Part shown: piece by piece, positions 1 through 64,000 of the stretch
How the letters are laid out: the number at the start of each line of letters is the position of its first letter
Numbering within the stretch: position 1 is the stretch's first letter
Source: Virgisporangium aliadipatigenens
GTDB lineage: Bacteria; Actinomycetota; Actinomycetes; Mycobacteriales; Micromonosporaceae
Assembly: GCF_016863615.1 (NCBI RefSeq)
Contig: NZ_BOPF01000018.1
Location: 62,001 to 126,000, forward strand
Length of the DNA: 64,000 bases
Direction: 5' to 3'
The notes under the pieces: generated by a model
Database searches by the model: none
Seen by the model: the letters and a program-made list of their open reading frames with translations, nothing else
What the model was told of the DNA's origin: nothing
Program-made: the position numbers and the translations under genes

Positions 1-124
1 TGAACTCGCCTGGGCTGGCGTCCAGGTGGACGATGGCGATGATCGGGATCGCGATGGCGGAGAAGACCGAGCCGAACGCCGAGGCGGTCTGGCCCCACCA
101 GTAGAGGTTCAGGTCGCGCCTCAT
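1..124 (-). CDS. MFS transporter, N-terminal fragment (runs off the window)
   Basis: The first 41 codons are visible, starting at the ATG at 124. The protein begins MRRDLNLYWWGQTASAFGSV and continues into a hydrophobic helix, which is the usual N-terminus (first membrane segment) of actinobacterial major facilitator exporters. The start codon overlaps the stop of the lanthipeptide synthetase in an ATGA, so translation is coupled. Its place as third gene of a lanthipeptide operon suggests peptide export or immunity, but that is inference from position. The substrate cannot be told from this fragment. Confidence 0.7.
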   Translation of the reverse strand, partial: MRRDLNLYWWGQTASAFGSVFSAIAIPIIAIVHLDASPGEF

Positions 125-2679
125 GCGGTCACCGCCAGGACCCGCGCGGGCGCGTCGACGGTGAACAGCGCGTCGGCGCTCGGGTTCAGCACGTGTTCGA
201 GGGCGAGCAGCACACCGGCCGAGCCGCTCCACAGGTCGGCGCTGAAGCGCATCAGCCGGTCGCCGAGGTACCTGATCCCGGTGGGATGCGGCACCGCGTA
301 CTTGAACAGCCCGGTGGCCACCCGCACGGCGTCCGCGCGCGGGGAGCCGGTGAGCATCGCGTGGTCGGCGAGCGCGAACCCGTAGCCCGCCAGCCCCTGG
401 AACAGCCCCGGCATCCAGGTGTACCGCAGCCGCAGCGGGGCAAGCAGGCGCGGCATCGCCGCGGTGAGCCGTTCGTCGCCGGTCAGGCGCAGGACCCGGG
501 TGGCGGCCAGCAGCATGCCGGCGGTGCCGACGAACAGGTACGGCATCGCGCGGCGGTCGACCGCCGAGTACGGGAAGAGCAGGCCGGGCGCGTCGGGGTC
601 GGTGGCCCGGTCGAGTTCGTGGTGCAGCAGGCGCACCGCCCGCGCGGTGTAGCGCCGTTCGCCGGTGGCGCCGCCGAGCTGGGCGAGCAGGTGCGCGACC
701 CCGCTGCGGCCGTGCATCAGGCCGGTGGTGTCGTCGGGGTCGAGCAGCGCGCCGAGTTCCGCGTCGGCGGGCAGGCCGTCGGCGAGCGCGGCGGCCCGGT
801 CGAGGTGGCGTTCGTCGCCGGTGTGCCGGTGCAGGGCGAGGTGCGCCAGCGCGACCCCGGCGACGCCGCCGTACAGGGTGGCGCAGCCGTCCAGCAGCGG
901 GTGCCGGCTCGCGCGTTCGAGCAGGTCGTTCGCCTCGTCGAGGCAGCCGTGAGTGGCCAGCACGTGGGCCACGCCGGCGGTACCTACGTACAGCCCGGGT
1001 GCCATGCGGTCGGCCTGGTCGAGGGCGTCGCGGCGGAATCGTTCGCGCACCCCGTCGGGCAGCGGCCGCCCCGCGCGGTGCAGCGCGTGGAGCACCCCGG
1101 CCGTGCCGTAGGCGACGCAGACGGTGTTGGTCTGGTACCCCTGCGCGATCGTGGGGAAGATCCGGCTCGGGTGTTCCGGGGCGGCCATCGCGAGGAGCGC
1201 GTCGGCCACCCCGTCCCGCAGTTCCCCCAGAAACCGCTCCGGGTCCGCGGCCACCTCCGCCGGGTCGGGCAGTCGCGCCTCGACCTCCGCCCGGTATTCG
1301 GTCGAACGTCTCCAGAGCCCGGCCGGCACCGGTGCGAGCTCGGCGAGTTCGTGGCGCAGGTGATACAAAGCCGCGGGACTGCGCCCGAGCACGAAGTGCA
1401 GCGGGCCGAGCAGGTGCTGCGCCAGCCGGGACAGCCCGAACCGGTCGTACACGCCGAGATCGTCGCCCACCAGCTCCCGCGGCGGCGCGTAGCCGGGCGT
1501 GCCGGAGCGGACGAACGGGTCGCCGAGCCGGTGCGCGGCGCCGAAGTCCACCAGGCGCACGCTGTCGTCGTCGGCCACCAGAACGTTGACCGGGCTGACG
1601 TCGACGAAGAGATAACCGGCCCGGTGCAGGCGCTCCAGCGCGCGTTCCACGGCGTCGATCACGTTCGCGGCCCGCCGGTAGAACGCCGCGAAGTCGGCCG
1701 GCGTGCTCCCGGTCCGCAGCAGCGGATGGTGCGTGGCCGTCCACCGGGTCAGCGGCTGCCCCTCGACGTGTTCCATCACCACGAACTCGTGGTCCCAGGC
1801 GCGGAAGAACGCCAGCGGTTCCGGGGCGATCCCGGGTGCGCGCGCGTGCAGGTCCGTCAGCGCCCGCCATTCCTGGCGCAGCTGCTCGGTCGCGGTGGCG
1901 CCGTCCTCGCGCAGTCCGATGTGCGGGCGGGCCTCCTTGATGAACACCCGCTTGCCGGTGGCCAGTTCGGTGCCCCGGTAGATGCCGCCCGCGTTGGTGA
2001 AGCGCACCGAGCTGTCGATGCTGAATCCGGCCATCGCGGCGGGCCGGGCGGCGGCCGGCGCACCGGGGCGCGGCGTCCGGAACGGGTCGGTGACCCCGGC
2101 CGGCAGCCGGAACCGCACCCCGCGCACGTCCTCGACGTCACCGACGAGCAGGGTCCGGGTGCCGTCGGCCCGCACGGCGACCCGCCGCCGGAACGCGCCG
2201 TAGCGGTAGTGCACCGTGCGGGAGTCGCCGAAGCGCCGGTCGCTGAGGATGTACGGGCCGTCCTCGCCGTCGAGCGCCACGCGCAGGCGTTCCATCAGCG
2301 CGGCGGCGGTCTCGACGTCGGCCGGGTACGCGGCGATGAACTTGCCGCCCTGCGCCCGCTGCGCGAACTTGTGATGCGTCCACCAGTAGAAGTGCCGGTT
2401 GGCAAGGTGCTTGAACGGCACGCCGGCGTCGAAGAGGACCGGCGCCGCGAGGTCGAGCACGGCCTGTACCCGCGCCGGTGCCGCCGACACGTGCACCTTC
2501 CAGCCGTGCTCCACTGTGGACGGTTCGCGGCGCCAGTGGGTCCAGACGCCGGATGCGGTCCCGGTCCAGCCCTCCGGTACCCGGCCGGGGCGGAACACCT
2601 CACCGCCGTCGTCGCCGGACTCCTCCAGGGGAGCGTAGAACTCCCGGTCCGCCGCGACGTAGTCGAACATCTGCTCCAT
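121..2679 (-). CDS. lanKC: Class III lanthipeptide synthetase (LanKC)
   Basis: This trifunctional enzyme would phosphorylate Ser/Thr in a precursor peptide, eliminate phosphate and cyclise with Cys. The 852-aa length fits the family. The N-terminal lyase region covers about residues 1-210. A Ser/Thr kinase-like domain follows at about 215-480, with VFIKEA, the catalytic loop FVDVSPVNVL and VDFGAA in place of DFG. The C-terminal third is a LanC-like (alpha/alpha) barrel with repeated GxAGV motifs (YGTAGV, VGTAGV, YGGVAGV, MHGRSGV, SGSAGV). The Cys-Cys-His zinc ligands of LanC and class IV LanL are not seen, which places it in class III. A GGGAG ribosome site lies about 7 nt before the ATG. It follows lanA, separated by a strong hairpin. 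Confidence 0.93.
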   Translation of the reverse strand: MEQMFDYVAADREFYAPLEESGDDGGEVFRPGRVPEGWTGTASGVWTHWRREPSTVEHGWKVHVSAAPARVQAVLDLAAPVLFDAGVPFKHLANRHFYWWTHHKFAQRAQGGKFIAAYPADVETAAALMERLRVALDGEDGPYILSDRRFGDSRTVHYRYGAFRRRVAVRADGTRTLLVGDVEDVRGVRFRLPAGVTDPFRTPRPGAPAAARPAAMAGFSIDSSVRFTNAGGIYRGTELATGKRVFIKEARPHIGLREDGATATEQLRQEWRALTDLHARAPGIAPEPLAFFRAWDHEFVVMEHVEGQPLTRWTATHHPLLRTGSTPADFAAFYRRAANVIDAVERALERLHRAGYLFVDVSPVNVLVADDDSVRLVDFGAAHRLGDPFVRSGTPGYAPPRELVGDDLGVYDRFGLSRLAQHLLGPLHFVLGRSPAALYHLRHELAELAPVPAGLWRRSTEYRAEVEARLPDPAEVAADPERFLGELRDGVADALLAMAAPEHPSRIFPTIAQGYQTNTVCVAYGTAGVLHALHRAGRPLPDGVRERFRRDALDQADRMAPGLYVGTAGVAHVLATHGCLDEANDLLERASRHPLLDGCATLYGGVAGVALAHLALHRHTGDERHLDRAAALADGLPADAELGALLDPDDTTGLMHGRSGVAHLLAQLGGATGERRYTARAVRLLHHELDRATDPDAPGLLFPYSAVDRRAMPYLFVGTAGMLLAATRVLRLTGDERLTAAMPRLLAPLRLRYTWMPGLFQGLAGYGFALADHAMLTGSPRADAVRVATGLFKYAVPHPTGIRYLGDRLMRFSADLWSGSAGVLLALEHVLNPSADALFTVDAPARVLAVTA

Positions 2680-2720
2680 GGGATCTCCCGAAGTTCGGTG
2701 GACGGACCGGGGAAACGGTT

Positions 2721-2763
2721 CAGCCGGGCACGACCCGCTTGTGCGGCAGGTCGTGCCCGGCTG
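2721..2763 (-). terminator. Perfect 15-bp hairpin between lanA and lanKC
   Basis: Two perfectly complementary 15-nt arms (2721-2735 and 2749-2763) flank a 13-nt loop. No T-run follows, so it would act as a partial terminator or an mRNA-stabilising 3' end. Either way it would leave more lanA message than lanKC message, which suits a precursor needed in excess of its enzyme. Confidence 0.75.
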
Positions 2764-2777
2764 CGAACGCGGTCGGA

Positions 2778-2921
2778 TCAGCTGCAGTGCTCCAGGCTGA
2801 GGGTGCTGACCGCGCCTTCGCCCGGGGCGACGCCGTGGGCCTCCACGTCGTCATCCTCGGCCGGGGTCTCCTGAAGGGCCAGAACGTCCTCGGACTCCTG
2901 CGGTTCGGTGTTCTCGGGCAT
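2778..2921 (-). CDS. lanA: Class III lanthipeptide precursor peptide with labionin motif
   Basis: This 47-aa acidic peptide is too short for usual gene callers. The leader contains VLALQE, a match to the LxLQ recognition motif of class III leaders, and then a run of Glu/Asp. The C-terminal core ends STLSLEHCS, which contains Ser-X2-Ser-X3-Cys, the signature that LanKC enzymes convert to labionin (or lanthionine plus dehydroalanine). The single Cys allows only one ring system. A near-perfect AGGAGGT ribosome site sits 5 nt before the ATG. It lies immediately upstream of lanKC on the same strand. Cleavage is likely around the GEGA stretch before the core, but that is a guess. Confidence 0.9.
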   Translation of the reverse strand: MPENTEPQESEDVLALQETPAEDDDVEAHGVAPGEGAVSTLSLEHCS

Positions 2922-3178
2922 CGCGACCTCCTGAGCGAGTGGGTTCCGGCGGTGCTCGCCGGTCTGCCCAGAACGCTAGGAAGGCCCGCTCAACCAACGG
3001 TTCGACGCCGGTATGGCGGCGGTATCCGCGCTGCCCGACACCCGTTGCGCCGGGCCCGCGGGCGGCGTTCGCGGTGCGCCGCGCGGGTCGCGACCGGCGA
3101 ATTTACCGATGTCGAACCGTCGCGCTACCGGCGTTTGTGCGGTGCCGCCGAGGCTCGGCGCAACGGAAGGAGGCCCAC
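2922..3178. promoter_or_regulatory. Divergent promoter region of the two RiPP-type operons
   Basis: This 257-bp gap separates lanA (minus) from the radical SAM operon (plus). I see no further gene. Strong ribosome sites end both sides: AGGAGGT for lanA and GGAAGGAGG at 3166-3174 for the radical SAM gene. No convincing -35/-10 pair was identified by eye. The dyad found throughout 13-53 kb is absent here. Confidence 0.45.
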
Positions 3179-4294
3179 ATGGACCTCGCCGAACTCGTCC
3201 GACTCCGGCCGGTACCCGGTGCGGGCGTGCTGTTCGCGCTGACCCAACGGTGTCCGCTGCGCTGCCGGCACTGCTCGTCGTCGTCCACGATGGACGGACC
3301 CGAACCGGAAGCCGCGCGAGCGCTCGCGTTCGTGGAGTCCTTCGCGCGGGACCGGGCGCCGGCGGTGCTGCTGATGACCGGCGGCGAACCGCTGCTGCGC
3401 CCCGACCTGGTGACCGCGCTGGCCGCCGCGGCCCGCCGGGCCGGCACCCGCAGCGCGCTGCTCACCGGCGCCTTCTTCGCCGCGGCCGATCCGGTACCGG
3501 CACCGATCCTGCGGGCGATCCGGGCGGTGGAGCACTTCTCGGTCAGCGTCGATGCGTTCCACGAACGCCAGGTCCGCCGCCGCGACGTGCTGCGCCTGCT
3601 CGGCCGCGTGCGCGCCGAGGGGATCGCGGTGAGCGTGCACGCCCTCGCCGCCGGCGCCGACGACGGGTACCTCGCCGGCCTCGACGCCGACCTGCGCCGC
3701 GCGCTCGGCGGCCCGGTGCCCATGCTGGTCAACACCGTGCGGGCGATCGGCCGGGCGACGGGGTGGGCGACCGCCCGGCCGCACGCCGCGGACCCCGCCG
3801 ACGTGAACCCGTGCGCGATGGCCGCCTGGCCGGTGGTCGCACCGGACGGGACCGTGGTCGCCTGCTGCAACCAGGACACCGTGGACCGGCGGCCGGTGCC
3901 GGCGCACCTGCGGCTCGGGCACGTCGACACGGACGACTGGCCGACGATCCGGGCCCGCGGCCTCGCCTCCCCGGCACTGCGCATGATCCGCGCCGCCGGC
4001 CCCGGCTATCTCGCCTCGCTGTGCCCACCCGCCGCCGACGATCGAGACGCGGCCGGCACATCCCGGACGGCCCGCGCGGGCGATCCCGCCGCTGCGGGCG
4101 GCGGCAGCCAGTGCGCGACCTGTCGGCGGCTCGGGCCGGCGGCGCTGGAAGCGGCGCGCGGCGTGGCGAGCGGCGCGGCGGGTGCCCTGCTGGACGGCCA
4201 CGCCGCCGAGGTGCAGCGCGCCGCCGGCCCGGTCGCCCTGCTGCGCCGCTACGCCGACCCCCGCCACGCCCACCTGGTCGAGGTGGCGCGGTGA
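3179..4294 (+). CDS. Radical SAM peptide-modifying enzyme
   Basis: The 371-aa protein has the [4Fe-4S]/SAM motif CPLRCRHC (C25, C29, C32) and the SAM-binding GGEP motif near residue 64. The C-terminal part has further cysteines (NPCAM, ACCNQ, and QCATC near residue 320), which look like a SPASM/Twitch-type auxiliary cluster region as in RiPP maturases. The ATG at 3179 is chosen because AAGGAGG precedes it by 6 nt; longer in-frame starts upstream have no ribosome site. Its stop overlaps the next gene (GTGA). It is the first gene of a six-gene operon with a small peptide and a protease, so peptide modification is the likely role. The bond formed is unknown. Confidence 0.88.
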   Translation: MDLAELVRLRPVPGAGVLFALTQRCPLRCRHCSSSSTMDGPEPEAARALAFVESFARDRAPAVLLMTGGEPLLRPDLVTALAAAARRAGTRSALLTGAFFAAADPVPAPILRAIRAVEHFSVSVDAFHERQVRRRDVLRLLGRVRAEGIAVSVHALAAGADDGYLAGLDADLRRALGGPVPMLVNTVRAIGRATGWATARPHAADPADVNPCAMAAWPVVAPDGTVVACCNQDTVDRRPVPAHLRLGHVDTDDWPTIRARGLASPALRMIRAAGPGYLASLCPPAADDRDAAGTSRTARAGDPAAAGGGSQCATCRRLGPAALEAARGVASGAAGALLDGHAAEVQRAAGPVALLRRYADPRHAHLVEVAR

Positions 4295-4980
4295 ACACGG
4301 CCGTGCTGCGTACGAAACTGGACCTCGCCACCCCGGCCCTGCGGGCGACGTCGGCCCTGCTGTGGCAGCCGCACCGGCTGCGCGAGCGGTATCCCGAGTA
4401 CCTGCGGGCGATGCACGGCGTCATCCGGGCCTCGGTGCCGCTGATGGCGACGGCCGCGCGCCGCTGCGCCGAGCTGGCCGCCGACGACCCCGTGGCCCGC
4501 GCGCTCGGCGGCTACCTGCCCGCGCACATCGCCGAGGAACTCGACCACGACCGCTGGCTGCTGGAGGATCTCGCCGCGCTCGGCGCCGACCCGGAGGCGA
4601 CCGCGCGGGGCGTGCCGCCGCCGGCCGTGGCCCGCCTGGTCGGGCCGCAGTACTACTGGATCGCGCACGTGCACCCGGTGGCGCTGCTGGGCTACATCGC
4701 CGTGCTGGAGGGCAACGCCCCGCACCCGTCGCTCGCCGGCCGGATCGTCGCCGCTGCCGGGGTGCCGGAGGCGGCCGTGCGCACCGTTCGCGAGCACGCC
4801 GAACTCGACACCGGGCACAGCGCGGCGATCATCGGACTCCTCGACCGGCTGCCGCTGACCCCGCGGCAGTCCACCGTGGTGACACTCAGCGCACTGTCCA
4901 CAGTGGACACCCTGACCGAACTGCTCGCCGGCGTCGTCCGGCACGCCCCGGCACACCCGACGGAAGGAGCCCGGCCATGA
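4291..4980 (+). CDS. Haem-oxygenase-like iron-containing redox enzyme
   Basis: This 229-aa, mostly helical protein carries two His/Glu clusters, HIAEELDHD (about residue 77) and REHAELDTGHS (about 170). Their spacing is that expected for a haem-oxygenase-like diiron oxidase/oxygenase (HDO, related to the TenA/PqqC fold). The start is GTG overlapping the radical SAM stop, and its own stop overlaps the next ATG, so three genes are translationally coupled. It probably catalyses an oxidative step on the same peptide or supplies a cofactor. The substrate is unknown. Confidence 0.72.
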   Translation: MNTAVLRTKLDLATPALRATSALLWQPHRLRERYPEYLRAMHGVIRASVPLMATAARRCAELAADDPVARALGGYLPAHIAEELDHDRWLLEDLAALGADPEATARGVPPPAVARLVGPQYYWIAHVHPVALLGYIAVLEGNAPHPSLAGRIVAAAGVPEAAVRTVREHAELDTGHSAAIIGLLDRLPLTPRQSTVVTLSALSTVDTLTELLAGVVRHAPAHPTEGARP

Positions 4981-5177
4981 CCGACGGCGCGTACACGGTG
5001 GAGGAACTGGAGGCGCACGGCTTCCCCGTCCACGACCTCACCGAGGAGCAGCGCGACGTGCTGCGCAACCTGACACCCGAGGAGTTCGCGATCCTCGTCG
5101 ACGTGCGGGCCCGGCTCGAGGCGGTGGGTCCCGAGGTGCAGGCGCACGCCGAGATCGCCGGCGCCGCGCTGTTCTGA
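4977..5177 (+). CDS. 66-aa putative RiPP precursor or partner peptide (aroma-sacti-like)
   Basis: The small acidic protein contains LTPEEFAILVDVRARLEAVG and ends AGAALF. From memory it resembles the short actinobacterial proteins named 'aroma-sacti cluster domain', which occur beside radical SAM genes; this needs a search. It has no Cys, so thioether (sactionine) formation on this peptide is excluded. Aromatic residues are Y6, F16, F37 and the C-terminal F66. GGAAGGAG lies 8 nt before the ATG, which overlaps the preceding stop. It is either the modified substrate or a peptide-binding partner. The amphipathic central helix (about residues 22-50) could equally be a recognition domain. Confidence 0.75.
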   Translation: MTDGAYTVEELEAHGFPVHDLTEEQRDVLRNLTPEEFAILVDVRARLEAVGPEVQAHAEIAGAALF

Positions 5178-5204
5178 GCGTTCGGCCGGGGGAGGAGGAG
5201 CATC

Positions 5205-8200
5205 ATGCGCTGCGCATCCTGCGACGCCGCGCTGCCCGCGCAGGCGCGGTTCTGTCCCGCCTGCGGCACGCCGCGCGCAGCGGCGCCGGTGGCCGAGAAG
5301 CGGCAGCTGGTGACCGCGGTCTTCTGCGACCTGGTCGGTTCGACCGCGCTGTCGGAACGGCTCGACCCGGAGACGCTGCGGGTCGTGGTGCTGCGCTACT
5401 TCGAGGCGATGCGCGGGCAGATCGAACGCTTCGACGGCACGGTGGAGAAGTTCATCGGCGACGCGGTGATGGCCGTGTTCGGCGTGCCCGTCATGCACGA
5501 GGACGACGCGTGGCGGGCCGCCTCGGCGGCGCTGGGCATGCGCGACGCGCTCGCCGACCTGAACGCCGAGCTCGAACCGGCGTTCGGGGTCCGGCTGCGG
5601 GTGCGCATCGGGGTGCACACCGGCTCCGCCGTCGCCAGCACCGACGCCTCGTCCCGGCAGGCGCTGGTCTCCGGCGACACCGTCAACATCGCCGCGCGCC
5701 TGGAACAGAACGCCGGCGAGGGCGAGATCCTCATCGGCCCGCTGACCCGGCAGGCGCTGGGCGCGGCCGCCCGCGTCGAGTCCGTCGGGCCGCTGGCCCT
5801 CAAGGGCAAGCAGGAACCGCTGCCGGCCTACCGGCTGCTCGGCGTCGACGCCGACGCCCCGGAACTGTCGCGCCGCTTCGACCATCCGCTCGTCGGGCGC
5901 ACCGCGGAGCTGGCCGCGCTGGACGGTGCCCTGGCGGCGGTCGTCGACGCGGGCGGCGCGGCGCTCGTCACGGTCTGCGGCGAGGCGGGCATCGGCAAGA
6001 CCCGGCTGGTGCGCGCCTGGCTCGACGGGCTCGGCGGGCGGGTGGCGCTCGGGGTGGGGCGGTGCCGCCCGTACGGCGCGCAGGGCAGCCTGGCGCCGCT
6101 GGCGAACGCCGTGCGCGACCTGCTGGGCGGTGCGCCCGCCGAGGCGGTGCTGGCCGAAGGGCTGCTGCGCGACGGCACCCCGGGCCCCTCGCCGGAGGCC
6201 ACCGGCACGGCGCTGGCCCGGCTGCTGCGCGGGTTCGCCCGGGAACGCCCCGTGCTCCTGGTGCTGGACGACTGCCAGTGGGCCGGCGACACCCTGCTGG
6301 ATCTGCTGCTGCGGCTGACCGCGGCGGTGCGGGGCAGCACGGTGCTGATCGTCTGCCTGGCCCGCTGGGACATGCTGGAGCGCCGGCGCGACTGGACCGG
6401 CACCATCGTCCTGGACGGACTGTCCGTTGTGGACAGTGAACGGCTGGCCGCGTCCCTGGTCGAGGTGTCGGCCCACCGGAGCGTCGAGTGGTCGCGGATC
6501 CTCGAAGTGGCCGGCGGCAACCCGTTCTACCTGGAACAGCTGCTCGCCACGCTGGACGAGACCGACCGCACCGACGCGCTGCCGCACACGTTGCAGGCGC
6601 TGCTCGGCGCCCGCATCGACGCGCTGGAACATCCGGAGCGCAGCACGCTCAACCTGGCGGCCGTGGTGGGGCGGGAGTTCACCGCGGGGCAGGTCGACGC
6701 GCTCGCCGGCACCGTCGAGGAGGCCACCCCGGTGCGCGCCGCGCTGACCGCGTTGAGCCGCCGGCGCCTGGTCGAACCGGCCGGCGCCCGGGTGCCCGGC
6801 GACGCCGCGATGCGCTTCAGCAACGGGCTGGTGCACGAGGTGACCTATCAGGCCATCACCAAGCGGACCCGCGCCGAGTGGCACGAGCGCACCGCCGACC
6901 TGCTGGCCGGCTGGCGGGCCGGGCACGCGGCCGTCGCCGGCCACCTGGAGCACGCCTACCGCTACCGCACCGAGTTGGGCCTGCAGGACCCGTCGACCGA
7001 GGCGCTGCGCCGGCGCGCCGCGGATTCGCTGGCCGCGGCCGGCGCGCAGGCGTTCGCCCGCTCGGATCTCGCCTGGGCCGGGCCGCTGCTCCGCCGCGCG
7101 ACGCAGCTGTACCGCACCGGCGAGGAGGGCTGGGCCGGCGCGACGCGGCAGCTCGGCGAACTGCGCCTCGCCACCGGCCACGCCGACGAGGGCCGGGCGC
7201 TGCTGGCGGCGGTGCTGGCGCACGCGGCCGAGCCCACCGAACGGGCCCACGCCGAACTGGCCCTGGCCGTGGCCGCCGGTGCCGGCGGTGCGGCGGCGGT
7301 GGCCCGCACGGCGCTGCCGGTCTTCGCGGCCGCCGGCGACGAACTGGGGCAGGCCCGCGCGCACATCCGCATCGCGCAGGAGTGGCAGCTGCACGGGCAG
7401 CACGAGCGGGCCGAGGGTTCCCTGGCGACCGGCCTGGGCCACGCGTCGCGCCGCGCCGCCGAGCCCGAACTGGCCCTCGCGCTCGGCGCGCTCGGTGTCT
7501 CCCTGTGGCGCGGCCCGGCCCCGGTGCCGGCGGCCGTGGCGCGCTGCTTCGCGCTGCTGGACGAGTACGGCGGCCCGCGGCCGGTCGTTCGGGTGACGCT
7601 CAGCTGTCCGCTCGCGGTGCTGCTCGCCCTCGACGACCGGCCCGCGGCGGCGCGTGCCCTGCTGGCCGAGGTCGCACACCTGGTCGAGGAACTGGAGTTC
7701 GCCGAGGCCGGTGCCGTGCTGCCGCTGTTCGCCGCCGCGGTGGAGGCGACGGCGGGCGCACCGCAGGAGGCGCTGCGGCTGCTGGAACGGGCCGCCGAGC
7801 GGGCCGCGCACCTCGGCGCGGGCGGGCTGCCCGGCACCATCGCCCGGGAGGCGGCGCGGCTCCTGCTGCACCTGGGCCGCCCGGCCGAGGCGGCCGCCCG
7901 GCTCGACGCCGCCGGTGATCCGGGCGGGCTGCTGCGTTCGGACCTGGCCGACGTGTACGGGCTGCGGGCCCGGCTGGCCGCCGCGGCCGGGGACGCCGCC
8001 GGCGCTCTCGAACCGGCCGAACGCGCGGTGGCCGCGGCCGCCGGCACGGACTCGCCGCTCGTGCGGGCGGTCGCCGCGCTGGACCGGGCGGAGGTGCTGG
8101 TGCTGGCGGGCCGGCCGGCGCAGGCGCGCGCGGCGCGGGAGTCGGCGCGGCGGGCGTTCGCGGCGAAGGGGCACCGGCCCGGGCTGCGCGAGATCGAGCG

Positions 8201-8228
8201 GCTGGACCGCACCGTGGGAGAGGACTGA
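5205..8228 (+). CDS. Zinc-ribbon class III nucleotide cyclase fused to STAND-type ATPase
   Basis: This 1007-aa multidomain signalling protein starts with a zinc ribbon (C3, C6, C17, C20). A class III adenylate/guanylate cyclase domain (about residues 34-215) follows, with metal-binding Asp in FCDLVGST (D42) and FIGDAVMAVFG (D86) and the catalytic GDTVNIAARLE. Next comes an AAA/STAND ATPase with P-loop GEAGIGKTR (about 263) and Walker B-like VLLVLDDCQW. The C-terminal half is Ala/Leu-rich TPR-like helices. The catalytic residues look intact. GGAGGAGG precedes the ATG. It is not a DNA-binding regulator, as there is no C-terminal HTH. In this operon it probably couples peptide production to a cyclic nucleotide signal. 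Confidence 0.88.
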   Translation: MRCASCDAALPAQARFCPACGTPRAAAPVAEKRQLVTAVFCDLVGSTALSERLDPETLRVVVLRYFEAMRGQIERFDGTVEKFIGDAVMAVFGVPVMHEDDAWRAASAALGMRDALADLNAELEPAFGVRLRVRIGVHTGSAVASTDASSRQALVSGDTVNIAARLEQNAGEGEILIGPLTRQALGAAARVESVGPLALKGKQEPLPAYRLLGVDADAPELSRRFDHPLVGRTAELAALDGALAAVVDAGGAALVTVCGEAGIGKTRLVRAWLDGLGGRVALGVGRCRPYGAQGSLAPLANAVRDLLGGAPAEAVLAEGLLRDGTPGPSPEATGTALARLLRGFARERPVLLVLDDCQWAGDTLLDLLLRLTAAVRGSTVLIVCLARWDMLERRRDWTGTIVLDGLSVVDSERLAASLVEVSAHRSVEWSRILEVAGGNPFYLEQLLATLDETDRTDALPHTLQALLGARIDALEHPERSTLNLAAVVGREFTAGQVDALAGTVEEATPVRAALTALSRRRLVEPAGARVPGDAAMRFSNGLVHEVTYQAITKRTRAEWHERTADLLAGWRAGHAAVAGHLEHAYRYRTELGLQDPSTEALRRRAADSLAAAGAQAFARSDLAWAGPLLRRATQLYRTGEEGWAGATRQLGELRLATGHADEGRALLAAVLAHAAEPTERAHAELALAVAAGAGGAAAVARTALPVFAAAGDELGQARAHIRIAQEWQLHGQHERAEGSLATGLGHASRRAAEPELALALGALGVSLWRGPAPVPAAVARCFALLDEYGGPRPVVRVTLSCPLAVLLALDDRPAAARALLAEVAHLVEELEFAEAGAVLPLFAAAVEATAGAPQEALRLLERAAERAAHLGAGGLPGTIAREAARLLLHLGRPAEAAARLDAAGDPGGLLRSDLADVYGLRARLAAAAGDAAGALEPAERAVAAAAGTDSPLVRAVAALDRAEVLVLAGRPAQARAARESARRAFAAKGHRPGLREIERLDRTVGED

Positions 8229-8232
8229 GCGC

Positions 8233-9054
8233 ATGACCCAGCTGACCTGGCGGTTGGTCGACCACCGGCCGGCCGACATCCAGTTGCCCGCCGACGGGGA
8301 GCCGCTGGCGCCGGTGTGGACCTGGCCGGAGGCGACCGGCCGCGGCGTGCGGGTGTGCGTCGTCGACTCCGGCGTGGCCGGCGATCACCCGCTGGTCGGG
8401 CCGGTCAGCGGCTCGTGGAAGGTGGTCGACGGCGCCGACGGCGGGTTCGAGGTCGAGGCGACCGGGTCGGGCGACGTGTGCGGGCACGGCACGGCCTGCG
8501 CCGGCATCATCCGCCGGACCGCGCCGGAGGCGACCGTGTTCAGCCTGCGGGTGCTGGGCGACCGGGCGACCGGCACCGGCGACCGGCTGCTGGCCGGGCT
8601 GCGCTGGGCCGTCCGGCAGGACTTCGACGTGATCAACCTCAGCCTCTCCACGACCCGCGTGCGCTTCGCCGGCGACCTCCGCGAGATCGCCGACGAGGCG
8701 TATTTCCGTCGAACGGTGATAGTCGCGTCCGCGCACAACACTCCGGTGGAGAGCTTCCCGTGGCGGTTCTCGTCGGTGATCTCGGTGGGCAGCCATCACG
8801 AGGACGACCCGTACCTGTACCTGTACAACCCGCGCCCGCCGGTGGAGTTCTTCGCGCCGGGGCAGCACATCGAGGTGGCCTGGCCGGGCGGCGGCACGCG
8901 CCGCAGCACCGGCAACAGCTTCGCCACCCCGCTGATCGCCGGCCTCTGCGCGCGGATCCTGTCGCGGTACCCGCGGATGACGATGTTCCAGCTCAAGAAC
9001 GCCCTTTACCTGTCCGCCGCCAATGTGCACGCCGAATCCGGAGGCAGAGGATGA
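8233..9054 (+). CDS. Cytoplasmic S8 (subtilisin-like) serine protease
   Basis: This compact 273-aa subtilase has the complete catalytic triad D45 (VVDSG), H85 (GHGT) and S229 (GNSFATP), and the oxyanion Asn at about N169. There is no signal peptide, propeptide or transmembrane segment, unlike secreted subtilases, so it should work inside the cell. It begins 4 nt after the cyclase gene and overlaps the GAF gene (ATGA). Leader removal from the peptide encoded upstream is the obvious hypothesis. It is inferred from gene order only. Confidence 0.88.
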   Translation: MTQLTWRLVDHRPADIQLPADGEPLAPVWTWPEATGRGVRVCVVDSGVAGDHPLVGPVSGSWKVVDGADGGFEVEATGSGDVCGHGTACAGIIRRTAPEATVFSLRVLGDRATGTGDRLLAGLRWAVRQDFDVINLSLSTTRVRFAGDLREIADEAYFRRTVIVASAHNTPVESFPWRFSSVISVGSHHEDDPYLYLYNPRPPVEFFAPGQHIEVAWPGGGTRRSTGNSFATPLIAGLCARILSRYPRMTMFQLKNALYLSAANVHAESGGRG

Positions 9055-9641
9055 CCGAGAACCAGACCGGTGTCAGCACGCACGTTCCCTCGGATCCGCT
9101 CTCGATCGAGCTGTTGCAGTCGGTGGTGGACGTGGCGCGCGCCATCTTCGGGGCGCAGGCCAGCTCCGTCTTCCTGCTCGACCCGGAGGCCGACGAACTG
9201 GTCTTCCAGGCGGTCTCCGGCCGCGGCGAGGGTGTGCTCGTGGGGCGGCGCTTCCCGGCCACCAGCGGCATCGCGGGCTGGGTGGCGGTCTCGGGGGAGC
9301 CGATGGTGGTGACCGACCTGGCCCACGACGCCTCGTTCGACCGGGAACTGGCGGAGTCCACCGAGTACGTCCCGGACTCCCTGATGGCCGCGCCGCTGAT
9401 CCACGGCGACCGGATCCTCGGCGTGCTGGAGGTGCTGGACCCGGCGCCGCAGTCCCGCTCCAGCCTCAACGAACTGGACCTGCTGGCGCTCTTCGCCCGG
9501 CAGGCGGCGGCGGCGCTGCGGGTCATCGCGAGCCGGCGGGAGTCCGAGCCGTCCGACCGGTGGCTCGACGCCGACGGCCGCCTGGCGGCGCAGAACCTCG
9601 TCAACCGGCTGCAACTGCTGCTGGACTCGACGGCCCCGTAG
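9051..9641 (+). CDS. GAF-domain sensory protein
   Basis: The 196-aa protein is a single GAF domain (about residues 18-160) containing SSVFLLDPEADELVF, GIAGWVAVSGEP and APLIHGDRILGVLEV, with a short helical tail. No output domain is attached, so it presumably acts by protein contact. Being last in the radical SAM/cyclase/subtilase operon, it may sense a small ligand, possibly the cyclic nucleotide made by the cyclase, since some GAF domains bind cNMPs. It ends 5 bp before the convergent LAL gene, leaving no room for a terminator between them. Confidence 0.82.
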   Translation: MTENQTGVSTHVPSDPLSIELLQSVVDVARAIFGAQASSVFLLDPEADELVFQAVSGRGEGVLVGRRFPATSGIAGWVAVSGEPMVVTDLAHDASFDRELAESTEYVPDSLMAAPLIHGDRILGVLEVLDPAPQSRSSLNELDLLALFARQAAAALRVIASRRESEPSDRWLDADGRLAAQNLVNRLQLLLDSTAP

Positions 9642-9646
9642 GCGGG

Positions 9647-12592
9647 TCAGGCGATGCGCGGCTCGCCCGAACTCTCCCGGGCGAGCAGGCCGGCGAGGGT
9701 CACCCGGGAGGCGACGCCCAGCTTCCGGTAGACGTTCGCCAGGTGCGCCTCGACGGTGCGTTCGCTGAGCCGCAGCCGGCTGGCGATCTGCCGGTTGGAA
9801 CGCCCGTCGGCGGCGAGCACGGCCACCTCCCGTTCCCGGCCGGTCAGCGCGGCCAGCAGGGAGGCGGCGGCCGCGCGGCGCTGCGGTGCCGGGCCGGTGC
9901 CGGTCAGCAGTTCGCGGACCCGCACGAGGTCCTCGTACACCCAGATCACCCCGCCCGCGCTCGCCTGCGCGATGGACCGGTCCAGCGCCGCGACCCCCTC
10001 GTCGAGCCGGTCCAGGGCGGCCAGCGACCGGGCCGAGTACACGGCGGTGCGGGCCTGCTCGACCGGCTTGCCGGCGGCGGCGAACAGCGCGTCCGCGGCG
10101 TCGAACCCGGCCAGGGCGCCGGCGTGGTCGCCGCGGATGGCCTGCACCACGGCCCGCGCCCGCACGGCGTGCGCCCGTTGGCCCGGCAGGCCGAGCCGGG
10201 TGGCGAAGGCGACGGCCTGTTCGGCGCGGCGGCTCGCCTCGTCCAGGTCGCCGAGCTTCACCAGGGCACCGACGAGGATCTCGGTGTACTGCGCCAGCAG
10301 CGGCGCGCCGAGCAGCGTCAGATCTGTCCCGCCGGCCCGCATGACCAGGTCGACGCAGGCGCGCGGGTCGCCGTTGGTCAGTTCGGCGTGGCCGCGCAGC
10401 ATCAGCGCGGTGCGCGCCCACCAGCTGTTGACCGCGCTGCCGGTGAACAGCGTGGTGGCCCGCCGCACGTTGGCCAGCGCGGCACCGGCCTCACCGCGCG
10501 AGGAGACCCACACCTGGATCGGCGAACGGATCGCCAGCACGGTGCCGAGCAGATGTTCGCTGCCGACCAGCAGCGCGGCGTCCTCCGCCTCCTGCGACGC
10601 CTCGAGCGCCGCGTAGATCCGGCCGGTGAACATCAGCACCAGGCACTGCCCGAGCAGCACGTGCGGCAGGCTGTGGCTCTGGCCGCTGCGGCGCACGATC
10701 GCGCGTCCCCGGGCGAGGTGGCGTTCGGCGTCGTCGAAGCGCTCCAGCAGCATCTCGGCCCAACCGAGCATGCACAGCGCCTCGCGTTCGCCGACGAGGG
10801 CGCTGTCCGGCAGGCCGTCCACCAGCACGCTCGCCGCGTCGGCCGCGGTCCTGGCGACGTCGGTGTGCCCGGCCCAGATCTCCCCGAACGCGCTGAACGC
10901 CAGGGCGGTGGCCTCGCCGAGCACGTCGCCGGAGGCCCGGGCGGCGGCGTGCGCCCAGGAGATGTCCTCGCGGGCGGCCGGATAGTCGTTGGCCAGCAGG
11001 GCGGTCAGTCCCAGTTCCAGGCACAGGCCGATGCGGGCCTCGGTGTCCTGCTCGTCGCGGGCCACCTCCGCGCGCAGCAGCGCGATCGCCTCCGGGTAGC
11101 GGCCCAGCCGCTGTTCCGCGTGGGCGCACAGCACGACCGCCGCCCCGCGGTTGACGGCGTCGCGGGCCGACGTGGCGTGCAGCAGTTCGTGCAGGAGGTC
11201 GCGGCTCGCGGCGAACCGGCCGCCGAGACCGAGCGCGCGGGCGAGCAGGAATCCGATCTCGAAGCGCTTGGCGGCGAGTTCGGCCGTTCGGGGCAGGAGC
11301 CGCAACGCCACCTGGAACCAGTGCGCCGCGGTCAGGGGCGAGGTGCTCATCGACTCGTGGCCGGCCTGGCACAGCACGGCCACGTGCTCCGGCGACCAGG
11401 TGGTGACGCACCGCGCGATGTGCCCTGCCCGTTCCGAGGCGGAGGCTCCCTGGGCGGTGAGCAGGTCGAGGGCCCGACGGTGGACGCCCACCCGCCACGC
11501 CGGGGCGGTGCGGTCGTAGATCGCCCGGCGCACCAGCGGGTGCCGGAACGCGAACACCGCCCCGTAGGAGCTGGGGCGCACGAGGTCGCGGCGGGTCAGC
11601 CCGTCGACCGCGCGCTCGACGTCGGCCGGCGCCAACCCGTCGACGACCGCGGCGAGCATCTCGGCGGAGAACGGGTCGCCGAGGACCGCGGCGGTCGATG
11701 CGACGGCCAGTTCGTCGGCGGACAGCCCGGTGGTCTCGCCCAGGATCAGCGACTCCAGCCGGCTGGAGCGGTCGCCGTGCGCCTCGACGCCGACCGGCCC
11801 GTTGGCGCCACGCTGCAGGCGTTCCAGCGCGAGCAGGTAGAGCGGGTTGCCGGCGCTCTCCTCGTACAGGTCGGCGACCCGGCGGCTGCCCGCGCGGCCG
11901 CCGATCAGCCGCGCCGACTCGGCCTTCGTCAGCGGGCCGAGTTCGATCCGGGTGACGGTGCCCTGGTCGACGTTGCGCGCCAGCGAGTAGCGCAGCGGCG
12001 GCGGGGCCTGCCGGTCCCGGTGCGCCACCACGACCAGCAGCGGCTGCGGCATCGGCCGGCGGCCGAGGAAGTCGAGGAAGTCGATCGAGCCGGGGTCGGC
12101 CCAGTGCACGTCGTCGAGGAGCAGCACGAGGGGGCGTTCGGCCATGGCGAGCAGCAGTTCGCGCAGGGACTGGAAGAGCCGGAACCGGTCGATGTCGTGC
12201 TCCGACTCCGACGGCCCGCCGCCCAGCCGGTACAGGTACGGGATCGCCGCGCGCAGGACGTCGGCGGCCGACGGCGCGACCAGGTCGTCCAGCCGGGCGG
12301 TGTCGCCGAACTCCTGCAGGGCGTCCAGGAGCACCTGGAACGGCATCTGTTCGAACTCCGCCGCCCGGCCGGAGAGCGTCTGCACACCCTCGGCGAGGGC
12401 CATCTCCCGCACCGCCGTCAGCAGGCGGGTCTTGCCGATACCCGGTTCGCCGACCACCTGGAGGAACCCGGCCCGCCCGCCGCGCAGCGCGGCGAGGGTG
12501 GCGGCGATGGTCTGTAACTCGGCATCGCGGCCGACGAACTCCACTCCACGCGGGGCCACGCCGTCCGGGGCCACGCTACGAGGATCGGGCAC
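9647..12592 (-). CDS. LAL-family (ATPase-LuxR) transcriptional regulator
   Basis: At 981 aa this has the classic large-ATP-binding LuxR layout. An N-terminal AAA/STAND ATPase has Walker A GEPGIGKTR (about residue 48) and Walker B VLLLDDVHWAD (about 157). A long TPR-like middle follows, and a C-terminal LuxR/NarL HTH (LTGREREVAVLAADGRSNRQ, then TVEAHLANVYRKLGV). The P-loop and HTH are of the general LAL type rather than the MalT subtype seen in the four others here. It is convergent with, and almost abuts, the GAF gene. Control of the neighbouring RiPP operons is plausible but unproven. The dyad of the 13-53 kb genes is absent from its promoter. Confidence 0.9.
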   Translation of the reverse strand: MPDPRSVAPDGVAPRGVEFVGRDAELQTIAATLAALRGGRAGFLQVVGEPGIGKTRLLTAVREMALAEGVQTLSGRAAEFEQMPFQVLLDALQEFGDTARLDDLVAPSAADVLRAAIPYLYRLGGGPSESEHDIDRFRLFQSLRELLLAMAERPLVLLLDDVHWADPGSIDFLDFLGRRPMPQPLLVVVAHRDRQAPPPLRYSLARNVDQGTVTRIELGPLTKAESARLIGGRAGSRRVADLYEESAGNPLYLLALERLQRGANGPVGVEAHGDRSSRLESLILGETTGLSADELAVASTAAVLGDPFSAEMLAAVVDGLAPADVERAVDGLTRRDLVRPSSYGAVFAFRHPLVRRAIYDRTAPAWRVGVHRRALDLLTAQGASASERAGHIARCVTTWSPEHVAVLCQAGHESMSTSPLTAAHWFQVALRLLPRTAELAAKRFEIGFLLARALGLGGRFAASRDLLHELLHATSARDAVNRGAAVVLCAHAEQRLGRYPEAIALLRAEVARDEQDTEARIGLCLELGLTALLANDYPAAREDISWAHAAARASGDVLGEATALAFSAFGEIWAGHTDVARTAADAASVLVDGLPDSALVGEREALCMLGWAEMLLERFDDAERHLARGRAIVRRSGQSHSLPHVLLGQCLVLMFTGRIYAALEASQEAEDAALLVGSEHLLGTVLAIRSPIQVWVSSRGEAGAALANVRRATTLFTGSAVNSWWARTALMLRGHAELTNGDPRACVDLVMRAGGTDLTLLGAPLLAQYTEILVGALVKLGDLDEASRRAEQAVAFATRLGLPGQRAHAVRARAVVQAIRGDHAGALAGFDAADALFAAAGKPVEQARTAVYSARSLAALDRLDEGVAALDRSIAQASAGGVIWVYEDLVRVRELLTGTGPAPQRRAAAASLLAALTGREREVAVLAADGRSNRQIASRLRLSERTVEAHLANVYRKLGVASRVTLAGLLARESSGEPRIA

Positions 12593-12695
12593 GATCGACT
12601 CCCGCTCTGTGCAGCCCCGCTGAGCAGACGTTCAAGATGCTGACTGAGCGTACCTAAGCAGTACGTCCAGAGCGACTATCGACCCTATTAAATAG

Positions 12696-13232
12696 TCAGG
12701 CGGCGCGCGAGGGCCGCAGGGCACCCCGGGCGCTGCCGGCGACCAGGGAGCCGATCGCGATGCCCAGCACCAGGTTGAGCGTGGCGGTGGTGACCACGGC
12801 GACGACCGAGGCGTCGGCCAGGAACGGCACGAGCACCGCCACCGCCGTGGCCAGCACCGCCAGCCAGGTGAAGAAGCGCAGCGGCCGCGGGGCGAACGCC
12901 ACCAGCAGCTGGCACACGGCCGTCGCGACCAGGCAGGCGACGACGGCGCCGAAGGCGTACCAGCCGGCGCGGGCCGCCACCCAGGTGCCGCCGCCGGTCG
13001 GCACGACGACCGGGACGTCGAAGAGCGCGTTCGCCACGAGGGCGCCGACGATCGCGATGAGCGCCGCCACCAGCGCGGTCGCCGCGGCGCCGAACCAGAG
13101 CCGCGACGCGTCCAGGCCGGGGCGGGGCGCCGGGGCCGGCCGGTAGGGCCGCCACTCGTAGGCGGTCGGGTCGAACGCGGTCTCCTCCAGGGGCTCGCGC
13201 GGTGTGTAGGGACGCGGCGAAGGATCCGTCAT
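12696..13232 (-). CDS. DUF6069 four-helix membrane protein
   Basis: The 178-aa protein has a Pro-rich cytoplasmic head (about 40 residues) followed by four hydrophobic helices, with GGTWVAARAGWYAFGAVVAC and RPLRFFTWLAVLATAVAVLVP typical of DUF6069. Function is unknown. The ATG at 13232 is chosen over the in-frame GTG at 13241 because AAGGTGG lies just upstream and a dyad site sits 33 nt further up. A second DUF6069 gene lies at 23682-24134 under the same kind of promoter. A short inverted repeat (12674-12679/12692-12697) overlaps its stop. Confidence 0.75.
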   Translation of the reverse strand: MTDPSPRPYTPREPLEETAFDPTAYEWRPYRPAPAPRPGLDASRLWFGAAATALVAALIAIVGALVANALFDVPVVVPTGGGTWVAARAGWYAFGAVVACLVATAVCQLLVAFAPRPLRFFTWLAVLATAVAVLVPFLADASVVAVVTTATLNLVLGIAIGSLVAGSARGALRPSRAA

Positions 13233-13265
13233 GGCTGCCACCTTGGCGTCGGAACGGCCGTCGGG

Positions 13266-13286
13266 GATCGCCCCCGGCGGATGAAC
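13266..13286 (-). promoter_or_regulatory. Dyad site A (upstream of DUF6069 gene 13232)
   Basis: Halves GATCGCCC and GGATGAAC are separated by 5 bp; this is one of the weaker left halves. CAAGGT follows 20 bp downstream in the minus direction and ends 7 nt before the ATG. Confidence 0.5.
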
Positions 13287-13295
13287 TTCTCCTCG

Positions 13296-15728
13296 TCAGA
13301 CCAGGCCGAGTTCGCGGGCGCGGCGCACGGCCTCGTTGCGGCGGGTCGCCGAGAGCTTGCGCAGCACGCCGCGCACGTGGGTCTTGACGGTGTTCACCGA
13401 TACGAACATCGTCCGCGCGATCTCCTCGGTGGAGAACAGCTCGGAGAGGTACCGCAGCACCTCCCGTTCCTTCTCGGTGAGCGGCTCGACGACCAGCACC
13501 GCACCGCCGCCGGCCGAACGCGGCGGATACCCGCCGCCGGTGCGGGCCGCGCCGAGCCACGCGTGCCGTTCGGCCAGGCGGCGGTCGTGGCGCAGGAAGC
13601 GGCGCAGCGCGGCCGGGGACTCGGCGACGGGACGGCGCAGCTTCTCCGGTTCGGCCAGGCGCAGGGCGCGTTCGAGGGCGTCGCGGGCGGCGTCGAAGCG
13701 CCGGTCGGCCAGCGCGGCCGACGCGGTGGCGAGCCAGGATTCGACCCGCTGGGTCAGGGTGGCTTCGCCGCCCGCGGGAGTCGGGCGCGGGAGGGGGCCG
13801 TCGCCCGGCGCGTGCCGCAGGCGGGCCTCGACGGCGGCGAGCACACCGCCGCAAATCGGGTCGCCGGCGTGTGCCGCCGCGCGGTCGCGGTGCCGCCGCG
13901 CGGCGGCCGGGTCGCAGCGCTCGGTGTGCACCCAGGCGAGCGCGAGCGGCACCGCCGGCGGGAGGTCCGACGCGGACTGTCCTTTGTGGACGATGACCGC
14001 CTCGGCCCGATGGGCCAGTTCCGTGGCGTGGCGCAGGTGTCCGCGCAGCGCCTCCACCAGAGCCAGCCGGCCGAGGCAGTCGAGGTGCAGGTGCCGCGCC
14101 CCGTCGAGGGTCGTGGCGTCGAGCGCCTCGGCGGCCGCGTCCGCCGCCGCGCTCAGGTCGCCGGTGCGCAGCAGCGCCTCCGCCCGCGTCGCGCGCACCA
14201 GGGCCACCACGTCGGCGGGTACCCGCAGGCCCCGGGCCGTGGCGTCGGTCAGCAGCGCGGCGGCGGAGGCGGCGCAGGCCGTGGCGGCCATGTCGTCGCG
14301 GTCGCCCGTCGCGGCGGCGTGCAGTGCCCGTAGCGCCGCTGCGCACAGGCGCAGGGGCCAGCCGCTCTCGTCGTGGATCAGGCGTTCGGCGCTCGCGAGG
14401 TGGGCGCCGCAGGTGGCGGTGTCGCCGGTGCGCAGGGCGAGTGCCGCGTGCACGACGGCCGCCTCGGGGCCCGCGATGTCGGGCGGCATCGCCGCGAACC
14501 GGGCCGCGTACCCTTCCGCGCGCGGGCCGTGGCACAGCCGCGTGACGGCGAGGTCGGCGACCACGTGCGCGGCGGCGTCGGCCCAGTCGCCGGCGTTCGC
14601 GGCGTGGTGCGCGGCCTCGTCGAGCCGGCCGGCGTCGGCGTACCAGCGGGCGGCGGTGCGGTGCAGGGCGGCGGTGCGGTCCGGATGTTCGTGGCGCAGC
14701 CGGGTGCGCAGCACCTCGCGGACCAGCGGGTGGTAGCCGTAGGTGCGCGGGCCGGTGGCGCTGGTCGTGGTGAACGTGTTGGCGTGGGCGAGCCGGGCCA
14801 GCACGGTGTCCGCGTCGGGCCGGCCGCTCAGCGCGGCGGCGAGGCCGGGTGGGAGTTCGTCGACGAGGCTGGTGCGCAGCAGGAAGTCGCGGTCGCTGGG
14901 GGTCTGGGCGTCGAGCACCTCGGCGCCGAAGTAGCCGGCGATGTCGCCGTCGCCGTCGAGGCTGCCGTCGAGGAAGCGGGCCGGGTCGGCGTTGCGGCGC
15001 AGCGCGCGGGCGGCGAGGCGCAGGCCGGCCGCCCAGCCCCGGGTGGCCGCGCCGAGCGCCGAGGCGGCCGAGTCGGTCAGGTGCGCGTCGTGCGCGGCGA
15101 GCAGGGCCCTGGTCTCGTCCTCGTCGAACGCCAGGTCCGCCAGGCGCAGCTCGGTCAGGGAGCCGTCCATGCGGTACCGGTGCAGCGGCAGCGCGGGATC
15201 GGTCCGGGTCAGCACGACGAGGCGCAGCTGCGGGGCGGCGTGCGTGAGGAGGAACTCCACCGTCTCGGGCACCGGCCCGCGCGCGAGCGCCTCGGCGTGG
15301 TCGAGCACCAGGATCAGCGGCTGCGGCAGTTCCGACAGGGTGGCGGCCAGCCGGACCAGCAGCGAGCGCTCGACGGTGTCGGGATCGGTCGGGCCGGCGA
15401 GGTGGGGAATCTTGCCGGTGCCGCCGAACCCGGCCAGGATGTAGGACCAGAAGACGCCGGGACTCAGGCCGGCGTCGCCGACGTTCAGCCACACGTGCGG
15501 AAGGTCGGGCGCGGTGTCCAGCCACGAGCCCATGAGCACCGTCTTGCCGGTTCCGGCCGGTGCGCTGATCAGGGTCAGCGGCCCGTCGACCGCGCGGGCC
15601 ACGCGGTCGAAGAGCCGGGTGCGCGGGACCGTCCACGGTGGAGCGTCGGGCCTGCGCAGCTTGGCGGCCATCACCGGGTCGCCGGTCGGGGTCATCGGAC
15701 CGGGTGCTTCCTCAACCTGTACTGACAT
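13296..15728 (-). CDS. MalT-like LAL transcriptional regulator
   Basis: This 810-aa regulator has the MalT-type P-loop SAPAGTGKTV (about residues 54-63), Walker B LILVLDHAEAL and the MalT signature RTDPALPLHRYRMDG (about 155). A helical-repeat middle follows, then a C-terminal HTH: LTEKEREVLRYLSELFSTEE and VNTVKTHVRGVLRKL. The HTH and the RRNEAVRRARELGL tail closely match E. coli MalT in style. Two dyad sites lie upstream (15819 and 15866), so it may belong to, or control, the regulon described in the findings. GGAGTGAGG precedes the ATG. Confidence 0.9.
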   Translation of the reverse strand: MSVQVEEAPGPMTPTGDPVMAAKLRRPDAPPWTVPRTRLFDRVARAVDGPLTLISAPAGTGKTVLMGSWLDTAPDLPHVWLNVGDAGLSPGVFWSYILAGFGGTGKIPHLAGPTDPDTVERSLLVRLAATLSELPQPLILVLDHAEALARGPVPETVEFLLTHAAPQLRLVVLTRTDPALPLHRYRMDGSLTELRLADLAFDEDETRALLAAHDAHLTDSAASALGAATRGWAAGLRLAARALRRNADPARFLDGSLDGDGDIAGYFGAEVLDAQTPSDRDFLLRTSLVDELPPGLAAALSGRPDADTVLARLAHANTFTTTSATGPRTYGYHPLVREVLRTRLRHEHPDRTAALHRTAARWYADAGRLDEAAHHAANAGDWADAAAHVVADLAVTRLCHGPRAEGYAARFAAMPPDIAGPEAAVVHAALALRTGDTATCGAHLASAERLIHDESGWPLRLCAAALRALHAAATGDRDDMAATACAASAAALLTDATARGLRVPADVVALVRATRAEALLRTGDLSAAADAAAEALDATTLDGARHLHLDCLGRLALVEALRGHLRHATELAHRAEAVIVHKGQSASDLPPAVPLALAWVHTERCDPAAARRHRDRAAAHAGDPICGGVLAAVEARLRHAPGDGPLPRPTPAGGEATLTQRVESWLATASAALADRRFDAARDALERALRLAEPEKLRRPVAESPAALRRFLRHDRRLAERHAWLGAARTGGGYPPRSAGGGAVLVVEPLTEKEREVLRYLSELFSTEEIARTMFVSVNTVKTHVRGVLRKLSATRRNEAVRRARELGLV

Positions 15729-15818
15729 CGCGGTTCCTCACTCCGAGCGTTCGCGGGGCCGGGGACGGCTTCGCCGGGCGGGACGTTGGCGAGTCTGGCC
15801 AGTCGGGCAGGGGGCGGG

Positions 15819-15839
15819 CATCGTCCACATCGGGTGATG
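15819..15839 (-). promoter_or_regulatory. Dyad site B (upstream of LAL gene 15728)
   Basis: CATCGTCC and GGGTGATG are separated by 5 bp. Going toward the LAL gene, CAGACT occupies positions 22-27 after the site, as at the other promoters. The predicted leader is about 60 nt and carries its own ribosome site. Confidence 0.65.
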
Positions 15840-15865
15840 CCCGGGTGATTCCGCGTGACGGGGCG

Positions 15866-15886
15866 CATCACCCCCGGTTGGTGTGC
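15866..15886 (+). promoter_or_regulatory. Dyad-like site C (possible control of LAL gene 16101)
   Basis: A good left half CATCACCC is followed after 5 bp by a degenerate right half TGGTGTGC. A GATATT hexamer lies 17 bp downstream on the plus strand, which is 3-4 bp closer than at the other sites. Confidence 0.35.
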
Positions 15887-16046
15887 GGTGACCGTGAGAA
15901 TCCGATATTCGGACAATTGTCATTTATCTTGATCTATGTTCAATTTCGAATCCGGTAAGTCGCAAAAAGACCGGCTACTACCCAGAAAGGTATTGCCTTA
16001 AACGGCGTGTCGGGTTGAGATGGATCCACAACTGGTCTATGCATTC

Positions 16047-16073
16047 GGTCCCGTCGTTTCTCCCGACGGGACC
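16047..16073 (+). promoter_or_regulatory. 10-bp hairpin in the leader of LAL gene 16101
   Basis: Arms GGTCCCGTCG (16047-16056) and CGACGGGACC (16064-16073) are perfectly complementary around a 7-nt loop. The hairpin ends 27 nt before the preferred ATG. It could restrict ribosome access or act as an attenuator. If translation instead began at 16020 this would be coding. Confidence 0.5.
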
Positions 16074-16100
16074 CGGTGCCGGCATGTCCGGGAGTCGAGA

Positions 16101-18263
16101 ATGGAGCGCACCGACGCAGGACACGAAAGGCCCGGAAACCCACCCCACCCGGTTTTTCGCACCCGACTGATCAGACGTCTCTCCGCGCTGGCGGAAACCG
16201 TGCGGGTCGTCGTCATCGCGGCGGCCGCAGGATACGGCAAAACACTTGCCGTCGAGCAATGGATCCGCAGCGGCGCGGCGAATGCCGCGCGATTCCGTTT
16301 CACCGACCCGGACAACGCGCCGCGGATATTCATTCGCCGGCTCGCCGAAACCCTGGATGAGCCGGGCCCGCCGGAAAGCCTCGCGCCGGATGCCGCACTC
16401 GCCGGACTCCTCGACCGCACGTTGATCATCGACGACGCGCATCTCATCCGCCCCGGACCCGTGGCGGACCTGCTCGACGGAATCATCGCGCGCGCAATGC
16501 CGGGGCACCGGCTCGTCCTGGTCGGCCGTTCCCGGCCGGTGCTGCGCCTCGGCCGGCTGAGCGGAGCCGGGGGCCTCGCGGAGTTCGGCGCCGCGCAGCT
16601 CGCGTTCGACCACGAGGAGACCGCCGCGTTCCTGCGCTCGGTGGGCGTCCCGCCGAGCGAGGCGCTCGTGGAGGCGGTGCTGCGGCGCACCGAGGGCTGG
16701 GCCGCCGGCCTGCGGCTGGCCGCCACGGCGGTAGCGGAGCAGGCCGACCCGGTCGCCGTCGCGGACCGGTTCGGCGGGCACGACCGGCACGTCGCGGAGT
16801 ACTTCCGCGACGAGGTGCTGCGCGACGTGTCGCCGTCGGAGGTGCAATGCCTGCAGCGCTGCGCCGTGCTGGCGCGGATGTCGGGTGAACTCTGCGACGA
16901 GGTGCTCGGCGTCACCGGCTCCCAGGCCTGGCTCGACACCATGCACCGGCAGGGCCTGTTCATGTCCACATCGGACGGTGGCGACGGCTGGTACCGGTTC
17001 CATCCCCTGTTCGCCGAGACGCTGCTGGCCCGGCTGCGGCGCGAGGAGCCCGAACGGGAGCCGCACCTACGCGGCCGGGCGGCGGGCTGGCTGGAGAAGC
17101 ACCGGCTCCCGGAGAACGCCGTCGCCCAGGCGATCGTCGGCCGCGACCTGCACACCGCGGCCCGGATGGTCAGCACCTACGGCCACGACCTGCTCAACAC
17201 CGGCCGCGTCCACGTGGTGCGCGAATGGCTCCTGGCCCTGCGCAACGTCGTCGAGCACCACCGCCCGCTCGCCCTGACCGCCGCGTGGACCGAGGCGTTC
17301 TGCGGCAACCCGGCAGGCGCGCTGCGCGCGTTGCACGCGGCCGGACGCACCAGCGCCGCCGGCGAACCGGCCGTTCCCACCGCACGGCTGGCCATCGTGC
17401 GGGCGGCGTTCGCCGTCGACGGCGTGGAGCAGATGAGCACCGACGCCGGGTTCGGCCTCGACCTGGAGCCGCCCGGCGGCGCGTGGTACCCGTTGGCGGC
17501 GGCCTTCTTCGGCATCGGTCACCTGCTCGTCGGCGAGCCACGGCCGGCCGTGCGCGGCCTCGAGCGCGCGGTACACCTGGGCGGCGAGCAGCAGCCGGCG
17601 GTGGCGGCCCTCGCCCTGGCCGAGCTGTCCATGCTCGCGCTCGAACGCGACGACCGGTTCGTCTCCGACTCGTGCGTCAACGAGGCGTGGGAGCTGGTCG
17701 GCGATGCGGGCCTGCAGGACAACGTCTTCACGGTGCTCGTGCACGTGGCAGCGGGCCGGCTCGCGGCGGTGGACGGCGACGAGCCGGCGGCGCGCCGGCA
17801 CGTGTCGGCCGCCATGCGCCTGTACGCGTCGCCGTCCCCGGCGGCGTTCCCCTGGTTGGCGGTGCAGGCCAACCTCGGGCTCGCCCGGATCCTGCTCACG
17901 CTCGGCGAGACGCCGGACGTGGACCGCCGGCTCGCCGAGGCGCGGCGGCACCTCGCCCGGCTGTCGACGGCCGGCGTGCTCGACCGGGAGCTGGCCGCCC
18001 TCGCCGCGGAGGCGGAGTCCCGGCGTAGTGCGCACGCCGGCACCGCGCGTCCGTCCGGCTACGTCGGGGTGGCGTTGACGGCGGCGGAACTGCGGGTCCT
18101 CAAGTCGTTGCGGACCCACATGACCCTCGGCGAGATCGCCAGCGAGCTGCAGCTGTCCCGCAACACCATCAAGACGCAGGTGGCCTCCGTGTACCGGAAG
18201 CTCGACGCGACGACCCGCACCGAGGCCGTGCGTTGCGGGCGCAGCCTCGGCCTGCTCGACTGA
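16101..18263 (+). CDS. MalT-like LAL transcriptional regulator
   Basis: This 720-aa regulator has P-loop AAAAGYGKT (about residue 45), a short Walker B region (TLIIDDAHLI), helical repeats, and a C-terminal HTH: LTAAELRVLKSLRTHMTLGE and NTIKTQVASVYRKLDA. It is divergent from another LAL gene. The ATG at 16101 is preferred because GGGAG lies 6 nt upstream; the longer in-frame ATG at 16020 would turn a leader hairpin into coding sequence. Its first third uses more A/T-ending codons than its neighbours, which hints at a separate origin. It is convergent with the MFS gene, 1 bp apart. Confidence 0.85.
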   Translation: MERTDAGHERPGNPPHPVFRTRLIRRLSALAETVRVVVIAAAAGYGKTLAVEQWIRSGAANAARFRFTDPDNAPRIFIRRLAETLDEPGPPESLAPDAALAGLLDRTLIIDDAHLIRPGPVADLLDGIIARAMPGHRLVLVGRSRPVLRLGRLSGAGGLAEFGAAQLAFDHEETAAFLRSVGVPPSEALVEAVLRRTEGWAAGLRLAATAVAEQADPVAVADRFGGHDRHVAEYFRDEVLRDVSPSEVQCLQRCAVLARMSGELCDEVLGVTGSQAWLDTMHRQGLFMSTSDGGDGWYRFHPLFAETLLARLRREEPEREPHLRGRAAGWLEKHRLPENAVAQAIVGRDLHTAARMVSTYGHDLLNTGRVHVVREWLLALRNVVEHHRPLALTAAWTEAFCGNPAGALRALHAAGRTSAAGEPAVPTARLAIVRAAFAVDGVEQMSTDAGFGLDLEPPGGAWYPLAAAFFGIGHLLVGEPRPAVRGLERAVHLGGEQQPAVAALALAELSMLALERDDRFVSDSCVNEAWELVGDAGLQDNVFTVLVHVAAGRLAAVDGDEPAARRHVSAAMRLYASPSPAAFPWLAVQANLGLARILLTLGETPDVDRRLAEARRHLARLSTAGVLDRELAALAAEAESRRSAHAGTARPSGYVGVALTAAELRVLKSLRTHMTLGEIASELQLSRNTIKTQVASVYRKLDATTRTEAVRCGRSLGLLD

Positions 18264-18264
18264 G

Positions 18265-19734
18265 TCACCCCGAACGCGCGCCGGCCGCCACCGGCAGCGT
18301 GTGCGCCGAACCCGCGGCGGAAGCGGCGTCGTCGACCGTTCCGCGGTGGCGGTGGCGCAGTCGACCGGCGAACGCCGCCAGTGCGATACCCGCCGCCGAC
18401 ACCAGCGTCATGGCGAGCGCGCCACGGGAGAACCCGTCCGCACGCGCGTCGGCCGTCCCTCCACCGGCCGACGCGTAACAGGTCGCCGCGATCGCCGTCA
18501 GCACCGAGGCGCCCACGTAGCGGGCCATGTTCGAGATGCCCGACGCGGCACCGATGCGATCCGGCGGGACGACGGCGGTGGCGATCGCCGAGCACGGCCC
18601 GTTGGTGAACCCCATGCCGACCGCCGCCGCCACGAGCGGGAGCACGAACGCCGCGTACGTCCAGTCGGCGCCGGTCAGCACGAGCACGCCGAAGCCGGCG
18701 GTCGTTACCAGGAAGCCGAGGCTGATGACGGTGCGCACGCCGATCCGGGCACCGAGCCGGGTCACCAGCGGCGCGGTCACCACCAGGGCCAGGCTCACCG
18801 GCAGGGTCGCCACGCCGGCCTCCAGCGCGGTCATGCCCAGCGTCGCCGGATCCTGCGCGTAGACGCTGAACAGGTACATGAGGCCGTTCACCGTCCCGGA
18901 ACCGATGAGGATGCCCAGCGTCGCCGCCATCAGTGGCCGGTTGGCGAGCATGGACAGGTCGACGAGCGGGGCGCGCACCCGCCGTTCGACCGAGATGAAC
19001 GCGACCACGGAGGCGGCCGAGACGGCCAGACAGGCGAGGGTGGCGACGGACGCCCAGCCCCACTGCGGTCCCTCGGTGACGGCCAGGATCAGCGCGGCGA
19101 GCGCGGCGGCCACCAGCACCGTGCCGAGGAAATCCACGGTGCGGGCCCGACCCGGGTCGCGCGACTCCGGCACCGCGCGCAGCGTCAGCGGAACGCAGAC
19201 CAGCGCCACCGCGGCGTCGACCCAGAACAGCCCCTGCCAGCCGGTGGCCCCGACCAGCAGCCCGCCCGCGAGCGGGCCCACGGCGGCGCCCACCGCGGCG
19301 GCGGCACCCCACAGCGACACGGCCCGCATCCGCGGCGGCCCCGACGATCCGGCCGCGAGCAGGCTCAGCCCGCACGCCAGCAGCGTGGAACCGGCCGCGC
19401 CCTGCACCATCCGCCCGGCGACCACCCCGAACGCGTTGCCGGACAACGCGATCAGCACGCAGGAGGCGACGAAGAGCCACAGCCCGCACAGGAACAGCCG
19501 CCGGCGGCCGAAGATGTCGCCGAGCACCCCGGCCGTCACGATGACCGCGGCGCCGACGAGCGAATAGCCGGTGACCGCCCACTGCAGGGTGGACATCGAC
19601 GCGTCGAGGTCGGCGCCGATCGCGGGCAGCAGGATGGTGACGGCCGAGGTGTTGGCGTTGACGACCAGGGTGGCCAGGCACGTCACGACGAGCAGGCCGT
19701 TGCCCGGTCGCCGGTCCACCGCGGCGGCCGTCAC
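18265..19734 (-). CDS. MFS drug/peptide exporter (14-helix DHA2-like)
   Basis: The 489-aa transporter has about 14 hydrophobic helices. The MFS motif A region is GVLGDIFGRRRLFL, with the DHA2-type features LDASMSTLQWAVTGYSL near the N-terminus and AVGPLAGGLLVG in helix 5. GTG 19734 overlaps the stop of the M20 peptidase gene (GTGA), so the two are co-translated. Substrates of this subfamily are drugs, quaternary compounds or peptides. The coupling to a dipeptidase suggests movement of a peptide or amino-acid product, but that is inference. Confidence 0.87.
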   Translation of the reverse strand: MTAAAVDRRPGNGLLVVTCLATLVVNANTSAVTILLPAIGADLDASMSTLQWAVTGYSLVGAAVIVTAGVLGDIFGRRRLFLCGLWLFVASCVLIALSGNAFGVVAGRMVQGAAGSTLLACGLSLLAAGSSGPPRMRAVSLWGAAAAVGAAVGPLAGGLLVGATGWQGLFWVDAAVALVCVPLTLRAVPESRDPGRARTVDFLGTVLVAAALAALILAVTEGPQWGWASVATLACLAVSAASVVAFISVERRVRAPLVDLSMLANRPLMAATLGILIGSGTVNGLMYLFSVYAQDPATLGMTALEAGVATLPVSLALVVTAPLVTRLGARIGVRTVISLGFLVTTAGFGVLVLTGADWTYAAFVLPLVAAAVGMGFTNGPCSAIATAVVPPDRIGAASGISNMARYVGASVLTAIAATCYASAGGGTADARADGFSRGALAMTLVSAAGIALAAFAGRLRHRHRGTVDDAASAAGSAHTLPVAAGARSG

Positions 19735-21116
19735 CGCACCCGCCCCGGACCGTCCGATGTGGACAGACGGCTGAGGAACAGCGCCTCGGACAGGGCGATG
19801 CGCTCGATCTCGCGCGGGTCGACGCTCTCGTTCGGCGCGTGGATGAGGCACCTCGGCTCCTCCACCCCCATGATCATGATCTCGGCGTCCGGATAGGTCT
19901 GCTGCAACACGGTGCACAGCGGGATCGAGCCGCCCTGCCCCTGCGTCGCCAGCTCCTTGCCGTAGGCCGACTCCAGCGCCGCGCGCATCGTGGCGAACGC
20001 CGGCCCGTCCGTGCGGCCGGCGAACGGTTCGCCGAGCGCCTGGCGTTCCACCTCGACCGAGACGCCCCACGGGGCGACGGCCCGCAGGTGCGCGATCAGG
20101 GCGTCCTGCGCGAGCGCCGCTCCGGTCCCCGGCGGCACGCGCAGGCTGACCCGCGCACGCGCCTGCGCGGGAACGGACGCCGAGGACTCCGCCACCGACG
20201 GACAGTCGATCCCGAGAACCGTCACCGCCGGCCGGGCCCACAGCATGTCCGCCACCTCGCCGCTGCCGACGATGCCGACCCCCGGCCGCACACCGGCGTC
20301 CGCGCGGAACTGCCGCGCCGGATACGACACCCCGTCCCAGCGCCGGTGGACGTCCAGCCCCTGAACCGTCGTGTCGCCCGCGTCGTTGCGCAGCGACGCC
20401 AGCATGGCGATGAGCGCCGCGAGCGCGTCCGGCGCCGGCCCGCCGAACATGCCCGAGTGCACCGGGCCGTCCAGCGTCCGCACCGTCACGATGACGTTCG
20501 CCAGGCCGCGCAGCGTGGTGGTCAGCGTCGGCAGCCCGGCGGCGAAGTTGCCCGCGTCGCAGACCAGGATCGCGTCGGCGCGCAGCAGTTCGACGTTGTC
20601 GACGACGAACGCCTCCAGCCCGCCGGTGCCCTGTTCCTCGGAGCCCTCGGCGATCACCTTCACCCCGACCCGCCGGTCGGCGCCGAGCGCGCGCAACGCC
20701 GTCAGGTGCGCCACGATGTTGCCCTTGCAGTCCGCGGCGCCCCGGCCGTACCAGCGCCCGTCGCGAACGGTCAGGCTGAACGGCGGGCTCTCCCACGCCG
20801 CCTCGTCCAGCGGCGGCTGCACGTCGTAGTGGCAGTAGAGCAGCACCGTCGGCGCGCCCTCCCGCGCCGGCGCGTGCCCGTACACCGCCCGGCTGCCGTC
20901 CGGGGTCTCGTAGTCACGCACGTCCTCCAGTCCCACCGCCGCGAACGCGTCCATCAGGTACCGCGCCGCCTTCAGGCACTCGTCGGGTGGATAGAGCGCC
21001 GGATCGGCCACCGAACGGAACGCCACCAACGCGGCCAGGTCCTCCCGCGCGGCCGGCATCAGCCCCTGGACCCGGCCGCGCAACGTCGCCACGTCCGGGC
21101 GTGCTTCGACGGTCAT
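19731..21116 (-). CDS. M20 family metallo-dipeptidase
   Basis: The 461-aa zinc peptidase is of the CNDP/DapE-like M20 type. Metal ligands are seen in HYDVQP (His and Asp, about residue 95), GAADCKGN (bridging Asp), EGSEEQGTGG (catalytic and binding Glu), the CDAGN Asp and a C-terminal IHAPNE His. A dimerisation lid occurs in the middle. It should hydrolyse dipeptides or acylated amino acids in the cytoplasm. GAGGAGGG precedes the ATG. Dyad D lies upstream with GATGAT at the standard spacing. The next gene, an MFS exporter, is coupled, and an amino-acid permease is divergent. Confidence 0.9.
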   Translation of the reverse strand: MTVEARPDVATLRGRVQGLMPAAREDLAALVAFRSVADPALYPPDECLKAARYLMDAFAAVGLEDVRDYETPDGSRAVYGHAPAREGAPTVLLYCHYDVQPPLDEAAWESPPFSLTVRDGRWYGRGAADCKGNIVAHLTALRALGADRRVGVKVIAEGSEEQGTGGLEAFVVDNVELLRADAILVCDAGNFAAGLPTLTTTLRGLANVIVTVRTLDGPVHSGMFGGPAPDALAALIAMLASLRNDAGDTTVQGLDVHRRWDGVSYPARQFRADAGVRPGVGIVGSGEVADMLWARPAVTVLGIDCPSVAESSASVPAQARARVSLRVPPGTGAALAQDALIAHLRAVAPWGVSVEVERQALGEPFAGRTDGPAFATMRAALESAYGKELATQGQGGSIPLCTVLQQTYPDAEIMIMGVEEPRCLIHAPNESVDPREIERIALSEALFLSRLSTSDGPGRVR

Positions 21117-21177
21117 CGCAAAGCCCTCCTCGCTCGCCTACGGTGGCGCCATCATCGGGGCCCGCGACGGCGCCGGG

Positions 21178-21198
21178 CTTCATCCACGGCGGGTGATG
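21178..21198. promoter_or_regulatory. Dyad site D (serves both divergent genes)
   Basis: CTTCATCC and GGGTGATG are separated by 5 bp. On the plus side GATGGT ends 6 nt before ATG 21232 (predicted leaderless). On the minus side GATGAT sits at the same distance from the site and gives the M20 gene a leader with a ribosome site. Confidence 0.7.
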
Positions 21199-21231
21199 TC
21201 GGCCGCCGGGCGGGACCGCGATGGTGTGCCG

Positions 21232-22671
21232 ATGAGCTCAGATGCCGCAACCAGTGCCGGCGCCACGCGTGCCGGACCCGTGCGCAGAGCGGCCGCGCCG
21301 CAGTTCATCGCGTGGACCGCGCTGGCCTTCATGACGACGTCGTCGGTGGCCAGCCTCCGCCCGGCACCGACGATGGCGGTCTACGGACTCGCCTGCGTCT
21401 TCCTGTATCTCGTCCCGGCACTGGTGTTCCTGGTGCCGACGTCGCTCGTGTCGGCCGAACTCGCCTCCGGCTGGACCGGCGGGGTCTACAACTGGGTCAG
21501 CCGGGGCATCTCACCGAAGGCCGGGTTCCTGGCCGTGTGGTGCCAGTTCGCGATGACCATCTTCTACTACCCGAGCCTGCTGTCCTTCGTGGCCAGCACG
21601 TTGGCGTACGTGGTGGCGCCGGAACTGGCCAGCAACGGCGTCTACACGGCGATCGTCATCATCGCCGTGTACTGGCTGGGCGTGCTCGTCTCCTCCCGGG
21701 GCACGAAGGCGCTCGCCGGCCTCGCCAGCAGCGGCCTGTTCATCGGCACGCTGATCCCCGGCGTCGTGCTGGTCCTGCTCGGCGGCGCGTATCTCATGCG
21801 CGGCAACGCCTCCGCGGCCCCGATGGACAACGCGCACCTGCTCCCGGAATGGGCCGGACTCGCCAGCCTGGTGCTGATCGTCAACAACTTCCTCAGCTAC
21901 TCCGGCATGGAGATGAACGCCGTGCACGTGTCGTCGCTGCGCAAGCCGGGACGGGAGTTCCCGCGGGCGATGTTTCTCGCGATGGGGTTGGTGCTGGCCA
22001 TCTTCATCCTGCCGGCGCTGGCGATCAGCTGGGTGGTGCCGGCGGAGAGCCTCAGCCTCACGGCCGGGCTGATGCAGGCGTTCCAGGGCTTCTTCGCCGA
22101 GTTCGGCGTCGAGTGGCTCACCCCGGTGCTGGCCGTGATGATCGTGTGCGCCTCGCTGGGCGGCATGCTCACCTGGCTCGCCGGGCCCTCGAAGGGGCTG
22201 CTGCTGATCAGCCGGCAGGAGGGCTACCTGCCGCCGTTCCTGCAGCGGATGAACGCCCACGGCGTGCAGCAGAACATCCTGGTCTGCCAGGGCGTGCTGA
22301 CCACCGTGATCGCGCTCGCGTACGGGCTCATCCCGGACGTGTCGAGCGTCTACTGGATCTTCTCGGTGATGACGACCCAGGTGTACCTGATCATGTACCT
22401 GCTGATGTTCGTCGCGGCGGTGCGGCTGCGGCGGCGCGAGCCCGACACGCACCGCGGCTACCGGGCGCCGATGCTGGTGCCGCTGGCGGCCATCGGGTTC
22501 CTCGCCTCACTGGCGGCGCTGCTGATCGGGTTCGTGCCGCCGTCGCAGTTCGGGGGCGGGAGTCCGGTCGTGTACACGGCCATCGTCGGCAGCGGGATCC
22601 TCGTCATCGGGCTGCTGGTGCCGTTCCTGTTCTACCGCTTCCGCAAGCCGTCGTGGAAGGAGGCATCGTGA
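21232..22671 (+). CDS. APC-superfamily amino acid permease
   Basis: The 479-aa protein has about 12 membrane helices, with an APC-type start (PQFIAWTALAFMTTSSVASL), helix 2-3 GWTGGVYNWVSRGISPKAGF and SYSGMEMNAVHVSSLRKPGR, which resembles the glutamate:GABA antiporter (GadC-like) branch. It is preceded by dyad D and a GATGGT hexamer 6 nt before the ATG. No ribosome site is present, consistent with a leaderless message, and this favours ATG 21232 over the in-frame ATGs at 21193-21196. Its stop overlaps the next gene. Confidence 0.87.
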   Translation: MSSDAATSAGATRAGPVRRAAAPQFIAWTALAFMTTSSVASLRPAPTMAVYGLACVFLYLVPALVFLVPTSLVSAELASGWTGGVYNWVSRGISPKAGFLAVWCQFAMTIFYYPSLLSFVASTLAYVVAPELASNGVYTAIVIIAVYWLGVLVSSRGTKALAGLASSGLFIGTLIPGVVLVLLGGAYLMRGNASAAPMDNAHLLPEWAGLASLVLIVNNFLSYSGMEMNAVHVSSLRKPGREFPRAMFLAMGLVLAIFILPALAISWVVPAESLSLTAGLMQAFQGFFAEFGVEWLTPVLAVMIVCASLGGMLTWLAGPSKGLLLISRQEGYLPPFLQRMNAHGVQQNILVCQGVLTTVIALAYGLIPDVSSVYWIFSVMTTQVYLIMYLLMFVAAVRLRRREPDTHRGYRAPMLVPLAAIGFLASLAALLIGFVPPSQFGGGSPVVYTAIVGSGILVIGLLVPFLFYRFRKPSWKEAS

Positions 22672-23069
22672 AAGCCCTCTACGGGGCCGCGGCGTTCGTG
22701 GTCGCGGGTCTGACGGCCTGGGGACTGCTGGTGTACCCGGTCGCCAAGGAGAACGCCGACGCGCGGGCCAAGGCGCAGGCGCTGGTGCTCGCGTTCGACG
22801 AGGCCGGGCTGACGGCGCCGTCGATCCGCGTCGCGACGCGCGTGTTCGGGACCGACGGCGGGCACGTCTGCGCCGACCCGGGCGCCGCGCTGCGCCGTGC
22901 GGCGGCGGACGTGAGCCTCAGCAACGGCGCCGCCCACGTGGGGGTGCGGCCGGTGGTCGCCGCCCGGCGGGTGGTCGAGGGCGAACTGCTGGTGCTGCGG
23001 GTGTACTGCCCGGAGCAGCTGGCGGGGTTCGTCGAGTACGTGGACGGACTTCGCCTGACCGCCGGTTGA
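22668..23069 (+). CDS. Small membrane-anchored hypothetical protein
   Basis: The 133-aa protein has one N-terminal membrane helix (about residues 4-24) and an exported or cytoplasmic domain of about 105 residues with two Cys (HVCADPG and VYCPEQ) that could pair. I do not recognise the family. GTG 22668 overlaps the permease stop, with GGAAGGAGG just upstream. Coupling suggests an accessory subunit of the permease. A bidirectional terminator follows. Confidence 0.7.
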   Translation: MKALYGAAAFVVAGLTAWGLLVYPVAKENADARAKAQALVLAFDEAGLTAPSIRVATRVFGTDGGHVCADPGAALRRAAADVSLSNGAAHVGVRPVVAARRVVEGELLVLRVYCPEQLAGFVEYVDGLRLTAG

Positions 23070-23081
23070 GCCGCCACACGA

Positions 23082-23116
23082 CGCGCCGGGCCCCGTGATT
23101 CCAGGGGCCCGGCGCG
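23082..23116. terminator. Bidirectional terminator hairpin
   Basis: Arms of 13 bp (23082-23094 and 23104-23116, core GCGCCGGGCCCC) are perfectly complementary around a 9-nt loop. It lies between two convergent genes, where a shared terminator is expected. Confidence 0.8.
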
Positions 23117-23127
23117 CCGCCGGAGTA

Positions 23128-23685
23128 TCAGGCCCGGCGCAGCCTCACCGCGACGACGAGCGAACCGACACCGACCACCAGCGCGCTCGCGGCGGTGAAC
23201 AGCACCAGCGACGCCAGCGACAGCCGGGGCAGCACCAGGAACGCCACACCGACCACAGTGGACAGCACGCCGAGCCCGAGCAGCCACGGCCGCGCCCCGC
23301 TGTCCGCCCCGAACGCCAGCACCACCTCGCACACGCCGCTGACGATCCAGGCCACCGCGACCAGCACCGCCAGCACGGTCAGGCCGGCGACCGCGTCGAC
23401 GAGACACGCGATGCCGCCCCCGATCAGCAACAGCGCCGCCCCGGCGGTCAGCAGGCGGATGCCCCACCCGCCCGGCCCGACGACGGCGGCGAACAGCCGC
23501 GCGGCACCCAGCAGGATCAGCCAGATCCCGGTCCAGATGACGATCGCGCGCAGCGTGGCGTCCGGCCAGGCGAGCACCGCCACGCCGAAGCCCACCGACA
23601 CCGCGCCCAGCAACGCCGGTTGCCACCACGGCAGCCGCACGTCGTCCACAGTGGACACTCCGTCGGCCTCCCCGAAGACACTCAT
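23128..23685 (-). CDS. HdeD/DUF308 family membrane protein
   Basis: The 185-aa protein is composed of six short hydrophobic helices with internal repeat character (LLGAVSVGFGVAVLAWP, GAARLFAAVVG, GVLSTVVGVAFLVLP), as in DUF308/HdeD proteins linked to acid and general stress. ATG 23685 overlaps the stop of the preceding DUF6069 gene, with GGAGGT upstream. It carries one exact copy of the 13-bp palindrome near its start. Confidence 0.82.
   Translation of the reverse strand: MSVFGEADGVSTVDDVRLPWWQPALLGAVSVGFGVAVLAWPDATLRAIVIWTGIWLILLGAARLFAAVVGPGGWGIRLLTAGAALLLIGGGIACLVDAVAGLTVLAVLVAVAWIVSGVCEVVLAFGADSGARPWLLGLGVLSTVVGVAFLVLPRLSLASLVLFTAASALVVGVGSLVVAVRLRRA
23644..23656. repeat. GTCCACWGTGGAC palindrome copy
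   Basis: Exact copy inside the DUF308 gene, reading as part of STVD in that frame. Confidence 0.7.
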
Positions 23686-24134
23686 TCCCGGTACCTCCAG
23701 CTCCATCGGGACTCCCGGGCGACCGAGGCGGTGAGCCCGGTGACACAGCCGCCGATCGCCAGGTACACCAGCGCGGTGGCCGCCTGCGCCGGCACGTCGG
23801 CGGACGTGGTGAACGGCCACAGCGTGATCAGCGTCGTCATCAGCACCGACACCCAGCCGAAGAAGAGGAACGGCTGCGGCGAGAGCACGAGCAGCAGGTG
23901 CATGAGCAGCGCGGCACCGGCGGTGGCGACGAGGGCCGCGGCGGTGAGCCGCAACGGGCTCGCCACGAGATAGCCGCCGTGCGCCGCCGGCGCGATGATG
24001 CGGACGTCCCCGGCGGCACGCGCCGCCACGGTACCGGTGAGCGCCACCAGCCCGGCCACCATCGCCGTGGCGACGGTTCCGGCCCACAGGTCCACCGGAA
24101 ACCCGACGTCGACGACGGTTCCTGGCTTCGGCAC
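23682..24134 (-). CDS. DUF6069 family membrane protein
   Basis: The 150-aa protein has four membrane helices with VDLWAGTVATAMVAGLVAL, YLVASPLRLTAAALVATAGA and PQPFLFFGWVSVLMTTLITL, and is a paralogue in type of the protein at 12696-13232. GTG 24134 is chosen because GATCCT ends 6 nt before it at the fixed distance from dyad E, predicting a leaderless mRNA; the longer in-frame ATG (24209) would place two dyads inside the coding region. It is coupled to the HdeD-like gene. Function unknown. Confidence 0.7.
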   Translation of the reverse strand: MPKPGTVVDVGFPVDLWAGTVATAMVAGLVALTGTVAARAAGDVRIIAPAAHGGYLVASPLRLTAAALVATAGAALLMHLLLVLSPQPFLFFGWVSVLMTTLITLWPFTTSADVPAQAATALVYLAIGGCVTGLTASVARESRWSWRYRE

Positions 24135-24166
24135 AACGCCAGGATCCGCACCGGTGCACCGGGCGG

Positions 24167-24187
24167 CATCACCCGCGCCGGATGGGG
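24167..24187 (-). promoter_or_regulatory. Dyad site E (upstream of DUF6069 gene 24134)
   Basis: CATCACCC and GGATGGGG are separated by 5 bp. GATCCT lies 20 bp away and 6 nt before the GTG start. Confidence 0.65.
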
Positions 24188-24203
24188 TGATCGAACCGCG
24201 TCG

Positions 24204-24224
24204 CTTCATCCGCCGCAGATGGTG
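24204..24224 (+). promoter_or_regulatory. Dyad site F (upstream of whiB-like gene)
   Basis: CTTCATCC and AGATGGTG are separated by 5 bp. AAGGGT follows 20 bp downstream on the plus strand. The predicted leader of about 35-40 nt contains the GGAAGGAG ribosome site of the whiB-like gene. Confidence 0.6.
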
Positions 24225-24295
24225 ACTCCCGGTCACCTGGCCGGAAGGGTCGTCCTCACCGAGGAACGACGGAGCCGACTGGAAGGAGCGACGAC

Positions 24296-24625
24296 ATGGT
24301 CCTCGATTGGGCGTACCTCGCCTCGTGCGGCGAGGATCCGGAACTGCTGTTCGCCACCAAAGCGCAGCAGAACCGGGTGAAGCGGGTGTGCACCGGCTGT
24401 CGCGTCCGGCTCCGGTGCCTCGCGGAGGCGCTCGACGAACGGCACGAGAACGGCGTCTGGGGCGGGATGACCGAGCGGGAGCGGCGCGCGCTGCTGCGCC
24501 GCTACCCCGGGGTGCGCAACTGGCGCCGGCTCCTCGACGCCGCGCAGGAGGCGTTCGCCGCGCAGGCCCGGGCCCGGGTCGCCGCGCGGGCGCGCGCCGT
24601 CGCACAGGCGGGGGCGGCGCGATGA
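24296..24625 (+). CDS. WhiB-family iron-sulfur transcriptional regulator
   Basis: The 109-aa Wbl protein has the four cluster cysteines (C11, then CTGCRVRLRC) and the downstream GVWGGMTERERR turn that contacts sigma factor. A basic C-terminal helix rich in Ala/Arg follows. Wbl proteins bind a [4Fe-4S] cluster that responds to oxygen or nitric oxide and steer sigma-A promoters. The start has GGAAGGAG 7 nt upstream. It is first in an operon with a PP2C phosphatase and a LAL regulator. Confidence 0.93.
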   Translation: MVLDWAYLASCGEDPELLFATKAQQNRVKRVCTGCRVRLRCLAEALDERHENGVWGGMTERERRALLRRYPGVRNWRRLLDAAQEAFAAQARARVAARARAVAQAGAAR

Positions 24626-24828
24626 ACCTGCGCCACTACGCGCTGCTGGTGCGCGGCCGCCTGGACGCCGCCACGCGTGCGCTCTTCGCCGAGTACGACC
24701 TGGACGACGAGCCGGTCGACATCGCGCTGTACGACCTGCCGATGCGCGAACCGGCCATGGACGCGTTGCTCACCCGCGCCGAGGCGCTCGGGATCCGCGT
24801 GATAGCGGTGGAACGGGGAGAGCGGTGA
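24622..24828 (+). CDS. Small hypothetical protein
   Basis: This 68-aa soluble protein (LRHYALLVRGRLDAATRALF at the start) has an alpha/beta pattern but no motif I recognise. It overlaps the WhiB stop (ATGA) and is followed by an overlapping gene. Codon use matches its neighbours and supports real coding. Its position suggests a partner of WhiB or the phosphatase. Confidence 0.6.
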   Translation: MNLRHYALLVRGRLDAATRALFAEYDLDDEPVDIALYDLPMREPAMDALLTRAEALGIRVIAVERGER

Positions 24829-25574
24829 TGTTCCATCCCGTCTCCGCCCGCGTCGCCCCGGCGAGCCACCGCCGGGAGCCGGAGCCCGTGACGCTGTTCG
24901 TCGCGGCGGTCATGTGCGTCGCGTCCATCGTCGGCGGTGGTTTCGCCGTCTCCGGCGAACCGCTCGGCGGCCTCGTCTGGGTGCTCGTCATCGGGCTGCT
25001 GGCGTTCGGGTCGGTGGCGGTGCGGCGGCGGTCGCGCGCCGAGGAGCCGCCCGCCGAGGTGGAGCTCTGCGACGCCGCCGACCGTGCGCTGATGATCCGG
25101 GTGCGGGAGCAGGCCCGCATCGTCCGGCGCGCCTGGCCGTCGCTCGGCGGGCTGGCCGACGTGCCGGATCCCGGCCCGGTGCTCGACGGCGCGCTGCGCG
25201 AGCTGCGTCGCACGTTGGTCGAGCGGCAGGCGCTGCGCCGGGCGTTCCGCCACGCGCAGGAGCCGTCGTGGTCGGTGCCCGACGCCGCCCTGCCGGCCTG
25301 GCAGGCCCGGCGCCAGCTGGTTCTCGACCGGATCCGCGAGCGCGACGCGAGGATCGCCGAGGGGACAAGGCATCTGGTCGAACTGGTGGACGCCTGCGTC
25401 GCCTGCGAGCGGCACCACGCCGCGTGGGAACGCACCCGGCAGGTGCTGGAGGAGCTGGACGACGTTCTCGCGCGCACCGATCCGGACACCGAACCGGTCG
25501 AGGCGGCCGAGCTGGCGGCGATCGCCGAGCGCACCGGCTCCGTGGTGCGCGCCTACCGGGAGCTCACCTCGTGA
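24828..25574 (+). CDS. Membrane-anchored coiled-coil hypothetical protein
   Basis: The 248-aa protein has two membrane helices (about residues 21-40 and 45-63) followed by a charged, mostly helical region (ALRELRRTLVERQALRRAF; VDACVACERHHAAW) likely to form a coiled coil. No family is recognised. ATG 24828 is preferred over GTG 24825 because GGGGAGAG lies 5 nt upstream of it. Coupled to the PP2C gene downstream, it may be a membrane sensor or anchor for the phosphatase. Confidence 0.65.
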   Translation: MFHPVSARVAPASHRREPEPVTLFVAAVMCVASIVGGGFAVSGEPLGGLVWVLVIGLLAFGSVAVRRRSRAEEPPAEVELCDAADRALMIRVREQARIVRRAWPSLGGLADVPDPGPVLDGALRELRRTLVERQALRRAFRHAQEPSWSVPDAALPAWQARRQLVLDRIRERDARIAEGTRHLVELVDACVACERHHAAWERTRQVLEELDDVLARTDPDTEPVEAAELAAIAERTGSVVRAYRELTS

Positions 25575-26335
25575 CGGCGTCGTGGATCCGGCCGCCGGCG
25601 GCGCTGTCCACAGTGGACGCCCGGGAACTGAACCGGCACCTGCAGGACATCATCATGCCGCCGCCGACACCGCTCACCGAGCTGAACGGCCTGCGCGTCG
25701 CCGTGCGCTACGGTTCGGCCGATCCGGGGCTGCGCATCGGCGGCGACTGGTACTCCTGCGTGCCGCTCGCCGACGGGGCCCTGGTGCTGGCCGTCGGCGA
25801 CGTCGTCGGGCACGGCCTGCCCGCCGCCGGTTCGATGAGCGCGCTGCGCCACTCCTGCGCGGCGCTGGCCATCGCCGGGTTCGAGCCGGGGGAGCTGCTC
25901 GCCGCGCTGAACGCCGTGCTGTGGCAGCAGCCCGGCGACGCCATGGCCACGGCCGTGGTCGCGAAGTACCGGCCGGCCGACGGGACGCTCACCTGGGCGC
26001 GCGCCGGCCATCCGCCGATCGTGCTGGCGCACTCCTCCGGGGTGCGGCCCTGGTACGAGCCGCCGGGGGTGATGCTCGGCGTCGACCCCGACGCGCGGTA
26101 CCCGCAGCGGGTCGCGCCCCTGGACCCCGGCGACATGCTGCTGATGTACACCGACGCGCTGGTCGAACGGCGCGGCAGCAGCGTCGACGAGGGCGTCACC
26201 GCGCTGGTGGAACGCGTCCGGCAGACGCTGCGCGACGACCGGTGCGGCGTGCCGGACGTGGTGGAGCGGGTGCGTCCGCACGAGACGAACGACGACGCCT
26301 GTGTCATGGCGGCCGAGCCGCTGCCCCGTTCGTGA
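25571..26335 (+). CDS. PP2C-type (SpoIIE/RsbU-like) Ser/Thr phosphatase
   Basis: The 254-aa catalytic domain has the metal-binding motifs GGDWYSC (about residue 57), VGDVVGHGLPAA (about 76), WARAGHPPIV and MYTDALVERR, and a final NDDACVM. It lacks an N-terminal sensor domain, although PPTPLTELNGLRVAVRY is the usual lead-in of RsbU-like PP2C proteins. These enzymes normally dephosphorylate anti-anti-sigma factors; no STAS or anti-sigma gene is in this window. GTG 25571 overlaps the preceding stop. Confidence 0.9.
   Translation: MTASWIRPPAALSTVDARELNRHLQDIIMPPPTPLTELNGLRVAVRYGSADPGLRIGGDWYSCVPLADGALVLAVGDVVGHGLPAAGSMSALRHSCAALAIAGFEPGELLAALNAVLWQQPGDAMATAVVAKYRPADGTLTWARAGHPPIVLAHSSGVRPWYEPPGVMLGVDPDARYPQRVAPLDPGDMLLMYTDALVERRGSSVDEGVTALVERVRQTLRDDRCGVPDVVERVRPHETNDDACVMAAEPLPRS
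25606..25618. repeat. GTCCACWGTGGAC palindrome copy
   Basis: Exact copy in the 5' end of the PP2C gene, read there as LSTVD. Confidence 0.7.
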
Positions 26336-26360
26336 GAGCTTCGTTCGTGAGGAGAGTGCT

Positions 26361-28928
26361 GTGTCGGGTGTCATGACGCGTCCGGTCCGGACCCCGGAGG
26401 TGCCGCCCGGGCACATCCAGCGGCGCCGGTTGATCGAACGGCTCGACGCCGCCGCGCGTACCCCGCTGACCGTCGTCACCGCCCCGGCGGGCTGGGGCAA
26501 GACGGTGCTGCTGGCCTCGTGGGCACACGCGGCGAGCCGCCTGGGGCCGGTGGTGTGGATCAGCGTGGAGCGCGACGGCGCGGGCGACCTGCTGTCCCGG
26601 GTGGACAAGGGGGTGGCGGCCGCGGCGGCGCGCGGGGGCGCACCCGCACCGCGCCCGGTCGTCGTGGTCGACGGGTTCCACCTGGTGCGCGACGCGGACG
26701 TGCTCGCCGAGGTGGAACAGCTCGTGCGCTACGGCGACGGCGGCGTGCGGCTGATCCTCGCCGGGCGGACCGATCCGGCGCTGCCGCTGCACCGGTTCCG
26801 GGTCGACGGCGTGCTGACCGAACTGCGCGCCGAGGACCTCGCGTTCAGCGTCGAGGAGACCGCGCAGTTCGTCGCCTCGATGGGGGTCGAGTGCACGGAG
26901 ACGGCGCTGTTCCGGCTGCACGCCGCGACCGAGGGCTGGGCGGTCGGCCTGCGCCTGGCCCTCGGCGCGGCGCCGCAGCGCACCGATCCGGCCCTGTTGC
27001 TGGAGGACGACGGCTACTTCGCCTCCGTCGCCGAGTACCTCTCGGTGGAGGTGATCGACGCGCTGCCGTCCGAACGCCGCCGCCTGCTGCTGGAGACCTC
27101 GGCGGTGGAACACCTGTCGGCGGGTCTGGTCGAGTCGCTGACCGGGCGGGTCGACGGCGGCGCGCTGCTGGCCGAACTGAGCCGCGCGGACCTGTTCCTG
27201 CGCCGCGAGGTGGGCCCGGGCGGCTGGTACCGGTTCCACCCGCTCTTCGCCCGGACCCTGTACGCGCAGCTGCGCCGCCGGATGCCGGACCGGGTCCGGG
27301 ACCTGCACGGGCGGGCCGCGGACTGGCATGCCGTGCACGGGTTGCCGGGCGACGCGTTGCGCCACTCGCTGCTGGCCGGCCGCTGGAGGCAGGCGACCGA
27401 CGTGCTGTCGCGGCACTGGACCGACCTCGTGGTGGGCCCGCGCCGCGGCCTGCCGGCGGACGACGGCCCGACGCCCGGCCGTTCCGAGCTGCCGGCCGAA
27501 CTGGCGTTGGCGTTCGCCGCCGAACACCTGCGCCGCGGGGACGCCGACGGGATGCGCGGCTACCTGCGGATGGCCGATCGCCACGTGCGCAACGGCGGCA
27601 ACGGGAACGGCAACGGAAACGGCAACGGAAACGGCGCCCCGCGGATGGCGGCGGCGCTGCACCTGGCCGAGGCGACGGTCTTCGGCGACCCGCGGGTCGC
27701 GTTGAGCCTCGTCCCGCCGGTGCTCGGCGACCCGTCGGAGGAACTGGCCGACGAGACGCGTGCACTCGCCCTGCTCTCCTCCGGCCGGGCCTGGATGCGC
27801 ATCGGCCAGTGGGGCCAGGCCCGGCAGCCGCTGAGCGAGGCGCTGGTCCTCGCCCAGCGCACCAGCATGGTGCAGGCCCAGATCTGCGCGGCCGGACTGC
27901 TGGCGACGCTCGAGGCGGTCCAGGGGCGGCTGCGGCTCGCGGCGGCCATCGGCCGGCGGGCCCTCACCACCGCCGAACGCTTCGGCCTCACCGACGCCGT
28001 CGACCTGGCGTGGACCCGGATGGCCCTGGCCGAGGTGTACTACCAGTGGGAGTGCCTCGCCGACGCCGAACATCAGGCCGAACTCGGCCTCGACCTCGCC
28101 GGCGACAACGTCGAGGCGCTCGCCTTCGGCGAGGTGCACCGCGCCCGGCTGCGGCTGGCGCACGGACACTTCGCGGCGGCGCTGAACGTCGTGCTGGCCG
28201 CCCGGCGCGAACTGGCCACCGCCGCCCCGCCGCTGCGCACCGCCCTGGCGCTCGTCGAGGCGGAGACGCGGGTGGCGACCGGCGACTTCGCGGCCGCGGC
28301 GCGCGCCCTGCCGGACCGCGCCGACGCGGAGATCTTCGCCGGCTGGGCGGCCGTGGTCGAGGCGACCGTGCAGTACGGCGAGGGGCGCTTCACCGCCGCG
28401 CTGGCGACGGCCTCGGTGCCGGTGGAGTCGCACCCGTCGTCGCTCACCTGGCAGGTCCGCGGCGCGCTGCTGATGGCGTTGGCCGGCCGGGCGCTCGGCG
28501 ACCGGGCCAGGGTCGTGCGGCACCTGGAGACCGCCATGGCGGCCGCCGAGGACGAGGGCTTCCGTCGGCCGTTCGTGGCCGGCGGGCATCCGGTGCGCGA
28601 CCTGCTCGCCACGTTCGGGCCGCTGCTGCCGGTGTATCACCCGATGGCCTCGGAACTGTCCACTGTGGACCCCGTGCCGGCTCCGGTGCCCGCGGTCGAA
28701 CTGGGCACCGCCGGCCCGCCGGTGGGCGTGCTGCTCGAGCCGCTGACCGAACGGGAACTGATCGTGCTGCGCTACCTGCAGGGCACCATGTCCAACGACG
28801 AGATCGCCGCGACGCTGTACGTGTCGGTCAACACCGTCAAGACGCACATCAAGAACATCTACCGGAAGCTGAACGCCGGCCGCCGTCGCGAGGCCGTTCG
28901 TCGCGCGCGTGAACTGCGCCTGCTGTGA
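26361..28928 (+). CDS. MalT-like LAL transcriptional regulator
   Basis: The 855-aa protein has P-loop TAPAGWGKTVLL (about residue 41), Walker B-like VVVVDGFHLV, the MalT motif GRTDPALPLHRFRVDGVLTE, helical repeats, and a C-terminal HTH LTERELIVLRYLQGTMSNDE with VNTVKTHIKNIYRKLNAG. The HTH is very close to that of E. coli MalT (TIKTHIRNLYQKL). GTG 26361 is used because AGGAGAG precedes it. It is the last gene of the whiB-led operon and convergent with a relative that lacks the HTH. A (Gly-Asn)n tract interrupts the middle domain. Confidence 0.9.
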   Translation: MSGVMTRPVRTPEVPPGHIQRRRLIERLDAAARTPLTVVTAPAGWGKTVLLASWAHAASRLGPVVWISVERDGAGDLLSRVDKGVAAAAARGGAPAPRPVVVVDGFHLVRDADVLAEVEQLVRYGDGGVRLILAGRTDPALPLHRFRVDGVLTELRAEDLAFSVEETAQFVASMGVECTETALFRLHAATEGWAVGLRLALGAAPQRTDPALLLEDDGYFASVAEYLSVEVIDALPSERRRLLLETSAVEHLSAGLVESLTGRVDGGALLAELSRADLFLRREVGPGGWYRFHPLFARTLYAQLRRRMPDRVRDLHGRAADWHAVHGLPGDALRHSLLAGRWRQATDVLSRHWTDLVVGPRRGLPADDGPTPGRSELPAELALAFAAEHLRRGDADGMRGYLRMADRHVRNGGNGNGNGNGNGNGAPRMAAALHLAEATVFGDPRVALSLVPPVLGDPSEELADETRALALLSSGRAWMRIGQWGQARQPLSEALVLAQRTSMVQAQICAAGLLATLEAVQGRLRLAAAIGRRALTTAERFGLTDAVDLAWTRMALAEVYYQWECLADAEHQAELGLDLAGDNVEALAFGEVHRARLRLAHGHFAAALNVVLAARRELATAAPPLRTALALVEAETRVATGDFAAAARALPDRADAEIFAGWAAVVEATVQYGEGRFTAALATASVPVESHPSSLTWQVRGALLMALAGRALGDRARVVRHLETAMAAAEDEGFRRPFVAGGHPVRDLLATFGPLLPVYHPMASELSTVDPVPAPVPAVELGTAGPPVGVLLEPLTERELIVLRYLQGTMSNDEIAATLYVSVNTVKTHIKNIYRKLNAGRRREAVRRARELRLL
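27591..27635 (+). repeat. Gly-Asn codon repeat within LAL gene
   Basis: Tandem 6-bp units of the type GGCAACGG(A/G)AAC encode about six Gly-Asn pairs. In-frame gain or loss of units would change linker length without frameshift. Confidence 0.85.
28658..28670. repeat. GTCCACWGTGGAC palindrome copy
   Basis: Exact copy in the linker before the HTH of the LAL protein (LSTVD). Confidence 0.7.
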
Positions 28929-28934
28929 CACCGC

Positions 28935-31208
28935 CTATCTACCACGGAACGCGCGGCACAGCTCGTCGAGCAGCTCGCGGCCGGCGACCCGTTCGCGGCG
29001 CAGCGTCGGTGCGTAGGCCAGCAGCAGCCGCCGCACCAGGGGCCCACCGGTGACGAACGGCCGCCGGATGTCGTCCGCCGCCGCCGTCGAGACCGCCAGT
29101 GCGAGGCCGTCGCGCACGCCCGCGGTGTCGCGCAGGCGTTCCGCCGCCACGGCGCCGAGAAGCGCGGCCCGCACCCGGCAGGTCGACGGCACACCGGCGT
29201 CGCGGGCCAGCAGCGGCGCCAGCGCGCGGCGCGCCGACAGCGGCCGGTCGGTGGCCAGCAGCACCGCGGCGCGCACCACGGCGGACCACTCCGCGAACGT
29301 CACCTCGCCGCGCTCGTCGAGCGACTCCGGCCGCACCGCGCCGGGCTGGTGCAGGGCGAGCCGCAGTTCGGCCTCGGTCAGCGCGAGGGCCCGCCGCAGC
29401 GGGGCGGGAAGGGTCGCCGGGGCGTGGCCGCGGTGGATCGCGCGCACGAGGTTCAGGCCGTCGACGGGGTGTCCGAGGTTGTGGCACAGCCGGGCGCGCA
29501 GCAGTTGCGCCGCGGCCGACATCGCCGGATCGTCGTCGGCGAAGGTCACGGTCTCGTCGAGGAACCGGCAGGCCGCCGCCACCCGGTCGCGTTCGCAGGC
29601 CACCCCGGCCAGGGCCAGCCGGGCCCAGCCCAGTTCCACGGCGGAGGTGATCCCGAACCGGTCGGCGGTCGCCAGCGTCTGCCGGCCGAGGCGCACGGCG
29701 TGGCGCAGCCGGCCGCGCACCACCTCCACCAGCGCGAGGTGCCCGGCGGCGGCGATCTGGGCCTGCGCCATCCCGGCCCGTTCGGCGAGGGTCAGCGCGG
29801 TGTTCAGCACCGGCGCGGCGGCGCGCACGTCACCCGCGCCCACGCTGGCGACCCCCTGGGAGAGCAGGGCGAGCGCGGCGGCGGAGTCCGGCGAGCCGGC
29901 CCGGTCGGGCAACGCGATCGCGCGTGCGGCGGCCGACGCGGTGCGCCGATGGTCGCCGGCGAGGCGCGCCTCCGCGGTCTGGAACGCCGGGAACAGCCGG
30001 TGCCGACCGAGGCGTCCCGCGTCGCGCAGGTATCCGCGCAGCCCGTCGAGGTCGCCGGCGTGCAGCCGTTCCGCCGCGAACGCCAGCACCAGCCGCACGT
30101 CGTCCCGCCCGGCGGAGGGCAGCCGCGGCGCCGACCCGTCCGGCCGCCCGAACCGGGTACCGGCGAGCAGGTCGGCCCAGTGCGTGTCGAGCAGTTCGGT
30201 GGCGTCCGCCCAGTCGCCGGCGAGCAGCGTGTGGCGCAGCGCCTCGGCCGGGAACCCGTAGACGCGCTGCCACGCCGCGGCGCGGCGGTGCAGGAGCGTG
30301 GCCCGGCGGGAGTCGCGGCCGCACAGTTCGCGGTAGACGGCGCGGGCGAACGCGGGATGGTAGCGGTGCCACCCGCCGGGCCCGGTGCGCCGGGCCAGGA
30401 AGACACCGGCGCGGCACAGCTCGGCGAGCGTGCGCGCCCCGTCGCCGCCGACGAGCGCCTCGACGAGGCCGGCCGTGAGCACCGGTGCGACCGAGGTGTC
30501 CAGCACCACCTGGCGCAGCGGGCCGGCCAGCCGGTCGAGCACCTCCGCGGTCAGGTAGCCGGTGACGGCCTCGTCGAAGGCGCCGCCGTCGCCGAGTTCC
30601 GTGGTGGGGTCGGGGCGGCCGCGCATCGAGGCGGCGGCGAGGCGCACCCCGGCCGGCCAGCCCTCGGTGCGCCGGTGCAGGATCTGGCGTTCCGGGCCGG
30701 GCAGGTGGACGCCGCCGGCGACGAGCACCTCGTGGGTCTCGTCGGGCGTGAGCGTCAGCGCGTCGGCGGGCACCTCGGCCAGGTCCCCGGGCGCCGGCCA
30801 GCGGGGCAGCGCCGGCACCGGGTCGGCGCGCCCGGCGAGCACGACGTGCCGGCCGGGCACCGGATCGCTGACCAGTTCGGCGAGCGCGACCCGCGCGGTC
30901 GGTTCGGCGACGCGGTCGACGTGGTCGACGACGACGGTGCTCGCGACACCGTTGCCGTGCGACGCGGCCGCGAAGAGGCGCTGCGCCAGGCGTTCGGTGT
31001 CGCGTGCGGCGTCGATCCAGTGCACGGTGCCGGCCGGGCGGCGCCCGCGGGCCCAGTCGGCGAGGGCCACCGTCTTTCCGGTGCCGGCGGGGGCCGTCAG
31101 CACGGTCACCGGCGCGCGGGCGGCGTCGTCGAGCCGGCGGGAGACCCGGTGCCGGTGCACGTGGTCCGACGGCCGGTCCGGGATCGGTTCGGCCGGATAG
31201 TCTTTCAT
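28935..31208 (-). CDS. MalT-like STAND ATPase lacking the LuxR DNA-binding domain
   Basis: The 757-aa protein has the full MalT-type ATPase start (TAPAGTGKTVAL at about residue 38), VVVDHVDRV, the HRRTEGWPAGVRLAAASM region and helical repeats similar to the convergent LAL at 26361. It ends at RELLDELCRAFRGR, just where the linker to the HTH should begin. No HTH occurs downstream in any frame, since the region is occupied by the end of the convergent gene. It could titrate or hetero-oligomerise with a full LAL, or act as a sensor only. It is the last gene of the operon starting at 34478. Confidence 0.85.
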   Translation of the reverse strand: MKDYPAEPIPDRPSDHVHRHRVSRRLDDAARAPVTVLTAPAGTGKTVALADWARGRRPAGTVHWIDAARDTERLAQRLFAAASHGNGVASTVVVDHVDRVAEPTARVALAELVSDPVPGRHVVLAGRADPVPALPRWPAPGDLAEVPADALTLTPDETHEVLVAGGVHLPGPERQILHRRTEGWPAGVRLAAASMRGRPDPTTELGDGGAFDEAVTGYLTAEVLDRLAGPLRQVVLDTSVAPVLTAGLVEALVGGDGARTLAELCRAGVFLARRTGPGGWHRYHPAFARAVYRELCGRDSRRATLLHRRAAAWQRVYGFPAEALRHTLLAGDWADATELLDTHWADLLAGTRFGRPDGSAPRLPSAGRDDVRLVLAFAAERLHAGDLDGLRGYLRDAGRLGRHRLFPAFQTAEARLAGDHRRTASAAARAIALPDRAGSPDSAAALALLSQGVASVGAGDVRAAAPVLNTALTLAERAGMAQAQIAAAGHLALVEVVRGRLRHAVRLGRQTLATADRFGITSAVELGWARLALAGVACERDRVAAACRFLDETVTFADDDPAMSAAAQLLRARLCHNLGHPVDGLNLVRAIHRGHAPATLPAPLRRALALTEAELRLALHQPGAVRPESLDERGEVTFAEWSAVVRAAVLLATDRPLSARRALAPLLARDAGVPSTCRVRAALLGAVAAERLRDTAGVRDGLALAVSTAAADDIRRPFVTGGPLVRRLLLAYAPTLRRERVAGRELLDELCRAFRGR

Positions 31209-31221
31209 GCCTGCCTCGGGG

Positions 31222-31695
31222 TCAGGTCGACGGCGGGAACGCCGTGCGCAGGAGTTCGTCGTGGGCCGGGGAGAGGTTGGTGTACAGCAGCGTCGGCCGG
31301 TACGCGGCGAGCGCGTCGTGCAGCCGGCCGACCGCCGTTCCGTCGGCGAGCACCAGCAGCGCCGACGTGCCGGGGCGCAGCGCGGTGCCGGTCCGCGCCA
31401 CGAGGTCGTCCGGGATGCCGATGCCGGTCAGCGCCCCGTCCGGGCGGGTGGCCGTGCCGAAGCGCGGCAGGAGCGCGATGCCCAGAAGCGTTCCCCAGAA
31501 AAGGTCGCCGGCCGGGTCCGGGGAGAGGGGACCCGACAGGCGGCGGACGCCCGGCCCAGGGGCGCCCGCCACCCACCACGCGGCGGCGGCGTCGTCGACA
31601 CCGGCCGCCTGGTGCCGGGCGAACCTCGCGAGGACGTCGGCGGCGCGGTCAGCACCGGAGGCGTCGTCGAGGATCCAGACCGCGAGGGTTCGCAC
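31222..31695 (-). CDS. DUF1269-family protein
   Basis: The 157-aa protein has the family's central hydrophobic segment (DLFWGTLLGIALLPRFG, about residue 65) and the motif LRPGTSALLVL (about 107), followed by a short alpha/beta end. It lacks the early ferredoxin-like strand motif in its usual form and is probably a divergent member. It sits between a membrane protein gene and the HTH-less LAL gene in the same operon. Molecular function is unknown. Confidence 0.72.
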   Translation of the reverse strand: MRTLAVWILDDASGADRAADVLARFARHQAAGVDDAAAAWWVAGAPGPGVRRLSGPLSPDPAGDLFWGTLLGIALLPRFGTATRPDGALTGIGIPDDLVARTGTALRPGTSALLVLADGTAVGRLHDALAAYRPTLLYTNLSPAHDELLRTAFPPST

Positions 31696-31701
31696 CGGAC
31701 G

Positions 31702-32136
31702 TCACTCGGCCATGACCGGCGGCTGCCGCCGGGCCTGCACCGGTTCCTCCTCGCCGACCGCCTCCGGCCACCGCGCGGTCAGCGCGTACAGCACGACCAC
31801 GTCGAGGGCGACCATGAGCAGCGACCAGATGGGGAACGCCCCGATCCACAGGATCTGCGCCAGCATGTGCACGCCGGCGACGATGACGGCGACGATCCTG
31901 GCCCAGGTCTGCCCGGCGAGCACACCGGCGCCGGCGGCGCACAGCAGCGTGCCGAGACCGATCTGGAGCCAGCCCCAGCCGGTGATGTCGACGAGGTACA
32001 TCACGTCCTCGATCATGACGACGTAGTCGTCGTTGACGAGGGCGACGATGCCCTCGATCAGGTTGGCGATACCGGTCAGCAGCAGCATCACGCCGGCGAA
32101 GGTGACCCAGCCGGCCCAGGCGGATCTCGTCTGCAT
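31702..32136 (-). CDS. Four-helix membrane protein (DUF7144-like)
   Basis: The 144-aa protein has four hydrophobic helices; the pattern WVTFAGVMLLLTGIANLIEG, followed by WGWLQIGLGTLLCAAGAGVL and WSLLMVALDVVVLYAL, is typical of DUF7144 proteins common in actinobacteria. GGAGGA lies 5 nt before ATG 32136. Seven bp separate it from the next gene. Function unknown; its operon context is stress-type. Confidence 0.75.
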   Translation of the reverse strand: MQTRSAWAGWVTFAGVMLLLTGIANLIEGIVALVNDDYVVMIEDVMYLVDITGWGWLQIGLGTLLCAAGAGVLAGQTWARIVAVIVAGVHMLAQILWIGAFPIWSLLMVALDVVVLYALTARWPEAVGEEEPVQARRQPPVMAE

Positions 32137-32167
32137 GCCGTCCTCCTCTCGTGCGGTACGTCGGTGG

Positions 32168-32686
32168 TCAGTGCGTCGAGCCGGCGGGCGTGGTGGCGTC
32201 CGCGCCGTGCAGGGCCGCCTGGAGTTCGGCCTCCGTCTTCTCCGACAGCGACGACTTGAGCACCGTTCCGCCGTACTGGCTGAGCGCGGCGACCGCCTTG
32301 TCGGTGGTGACGTGCTCGATGATGAGGAACAGCGCCGAGGTCCCGGGCTGGAGCATGTCCCGCACCTGCTTCTGGAACTCCTTGTCGATGCCCGACTTCT
32401 CGATCTTCCCCATGACGGCACCGAGTCCGGCGCCCAGCGCCATGCCGAAGAAGGGCACGAAGAAGAGCAGCCCGAACAGGAAGCCCCAGAACATTCCCCA
32501 CGCGGTACCGCCGGCCACGAGGTGGGAGTTGGTGGTGGTGGTGTGGAACCGGCCCTTGGCGTCGCGGCGGACGGTGGCGATCGCGTCGGGCTGCAGGACG
32601 AGATCCTGCGACAGCCGCTGCGCCTCGTCGGCCGCGGCGGTCGCGGTCGCTTCGTCGGGATAGCCAATGGCGACCAGTGTGGACAT
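32168..32686 (-). CDS. DUF1269 family protein
   Basis: The 172-aa protein is a canonical DUF1269 member: ferredoxin-like start STLVAIGYPDEATATAAADE, a glycine-rich hydrophobic hairpin (GMFWGFLFGLLFFVPFFGMA, about residue 66) and LQPGTSALFLIIEHVT (about 115). AAGGAG lies 9 nt before the ATG. The family is widespread near stress and membrane genes but has no settled function. Two other proteins with the PGTSAL motif are encoded nearby (31222 and 39257). Confidence 0.87.
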   Translation of the reverse strand: MSTLVAIGYPDEATATAAADEAQRLSQDLVLQPDAIATVRRDAKGRFHTTTTNSHLVAGGTAWGMFWGFLFGLLFFVPFFGMALGAGLGAVMGKIEKSGIDKEFQKQVRDMLQPGTSALFLIIEHVTTDKAVAALSQYGGTVLKSSLSEKTEAELQAALHGADATTPAGSTH

Positions 32687-32710
32687 CGCATGAGCTCCTT
32701 CTGGCTCGTT

Positions 32711-32730
32711 CTCCCGGCCGGGGCCGGGAG
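32711..32730 (-). terminator. Hairpin between operon genes
   Basis: Arms CTCCCGGC and GCCGGGAG (8 bp) flank a 4-nt loop in the 80-bp gap after the membrane-protein gene 32767-34128. There is no T-run. It may give partial termination inside the operon. Confidence 0.45.
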
Positions 32731-32766
32731 GTGGGGCGTCCGGCTCTTCCGGCCGCCCGGTCAATG

Positions 32767-34128
32767 TCAGCGAACGTGGGCCGGGGTCGCCTCCCCCGCA
32801 CGGGGTGAGCCGGTGCGGCGCGCCAGGGCGGTGACGCCCAGCTCGAACGCGGCCAGCGCGACGGCCAGCACCAGCAGGGCCGTCCAGGAGGCGAGCAGGA
32901 GCGCGGCGACGACGGCGACGACGACGCCACCGACCCGGATCGCGTCGAGATGCTCGACCGTCCACTGTGGAGCTTTGTGGACGGCTTGCGTGCCCGCCTT
33001 CGCGGCGCGTCGACCGCCGGCCGCGATCGCCGCGCGCAGCCGCACCGGCAGGCGGCCCGGGCCGATCAGGTACGCGCCGAGGGCGAGCAGGGCGCCGGCC
33101 CGGAGCAGGATCTCGCCCCTTTCCCGCAGCCCCTGGGTGACCAGCGAGATCGTGGCGGAGACGCCGTCGCGGTACACACCTTCGGGTACCCGCGCCTCCA
33201 GGTCGGCCCGCCAGGCGCGCAGGACCGCCGTGACGGCGACCGCCGCCACGCACAACCACAGTCCGAAGTGGACGGTGACCCGCCGCCGCCCCGGCGCCAC
33301 CACGAACGCCAGCACCAGCAACAGCAGCGTGCCCGACACGGTGGCGACCAGGGCACGCCGCGCGGTGTCCAGGGCCCGCTGCGCCGCCCGCAGCCGCCCA
33401 CCGTCGTCGACCGTGAACCGGGCGAAGTCCGCCGGCAGGGAGACCCCGAGGGCCTCCTCGACGGTGGTCCGCAGGTTGGGCGGGATCGCCCCGCTGCCGA
33501 GGTCGGGCAGCGTGATCTGACGGCCGAACACCGTGGGCAGCCGGGCGCCCAGTTCGTGGATCACCTGGTTGACCACGGGCAGCAGGTCCACGGTGACGCG
33601 GTCGCCGTCGGTGCGCACGACCGCGCTGGTGCCGCGCAGCACGGCGAGGGCCCGCTGGTGGGTGCGCCGGTTCACCTCGGTCCACAGGGCGCGGAAGCGG
33701 TCGCTGCCGACGACGTTCTCCACGGTGCGGCGCACCCCGTCGCGGACCTGGCCGACCACCGGGCCGACCACGAAGCCGGCCGCCTCGGGCAGCGCCGCGC
33801 GCACCCGCTCCTCGACGTCGAGCACCGCGAACACCTGCGTCGTGGTGTACTCCGCGACGGCCGCCGCGACCGCCGGATCGCCGGGCAGCGGCGCGACGGT
33901 CGCGGTCCACCGTTCGGTGTCCAGCACCGTGCGCGCCGCCCAGACGCCGACGACGCTCGCCACGAGAGCGAACGCCGCCAGCGCCGCCAGCACCGCCCCG
34001 GCCCACCGGCGCACCGCGCCGAGCGTCTCCCGCCGGCGCTCCCGGGTGTCCAGTTCGGCCCGCGCCTGCGACAGCTCGGTGCGCAGCCGGTGCAGTTCGC
34101 GGACGGTCGCCGGGTCGGTGGTGCTCAC
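32767..34128 (-). CDS. Large integral membrane protein, unknown function
   Basis: The 453-aa protein has an N-terminal coiled coil (HRLRTELSQARAELDTRERR) and a first membrane helix (about residues 37-60). A soluble domain of about 200 residues with VLDTERWTATVAPLPGDPAV follows, then four or five more helices. The soluble part resembles the integral membrane proteins that actinobacteria often encode near DUF1269 genes, but I cannot name a family. GTG 34128 overlaps the preceding stop. A variant of the 13-bp palindrome lies at 32960-32972. Confidence 0.75.
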   Translation of the reverse strand: MSTTDPATVRELHRLRTELSQARAELDTRERRRETLGAVRRWAGAVLAALAAFALVASVVGVWAARTVLDTERWTATVAPLPGDPAVAAAVAEYTTTQVFAVLDVEERVRAALPEAAGFVVGPVVGQVRDGVRRTVENVVGSDRFRALWTEVNRRTHQRALAVLRGTSAVVRTDGDRVTVDLLPVVNQVIHELGARLPTVFGRQITLPDLGSGAIPPNLRTTVEEALGVSLPADFARFTVDDGGRLRAAQRALDTARRALVATVSGTLLLLVLAFVVAPGRRRVTVHFGLWLCVAAVAVTAVLRAWRADLEARVPEGVYRDGVSATISLVTQGLRERGEILLRAGALLALGAYLIGPGRLPVRLRAAIAAGGRRAAKAGTQAVHKAPQWTVEHLDAIRVGGVVVAVVAALLLASWTALLVLAVALAAFELGVTALARRTGSPRAGEATPAHVR

Positions 34129-34478
34129 ACGCTTCGGGCCCGCAGGGCCGCCTGGCGCCGCAGCCGTTCGTACTCCGCGGGCGAGAGCCGGCCGTCGTCG
34201 CGCAGCCGGGCGGCGAGGTCGTCGTCGGGGGTGCCGCCGCCGCGCAGCGCGGTGTGCAGCGGCCGGGTGTCGATCGGTTCGGCCGGCCGCGCGACGATGT
34301 AGGCGAGCGCGCCGAAGAACGGCAGGAACACGATGAGCAGCATCCAGCCCGCCTTGGCCCAGCCCGACATCTCGCGGCGCAGGATGTCGCCGAAGACGCA
34401 GATGAAGCTCCACGCCACGGCGAACCAGAAGAAGACCACCAGGGTGGCCCAGAGGAACGTGCCGAAGGTCCAGTCCAC
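34125..34478 (-). CDS. PLDc_N/SHOCT-type two-helix membrane protein
   Basis: The 117-aa protein begins with two membrane helices (TFLWATLVVFFWFAVAWSFI and KAGWMLLIVFLPFFGALAYI), the phospholipase-D-nuclease N-terminal type, and ends with a SHOCT motif (DDDLAARLRDDGRLSPAEYE). SHOCT ends are thought to mediate oligomerisation. GTG 34478 follows GGGAG. It is first in the operon running to 28935, with dyad G 63 nt upstream. Confidence 0.8.
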   Translation of the reverse strand: MDWTFGTFLWATLVVFFWFAVAWSFICVFGDILRREMSGWAKAGWMLLIVFLPFFGALAYIVARPAEPIDTRPLHTALRGGGTPDDDLAARLRDDGRLSPAEYERLRRQAALRARSV

Positions 34479-34541
34479 GGTGTGACTCCCGTTCTCGTCG
34501 GTGCGGTCGCGGCCATCATCGGCGGGTCCCGGGTGGACGGG

Positions 34542-34562
34542 CATCATCCGCGATGGATGAGG
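34542..34562 (-). promoter_or_regulatory. Dyad site G (upstream of operon 34478-28935)
   Basis: CATCATCC and GGATGAGG are separated by 5 bp, one of the best copies. GATGAT sits at positions 22-27 toward the operon, identical to the M20 promoter. The leader of about 30 nt carries a GGGAG ribosome site. Confidence 0.72.
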
Positions 34563-34579
34563 TCGGCCGGGCGGTTTTC

Positions 34580-35653
34580 TCAGCCGGGCGGCGTCAGGGT
34601 GGCGTCGGCCAGCGCGGCGGTGAACGCCGCCGGCGTCGGATCCTTCGCCCAGAGCGTGCGCTGCCGCACCGCACCCGTGCCCTCGCGACCCAGCCGCTCC
34701 AGTCCACTGTGGACGAATTCGTCGTCGCCGAGCGCGTGCAGCACCGGATCGATCCGGTCGAACAGCCGCCGCACGGCGTCGTCCACGGCGACGTAGGCCC
34801 GGTCCGGCGAGCGCGGGTCGACGCCGTGCTGCGCGGCGACCAGCAGTTCCCGGGTGAGCCGCTGCGGCGGCACGTCGGGCGCCGGCACACCCCGCCGGAC
34901 GTCCTCGACCAGGCTCGCCACGAGCGCCCGCGTCACGCCGGCGAGCAGCACCGCGTCGTCGACGCTCGGGCACGCGTCGGCCACCCGGATCTCGACGGTG
35001 GGGTAGCGGGCCGACAGCCGGGCGAGGAAGTACACGCTCGCCGGGTCGAGGGCCGTGCCGCGGGCGACCGCGACGCGCACCGCCCGGTCGTACCCGTCCG
35101 GGTCCGGCCACGGCGACGGCGGCCGGAACGTCGGCCAGCGCAGCTGTCGCCGGTACCGCACGCTCGCCCAGCCGCTGTCGACGCCGGCGATGATCGGCGA
35201 GTTCACCGTGCAGGCCAGCAGCGCCGGCAGCCACGCCCGCAGCCGCCCCAGAACGTCCACCGCCAGCGCCCGGTCCGCGATCCCCACGTGCACGTGGCAG
35301 GCGGAGCTCCCGCCGCCCAGCGTGGCGTACGGGAAGCGGCGGGCCAGGGCGCGGTAGCGCGCGTCGTCGGCGACGGCGGAGACCGGGCCGTCCGGGAACG
35401 GCACCGAGCCGGAGGCGACCAGCCAGGCGCCGGCGCGGGCGGCCACGGTCGCCGCGTGCGCCCGCCGGCGCCACAGGTCGGCGCGCAGCTCGTCGAGGCG
35501 GGTGCACACCCCGGTCGCCGTCTCCACCTGGTAGGCCATGTACTCGGGCACGATCGCGCCACCGCCCGCGCGCACCACCTCCGCGGCGACGGGCGCGACC
35601 GCGCCGTCCGGCCCGAGCAGAAAGAACTCTTCCTCGACACCCAGGGTCAGCAT
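34580..35653 (-). CDS. YbdK-type carboxylate-amine (glutamate-cysteine) ligase
   Basis: The 357-aa protein has the GCS2/YbdK signatures LTLGVEEEFFLL at the N-terminus, GGGSSACHVHVGIADRALAV (about residue 113), an RYRRQLRWPTFRPPS segment and TVEIRVADACPSVDDAVLLA. It would form a gamma-glutamyl amide bond using ATP; Cys as acceptor is the family default but is not shown. The promoter has CAGGCT 6 nt before the ATG and no ribosome site, so it is a leaderless candidate under dyad H. A class II glutamine amidotransferase gene is divergent. Confidence 0.87.
   Translation of the reverse strand: MLTLGVEEEFFLLGPDGAVAPVAAEVVRAGGGAIVPEYMAYQVETATGVCTRLDELRADLWRRRAHAATVAARAGAWLVASGSVPFPDGPVSAVADDARYRALARRFPYATLGGGSSACHVHVGIADRALAVDVLGRLRAWLPALLACTVNSPIIAGVDSGWASVRYRRQLRWPTFRPPSPWPDPDGYDRAVRVAVARGTALDPASVYFLARLSARYPTVEIRVADACPSVDDAVLLAGVTRALVASLVEDVRRGVPAPDVPPQRLTRELLVAAQHGVDPRSPDRAYVAVDDAVRRLFDRIDPVLHALGDDEFVHSGLERLGREGTGAVRQRTLWAKDPTPAAFTAALADATLTPPG
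34702..34714. repeat. GTCCACWGTGGAC palindrome copy
   Basis: Exact copy within the ligase gene, in a frame reading FVHSG rather than STVD. Confidence 0.7.
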
Positions 35654-35686
35654 CGGCAGAGCCTGCCAGCGGAACGGGGCAGGCTA

Positions 35687-35707
35687 CGTCACCCCGGCGG
35701 GATGACG
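35687..35707. promoter_or_regulatory. Dyad site H (serves both divergent genes)
   Basis: CGTCACCC and GGATGACG are separated by 5 bp, nearly perfect inverted halves. On the minus side CAGGCT ends 6 nt before the ligase ATG. On the plus side CACCAT occupies positions 22-27 and is followed by a leader with GGGAG before ATG 35771. Confidence 0.72.
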
Positions 35708-35770
35708 ACCGGGCCGGTGCGCCGCGACCACCATCCATTGTGGAACGTCATGCCGATCGAGGGAGCGACG

Positions 35771-36595
35771 ATGTGCCGATGGCTGGCCTACTCGGGTTCG
35801 CCCATCCTGCTGGAGGAACTGCTGTACCGGCCGGAACATTCACTGATCGACCAGAGCCGGCACTCGCGGCTGGGTGCCGAGACCACCAACGGCGACGGCT
35901 TCGGCGTCGGCTGGTACGGCACGGACGGCGGCTCGCCCGCGCTGTTTCGCGGCATCGGCCCGGCCTGGGGCGACGAGAACCTGCGTGAGCTGGCAGGCGC
36001 CGTCGCCTCACCGCTGTTCCTGGCGCACATCCGGGCCAGTACCGGAACGGCGGTGCAGCAGAGCAACTGTCACCCGTTCCGCTACGGGAACTGGCTGTGG
36101 CTGCACAACGGGCTGATCCGCGGGTTCGCCGCGATGAAGCGGGAGCTGACGCTGGCCGTGGATCCCGGGCTGTACCCGCACATCGGCGGTTCGACCGACT
36201 CCGAGGTGATGTTCCATCTGGCGCTCACGTTCGGTCTCGTGGAGCAGCCGGTGTGCGCGGTGGAGCGGATGGTCTCCTTCGTCGAGGAGACCGCGCGCGA
36301 GCACGGGGTGCAACGGCCGCTGCAGATGACGCTCGGCGTCGCCGACGGGACGCGGCTGTGGGCGTTCCGCTACTCCAGCGAGGGCAACAGCCGTTCGTTG
36401 TACGTCAGCACCGACGCCGCCGCGCTGCGCGCGCTGTACCCGGAGAACGAACGCCTGCAACGCATCGCCGACGGCACCCGCATCGTGGTCTCGGAACCGC
36501 TGGGTGAACTGGTCGGCGCGTGGCAGCCGATCCCGGAGTCCAGCTACGGGCTGGTGGAGCCGGGCAACGCCATGCTCGGCGACTTCAAGCCGTAA
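35771..36595 (+). CDS. Class II glutamine amidotransferase (YafJ/EgtC-like)
   Basis: The 274-aa Ntn-hydrolase begins MCRWLAYSG, so the catalytic Cys2 is exposed when Met is removed. It then shows NGDGFGVGWYG (about residue 40), LAHIRASTGTAVQQSNCHPF (about 80) and HNGLIRGF, as in YafJ and EgtC. It would hydrolyse a gamma-glutamyl amide. Together with the divergent gamma-glutamyl ligase it could form a gamma-glutamyl add/remove pair. EgtB, EgtD and EgtE are not in this window, so ergothioneine synthesis is not supported. GGGAG precedes the ATG. Confidence 0.88.
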   Translation: MCRWLAYSGSPILLEELLYRPEHSLIDQSRHSRLGAETTNGDGFGVGWYGTDGGSPALFRGIGPAWGDENLRELAGAVASPLFLAHIRASTGTAVQQSNCHPFRYGNWLWLHNGLIRGFAAMKRELTLAVDPGLYPHIGGSTDSEVMFHLALTFGLVEQPVCAVERMVSFVEETAREHGVQRPLQMTLGVADGTRLWAFRYSSEGNSRSLYVSTDAAALRALYPENERLQRIADGTRIVVSEPLGELVGAWQPIPESSYGLVEPGNAMLGDFKP

Positions 36596-36600
36596 CGACA

Positions 36601-36613
36601 CTCCACAGTGGAG
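36601..36613. repeat. Palindrome variant between convergent genes
   Basis: CTCCACAGTGGAG is a perfect arm variant of the 13-bp palindrome lying exactly between two converging stops (36595 and 36616). It could act as a small bidirectional hairpin. Confidence 0.55.
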
Positions 36614-36615
36614 CG

Positions 36616-38247
36616 TCAGCCGGCGATGATGTCGGCGAGGGCGGCCGTCCGCTCCGGGGTCCACCCGTCGGGTGGCGCGACGGCCGCCCAACCGGCCACC
36701 GGTGCGGTGCCGTAGTTGTGCCCGTGGCCGTCCGGCACCGCCGCCGCGCGGGCGAGGTCCGCCGACACCTGCCAGAACGTCACGAACGGCAGCCAGTGCA
36801 TCGCCGGTGACACGTCGGATCCGCGCTTCTCGGTGAGCCAGTCCGGCCGCACGACGGCCAGCCGCGGCGCCCACCACACGATCGGGTCGGACGGGTGCTG
36901 CAGGTACACCACGCGCGGGCGTTCCCAGGCGCCGTCGGGCTCGTCGAGGTCGGCGACGCTGTCGCCGGCGAAGCGGACCGTGGTGCCGTGCGCGTAGCGG
37001 GGCAGGATCTCCGGGCTGCCGCCGTCCCGGTCGGCGACGATGCGCCGCCACAGTTCGTTGCGGTTGGGCGGCCCGACGAGGAGCATGCCGTCGGTGCGGT
37101 TGCGGATGTCGTCGACGCCGGTGAACGCCGCCTCCGTGCCGAACGAGCCGAGGCTCTCCCCGAACAGCAGCAGCTTCGGCCGGACTTCCGCGGCGCGCCG
37201 CGACCAGGCGGCGTAGACGGCGTTGAAGAGGTCCCGGCCGGACTCGCGGGCGCGTTCCTTGTCGACCAGGAAGGAGATCCAGCTCGGCAGGTAGGAGTAC
37301 TGGGTCGCCACGATCGCGGTGTCGCCGCCGTACATGTACTCCAGCGGCCGTACGGCCTTCTCGTCGACCCAGCCGGTGCCGGTCGTGGTCACCACCACCA
37401 GGACCTTGCGGGAGAACGCGTTCGTGCGCTCCAGTTCGCGCACCGCGAGCGCGGCCCGTTCGCGGGAACTGGGGGAGGCGCCGAGCCCGACGTACACCCG
37501 GATCGGGTCCTGTGCCCCGCCACCCGTGAAGGCGCGCAGCGCGGCCGCGTCCGGTCCACTGTGGACGAACGTGCGCCCCTCGTTGCCGAGCGACTCCCAG
37601 CTGACCAGCGAGCCGGGGCCGCCGGAGCGCAGCGGGTCGGTCGTGGCCGCCACGTCCGGCTTCGTCTCGCCGTTGACCGTGCGGAAGGCGTCGTCGACCG
37701 CGGCGTACGCGCCGCCGACCAGCACACCGTCGACGAAACCGAGCGCCAGCACCAGCACCGTGACGGCGCCGGCCACCCGCGCGGCGGCCGGCGGGATCCA
37801 GCGGCCGAGCGTGCGCCCGAGCCACCGGGCCGCCCGGCGCAGCAGCCGGCAGAGGCCGACCAGTGCCGCGGCGGTCGCGACGGCGAGCAGCAGCACCAGC
37901 GGGATGCCGGCGCGGGGCGGCGGCGGGAGGTCGTTCAGGCGGTGCAGGTCGCGCTGCCATCCGGCGCCGAGCCAGAGGAAGAGCGCGACGAGCGCGCCAC
38001 CGGCACCGGCGAGCCACCACCACGCCGCCCGCGAGGGGCGCGGCAGCGCGCGTCCGGTCAGTTGACGGACCAGCCAGGCGCCGAGTTCGCCGAGGCCGTA
38101 GCCGATCGCCGCGGAGACGCCGCCGAGGATGCCCTGCATCACGTGTCCGCGCGGGAGCAGCGACGGCGTCAACGACAGGCACAGGAACGTCGCCGCGCCG
38201 GCGAGCCCCGCGTACCCGTAGCGCCACCGGCGGAAGAGTCGCCTCAT
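36616..38247 (-). CDS. Alpha/beta-hydrolase membrane protein (Abhydrolase_9 type)
   Basis: The 543-aa protein has four to five N-terminal membrane helices (from residue 12, including LCLSLTPSLLPRGHVMQGIL, the family hallmark). An extracellular or periplasmic-side hydrolase domain follows, with the nucleophile elbow LLLFGESLGSFG (about residue 350) and a late His (HGHNYG). A Ser-Asp-His esterase is likely; the substrate is unknown. ATG 38247 overlaps the stop of the CPBP gene. It is the last gene of the operon starting at 40389. Confidence 0.83.
   Translation of the reverse strand: MRRLFRRWRYGYAGLAGAATFLCLSLTPSLLPRGHVMQGILGGVSAAIGYGLGELGAWLVRQLTGRALPRPSRAAWWWLAGAGGALVALFLWLGAGWQRDLHRLNDLPPPPRAGIPLVLLLAVATAAALVGLCRLLRRAARWLGRTLGRWIPPAAARVAGAVTVLVLALGFVDGVLVGGAYAAVDDAFRTVNGETKPDVAATTDPLRSGGPGSLVSWESLGNEGRTFVHSGPDAAALRAFTGGGAQDPIRVYVGLGASPSSRERAALAVRELERTNAFSRKVLVVVTTTGTGWVDEKAVRPLEYMYGGDTAIVATQYSYLPSWISFLVDKERARESGRDLFNAVYAAWSRRAAEVRPKLLLFGESLGSFGTEAAFTGVDDIRNRTDGMLLVGPPNRNELWRRIVADRDGGSPEILPRYAHGTTVRFAGDSVADLDEPDGAWERPRVVYLQHPSDPIVWWAPRLAVVRPDWLTEKRGSDVSPAMHWLPFVTFWQVSADLARAAAVPDGHGHNYGTAPVAGWAAVAPPDGWTPERTAALADIIAG
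37554..37566. repeat. GTCCACWGTGGAC palindrome copy
   Basis: Exact copy in the hydrolase gene, in the FVHSG frame. Confidence 0.7.
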
Positions 38248-38969
38248 CGGGACAGGCCGGCCGTGACGAGGACGCCCAGCCCGTTGGTGCCCCAGTGCGC
38301 CCCGAACGGCGCCCACAGGCTGCCGCTGCGCCGGCGCAGTTCGCACAGCACCACCCCGGCCACGGCGGTGAACGCGACCGCGCCGGCCACCGCCGTGGCC
38401 TGTCCCGCCCGACCGGTGCCGACCAGCCCCGCGACTGCGGGGTTGACCCGGTTCAGGCGCAACGAGGGGAGGACGTGCCACAGTCCGAAGAGGACGGACG
38501 AGACCGAGGTCGCCCATCCGGGGCCCTTCGCGGCGTGGACCAGCCCCCACAGCACGCCGCGGAACGCCACCTCTTCGAAGAGCACCGTCCCCAGGGGAAC
38601 GACAAGGAAGGCCGTGCGGGCGGCCGCGCCCGGATCGAGTCCGTAGCGCGCGTCGTGGAACGCCGGCCGCACCGCCGGGATGGCCGCGGCCGCCGCGTAG
38701 CAAGCGGCGACCGCGGCCGCGCAGCCCACCCCCCAGGCCGCGCCGGTGCGCCAGGTCCGGCGCCCGAGGCCCAGGTCGTCGGCATCCAGTCCGGCGACCC
38801 GGCCGATGCACAACGCACCGACGGAGGCGATCGGCCCGAGCAGCAGCGCGGTGCCCGGGGGCCCCGTCCGGCCGGCCACCGCCACGACAGCGAGGAGGCC
38901 GACGGTCGTCGTGACGGCCGGACGGGGCGGTCGGGTGGGCGCCGCGCGGTCGCCCGGGCCGTCGTTCAC
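38244..38969 (-). CDS. CPBP family intramembrane metalloprotease-like protein
   Basis: The 241-aa protein has about eight hydrophobic helices and the three CPBP (Abi) motifs: FEEVAFRGVLWG (EExxxR, about residue 133), FGLWHVL (about 165) and a C-terminal HWGTN. The active-site Glu/His set is present, so it could be a Rce1-like protease or a protein-binding relative. GTG 38969 overlaps the SHOCT gene stop, and its own stop overlaps the next gene. Confidence 0.85.
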   Translation of the reverse strand: MNDGPGDRAAPTRPPRPAVTTTVGLLAVVAVAGRTGPPGTALLLGPIASVGALCIGRVAGLDADDLGLGRRTWRTGAAWGVGCAAAVAACYAAAAAIPAVRPAFHDARYGLDPGAAARTAFLVVPLGTVLFEEVAFRGVLWGLVHAAKGPGWATSVSSVLFGLWHVLPSLRLNRVNPAVAGLVGTGRAGQATAVAGAVAFTAVAGVVLCELRRRSGSLWAPFGAHWGTNGLGVLVTAGLSR

Positions 38970-39229
38970 CGCTCCAGGACCTTGGCCTTGGCCGCGGCGA
39001 ACTCCGCGTCGGTGAGCCGGCCCTGCGCGTGCAGCACGGTGAGCCGGTCGAGCTCGGAGGCGAGGTCGTCCTCCGGCATCTCGTGGTTGACGGGCATCCC
39101 CGCAGGGGGAACGGCGGAGTAGTCCTGCGCTGCCCACCGGGCGCGTTGGCGCCGGGTGACCCGGTTGGACACCGCGGTCGCCGTCCCTGCGACGACGGCC
39201 GTGCGCACCATCCCGCTGATGAGTCCCAT
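38966..39229 (-). CDS. SHOCT-domain protein
   Basis: The 87-aa protein has a short hydrophobic N-terminus (MVRTAVVAGTATAVSNRVTR) and a C-terminal SHOCT motif (LDRLTVLHAQGRLTDAEFAA). CAGGAG is placed 6 nt before the ATG. The SHOCT motif matches the end of the two-helix protein at 34125. It is probably a membrane-associated adaptor; the partner is not known. Confidence 0.8.
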   Translation of the reverse strand: MGLISGMVRTAVVAGTATAVSNRVTRRQRARWAAQDYSAVPPAGMPVNHEMPEDDLASELDRLTVLHAQGRLTDAEFAAAKAKVLER

Positions 39230-39256
39230 GTGTGCTCCTGTTCTGTCCGGCGGGTC

Positions 39257-39871
39257 TCAGGCGCCGATCGGCCGGCCCGCGTGGGTGAAGCGCTCCAGCG
39301 TCTCGGCGACCGCCTGGGCCGGGATCCGGGCGATGTCGACGAGTTCCCCGCCGGCCCGCCGGCACGCGCCGGAGAAGCGCGCGGCCCAGGTGTTCTCGAA
39401 GACCAGCAGCAGCGCCGACGTGCCCGGTTCGAGATCGGCGCCGACCTCGGCGACGTCCTCCGGTTCGAGCAGCCCGGCGCCGACCTGCCCGTCGACGGCG
39501 ACGAACGCCGGCCGCAGGTCCGGGCCGAGGTCGCCGATCTCCAGCGAGCCCACCCGCCCGTCGGCCTCCTTGGTGACCAGCAACGCGTCGAAGATCCGCA
39601 CGGTGCCGTTGCGTACCAGCCCGAGCAGGGCGGGTGCGACCTCGCCGGTGAAGCGGTTGCCGGTGAACCTGATGACCGCCAGGTCGACCGGTCCCACGTC
39701 GCCGCTGATGTCCACAGTGGACTCCCTTCTCTGGTGGTGGCGGATCGCCCGCCGACGGCTGCGCCTGGCCACGAACGCGATGAGGCTCGCGGCGCCGACG
39801 ACCGCGGCGATGCCGGCGATCTCTGCGGCCGTTCCGCGCAGCCCCGCGCGTCGTGCGACGGTCACGCTCAT
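39257..39871 (-). CDS. DUF1269/DUF6325-like protein with N-terminal membrane helix
   Basis: The 204-aa protein from ATG 39871 has one membrane helix (about residues 15-36) joined to a soluble domain: VGPVDLAVIRFTGNRFTGEV (about residue 60) and LEPGTSALLLVFENTWAARF (about 147). Family members usually begin at the soluble domain. An in-frame GTG at 39715 with AAGGGAG 6 nt upstream would give exactly that 152-aa form, so two products are possible. The 13-bp palindrome overlaps this internal start. ATG 39871 overlaps the preceding stop. Confidence 0.78.
   Translation of the reverse strand: MSVTVARRAGLRGTAAEIAGIAAVVGAASLIAFVARRSRRRAIRHHQRRESTVDISGDVGPVDLAVIRFTGNRFTGEVAPALLGLVRNGTVRIFDALLVTKEADGRVGSLEIGDLGPDLRPAFVAVDGQVGAGLLEPEDVAEVGADLEPGTSALLLVFENTWAARFSGACRRAGGELVDIARIPAQAVAETLERFTHAGRPIGA
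39710..39722. repeat. GTCCACWGTGGAC palindrome copy
   Basis: Exact copy overlapping the possible internal GTG start of the DUF6325-like gene. Confidence 0.7.
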
Positions 39872-40389
39872 CGCTGTCGGTTCCTTTCGTCCCATCGCTC
39901 GCCCCCGTCCGGGTCGCCGCCGCCGGCCCGCCGGATCCGCCGTTCGGGTGCCGGCCCGTCGGGCAGGCCGCGCAGGGCGGCGGAGAGGTACGGGCCGACC
40001 AGTTCCTGCCGCGCCTGCTCGGCCGCGGCGACGAGGACCCGGCGGCCGTCGGCCAGCGTCAGTTCGAGCACCAGCGGCTGCTTGCCGCACAGTCTCGGCT
40101 TCTCCCTGTCGACGGCGCGCCGGTTGTCGACGCACGCGCGCACCGGCAGGACGGCCGCGCGATCCAGGATCGGACCGCGCCGGATCACCAGCACGTTGTC
40201 GTACCAGCGCGCCGTCAGCCGGCGCGACCAGTGTGTGCGCAGTCCCGGCCAGAAGGCGGGTGGGCCGCCCGGTGCCCTCGCGCGGCATCGGAAGGTCCCA
40301 CCCGCCCGGGCGAACCGCCTCCGTCGGTAGCCGTCGACAGCCGCCGCGCCGACCAGCAGGAGGACGGCGATGGTGTACAGCACCCCCAT
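39868..40389 (-). CDS. DUF2550-like membrane-anchored protein
   Basis: The 173-aa protein has one N-terminal membrane helix (YTIAVLLLVGAAAVDGYRRR), then a soluble beta-rich domain (FARAGGTFRCRARAPGG, WYDNVLVIRRGPILDRAAVL) and a charged tail. The helix plus RRRF-RAGGTF arrangement resembles DUF2550 proteins, though the match is loose. GGAGG precedes the ATG. It is first in an operon of five genes reaching 36616, with dyad I 61 nt upstream. Confidence 0.65.
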   Translation of the reverse strand: MGVLYTIAVLLLVGAAAVDGYRRRRFARAGGTFRCRARAPGGPPAFWPGLRTHWSRRLTARWYDNVLVIRRGPILDRAAVLPVRACVDNRRAVDREKPRLCGKQPLVLELTLADGRRVLVAAAEQARQELVGPYLSAALRGLPDGPAPERRIRRAGGGDPDGGERWDERNRQR

Positions 40390-40450
40390 GCGGGAACCTC
40401 CGCTCCGTTCGCCCGATGAGGTAGATGCTCGATGAGCGCGCCGCGCGGGA

Positions 40451-40471
40451 CATCACCCGGCGCGAATGAAC
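40451..40471 (-). promoter_or_regulatory. Dyad site I (upstream of operon 40389-36616)
   Basis: CATCACCC and GAATGAAC are separated by 5 bp. GAGCAT occupies positions 21-26 toward the minus-strand operon. No hexamer at that distance was seen on the plus side. Two extra GATGAG half-sites lie between it and the gene. Confidence 0.62.
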
Positions 40472-40584
40472 GCCGCGGCACCGGCGGCTCGCCCACTGCG
40501 GAGGATCCGCCCGCCGGCGGGCCGCGCTGGGATGGGGGCGCGGCCGCCCGTCCGGGCGCGCGACCCGAGCGAGATGAGGCGGAC

Positions 40585-41703
40585 ATGACCGGTGAACGGT
40601 TCGACGCGGACGAGTACGCGAGGCGGATGGGCCGGGCGGTGACCGCGGCCGGGACCGCGGGGCTCGCCGGGGTGCTGGTGGCGCCCGGCCCGGACCTGGT
40701 GTGGCTGACCGGATACCGCCCGACCGCCGAGACGGAACGGCTGACCCTGCTCGTGCTGCGCCCGGACGAGCAGCCGGCGCTGGTCGTCCCCGCGCTGGAA
40801 CGCCCCGACGCCGAGGCCGCGCCCGCCGCCGGCGCACTGCGCATGGTGCCCTGGCAGGACGGCACCGACCCGTGCCGCGAGGTGTCGCAGCTGCTGCGCT
40901 TCGGCGGCCGCTACGGGGTCTCCGACGCCACCTGGGCGATGCATCTGCTGGCGTTGCAGCGGGTCCGGCCGGACACGGCGTACCGGCCGCTCACCCAGTG
41001 CCTGCCGATGCTGCGCGCGGTGAAGGACGGCGCCGAGGTCGACCGCCTGGGCGCGGCCGGGGCCGCCGCGGACGCCGCCTACGAGGCGATCCTGGGCATG
41101 CCGTTCGCGGGGCGGCGGGAGGTGGACGTGGCGGACGATCTCGCCGACCTGCTCCGCCACTACGGCCACGAACAGGTGGACTTCACCGTCGTCGGCTCGG
41201 GACCCAACGGGGCGAACCCGCACCACGGCGCCGGGCCGCGGCAGATCGGCGCGGGCGACGCGGTGGTGCTCGACTTCGGCGGCCTGAAGGAGGGCTACGG
41301 CTCCGACACGACCCGAACGGTGGTCGTCGGCGCGCCGGACGCGGAGCTGCGCCGCGTGCACGACGTGGTGCGGCGGGCGCAGCAGGCGGCGTTCGAGGCG
41401 GTGCGCCCCGGCGTCGCCTGCGAGGACATCGACCGGGTGGCGCGCACGGTCATCACCGACGCCGGCTACGGCGAATGGTTCGTGCACCGCACCGGCCACG
41501 GCATCGGGGTCACCACGCACGAACCGCCGTACCTCGTGGCGGGGGAGAAGCAGCGGCTGCTGCCGGGGATGTGCTTCTCCATCGAACCCGGGGTGTACCT
41601 GCCGGGGCGCTTCGGCGTTCGGATAGAGGACATCGTCACGGTGACGGCGGACGGCGGGCGGCGCCTCAACACCAGCGACCACGGCCTGCGGACCGTCCAC
41701 TGA
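40585..41703 (+). CDS. M24 family Xaa-Pro aminopeptidase
   Basis: The 372-aa protein has a creatinase-type N-terminal domain (PDLVWLTGYRPTAETERLTL) and a pita-bread catalytic domain. Metal ligands are in VVLDFGGLKEGYGSDTTRT (two Asp), HRTGHGIGVTTHE (His), FSIEPGVY (Glu) and RIEDIV (Glu). It should cleave N-terminal residues before proline in the cytoplasm. ATG 40585 is chosen for the GAGG upstream and because the longer start would place the dyad in coding sequence. It stands alone, convergent with the arc operon. Confidence 0.9.
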   Translation: MTGERFDADEYARRMGRAVTAAGTAGLAGVLVAPGPDLVWLTGYRPTAETERLTLLVLRPDEQPALVVPALERPDAEAAPAAGALRMVPWQDGTDPCREVSQLLRFGGRYGVSDATWAMHLLALQRVRPDTAYRPLTQCLPMLRAVKDGAEVDRLGAAGAAADAAYEAILGMPFAGRREVDVADDLADLLRHYGHEQVDFTVVGSGPNGANPHHGAGPRQIGAGDAVVLDFGGLKEGYGSDTTRTVVVGAPDAELRRVHDVVRRAQQAAFEAVRPGVACEDIDRVARTVITDAGYGEWFVHRTGHGIGVTTHEPPYLVAGEKQRLLPGMCFSIEPGVYLPGRFGVRIEDIVTVTADGGRRLNTSDHGLRTVH

Positions 41704-41722
41704 GGACGGTCCGCGGGGTGCG

Positions 41723-43057
41723 TCAGCCGCGCCCGGTGACGGCCGAACGTCGGCGCTGGGCGCGGTACACCGGAACGCCCAGCAGCAGCGCGGCGCCCGC
41801 CATGAGGAACGGCGCCCAGTAGACCAGCGGCCGCTGACCGGTGTTGCGCGAGTACCAGACGAACAGCACGGCGAAGACCAGCGAGACGACCGCGACCACG
41901 GTGTCCCGCACGACGCGCGGGCCCGACGCCGAGCGCAACCGCGCCAGCTGCGCCACGGCCGAGAAGCCGTACGGGATCGCGGCGGTGATGCCGGTCATCA
42001 GCACCAGCGTGGTGAACACCGTCGTGCCGCCGGAGCCGAGATAGTTCACCAGCACCGCCACCGAGGCGAGCACGGTGGAGGAGACCACCCCGTACGCCGG
42101 CACGCCGCGGCGCGACAGCGTCGCGAACCGTTGCGGGAACAGGCCGTCGCGCGCGGCGGCGAGCGGCATCTCCGCGCAGATCATCGTCCAGGCGTTGAGC
42201 GCACCGAGGCCGGAGACGATGACGACCACGCTCATCGCGGCGCCGGCCCAGGTGCCGCCGACCATCGCGTCGACCGCGTCGGCGTACGGGGCGGTCGAGT
42301 CGGCCAGTTCCGCCGTCGGCACGATGCCGAAGACGGCCGTGAGCGAGAGCAGGTACACCACGGCGGTGGCGAGGGTGCCGAGCACGGTCGCCCGGCCGAT
42401 GTTGCGGTCCGGGTCGCGCACCTTGGCGGCGGCCACCGAGGCGACCTCCACGCCGAGGTAGCTGAACAGCGCGATCGCCATGCCGCCGCCGATCGCCGTG
42501 ACGGTCGACTCGCCGCTGACGTTCCAGGGCGTGAGGTTGGCCGGCTCGACGAAGAACAGCCCCACCGTGGCCATGAACGCCAGCGCCGCGAACTTCAGCG
42601 CCGTCGTCCACACCTGCACCGCCTTCATGGTCCGCACGCCGGAGAGGTTGACCAGCGCCGGCAGCCACAGCCCGAGCAGCACCAGCAGCACGGAGAAGAA
42701 GCGGTGGTGTCCGGTGTTGACGAACACCTCCACGTAGAGCACCCAGCCGACGGCGATGGCCGCGTTGCCGGCCCACGCGGTGATCCAGTAGGACCAGGCG
42801 TTGAGGAAGCCGACGCCGTCGCCGAACGCGGCCCGCGCGTAGGCGTACGGGCCGCCGTCGGCCGGCATCCGGCGCGACAGCGCCGCGAACAGCAGCGCCA
42901 GGGCCAGCGCCCCGACGGTCGTCAACGCCATCGAGACCAGGCTGATCGGGCCGAACGCCGCCAGCGAGGTGGGCAGGTTGAAGATGCCGACGCCGATGAT
43001 GCTGCCCATGATGAGCGCGACGGCGGCGCCGAGGCCGAAGCCGGTGCGGTCGTTCAT
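41723..43057 (-). CDS. arcD: APC-type arginine:ornithine antiporter-like permease
   Basis: The 444-aa protein has about 12 helices with the APC substrate motif [20 protein letters not shown] in helix 1 and [20 protein letters not shown]. It is last in an operon with arginine deiminase, carbamate kinase and ornithine transcarbamoylase, overlapping the arcA stop (ATGA). The context strongly suggests arginine/ornithine exchange, which supplies the deiminase pathway without energy cost. The gene symbol is by function and context, since arcD genes belong to several families. Confidence 0.82.
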
Positions 43058-44421
43058 GAGACCGGATCGCGCAGCAGCGGGCAGGTCATGCAGTGCCCGC
43101 CGCCGCGGCCCTTGCCCAGTTCGAAGCCCTCGATCGTGAGCACCTCGATGCCGGCCGCCCGCATGCGCTCCACGGTGTGCGTGTTGCGCTCGTAGGCGAT
43201 GACGACGCCGGGTTCGATCGCGACGACGTTGTTGCCGTCGTCCCACTGTTCGCGCGCCTGCTGGTACTCGTCGCCGCCGGTCTCCACGACCCGGATCCGG
43301 TCCAGGCCGAGCGCGTCGGCCACCGCCGTGAGCAGATCCGGTTCCCTTGTCACGTGGAACGTCCCGGCGCGCGGCCCCGGCCGCAGGCTGATCGCGCGCA
43401 CGTTGTCGACGACCTTCGGGTACAGCGTGACGGTGTCCCGGTCGAGCATCGTGAACACGGTGTCGAGGTGCATGTGCGCCCGGTCCCGGCCCATGGCCAC
43501 GGCGATCACCCGTTCCGCCGCGCCGGCGTCGAAGAGCGCACGCGCCAGCTGCTCGATCATCCGCGACTGGGTGCGCTCGCTCAGTCCGATGAGGACGGTC
43601 CCGTTGCCGATCGGCTGCACGTCGCCGCCCTCCAGCGTCGCGCGGCCGAAGTCGTCGGCGCGGAACCGGTCGCCCTCGCCGAGCGGCGGATACCAGTACT
43701 CGAACTTCGCGTCCGCGAACATCGGGTGGTAGCGGTAGATCGCCGCGACGTTGTACGCCTCGAGCCTTCTGGCCCGCCAGTACATCGGATTGATCGAGAC
43801 GCCGCCGTAGATCCAGCACGAGGAGTCCCGCGTGAACAGCGTGTTGGGCAGCGGCGGCAGCACGAACGCGTTCGGGTCGGTGAGCGCGGCCGCCACGAGC
43901 GACGTGCCCCGGTGGCGTTCCAGCGGAATGCCGGCCTCGGCGACGGTCAACCCGCCGACGAGATGCGTGGCGAGGTCGCGGGCCGACAGGAGGTCGAGGA
44001 CCGAACGGACCTCGTCGACGAGCGAGAGCCCCACGGTGTACTCCGAGGCGACCAGCTCGATCAGCCGCCGCCGCCCCTGCGCACTCGCGCCGAGGGCCTC
44101 GGCGAGCAGGTCGACGACGTGGTACACCTCGACGCCACGGGAGCGCATCAGCGCGACGAACGCGTCGTGCTCGGCCTGCGCCCGTTCGACCCAGAGCACG
44201 TCGTCGAAGAGGAGCTCGTCGTGGTTGCCGGGGGTGAGCCGGCGCAGGCTCAGGTCCGGGCGGTGCACCAGCACCTTGCGCAGCCTGCCGACCTCGGAGT
44301 GGACACCGAAGCTGCTCTCTGTTGCCCGCGCAAGCCCGGGCCGGCGCTCTGTGGCGCCGTCTTCCCTCGTCGCTGCGCTCCTCGGTCCAGACGGCGCCGC
44401 GCCGTCCCGGGGCGCGCTCAT
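43054..44421 (-). CDS. arcA: Arginine deiminase
   Basis: This enzyme converts arginine to citrulline and ammonia. The 455-aa protein shows [33 protein letters not shown] and the catalytic Cys in [14 protein letters not shown] near the C-terminus. The first 37 residues (Pro/Arg/Gly-rich) are extra relative to the family, whose homology starts at [18 protein letters not shown]. This extension includes a REP-like inverted repeat (44353-44398). GAGGAG precedes ATG 44421, which overlaps the carbamate kinase stop, and no alternative start lies closer to the conserved region. Confidence 0.93.
44353..44398. repeat. REP-like inverted repeat inside arcA N-terminal extension
   Basis: Arms GGCGCCGTC and GACGGCGCC (9 bp) flank 28 nt that contain TCGCTGCGCTC. 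The same 11-mer occurs at 49775 and 61361. Its position in the non-conserved start of arcA suggests an insertion kept in frame. Confidence 0.6.
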
Positions 44422-45356
44422 CTCTGCTCCTCTCGTACCAAAGCCTTTTCCGGGACGACCTGGGTGCCGGCGTCGCCCGCCACGAGCGCGGCGACGTCGC
44501 GCAGCGCCCCGATGACGGCCCGGTTGCCGGTGTGCTCCACGAAGCGGACGGCGGCGCGCACCTTCGGCCCCATCGAGCCGGCGGCGACCGGCAGGCCGTT
44601 CAGGTCGGCGGGGCACACCCGGACGAGGCGGCGCTGGCGGGGCGTTCCCCAGTCGGTGTAGACGCCGTCGACGTCGGTGGCCATCACGAGCAGGTCGGCG
44701 TCGACCGCCCGGGCGAGCAGTTCACTGGTGAGGTCCTTGTCCACGACGGCCTCCACGCCGACGGCCGCGTCGGTGCCGTTTCCCGGCAGGGTCGGGATCC
44801 CGCCGCCACCGGCGCAGATCACCACCACGTCGCGGTCGAGCAGCCAGCGGATCGGCCGGATCTCGCGGATCCGGCGGGGTTCGGGGGAGGGCACGACCCG
44901 CCGCCAGTGCGTGCCGTCCGGACGGAACTCCCACCCGGTCTGTGCGGCCAGCCGCCGTGCCTCCTGCGCACCGAGGATCGCGCCGATGAACTTCGTCGGA
45001 TCGGCGAAGGCGGGATCCTCCGGGTCCACCTCGACCATCGTCAGCAGCGTGGCGAGCGGCACGGTCGGCGGGAGGGCGCCCCGCAGCTCCTGTTCGAGCA
45101 GGTAGCCGATCATGCCCTCGGTCTGCGCGCCCAGCACGTCGAGCGGATACGGGGCCGATTCGCTGTAGGCGGTGGACTGCGCCGCCAGCAGGCCCACCTG
45201 TGGGCCGTTGCCGTGCGACAGCACCAGTTGGTGTTCGGCGGAGACCGCGCGCAGCCCCGGTGCGGCCGCGCGGATGTTGGCCCGCTGGGCGTCGGCGGTC
45301 AGCGGTTCGCCCCGCCGCAACAGGGCATTGCCGCCGAGGGCCACGACGACTCGCAT
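44418..45356 (-). CDS. arcC: Carbamate kinase
   Basis: This enzyme makes ATP from carbamoyl phosphate and ADP, the energy-yielding last step of the arginine deiminase pathway. The 312-aa protein has [43 protein letters not shown] at the end and a nucleotide-binding [13 protein letters not shown] (about residue 187). Length and motifs are typical. It is 3 bp from the preceding OTC gene and overlaps arcA. Confidence 0.95.
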
Positions 45357-45359
45357 CGT

Positions 45360-46361
45360 TCAGCCGCCCAACGTGGCGACCATGACCGCCTTGATCGTGT
45401 GCATGCGGTTCTCCGCCTGGTCGAAGACGACGGAACGGTCGGACTCGAACACGTCGTCGGTGACCTCCAGCGCGTCGAGCCCCTCGGCCCGGAAGATGCG
45501 TTCGCCGACGGCCGTGTCGCGGTTGTGGAACGCCGGCAGGCAGTGCATGAAGCGCACCCGCGGATTGCCGGTGCGTCGGACCGTCTCCGCGTTGACCTGG
45601 TACGGGCGCAGCAGCCGGATCCGTTCGCGCCATACGCTCTCGTCCTCGCCCATGGAGACCCACACGTCGGTGTAGAGGAAGTCGACGCCGCGCACCCCGC
45701 GGTCGACGTCGTCGGTGAGCGTCAGCCGGGCACCGGTGTCCTGGGCGATGTCGCGGCACGTCTTGACCAGCTTCTCGTCCGGCCACAGCGCCTCCGGCGC
45801 GCAGATGCGCACGTCCATGCCGAGCTTCGCGCCGATGACCAGCAGCGAGTTGCCCATGTTGTTGCGGGCGTCGCCGAGGTAGCAGTAGGCGATGTCGGTG
45901 ATGCTGCGGTCGCAGTGCTCGCTCATGGTCAGCACGTCGGCGAGCGTCTGCGTCGGGTGGAACTCGTCGGTGAGGCCGTTCCACACGGGCACGCCGGCGT
46001 AGCGGGCGAGCGTCTCGACGGACTCCTGCGCGAAGCCGCGGTACTCGATCGCGTCGAACATCCGCCCCAACACCCGGGCGGTGTCCTTCATGGACTCCTT
46101 GTGCCCGATCTGGGAGCCGGTCGGTTCGAGGTAGGTGACGTGCGCCCCCTGGTCGTGCGCGGCGACCTCGAACGCCGCACGGGTGCGCGTCGAGGTCTTC
46201 TCGAAGATGAGGGCGATGTTCCGGCCGGCGAGGCGGGGCTGCTCGTAGCCGCCGTACTTGGCGTCCTTGAGGTGTGCCGCGAGCCGCAGCAGGAAGCGCA
46301 GTTCCCCCGGGGTGAAGTCGAGTTCGGTGAGCAGTACGCGGTTGCGCAGGTTGAACGACAT
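45360..46361 (-). CDS. arcB: Ornithine carbamoyltransferase (catabolic)
   Basis: The 333-aa enzyme has the carbamoyl-phosphate motif STRTR (about residue 57), HPTQTLAD (about 134) and the ornithine motif [10 protein letters not shown]. It acts in the pathway direction citrulline to ornithine plus carbamoyl phosphate, inferred from the gene set. AAGGGAA precedes the ATG. It lies 15 bp after the P-type ATPase stop, too short for a promoter, so it should be expressed with the ATPase. Confidence 0.95.
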
Positions 46362-46376
46362 GACGTTCCCTTCGAC

Positions 46377-49073
<2,697 letters not shown>

Positions 49074-49105
49074 CGCACCACTGTCGGGCGTGGACCGGAC
49101 GGCCA

Positions 49106-49126
49106 CCTCATCCCGTCCGGATGAAC
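49106..49126 (-). promoter_or_regulatory. Dyad site J (upstream of ATPase-arc operon)
   Basis: CCTCATCC and GGATGAAC are separated by 5 bp. GACAGT lies 20 bp away and 6 nt before the ATG of the ATPase gene. Confidence 0.7.
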
Positions 49127-49178
49127 GCGCGAACGGCCGGCCCCCTCGCGGCAACCGACCGTCCTCTGTGGACAGGCC

Positions 49179-49673
49179 CTAGCAGTCCGGCGGAACGTGG
49201 ACGACGTGCTGCAGTCCGGTGACCGCCTCGAGGGTGACCGGCACGCCCCAGGTGTCCACGCCGACGACGCCGTCGACGTCGATGCCGGCCCACGCCTGGA
49301 ACGCCCGCACCGACGCCTCGGTGTTGGGCCCGAACTCGCCGTCGACGCCCTGCGGGGTGGTCTCCCACAGGCCGACCGCGCCGGCGGTGAGGGCCCGCTG
49401 GAGGCCGCGCACGTCGTCGCCGACGGAGCCGGCGCGCAGGACCGGCATGGCCGAACCGTCGGGCAGCGCCTTCCACGTCGGGTCGTCGACGATCCCGGTC
49501 ACCGGCAGGGAGACCGACTTCTGGAAGTCCTTCGTCGCCTGTTCGGTCGCCGGGCCGAAGTCGCCGTCCACGTCGAGGACGACCCCGCAGTTGCGGCGCA
49601 GTGCGCGCTGCGCGTGGCAGACGGGTTCGCCGGTGTCTCCCCTGGAGACGGTGGGCAGGTTCTCGTTGGCCAT
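49179..49673 (-). CDS. Double peptidoglycan-binding domain protein
   Basis: The 164-aa protein has two PG_binding_1 repeats: PVCHAQRALRRNCGVVLDVD with DFGPATEQATKDFQ (residues about 15-60) and VRGLQRALTAG with VDGEFGPNTEASVRAFQAWA (about 85-135). No signal peptide is visible from ATG 49673, which has AAGGGGGAA upstream, so export, if any, is non-classical. Longer in-frame starts to 49766 do not add a signal sequence. Function beyond glycan binding is unknown. Confidence 0.8.
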   Translation of the reverse strand: MANENLPTVSRGDTGEPVCHAQRALRRNCGVVLDVDGDFGPATEQATKDFQKSVSLPVTGIVDDPTWKALPDGSAMPVLRAGSVGDDVRGLQRALTAGAVGLWETTPQGVDGEFGPNTEASVRAFQAWAGIDVDGVVGVDTWGVPVTLEAVTGLQHVVHVPPDC

Positions 49674-49768
49674 TCCGTTTCCCCCTTCTCGACTCATCGA
49701 CCAGAATCGTTGGCTGTGGAGGTGCCGGCAACGGGGGAATGTTGCGCCATCTGCCGGTGCTCTCATGC

Positions 49769-49791
49769 CGCCGGCTCGCTGCGCTCACCGG
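49769..49791. repeat. REP-like element
   Basis: GCCGG and CCGGC flank TCGCTGCGCTC, the same core as at 44370 and 61361. It lies in the gap between divergent genes. Confidence 0.5.
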
Positions 49792-49843
49792 CGCCACGAG
49801 ACGCGAGCGCACAGTGCCCCATGATGAGCTCCCGCAAGCGTCC

Positions 49844-49864
49844 GCTCATGCGGCCCGGATGATG
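49844..49864 (+). promoter_or_regulatory. Dyad site K (upstream of membrane protein 49897)
   Basis: GCTCATGC and GGATGATG are separated by 5 bp. GATCCT occupies positions 22-27 and ends 5 nt before the GTG start. Confidence 0.65.
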
Positions 49865-49896
49865 CCGCCGCCGGCCCGCCGGGTCGATCCTGGGGC

Positions 49897-50388
49897 GTGA
49901 CAATGCTGCGGGTCCGTGCCCGACGGGTCGACCGGGAGGCGACGGCCGACGGGATCTACGGCATCATCGTGAGCGCCGCCGTGATGGCCGCCTCGCACGC
50001 GCGTTCCGCCGTCGCGGTCGCCCTCTCCGTCCTGGTGACCCTCATCGTCTACTGGGCCGCCGAGCGCTACGCCGGCCTGCTGGCCGAGCGGATCCACGAG
50101 GGTCACCGTCTCGACCGGCGCCAGGTCCGCCGTCACCTCACCCGGGGCTGGGAGATCGTCACCGCCTCCTGGCTGCCCCTGCTCGTCCTGGTCCTGCTCC
50201 GTTCCGTGGGAACGTCACTGAGCGCCGCCATCGGCTGGGCACTCGGCTGCAGCACGGCGCTGCTCTGCGTGGCCGGCTGGGAGATGGGCCGCCAGAGCGC
50301 GCTGTCCACCGGCGAGCGGCTGCTGTCGGCGGCGACCGCCGGGATGTTCGGAGTGCTGATGATTTTGCTGAAAGCCTTGCTGCACTGA
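49897..50388 (+). CDS. Three-helix membrane protein, unknown function
   Basis: The 163-aa protein has hydrophobic helices at about residues 20-36, 40-55 and 90-130, and a basic loop (HEGHRLDRRQVRRHLTRGWE). No family is recognised. GTG 49897 is chosen because it lies 5 nt after a GATCCT hexamer under dyad K; ATG 49903 is two codons further in. It is convergent with the AI-2E gene and a single-gene unit. Confidence 0.65.
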   Translation: MTMLRVRARRVDREATADGIYGIIVSAAVMAASHARSAVAVALSVLVTLIVYWAAERYAGLLAERIHEGHRLDRRQVRRHLTRGWEIVTASWLPLLVLVLLRSVGTSLSAAIGWALGCSTALLCVAGWEMGRQSALSTGERLLSAATAGMFGVLMILLKALLH

Positions 50389-50410
50389 GCCTCCAGCCGC
50401 TCGCCGGGTT

Positions 50411-51397
50411 TCAGCGCTCGCCGGCCAGGAACGGCCCGGCCCAGCGGGTCGCCGGATCGGCGTCGACCAGCAGCGCCTTCACCAGCAGCGTCAGCGGAAC
50501 GGCCAGCAGCGCGCCGAGCGGCCCGAGCACCCAGCCCCAGAAGACCAGCGACAGGAACGACACCGTCGCCGACAGGCCCACCGCGTCGCCGACGACCTTC
50601 GGCTGGATCACCGACTGGAGCACGAAGTTGACGACGCTGTACAGCACGATCACCGTGACCAGCAGCCGCGGCCCGCCCTCCAGGAGTCCGAGCAGAGCGG
50701 GCGGGACGAGCCCGACGACGAAGCCGACGTTCGGCACGTAGTTGGTCACGAACGCGAGCAGCCCCCACAGCACCGGCAGCGGAATGTCGAGCGCCCACAG
50801 CACCGCGGTGTCCACCACCGCCACCACGAACCCGAACGCCGTGCACACCACCAGATACCGGCGCGTCCCCCGGGCGAACCGGCGCAGTGCGCCCACCGGG
50901 TCGGGGCGCCGGGCGGCGAGGAGTTCCAGGCGGTGCGGGAACCACGCGAGGTCCATCGCCATGAACAGCGCGACCGCCAGCAGCAGCACCACGCCGCTGA
51001 GCACGCCGAGCGTTCCGCCGAGCACGTCCTGCGCCAGCCGGGCGACGGTCTCCGGCGGGATGCCGAGGCGCCGTAGCGCATCCGGCAGCGCCGCGAACTC
51101 CGCCTCGTACCGGGGCAGCAGGTTCGCCAGGCGCGCGACGGACAGGGCGAGGCTGCCGATCAGCAGGATCAGTCCGGTGTGGACGGTCGCGACGGTGGCT
51201 GCCACGGCGAGCCAGTCCTTGGCGCCGCGCCGGCGCAGCCAGGCGGTGAACGGGCTCACCGCGACGGTGATCACCAGCGCGCAGAGGACCGGCCCGGCGA
51301 GCGGGGCGGCCGCGTGCAGGCCGGCGACGGTGATCACCGCGCAGGCGGCGCCGAGCAGCAGGACCACGCCGCCGGGCAGCGCGTGACGACGTTCCAT
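50411..51397 (-). CDS. AI-2E family transporter (PerM/TqsA-like)
   Basis: The 328-aa protein has about eight helices with a central hydrophilic region and the family's C-terminal motif PVLWGLLAFVTNYVPNVGFV followed by LLVTVIVLYSVVNFVLQSVI and IQPKVVGDAVGLSATVSFLS. The family moves small organic molecules or Na+/H+; autoinducer transport is known only for a few. It lies 7 bp after the ThrE-like gene on the same strand. Confidence 0.88.
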   Translation of the reverse strand: MERRHALPGGVVLLLGAACAVITVAGLHAAAPLAGPVLCALVITVAVSPFTAWLRRRGAKDWLAVAATVATVHTGLILLIGSLALSVARLANLLPRYEAEFAALPDALRRLGIPPETVARLAQDVLGGTLGVLSGVVLLLAVALFMAMDLAWFPHRLELLAARRPDPVGALRRFARGTRRYLVVCTAFGFVVAVVDTAVLWALDIPLPVLWGLLAFVTNYVPNVGFVVGLVPPALLGLLEGGPRLLVTVIVLYSVVNFVLQSVIQPKVVGDAVGLSATVSFLSLVFWGWVLGPLGALLAVPLTLLVKALLVDADPATRWAGPFLAGER

Positions 51398-51404
51398 CGG
51401 AAAA

Positions 51405-52637
51405 TCACCTCCCGCGACGGCCGGCGAGGCCGCGGTAGAGCGACGCGCCGCAGAGCACGCCGAGCGCGATGGCGATGACCGACGCGAGCGGCTGCACCAG
51501 ATCCTGCGGATTGGCGGCGGTCGGGTCGGCGACCGCCCGAGTGACCCCGACGAGCCCGCCCGCGCCCGGCACCAGCAGCCAGAACGCCGGCAGGAACGTC
51601 ACCTGCGACGGCGGCCCGCCGGGCAACCGGGAGACGGCGAGCGCGACCGGCGTCATGGCGAGCGCGCCGAGGAACCCGCTGACCGCGGCACCGGCGATCC
51701 GGTCGCCGAGCAGCCGGCCCAGCCAGGCCGCGAGAAGAACGACCAGCAGCCACCGCAGCGCGCCGCGCGGCGCCGAGAAGTGCACCGCGACGGCGACCCC
51801 GAAGACCAGCAGCCCGACCCACGGCGCCCACCAGCCGAGCCCACCGCCCGGCGACGGCAGGTCGATGTCCTCTCTGGACAGTCCGACGAGGTCGGCCCCG
51901 GCCACGATGCCGAACGCCAGCAGCAGCAACTGGAACGTGCCCCACACGACCCGGCTCGCCCCGGACACCATCTCGCCCGAGGCCAGCTCCACGGTCGCCG
52001 TGGTGAGCGCACTCCCCGGCAGGAACGTCATCAGCGGCACGATCAGCGTCCGCAGGCCGGGATCGGCGATGCCCGACCGGACGGCCTGGAAGGTCAGCGC
52101 CGACACGAGGACCGCCGACACGACCGGCACGAGCAGCACCAGACTGCGCCGCCCGCGCGCGAACCGCACCAGCACCGCCACCACGGCGCCGAGCCCGGCC
52201 ATCACGCCGATCTCCGCCGGTGCGGCCCCCACCATCAGGCACAGGCCGACGGTCATCGCCGTGTAGCCGAGCACCGAGAGCAACCGCCCGTAGCGCGGCC
52301 GCAGGTCGCGGATCGCCCGGACCCGGCGCAGCCCCTCGACGGGGTCCAGCGCGCCCGACTCGGCCGGCGTCACGATGTCGTACAGCGCGGAGACCTGGTC
52401 CAGGCGCAGCGGTGCGGAGAGCCGGGGCACGGCCTCGACGCTGGTCGGCCCGGCCGGCCCGAGCGTGATGACGATCGCCGTCGGCAGCACGATGATGCGC
52501 GCGTCGCCGGCATGGTTCGCCGCGGCGATGCGCATCAGGCGCTCCTGCGTCTCGCTGACCGCGGTGCCGGCGAGGTTCAGCGCCCGGCCGACCTCCACCA
52601 CGAACGCGTGCAACGCCGCGGCGTCCGGCTCGGCCAC
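51405..52637 (-). CDS. Threonine/serine exporter family protein (ThrE-like)
   Basis: The 410-aa protein has a soluble N-terminal domain (FVVEVGRALNLAGTAVSETQ) and ten helices, a fusion of the YjjP-like (ThrE_1) and YjjB-like (ThrE_2) parts. FLPGSALTTATVELASGEMV and LVPGAGGLVGV are typical. GTG 52637 follows GGAG; the in-frame upstream start would place palindromes and dyad L near or in the coding region. It is probably co-transcribed with the AI-2E gene. Confidence 0.85.
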   Translation of the reverse strand: MAEPDAAALHAFVVEVGRALNLAGTAVSETQERLMRIAAANHAGDARIIVLPTAIVITLGPAGPTSVEAVPRLSAPLRLDQVSALYDIVTPAESGALDPVEGLRRVRAIRDLRPRYGRLLSVLGYTAMTVGLCLMVGAAPAEIGVMAGLGAVVAVLVRFARGRRSLVLLVPVVSAVLVSALTFQAVRSGIADPGLRTLIVPLMTFLPGSALTTATVELASGEMVSGASRVVWGTFQLLLLAFGIVAGADLVGLSREDIDLPSPGGGLGWWAPWVGLLVFGVAVAVHFSAPRGALRWLLVVLLAAWLGRLLGDRIAGAAVSGFLGALAMTPVALAVSRLPGGPPSQVTFLPAFWLLVPGAGGLVGVTRAVADPTAANPQDLVQPLASVIAIALGVLCGASLYRGLAGRRGR

Positions 52638-52708
52638 TGGCAGCTCCGTCCCATCGCGTCCACTGTGGAGAGTGCACTGTGGAGGGTCGCCGACGGCGTG
52701 CCGTCCCG

Positions 52709-52729
52709 CATCATCCCTTCCGGATGAGC
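52709..52729. promoter_or_regulatory. Dyad site L (between divergent ThrE-like and 96-aa genes)
   Basis: CATCATCC and GGATGAGC are separated by 5 bp. On the minus side GACCCT occupies positions 21-26. On the plus side a GATCCT is 4 bp closer than usual, so control in that direction is less certain. Confidence 0.65.
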
Positions 52730-52818
52730 GCCCGCCACGGCGCGGATCCTCCGGCGCGGGCGAGGCGATCGCACCCGAGCGGCGGCATGCTCCCGTCACC
52801 GACGACGAAGGAGGTCTC

Positions 52819-53109
52819 ATGTCGAAGACGCAGCCGTGGGGCGGCGGGCGGTTCATGGTGCTGATGGCCGGCACGGCGATGGTCGGCGCGGCGGCCGTGG
52901 TCGGCCTGACCGGGCTGGCGCTGGGCGGGGCGGCGATCGTGTCCGGGATCCGCCGGCGGGTGGAACGGATGGAGGTTCCGCCGCGCGAACTGGCGCACCG
53001 GCAGTGGCAGCACGCCCGCAGCGCGCTCTCCTCGGGCGCCCGCGCCTGGCACAGCAGCACCGTGGCCCGTCAGGACGGCAACGCGGTGCCCGCCGGCACG
53101 AGCACGTGA
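52819..53109 (+). CDS. Small single-helix membrane protein
   Basis: The 96-aa protein has one long hydrophobic, Gly/Ala-rich helix (MVLMAGTAMVGAAAVVGLTG onward, residues about 13-44) and a basic cytoplasmic tail. No family is recognised. GAAGGAGG lies 5 nt before the ATG. Its stop overlaps the NhaC start, so it may be a small regulatory subunit of the antiporter. Confidence 0.68.
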   Translation: MSKTQPWGGGRFMVLMAGTAMVGAAAVVGLTGLALGGAAIVSGIRRRVERMEVPPRELAHRQWQHARSALSSGARAWHSSTVARQDGNAVPAGTST

Positions 53110-54602
53110 CGACCGGTACGGGGGAGCCCACGACGGGTTCCCCCGCGCCGCGTCAGCCGACCCTGCTCCAGGCCTGCCTGCCCGTCGTCGTGCTGGTCGG
53201 CCTGCTGGTGCTGGCGATCGTGCGCTTCGGGGCCGACGCGACGGACGGGCCGATCCAGGTCGCGCTGCTGCTCAGCGCCGCGTTCGCGGGACTGGTGGCG
53301 CTGCGCGACGGGCACACCGTCGCGGCCGTCGCGGACGCGGCGATCGGCGGCGTCACCACGGCGGTCGCGGCGATCTTCATCCTGCTCGCCGTCGGCGGCC
53401 TCATCGGCACCTGGAACATGGCCGGCACCATTCCGACGATCGTGTACTGGGGCATCGGGCTGCTCGGGCCCACCTGGTTCTACCTCGCCTCGGCGGTCAT
53501 CTGCGGGCTGGTGGGACTGGTGACGGGCAGCTCGTGGACGACGGCCGGCACGCTCGGCGTCGCCTTCGTCGCCATGGCGAACGTCCTGGGCCTGTCCGCG
53601 GCCGTCGCCGCCGGAGCGGTCATCTGCGGCGCCTACTTCGGCGACAAGATGACGCCGCTGTCGGAGACCACGATCCTGGTGCCGAAGCTGGTCGGCGGCG
53701 GGCTCACCGTCGGCGCCCACCTGCGCAACATGATCTGGACGGCCGGCCCGGCGTTCGGGATCAGCCTCGTCGCGTTCCTGATCCTCGGGCTGCGCGCCGA
53801 GCCGAACGGGGCGGTACCGACGGACGACGCCCAGCGCGCGCTGGCCTCGGTGTTCCACATCTCCTGGGTGAACCTGCTGCCGCTGGCGCTGCTGGCGGCG
53901 TTCGCGCTGCTGCGGGTGCCGCCGTTCCTGGCGATCCTCGGCTCGGCCGTCTTCGCCGGGGTGCTGGCGCCCTTCACCCAGGGGCCGGCGGTACGCGCCT
54001 TCGTCGACGAGCCGGACGCGTCGGCGTTCGCGACCGGCGTGGACGCGATCTTCACCGCCATGGCCACCGGGTTCGTCAGCGACTCCGGCAACGACAAGGT
54101 CGACGTGCTCTTCTCCCGGGGCGGGATGACCAGCCTGCTCACCACGATCTGGCTGATCCTGGGGGCGCTGTCGTTCGCGGCGGTCTGCGAGCACGCCGGC
54201 TTTCTCGCGCGGCTGCTCGCGCCGGTGGTGGGCTGGGCGCGCAACCGCGGCCGGCTGGTTCTCGCCGCCACCACCGCCGGCATCGGCCTGAACGTCGTCG
54301 CCGGCGACCAGTACGTCGCCGACGTGCTGCCGGCGCGGATGTTCCGGGCGGAGTTCGCCCGGCGCGGGCTCGCGCCCGAGGTGCTGTCCCGTTCGGTCGA
54401 GGACTCCGGCACGGTCACCTCGGTGCTGGTGCCCTGGAACACCTGCGGCGCCTACATCTCCGGGGTGCTCGGCGTGGCCACCGGCGCCTACCTGCCCTAC
54501 TGCTTCTTCAACCTGGTGAGCCCGGTGCTCAACGTGGTGTTCGGCTTCATCGGCTTCAAGACGCCGCACGCCGCCGGACCCGAATCCGGGCCCGACGGCT
54601 GA
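53106..54602 (+). CDS. nhaC: NhaC family Na+/H+ antiporter
   Basis: The 498-aa protein has about 12 helices, with the NhaC hallmark GAYFGDKMTPLSETTIL (about residue 178), SSWTTAGTLGVAFVAMANVL and NVVAGDQYVADVLPARMF. It would expel Na+ in exchange for protons (or malate/lactate in some relatives). GTG 53106 overlaps the stop of the 96-aa gene. It is the right-hand edge of the dyad-controlled island. Confidence 0.9.
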   Translation: MTTGTGEPTTGSPAPRQPTLLQACLPVVVLVGLLVLAIVRFGADATDGPIQVALLLSAAFAGLVALRDGHTVAAVADAAIGGVTTAVAAIFILLAVGGLIGTWNMAGTIPTIVYWGIGLLGPTWFYLASAVICGLVGLVTGSSWTTAGTLGVAFVAMANVLGLSAAVAAGAVICGAYFGDKMTPLSETTILVPKLVGGGLTVGAHLRNMIWTAGPAFGISLVAFLILGLRAEPNGAVPTDDAQRALASVFHISWVNLLPLALLAAFALLRVPPFLAILGSAVFAGVLAPFTQGPAVRAFVDEPDASAFATGVDAIFTAMATGFVSDSGNDKVDVLFSRGGMTSLLTTIWLILGALSFAAVCEHAGFLARLLAPVVGWARNRGRLVLAATTAGIGLNVVAGDQYVADVLPARMFRAEFARRGLAPEVLSRSVEDSGTVTSVLVPWNTCGAYISGVLGVATGAYLPYCFFNLVSPVLNVVFGFIGFKTPHAAGPESGPDG

Positions 54603-54610
54603 CGGTTCGC

Positions 54611-55741
54611 TCAGCCGAGGGTGCGCACGTACACCTGGCTCGGGTCGAAGCCCGCGGTGACGGCCGCGTAGACCAGGGTCCGGCCGTCGCTGCTGAGCTG
54701 GGTCGGCTGCACGCGCTCCGGGTCGACGGCCACGCGGACCTGCCCGCTGCGCCGGTCGCGCACCTTCACCACGCCGGTGCCCTCCACGAACGACACGTAC
54801 CGGCCGTCGTCGCTCACGTCGGGAGCGGCCAGGCCGATGCCCTGCGCGTAGGTGGTGACCGCCTCGGTGGTGCCGCCCCGCACGTCGCGCAGGTAAACGC
54901 CGCCCAGCCGGTCGAACGGCGACTCCTCGGACTGGAACACGATGTACCGGCCGTCGGCGCTCATCCGGGGCATGAAGGACTCGCCGGCGAGGATCGGGCC
55001 GCCGTCCGTGGTGACCGAGACCCGCAGCAGTTCACCGGTGGTCAGGTCGGCGCGGTACACGTCGGTGAACCCGTCGGTGTCGGTCGGCACCAGGGACTGC
55101 GCCGTCTCGAAGGCCAGGTAGCGGCCGTCGCCGCTGAGCTGCGGGTTGCCCGGGTCCCGGGTGAAGCCGGGCAGCGGCACGGCGCGGTTCTCGCCCGTGG
55201 CGCTGTCGAAGACGACGAACCGGGTGACGCCCCGGGTGAGGCTGTAGTCCACGTAGAACAGGGAGCGCCCGTCGTCGGTCACCCGCGGTTCGGCGGCGTT
55301 CGCACCGACCGCGACGGTGTAGCGCACGGCGCCGGTGGCCGCGTCGTAGACGGCGAAGCCATCGGTGGAGCCGACGACGAAGTGCGTGCCGTTCGGGCTG
55401 AACCACGCGTGGTCGCCGGAGTCGTCGCCGATCGCCGAGGGCAACGCCCGCACCTGCCCGGTGCGCAGGTCGCGCAGGAAGACGCGGTTCCTGAAGTCGT
55501 CGGCGCCGGCCGTCAGGTTGGTGGCCTTCGACTCGAACACCACGTACCGGCCGTCGCCGCTCATCGCCGGGTTGCCGGCGCTCTCGTCGGCCGGCGCGCC
55601 GGTGCTCGACTCGGACACCCGGATCTCGGTCGGGGCGGCCCGATCGGCGGCTCCGGCGGGCAGGGTGAGCACCGCCACCAGTCCGCAGGCGGTCATTCCG
55701 GCGAGCGCGCCGACGGTTCGGACGATGGTTCGTCTCCGCAT
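54611..55741 (-). CDS. Secreted TolB/PD40 beta-propeller protein
   Basis: The 376-aa protein has an N-terminal signal sequence (RTIVRTVGALAGMTACGLVA, cleavage near AGAADR). Repeated blades of the type MSGDGRYVVFESKA, LSGDGRYLAFETA, MSADGRYIVFQSEE and VSDDGRYVSFVEG follow, about six or seven in all. WD40-like PD40 blades form a propeller for protein or polysaccharide contact. No enzymatic motif is seen. It is convergent with nhaC and carries no dyad. Confidence 0.85.
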   Translation of the reverse strand: MRRRTIVRTVGALAGMTACGLVAVLTLPAGAADRAAPTEIRVSESSTGAPADESAGNPAMSGDGRYVVFESKATNLTAGADDFRNRVFLRDLRTGQVRALPSAIGDDSGDHAWFSPNGTHFVVGSTDGFAVYDAATGAVRYTVAVGANAAEPRVTDDGRSLFYVDYSLTRGVTRFVVFDSATGENRAVPLPGFTRDPGNPQLSGDGRYLAFETAQSLVPTDTDGFTDVYRADLTTGELLRVSVTTDGGPILAGESFMPRMSADGRYIVFQSEESPFDRLGGVYLRDVRGGTTEAVTTYAQGIGLAAPDVSDDGRYVSFVEGTGVVKVRDRRSGQVRVAVDPERVQPTQLSSDGRTLVYAAVTAGFDPSQVYVRTLG

Positions 55742-55860
55742 GGTTCATTCGACTTTCGTTCGAGGGATCCGCGCGGTGGGCCGCACGGGACGACGTCGAA
55801 TGAACGCGGGTACGCCGGTGTGCCGCTGTGCCCCGACAGGCAGAGCGCCTTACCCGAACG

Positions 55861-57390
55861 TCACTTGATGGTGATGTCGGGGACGCCGTTCACGCAGCCG
55901 GCCTCGATCTTCACGTGCCGGTTGCCGGACTTGAACATCACGTGCACCTTCTGCCCGGGGCCGCGCTGCACGTTCTGGGTCTCGTAGTCGGCGTCCGGCT
56001 CCCAGGAGACCACGTAGGCGCCGGAGGCGGTGCACTCGAACACGGCGCTGCCGCCGGTGGTGTCCGCCGTGCGCCGCGCCGGCGGCGGGGCGGTGCCCGG
56101 CGTGGCCGGGGCGGTGGGGCCGGCGCCGCCCGTGGGCCCGTTCGTGGCGCCGGCGGGTGGCGCGACGGGTGCGCCGGGACTCGCGCCTCCCGGACCCGAC
56201 GGGCCGGCCGATCCGCCGCCGTTCGCCGCCGCCGACGCGCCACCGGAACCGCCACCGGCCGTCGGCCCCGCCTGCGCCGGCTCGACGCCGCTCTGCACGC
56301 CGCGCCCGGGCTCCGCGTGGCCGGGGCCCGGCGGCGGCCATCCGGAGCGCCGCAGCGCCACCAGGAACAGGCCGGTCACCATGAGCGCGACCACCAGCGC
56401 CAGCACGGTGAGGCGGCGCCGGCGGGAGGCCGCCACGTCGACCGTCGGACCCGTCGGTTCGGCGTCCGACGCAGCGCCGCCCGCCCCGGTGGCGAGACCG
56501 GTCGGCGCGGCGGCGAGACCGGCGGCCGGTCGGGGTGCCGCGGTGTCCGACCCGGCCGCCTGGGCGTCACGCGCGGCGGCGCTCAGGAACGCGGCCGCCT
56601 CGGCGGCGGTCGGCCGGTCCTCCGGATCCTTCGCGAGGCACCGCCGGCACAGCTGCGCGATCTCCTCCGGAACGCCCTCGACGGCCGGCAGCGGCTTCGG
56701 CTTCACGTACGCGTGCGCCCGCAGCATCTGCGTGGTGGTCTGCACCGACCACGGCGTGCGCCCGGTGAGCATCCGGTAGAGCAGCAGCCCGAGGGCGTAC
56801 ACGTCGGAGCCGGCGACGACGACGCCGTCCTCGAGGCGTTCGGGGGCGAGGTAGGCGGGGGTGCCGTACATGAGGCCGTCCCCGTCGGTCTCGTCCGGCT
56901 CGCCGACCGCCGCGGCGATGCCGAAGTCGACGAGTTTGGCCCCGCCGGGCGTGACGATCACGTTGCCCGGCTTGACGTCGCGGTGCACGAGACCGCGCGC
57001 GTGGGCGGCGGCCAGTCCGGCGGCCACGTCGGCGCAGATGCGCATCGCGTCGGCGGGGCCGACCGGGCCGTCGTCCAGCACCTCCGTCAGCGTCGGGCCG
57101 TCGACGAGTTCCATCACCACGTAGGGGAGCGGCTCGCCGGAGGGGTCGGCCGCCTCGCCGTAGTCGTGCACGGCCGCGACGTTGGGGTGCGACAGCGCCG
57201 CCGCGGCCCGCGCCTCGGCCTGCACCCGGGCCCGCGCGGCGGCGTCGACGTGCTGGCCCGGCGCGAGCACCTTGATCGCCACCGCCCGGTTGAGCACGTC
57301 GTCGTGCGCCCGCCACACGACGGACATGCCGCCCTGGCCGAGGCGGTCGAGTATGCGGTACCTCCCGGAGAGTGACGCCAGCCCATCCAC
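55861..57390 (-). CDS. Membrane Ser/Thr protein kinase (PknB-type)
   Basis: The 509-aa protein has kinase domain residues about 8-265 with GQGGMSVV, VAIKVL, VHRDVKPGNV, VDFGIA and YLAPERL, all intact. One membrane helix lies near residue 340 (LTVLALVVALMVTGLFLVAL). The extracellular part is a Gly/Pro/Ala-rich stalk and a C-terminal domain of about 65 residues with two Cys (FECTASG and EAGCVNG). There are no PASTA repeats, so the sensor is not for muropeptides. GTG 57390 has only a weak ribosome site. Confidence 0.9.
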   Translation of the reverse strand: MDGLASLSGRYRILDRLGQGGMSVVWRAHDDVLNRAVAIKVLAPGQHVDAAARARVQAEARAAAALSHPNVAAVHDYGEAADPSGEPLPYVVMELVDGPTLTEVLDDGPVGPADAMRICADVAAGLAAAHARGLVHRDVKPGNVIVTPGGAKLVDFGIAAAVGEPDETDGDGLMYGTPAYLAPERLEDGVVVAGSDVYALGLLLYRMLTGRTPWSVQTTTQMLRAHAYVKPKPLPAVEGVPEEIAQLCRRCLAKDPEDRPTAAEAAAFLSAAARDAQAAGSDTAAPRPAAGLAAAPTGLATGAGGAASDAEPTGPTVDVAASRRRRLTVLALVVALMVTGLFLVALRRSGWPPPGPGHAEPGRGVQSGVEPAQAGPTAGGGSGGASAAANGGGSAGPSGPGGASPGAPVAPPAGATNGPTGGAGPTAPATPGTAPPPARRTADTTGGSAVFECTASGAYVVSWEPDADYETQNVQRGPGQKVHVMFKSGNRHVKIEAGCVNGVPDITIK

Positions 57391-57462
57391 GGCCCCAGTC
57401 TGCCCGACGTCGATCGATGCCGCGCGACGTGGTCGGCCGGGTCCCGTTCGGGCACCGGCATA

Positions 57463-57834
57463 ATGGCGAACATGATCGGTGATCAGCGGTGCCGCCTGCG
57501 CTACCACGGCGACGACCTGGACCTGGCCGGCCGGACGGAGGCGCTGCGGGCCCTCGCGGCGGTGCTGCGGGGGAGTTCCGGCGAGGCGCCGCTGGCCAAC
57601 GGCACGATCGTGCAGGCCGTCACCGGCGGCGCCCTCACCGTGGCGCTGGAGGCCGGCCCGACGCTGCGCCTGACCGGCTCGGCGGCGGCCCTGGAGCCGT
57701 TCTGGGCGGCCCTGGAGACCACCGCCGAGCAGGCCGAGACGGCGACGGATCGCACCGGCGCGGAGCCGCACGTCCACGTCGGCCCGCTGGTCGTGACGGC
57801 GGAGTGGCCGGTCGACCCGCTGGCCGACGTCTGA
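57463..57834 (+). CDS. Hypothetical protein (possibly Imm32-like)
   Basis: The 123-aa soluble protein has an alternating beta pattern (CRLRYHGDDLDLAGRTEALR; GGALTVALEAGPTLRLTGSA; HVHVGPLVVTAEWPVDPLAD). The strand-rich layout brings to mind small immunity-type proteins such as Imm32, but the match is uncertain. Start choice is unclear (ATG 57463 or 57472) with no strong ribosome site. It is divergent from the kinase and may share a promoter region. Confidence 0.55.
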   Translation: MANMIGDQRCRLRYHGDDLDLAGRTEALRALAAVLRGSSGEAPLANGTIVQAVTGGALTVALEAGPTLRLTGSAAALEPFWAALETTAEQAETATDRTGAEPHVHVGPLVVTAEWPVDPLADV

Positions 57835-57840
57835 CCTACC

Positions 57841-59562
57841 TCAGCTGAGCACGACCGTGGAGATGCTGCGGGCGCCGACGTTCACCCGCACCTGACCGCC
57901 GTTGACCGTGGTGGCCTGCGCCGCCGCGTTGGCGGTGCGCGAGGTCAGGTAGTGCTCGGCCCGCGTGACGGTCTGCGGCACCTGGATCACCGCATTGTCG
58001 ACCGCGTTGGCCGACCGGTTGAGGATCACCAGCGTGGTCTTCCCGCCGCCCCGGTAGGCGGTCACCTCAAGCGGTGCGGCCTTGGCGCTCTTGGCCAGCG
58101 CGACCCGCTGATACCCCGGTCGCACGTACTTCGCGTACTGCGAGAAGGCGTAGCCGCGCTTGAGCGGCGCCCCGGCCGTGGTGCCGTAGGCCGCCTCGCC
58201 GTCGCCGATGAACGAGTAGTAGCGCTTGCCGTACCACCAGATGTAGGCGCTCCAGTTCGCCTCCATCGACCGGTGCACCGTGCGCATGATGTCGTCGAGC
58301 GTCTCGTTCCAGGCGGCCAGGTTGCTCGGGTCGCCCCAGATGGCCGAGCCGTTGCCGTCGGCCGCGTGCAGGTTCCACTCGGTCATCCACACCGGCTTGT
58401 TGTGCTGGGCCGCCAACGGGTAGGGAGCCAGCCGGCCGGCGGACTCGGTGCCGTACAGGTGGCCGCCGATGTAGCCGACGTTCGCGCGGGCGGCCGCGTC
58501 GTTCAGGGTCGGGTCGGTGTAGGTGTAGTTGAGGTTCACCGCCTCGGCGACCATGAGCCGGGTGTTCTGCACCGCCGCGCCGTTGTTGCGCACGAACGTC
58601 GCCAGTTCGGTGCCGCTCCAGTCCATGGAGTCGTAGTCGGGGTGCCAGTCCGGCTCGTTCTGCACCGAGGTGACGTCGATCGGCACGCCCTGGCCGCGCA
58701 TGTACTGCACGTAGCTGTTGAGGTGGCCGGCGTAGTCGTCGTAGTAGTCGGTGCGCAGCTTGCCGCCGCCGGTGCGGCTGTTGTTCGTCTTCCACGCCGC
58801 CGGCGCGGTCCACGGGGAGGCCAGGATCTTCACGCCGGAGCCGGCGGACTTCGCCGTCTTCAGGGCGTTCACGTGGGTCGACCACTCGCCGGAGACCGGT
58901 GAGACGCCGGTGCGCACGATCGACAGCCCGAGCTGGTTCGGGCCCATGCCGACCAGGGTCTGCGTCTCGGCCGTCGACCAGGTGCCGCCCCAGATCGCCG
59001 TCGCCGCGCCGAAGCCGTCGATCGTCTGGTAGGTGCTGGCGGCGTTCACCGTGATGTCCGGTGTGCCGGCCGGCGTGGAGGGGCCGGGGGACGAGGGGCC
59101 CGGCGAGGACGGTGCGGGGGAGGAGGGGCCGGCGGTGGCGGGCGCGCCGGTGCACGTGGTGCCGTTCAGCGCGAAGCTCGCCGGCTTGGGGTTGCTGCCG
59201 TTCTGGGAGCCGTTGAAGCCGAACTCGACGCTGCTTCCGGTGCCGATCGCGCCGTTGTAGGCCGCGTTGGTGACGGTGACGTTCGCGCCGGACTGCGTGT
59301 GCGTGCCGTTCCAGAGCTGGGTGACGGTCTGCCCGGCGGTGAACGACCAGGTGAGGTTCCAGCCGTTGACCGGGTCGCCGAGGTTGGTGATTCTGACGGC
59401 GGCGCCGAAGCCGCCCTGCCACTCGTTGCTGACGGTGTAGTCGACGCGGCAGCCGGCGGCGGCCTGCGCCGCGCTCATGTTCACCGCCGCGGCGAGGCCC
59501 GCGGTCACAGTGGCGACGGCCAGTCCGGCCACCAGCCGACGTCGGTGCTGATGCAGCTTCAT
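57841..59562 (-). CDS. Secreted GH30 glycoside hydrolase with N-terminal CBM2
   Basis: The 573-aa protein has a signal peptide (cleavage near AAQAAAG), a CBM2 module (GCRVDYTVSNEWQGGFGAAV, about residues 37-135) and a Ser/Pro linker. The GH30 barrel (from TIDGFGAATAIWGGTW) follows, with acid/base Glu in VTSVQNEPDW and nucleophile Glu in VWMTEWN, and a beta side domain. The subfamily suggests glucuronoxylanase or endo-glucanase activity on plant cell walls. GGGAGAG precedes ATG 59562. It is the only clear carbohydrate-degrading enzyme here. Confidence 0.92.
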   Translation of the reverse strand: MKLHQHRRRLVAGLAVATVTAGLAAAVNMSAAQAAAGCRVDYTVSNEWQGGFGAAVRITNLGDPVNGWNLTWSFTAGQTVTQLWNGTHTQSGANVTVTNAAYNGAIGTGSSVEFGFNGSQNGSNPKPASFALNGTTCTGAPATAGPSSPAPSSPGPSSPGPSTPAGTPDITVNAASTYQTIDGFGAATAIWGGTWSTAETQTLVGMGPNQLGLSIVRTGVSPVSGEWSTHVNALKTAKSAGSGVKILASPWTAPAAWKTNNSRTGGGKLRTDYYDDYAGHLNSYVQYMRGQGVPIDVTSVQNEPDWHPDYDSMDWSGTELATFVRNNGAAVQNTRLMVAEAVNLNYTYTDPTLNDAAARANVGYIGGHLYGTESAGRLAPYPLAAQHNKPVWMTEWNLHAADGNGSAIWGDPSNLAAWNETLDDIMRTVHRSMEANWSAYIWWYGKRYYSFIGDGEAAYGTTAGAPLKRGYAFSQYAKYVRPGYQRVALAKSAKAAPLEVTAYRGGGKTTLVILNRSANAVDNAVIQVPQTVTRAEHYLTSRTANAAAQATTVNGGQVRVNVGARSISTVVLS

Positions 59563-59603
59563 GGACTCTCCCGGGGGTGTGCGAGTCGGGCGAGAGTCGC
59601 AAG

Positions 59604-59622
59604 GAAGCACAGCGCTTTCAAG
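59604..59622 (-). promoter_or_regulatory. Putative LacI-type operator upstream of GH30 gene
   Basis: The core AGCGCT (59611-59616) sits in CTTGAAAGCGCTGTGC (minus strand), similar to the semi-palindromic operators of LacI-family sugar regulators. It lies about 50 nt before the start codon. No LacI gene is in the window. Confidence 0.45.
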
Positions 59623-59708
59623 CCGCGGCTGTGCGCGCGGGCCATTCGCGCTGCTCGATGATGAAAGGTTTTTCGGCGCGGAAAAGTGTTATGCGCGCGC
59701 GGTGCCGT

Positions 59709-60494
59709 TCACGCGGAGGCTCCTCCGTATCGACGCAGGCCGAGGCGCCAACACAACCGGGCCAGACCGGCGAGCGCCGCGGCCAGCGCGGCCTCCGCGG
59801 CGAGGGTCACCCACCCGGAGCGGTCGGTCAGCAGTTCCGCGGGAACGGTGACCGCGAAACCGACCGGCACGACGACCGTGAGCCCGGTCCGCAGCCAGCC
59901 GGGGTAGATACCGATCGGCCACCGGCCGGCCTGGAAGACGCCGTCGAACGTCTCCACGAAACTGTCCACCCGCACGAACCAGAACGCCGACGTGGCGAGA
60001 ATCAACAGGAACGAGTACAGAATCACCACGGCGAACAGCAGCCCGGCGGCGAAGCCGAGCACCGCGAGCGCACCCGGCCGCGGGGTGAGCCGGCTCGCGC
60101 CGACGCCGAGCACCACCGCACCGACGAGAACGTCCACCGCCTGCCAGAACCGGACGGCCCGGATGCTGATCAGCAGCTGCGCGTCGACCGGCTTCGCGAG
60201 CACGAAGTCGAGCCTGCCGTCGGCGACCTCCTCCATGAACCGCACCAGGTTCGGCTTGACCACAGATTCCAGAACGCCGCCGATGATCGTGAACACGCCC
60301 AGCACCACGAGCAGTTCGGGCCTGCTCCAGCCGCGCAGCTCGTCGACCTGCGCGTAGACCAGGGCCAGCACCACCAGCCCGGTCCCGGTGGCGAGCGCCG
60401 ACTGGAAGAGCTGCAGGAAGAAGTTCATCCGGTACTGCATCTCGTACATGGCGACCACCCGCAGGTGCAGGGCGATGAGGCGGAGCGCGCGCAT
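59709..60494 (-). CDS. ABC-2 type transporter permease
   Basis: The 261-aa protein has six helices and the family segment MRALRLIALHLRVVAMYEMQ, LVVLGVFTIIGGVLESVVKP and EEVADGRLDFVLAKPVDAQL, the type of ABC-2 permease paired with a DrrA-like ATPase. TGATG joins it to the preceding permease gene by one base. Together with the other permease and the ATPase at 61404 it forms a complete exporter; the substrate is unknown. Confidence 0.87.
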   Translation of the reverse strand: MRALRLIALHLRVVAMYEMQYRMNFFLQLFQSALATGTGLVVLALVYAQVDELRGWSRPELLVVLGVFTIIGGVLESVVKPNLVRFMEEVADGRLDFVLAKPVDAQLLISIRAVRFWQAVDVLVGAVVLGVGASRLTPRPGALAVLGFAAGLLFAVVILYSFLLILATSAFWFVRVDSFVETFDGVFQAGRWPIGIYPGWLRTGLTVVVPVGFAVTVPAELLTDRSGWVTLAAEAALAAALAGLARLCWRLGLRRYGGASA

Positions 60495-61303
60495 CAGTTG
60501 CCCACCGCCGAGTACCGACGAACGGCGCCGCGCCACGCCAGGGCCAACAGCCCGGCCGTGGCGGCGATCCAGGCGGCCTGCGTGGCGAGCCCGAGCAGCA
60601 GCGCGCGGGTGCCGAGGTCGCCCACGAGCACCTCGATCGGGAAGCCGAACGTCCACTTGAACGGCAGCCAGCCCGCCACATCCCGAACCCAGGACGGCAT
60701 CAGCGACATCGGCACGAGGCGGCCGGAGAGCATCAGTTCGGCGACCATGTAGATCTCGAACAGCGCGCCCACCCGGGTCGTCCAGAACGTCACCATGCCG
60801 ATCAGCCACTGCAACAGCGACCGGATCAGGTAGGCGCCCACGATCGCGACCACGAAGACGAGGACCTCGACCGCCTCCGGACGCAGGGTCGGGCGGAACA
60901 GCAGCGCCAGCGCGGCGGCGATCGGCAGCCACATGACGAACCACACGACCTTCGAGCCGGCGAAGTACGCCAGGTCGTAGTGCACCGGGTGGCGCGGGCG
61001 CAACAGGCTGGCCGACATCTGCCCGGTGCGGATCCGCCACTCGAACCCGTACGGCGTGAAGACCACGTTCATGCTGCGCACCAGGGTCCACACGATGAAG
61101 TAGGCGGCCAGCGTGCCGGACGTCCAGCCGCCGACGGAGCCGCCGTTCTCCTTCGCCACGGCGGTCCACACGGCCAGGTACACGACCGGTTCGGTGAGAA
61201 ACCCGACCAGCACCATGGCGTTGCGCATCCGGTACTGGAGCTGCTGCTGCACCGCCATCCGCGCCTGCACCCGGTACAGGTCGAGAAGCGCCGGCATGCT
61301 CAT
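60494..61303 (-). CDS. ABC-2 type transporter permease
   Basis: The 269-aa protein has six helices, with YRVQARMAVQQQLQYRMRNA near the start and WRIRTGQMSASLLRPRHPVH in the loop, mirroring VADGRLDFVLAKP of its partner. The two are sequence-divergent halves of a heterodimeric channel. The start lacks a strong ribosome site. A 100-bp gap with a REP-like core separates it from the ATPase gene. Confidence 0.87.
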   Translation of the reverse strand: MSMPALLDLYRVQARMAVQQQLQYRMRNAMVLVGFLTEPVVYLAVWTAVAKENGGSVGGWTSGTLAAYFIVWTLVRSMNVVFTPYGFEWRIRTGQMSASLLRPRHPVHYDLAYFAGSKVVWFVMWLPIAAALALLFRPTLRPEAVEVLVFVVAIVGAYLIRSLLQWLIGMVTFWTTRVGALFEIYMVAELMLSGRLVPMSLMPSWVRDVAGWLPFKWTFGFPIEVLVGDLGTRALLLGLATQAAWIAATAGLLALAWRGAVRRYSAVGN

Positions 61304-61360
61304 TGCTGCCCGCTCAGCCGGGGGCCCCGCCTCGTGGCGGTGCCCTCCTTCCGCTCCGCT

Positions 61361-61371
61361 TCGCTGCGCTC
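61361..61371. repeat. REP-like core
   Basis: TCGCTGCGCTC lies between GCCGGGGGC (61317-61325) and GCCCCCGGC (61391-61399), 9-bp arms 65 nt apart, in the gap between ABC genes. It shares the 11-mer with sites at 44370 and 49775. Confidence 0.5.
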
Positions 61372-61403
61372 CCTCCGGGCCCTGCCCGGCGCCCCCGGCA
61401 CGC

Positions 61404-62390
<987 letters not shown>

Positions 62391-62462
62391 GACGGCTCCC
62401 CCCGAACGGCGAAGCCGCCAGTCTGCCGGGTCCGAAATCGGCGCGCCACCGCGAATTTGTAT

Positions 62463-63200
62463 CTACGTCGATGAGTACCAGGTGGAGTCGTCCGCCGCGT
62501 GGAAGCCGAGCGACTCGTACAGCGGCCGGCCCAGGCGCGACGCGGTGAGCGTGACCGGCACCTCCGGCAGCTGGGCGAGGGAGCCGAGCATGACGGCCCG
62601 CCCGACGCCCCGCGAACGGAACGCCGGCGGCGTGCCCACCCAGTAGTAGCTGCCGAAGCCGCCGTCGACGACGGTGACGCAGGCCCCGGCGACCTCCCCG
62701 TCGAGGCGCGCGACGAAGACGTCCACGCCGGGCTCAGCGATGAGGGCCGGCGGGAAGAGTTCGCCGTCGCGGTGCGGCAGGAAGCGGTTCAGCTCGAAGC
62801 CGGCGATCACCGCCCGTTCGGCGGCGTGCAGGTCCTTCTCGTCCGTCGCGCGGAGCACCTCCATCGCCGGTGCGGCGACCGGGCCGGGCGGGCGCAGCAT
62901 CACCGGCATCCGCCAGTGGCGCAGGCCGAGGTGGCCCAGTTCGGTGGCGCTGAACGGATCCTCGATGTCCACCGGGCCGGTCGCCGCCGCGACCAGGCCG
63001 TCGATCTCGGCCACCGCGGCGGCGTCCAGGCCCGGTTCCTGGATCAGGATCCGCAGGCCGGCGCGCGCGTCACCGGCGACCGCGAGGTACCCCGGTCGGT
63101 GGATCACCTCGTGTCCGCGGGAACGCCCGGTCGCGGCCCAGAACGCGGCGGAGTTGCGGGCCTGGCGCCGGGGCGCCTCCGCGAGCGGCTCAGTGGACAT
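62463..63200 (-). CDS. GNAT family N-acetyltransferase
   Basis: The 245-aa protein has a non-conserved N-terminal half (tandem GNAT-like fold) and a C-terminal acetyl-CoA site: VAGACVTVVDGGFGSYYWVG, followed by RSRGVGRAVMLGSL (the R/QxxGxG/A loop, about residue 195) and LYESLGFHAADDSTWY. Substrate unknown. It is divergent from the CheB-like gene, with a 108-bp gap that shows no dyad. Confidence 0.87.
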   Translation of the reverse strand: MSTEPLAEAPRRQARNSAAFWAATGRSRGHEVIHRPGYLAVAGDARAGLRILIQEPGLDAAAVAEIDGLVAAATGPVDIEDPFSATELGHLGLRHWRMPVMLRPPGPVAAPAMEVLRATDEKDLHAAERAVIAGFELNRFLPHRDGELFPPALIAEPGVDVFVARLDGEVAGACVTVVDGGFGSYYWVGTPPAFRSRGVGRAVMLGSLAQLPEVPVTLTASRLGRPLYESLGFHAADDSTWYSST

Positions 63201-63308
63201 GGCTCCCCGTTCCCTCGATGACCTTCATGATGCTCGACGGCACTCTTCGGGGGCACGGCCGGGCGTGACATCGACCCACGACAGACCGGTGCGGCGTACC
63301 GTCACGGC

Positions 63309-63947
63309 ATGGCCGCGCACCCGCCCGACGCCGAACCGGTCGCGGTGGCGAGGTCGTCCGCGGTCGATCCGTTCCCGGTGCAGTTCCCGATCGTGGCACT
63401 GGTCGCCTCGGCCGGTGGGCTCGACGCGTTGATCCGGGTGCTCGCGCCGTTGCCGGCCGACCTGCCCGCCGCCGTCCTCGTGGCGTTGCACCAGGACCCG
63501 GCCCGGCCCAGCCAGCTGCGGCCGATCCTCGCGCGGAACACCCGGCTGCCCGTCGAGGTGGCCGTCGACCGGGCCGAGATCCGACCGGGGCGGGTCCTGA
63601 TCATCCCGCCCGCGCGGCACCTGCTGGTGACGGCCGACGCCCGCATCGGCCTGATCGACACGGGTGCCGTGCCGCCGGCCCGGCCCTCCGCCGACCTGCT
63701 GCTCGTCACCCTCGCGGTGATCTGCGGCAGGCGCGCGCTCGCCGTCGTCCTCACCGGCATGGGCCACGACGGCCAGGCCGGGGTGCGCGCCGTCGCGCAC
63801 TGCGGCGGCACGGTCCTGGCCCAGGACCGGGTCACGTCGAAGTTCTACGCGATGCCGTCGGCGGCCATCGCCACCACCAACGTGCAGCGGGTGCTCGCCC
63901 TCGACGACATCGCCGGCGCGATCGTCGACCACGTCATGCCGTCCTGA
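63309..63947 (+). CDS. Orphan CheB methylesterase-domain protein
   Basis: The 212-aa protein matches the catalytic domain of CheB without a receiver domain: VALVASAGGLDALIRVLAPL (Ser at about residue 34), AVLVALHQDPARPSQLRPIL (His at about 61), IIPPARHLLVTADARIGLID and VVLTGMGHDGQAGVRAV (Asp). The triad looks complete. No chemoreceptor or CheR gene is in the window, so a role in chemotaxis is doubtful. Such domains in actinobacteria are of unknown use. Confidence 0.85.
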   Translation: MAAHPPDAEPVAVARSSAVDPFPVQFPIVALVASAGGLDALIRVLAPLPADLPAAVLVALHQDPARPSQLRPILARNTRLPVEVAVDRAEIRPGRVLIIPPARHLLVTADARIGLIDTGAVPPARPSADLLLVTLAVICGRRALAVVLTGMGHDGQAGVRAVAHCGGTVLAQDRVTSKFYAMPSAAIATTNVQRVLALDDIAGAIVDHVMPS

Positions 63948-64000
63948 CCGGCCCGCGGGCCGCTCGCCTCAGGCGTCGGGCGCTGGTGGCCGGACGAACC
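63948..64000 (-). other. Window edge; possible C-terminal end of a minus-strand gene
   Basis: A GC-rich palindrome (GGCCCGCGGGCC, about 63951) is followed by a minus-strand stop at 63969-63971 preceded by codons for FVRPPAPDA. This could be the end of a gene running in from outside; too little is visible to judge. Confidence 0.3.

What the first reader, a model, noticed from the sequence alone, without database searches (positions are those of the whole stretch)
13266..52729. A 21-bp dyad marks nearly every promoter in a 40-kb stress/transport island
By eye I find 12 intergenic copies of CATCAYCC-N5-GGATGANG (imperfect halves allowed) at 13266, 15819, 15866, 21178, 24167, 24204, 34542, 35687, 40451, 49106, 49844 and 52709. 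They precede DUF6069, LAL, M20/MFS, permease, WhiB-PP2C-LAL, DUF1269/SHOCT, glutamate-cysteine ligase, amidotransferase, P-type ATPase-arc, ThrE/AI-2E and probably NhaC genes. None was found upstream of the genes at 0-12.6 kb or 54.6-64 kb. Toward 13 starts the hexamer NANNNT begins 20 or 21 bp after the dyad edge (GATCCT, GATGAT, GACAGT, CAGGCT, GATGGT and others). In DNA this GC-rich, repeated A at position 2 and T at position 6 is very unlikely by chance. The dyad centre then falls near -43, where class II activators bind. I know of no described actinobacterial regulon with this box.
Basis: partly seen in the sequence, partly recalled or inferred. Interest (0 to 1): 0.92.

Follow-up and report, generated by a model that had tools for sequence, protein, structure and literature searches.

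The report
MalT-type regulon in a soil actinomycete
The repeated DNA sign in front of many neighbouring genes is real and most likely the docking site of a MalT-like activator protein, a gene-control circuit already described in the related bacterium Actinoplanes; what seems new is how widely it occurs and that the docking site appears to change with the activator's type.

Summary
The dyad is real. All 12 sites are where reported, all intergenic, and far above chance: 10 intergenic copies of TCAYCC-N5-GGRTGA with at most 1 mismatch, against a mean of 0.06 in shuffled intergenic DNA. A -10-like NANNNT starts 20 or 21 bp after the dyad in 13 of 17 window directions and in 244 of 402 promoter sequences pooled with relatives, against about 19 at random offsets. 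The activator-site reading is well supported.

The claim that no such actinobacterial regulon is described is wrong. Droste et al. 2020 (PMC7567727) report TCATCC-5nt-GGATGA overlapping the -35 region of 17 start sites in a 51-gene region of Actinoplanes sp. SE50/110, activated by the LAL protein MalT; 9 of the 10 genes in its Table 1 have family-level counterparts here. The window is a new Virgisporangium member of that regulon; the likely regulator is the LAL gene at 13296-15695.

Beyond the paper: the dyad occurs beside MalT-like LAL genes in Streptomyces, Kutzneria and Kribbella; the half-site base (GGATGA or GGGTGA) follows the HTH subclass; this genome's regulator is of another lineage than its congeners'. 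Binding and regulation here are inferred.

The parts
13266..13286 (.). dyad 1, upstream of DUF6069 gene 12696-13232 (-)
   Evidence: NANNNT CAAGGT at offset 20
15819..15839 (.). dyad 2, upstream of LAL-A (13296-15695, -): probable autoregulatory site
   Evidence: upstream dyads (score 11.5 or more within 400 bp) in 13 of 16 named ILRKL-class loci
15866..15886 (.). weak dyad 3, towards LAL-B (16020-18263, +)
   Evidence: leave-one-out rank 22; not found; no NANNNT at 20/21
21178..21198 (.). dyad 4 between divergent M20 peptidase/MFS and amino-acid permease operons
   Evidence: NANNNT on both sides
24167..24187 (.). dyad 5 towards the operon 23682-24134 (weak DUF6069 match) and DUF308 (-)
24204..24224 (.). 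dyad 6 towards the WhiB-SpoIIE-LAL-C operon (+)
34542..34562 (.). dyad 7 towards the PLDc_N-domain gene 34125-34547 (-) and the operon after it; the called start of that gene lies inside the dyad and is probably too early
   Evidence: exact TCATCC-N5-GGATGA
35687..35707 (.). dyad 8 between GCS2 (-) and class II amidotransferase (+)
   Evidence: NANNNT on both sides
40451..40471 (.). dyad 9 between 39868-40389 (-) and M24 aminopeptidase (+)
   Evidence: NANNNT on the minus side only
49106..49126 (.). dyad 10 towards P-type ATPase, OTC, carbamate kinase, arginine deiminase, permease (-)
   Evidence: GACAGT at offset 20
49844..49864 (.). dyad 11 between peptidoglycan-binding gene (-) and 49903-50388 (+)
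   Evidence: NANNNT on the plus side only
52709..52729 (.). dyad 12 between ThrE/AI-2E operon (-) and 52819/Na+:H+ antiporter operon (+)
   Evidence: NANNNT on the minus side only
13296..15695 (-). LAL-A, MalT-like LuxR/STAND activator, proposed regulator; HTH KTHVRGVLRKLSATRRNEAVRRAR
   Evidence: best fold match an E. coli maltose-system entry, 8bob_C
16020..18263 (+). LAL-B, divergent LAL with GerE HTH
   Evidence: long branch in the tree
26373..28928 (+). LAL-C, MalT-like LAL (TPR_MalT, GerE), YRKL class
28935..31208 (-). LAL-D, LAL paralogue without the HTH
   Evidence: weak TPR_MalT match, no GerE
19731..21092 (-). M20 peptidase
21280..22671 (+). amino-acid permease
24296..24625 (+). WhiB-like protein
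25613..26335 (+). SpoIIE/PP2C-type phosphatase
35702..36595 (+). class II glutamine amidotransferase; true start probably near 35771, where the protein reads MCRWLAYSG
   Evidence: start inferred from the need for Cys at position 2 (recalled)
40585..41703 (+). M24 aminopeptidase P-like protein
41723..46361 (-). arginine deiminase pathway: permease, ADI, carbamate kinase (AA_kinase match, named by context), OTC
46377..49073 (-). P-type cation ATPase
50411..52637 (-). AI-2E family transporter and ThrE exporter

Best explanation
The dyad is the operator of a MalT-type LAL activator. Two MalT boxes (GGRTGA) face each other across exactly 5 bp. The most likely binder is LAL-A (13296-15695), a STAND ATPase with a LuxR-type HTH. 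In the model, a signal plus ATP lets it assemble, a pair of HTHs sits on the dyad centred near -43, over the missing -35 element, and recruits RNA polymerase to promoters that have only a NANNNT -10 hexamer 20-21 bp downstream. It also activates itself and, through the WhiB-SpoIIE-LAL-C operon, a second LAL. [quoted passage not shown] SE50/110. Shown here: the sites, spacing, promoter geometry, gene content and co-occurrence with LAL-A. Inferred: binding, activation, signal.
For: Published in a relative: the same motif, -35 overlap, malT deletion and overexpression effects. Gene content: 9 of the paper's 10 Table 1 genes have a family-level counterpart here. Half-site equals the MalT box GGA[TG]GA. 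Spacer: 120 of 132 inverted half-site pairs with spacers 0-15 in the 80 LAL-chosen loci have spacer 5. Promoter geometry: NANNNT at offset 20 in 165 and at 21 in 81 of 402 sequences, 7.4 expected per offset; 244 of 355 when only the dyad nearest each target is kept. Co-occurrence in 150 family genomes: 16 with LAL-A, median 12 strand-wise sites; 134 without, median 1; p = 8e-11. All 10 genomes with 3 or more exact TCATCC-N5-GGATGA places carry LAL-A. Half-site base follows HTH subclass. Fold: best PDB match of the LAL-A model is 8bob_C, an entry on regulation of the maltose system.
Against: No binding or expression data for this organism. LAL-A is only about 40% identical to the congeners' MalT-like LAL and lies outside their clade, so it may not be their orthologue. 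Three HTH-bearing LALs share the island, so the assignment to LAL-A is not unique. G030, G031 and G110 have LAL-A but few sites (3-5), and G031 has more control than real hits; G080, G105 and G106 have 7-9 sites without LAL-A. As far as I recall, E. coli MalT boxes do not form a 5-bp-spaced palindrome. Genomes share ancestry, so the p-values overstate independence; the LAL-A cut (787 bits and above; next 647) was set by me after seeing the gap.
Confidence: 0.87

Rival explanations
1. The dyad is bound mainly by LAL-C or LAL-B rather than LAL-A, or the LALs share it.
For: LAL-C (26373-28928) and LAL-B have HTHs and sit in the island. Dyads also occur beside YRKL-class (LAL-C type) genes in relatives: 65 dyads against 1 control hit in 187 kb. 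The window's half-sites are a mixture (14 A, 8 G).
Against: The genomes richest in the exact dyad all hold an ILRKL-class LAL, whose loci use A-rich half-sites as the window does; YRKL loci use GGGTGA. In Actinoplanes deletion of the second LAL is said to have had only slight effects (unpublished data cited in PMC7567727).
Confidence: 0.12
2. The site belongs to a BldM-like (NarL family) response regulator, whose group I box TCACcCgnncGgGTGA has almost the same half-site.
For: Half-site TCACCC/GGGTGA shared (PMC4125116 passages).
Against: BldM half-sites are 4 bp apart; spacer 4 occurs 0 of 132 times in the LAL-chosen loci against 120 for spacer 5. None of the 39 called island proteins gave a response-regulator match in Pfam. 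Co-occurrence points to LAL.
Confidence: 0.03
3. A DosR/OsdR-like dormancy regulon, as the stress-type gene content suggested.
For: Similar flavour of genes (P-type ATPase, stress and membrane proteins).
Against: OsdR box is AGGGCCGATCGGCCCT (PMC5069765 passages), unlike the dyad.
Confidence: 0.01
4. A repeated hairpin, terminator or mobile palindrome without regulatory role.
For: It is an inverted repeat with a short loop.
Against: Fixed NANNNT distance in 244 of 402 promoter sequences, placement before starts (296 of 309 intergenic dyads have a facing start within 300 bp; no chance expectation computed), and only weakly conserved spacer bases.
Confidence: 0.02

Closest known systems
[quoted passage not shown] SE50/110 (Droste et al. 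2020, PMC7567727)
   Same: TCATCC-N5-GGATGA box over the -35 region; LAL genes inside the region; amidotransferase, permeases, arginine deiminase, OTC, carbamate kinase, dipeptidase, ThrE, aminopeptidase P; large region of mixed, poorly annotated genes.
   Different: Window has four LAL-like genes (one without HTH) and a WhiB-SpoIIE-LAL-C operon; its LAL-A falls outside the clade that holds Pseudosporangium ferrugineum, a species the paper compares; no cyclic-nucleotide-binding match among the 39 called island proteins (the paper has one, ACSP50_3924). Maltose dependence untested.
E. coli MalT and the MalT box GGA[TG]GA
   Same: Half-site sequence; STAND ATPase with LuxR-type HTH; activator overlapping the -35 region.
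   Different: Here the boxes form a palindrome with a 5-bp spacer; no maltose genes seen in the island by my annotation.
BldM group I box of Streptomyces (PMC4125116)
   Same: Half-site TCACCC/GGGTGA.
   Different: Spacer 4 instead of 5; different regulator family.

Membership tests
MalT regulon / MRLGR of Actinoplanes | TCATCC-5nt-GGATGA upstream of many genes of one region | tested here: met
   12 intergenic sites in 40 kb; 3 are exact TCATCC-N5-GGATGA, the rest variants
MalT regulon / MRLGR of Actinoplanes | Motif overlaps -35, its 3' end 34.4 +/- 1.0 bases from the start site | tested here: inconclusive
   No start-site data. -10-like hexamer at offset 20 or 21 in 13 of 17 directions gives about 34-35 bases if the start lies 6-7 bases after the hexamer (assumption)
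MalT regulon / MRLGR of Actinoplanes | Characteristic genes (paper's Table 1, 10 genes) | tested here: met
   9 of 10 have a family-level counterpart; no cyclic-nucleotide-binding match in the 39 island proteins scanned
MalT regulon / MRLGR of Actinoplanes | Regulator orthologous to ACSP50_3915 | tested here: inconclusive
   ACSP50_3915 itself was not available. LAL-A shares the ILRKL HTH class but lies outside the 18-row clade with P. ferrugineum and both congeners (100/99)
MalT regulon / MRLGR of Actinoplanes | Loss of expression on malT deletion; induction on maltose | not testable with these tools
   needs experiments
MalT-type LAL (STAND) regulators | P-loop ATPase, MalT-like helical repeats, C-terminal LuxR HTH | tested here: met
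   GerE 4e-14; AAA_16 only below its cut-off; no TPR_MalT match for LAL-A (LAL-C has one). Helical repeats and relation to MalT rest on the fold match: 8bob_C E 8e-16 and MalT domain III 1hz4 E 3e-4, TM 0.24-0.51 (model pLDDT 75, pTM 0.59)
BldM group I box | Half-sites 4 bp apart (16-bp palindrome) | tested here: not met
   spacer 5, not 4
OsdR/DosR regulon | AGGGCCGATCGGCCCT-like 16-bp palindrome | tested here: not met
   one search compared by eye with the window sites

The most novel reading that the evidence does not exclude
MalT-type LALs across the Actinobacteria read one operator design, inverted MalT boxes with a fixed 5-bp spacer centred near -43, and the third half-site base is set by the HTH subclass: LALs with VR(S/G)(I/V)LRKL use mostly GGATGA, those with YRKL at that place use GGGTGA. 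In this Virgisporangium the regulator was replaced by, or diverged into, a Kutzneria/P. aksuensis-like lineage while the operators stayed.
Probability: 0.5. Interest if true: 0.6.

Novelty: new member of a known kind. Interest (0 to 1): 0.4.

Why it matters
LAL regulators are numerous in actinomycetes and few have a known operator. A shared, readable operator would let regulons be predicted from sequence in Streptomyces and others, and would put recurrent genes of unknown function (DUF2252, DUF1269, PLDc_N, DUF308, DUF7144 families) under a common control. For the window itself, the value is mainly confirmation and extension of a published regulon.

Tried and rejected
OsdR/DosR as the regulator: rejected on box sequence. 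BldM: rejected on spacing. The first family-wide LAL search with LAL-C gave its best hits in genomes poor in the exact GGATGA dyad and looked contradictory; it resolved when the dyad-rich clusters turned out to hold LAL-A relatives and LAL-C-type loci proved to have the GGGTGA form. My first HTH filter missed most LALs, and another found an HTH in only 29 of 80 named loci; redone, which still left 3 of 80 loci (L168, L173, L205) without a found HTH. Own-genome dyads outside the island (5 examined): two lie inside genes (L016, L023), none has NANNNT at offset 20 or 21 on either side, and the one neighbour similar to a target (L125) faces the wrong way; set aside. PMC8914203 motif with a DUF1269 gene: a T-rich motif, unrelated. 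Paper searches for MalT-like plus Streptomyces plus TCACCC and DUF1269 plus LuxR plus Streptomyces found none.

Biases: the Micromonosporaceae clusters were fetched because they held spacer-5 dyads or LALs, so their own spacer count (80 of 93) is biased; the 80 named loci were chosen by LAL protein only. Loci L148, L154 and L162 duplicate regions of G043 and G024; they are in the counts but were dropped. Gene calls are from my own GC-frame script.
Full report
Observation. The pattern search gave 23 strand-wise matches with up to 3 mismatches, against 2.67 +/- 1.69 in shuffles; 11 of the 12 listed sites are among them, 3 matches fall at two other, coding places, and the 12th site (15866) is the weakest. 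All 12 lie between genes, in a window where 3475 of 64000 bases are intergenic by my gene call. With at most 1 mismatch to TCAYCC-N5-GGRTGA there are 10 intergenic and 1 coding copy, against a mean of 0.06 in shuffled intergenic DNA. In the whole genome (10.29 Mb, 112 contigs) 82 places fit with at most 1 mismatch, 6 for the reversed control; 11 lie in this window. A looser pattern gave no genome-wide excess (27 against 29 control). A model built from the sites ranks 10 island places among the 17 distinct best places in the genome (circular for those sites).

Promoter geometry. Pooling the window with relatives, 165 of 402 distinct downstream sequences have it at offset 20 and 81 at offset 21, 7.4 expected per offset; 244 have one of the two, against 19.4 +/- 4.2 at random offsets. 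Keeping only the dyad nearest to each target gives 244 of 355. Two of the five single dyads between divergent genes (21178, 35687) have the hexamer on both sides.

What it is. Droste et al. 2020 (PMC7567727; I read parts 1-5 of 6 of the text, not the supplements) describe a 51-gene maltose-regulated region in Actinoplanes sp. SE50/110. TCATCC-5nt-GGATGA was found before 17 start sites, 34.4 +/- 1.0 bases from them, overlapping -35. Deletion of the LAL gene malT lowered 42 of 51 genes and overexpression raised 39. The authors note the match to the E. coli MalT box and find the region partly in other Micromonosporaceae, including Pseudosporangium ferrugineum. The window has family-level counterparts of 9 of the 10 genes in their Table 1: amidotransferase, two permeases, arginine deiminase, OTC, carbamate kinase, M20 dipeptidase, ThrE and M24 aminopeptidase. 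None of the 39 called island proteins matches a cyclic-nucleotide-binding family, the tenth. 14 of 35 window island proteins have a relative in the 22-kb P. ferrugineum locus L203. The window genome is of the same genus as G024, whose contig C102 has the length of, and shares dyads with, NZ_BOPH01000102.1 of Virgisporangium ochraceum.

Which regulator. Four LAL-like genes lie in the island. The dyad clusters I fetched from ten other genomes of the family each hold a LAL with the HTH KTHVRSILRKLxAxRRNEAV, the closest class to window LAL-A (13296-15695), which reads KTHVRGVLRKLSATRRNEAV. In 150 family genomes, 16 have a LAL-A match of 787 bits or more and a median of 12 strand-wise sites; the other 134 have a median of 1 (p = 8e-11; within one genus 10 against 4 genomes, p = 0.0035, counts). 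Exceptions: G030, G031 and G110 have LAL-A but only 3-5 sites, and G031 has more control than real hits; G080, G105 and G106 have 7-9 sites without LAL-A. All 10 genomes with 3 or more exact TCATCC-N5-GGATGA places have LAL-A. A dyad scoring 11.5 or more lies within 400 bp upstream of the LAL in 13 of 16 named ILRKL loci, in 6 of 57 YRKL loci and in 2 of 4 others. The AlphaFold model of LAL-A (pLDDT 75, pTM 0.59) matches best 8bob_C, titled structural basis for negative regulation of the maltose system, at E 8e-16 (chain taken to be MalT, recalled; TM 0.28/0.51, rmsd 18), and further down MalT domain III, 1hz4.

Wider distribution. In 80 named loci chosen only by LAL protein similarity, 185 dyads pass the PWM cut, 168 of them intergenic, in 72 of the 80 loci; none passes with the reversed matrix (three loci duplicate G043 or G024 regions). 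They include Streptomyces, Kutzneria, Kribbella, Kitasatospora and Actinoplanes. In 8 whole genomes behind these loci, 12 of 39 exact places fall inside the roughly 22-kb LAL loci, about 0.2% of the DNA (counted by hand from coordinates; none for S. scabiei). Spacer 5 accounts for 120 of 132 inverted pairs and spacer 4, that of BldM (PMC4125116, passages), for none. Recurrent targets by similarity cluster, with the family of a scanned member: PLDc_N (37 loci), DUF2252 (25), DUF7144 (20), the LAL itself (20), DUF308 (20), DUF1269 (18), DUF6069 (13), and an unnamed family in 16 loci whose scanned member had no Pfam match.

Half-site and HTH class. Per locus or genome, the fraction of half-sites with A (GGATGA) has median 0.65 in 11 Micromonosporaceae ILRKL units and 0.00 in the 26 of 29 YRKL loci of the same family that have dyads (p = 3e-6); among named loci 0.63 in 14 ILRKL and 0.00 in 58 of 60 others (p = 6e-11). 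Outside the family, ILRKL loci in Kutzneria, Kribbella L147 and a Micrococcales MAG also carry A, while Kribbella L135 has none (0 of 4). The units are not independent and classes are clades, so this is correlation.

Regulator lineage. In the tree window LAL-A groups with Paractinoplanes aksuensis (100/97) and Kutzneria (96/93), outside an 18-row clade (100/99) that holds V. ochraceum, the other congener and P. ferrugineum. Some island proteins are 60-81% identical to the congeners' (for example 18265, 19731, 21280, 32168, 40585) while LAL-A is 38-39%; others are low too, such as the P-type ATPase at 44-45% and ThrE at 45-47%. Replacement of the regulator with operators kept is one reading; old paralogy with differential loss is another.

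Novelty. The regulon type is published, so the window is a new member. I found no report of the Streptomyces/Kutzneria/Kribbella extension or the half-site correlation in searches, which cover open-licence papers only and were read as listings. Other papers were seen as passages only: PMC5069765, PMC9628970, PMC3282765, PMC4125116, PMC8914203 (and its section 21).

Noticed in passing
window 2510, 4897, 15632, 23645, 25607, 28659, 32961, 34703, 36602, 37555, 39711, 46768, 52659; whole genome: Palindrome TCCACNGTGGA is iterated about every 5 kb in coding and non-coding DNA: 13 exact copies in the window; with at most 1 mismatch 23 against 2.1 expected. The genome holds 828 copies against 0 for the reversed control; two congeners 681 and 570; of 16 other family members 4 have 201-514 and 12 have 6-63; most of 12 genomes from the wider order have 1-33. 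It resembles a HIP1-type highly iterated palindrome (recalled); unexplained.
   Followed up: partly
window 28935-31208 (-): LAL-D, a paralogue of LAL-C (about 41% identical) that ends before the HTH and abuts LAL-C tail to tail; a possible sensor-only or decoy protein.
   Followed up: no
window 121-2921 (-): RamC-like class III lanthionine synthetase (RamC_N, kinase, LANC_like) with a 47-codon ORF 2778-2921 that could be its precursor peptide.
   Followed up: no
window 35702-36595: The called start of the class II amidotransferase lies inside the dyad; the MCRWLAYSG stretch (Cys2 nucleophile, recalled) implies a start near 35771.
   Followed up: partly
L062-L090: 26 of 29 short loci around YRKL-class LAL genes of other genomes of the family carry dyads within about 1.5 kb of the gene, mostly with GGGTGA half-sites.
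   Followed up: partly
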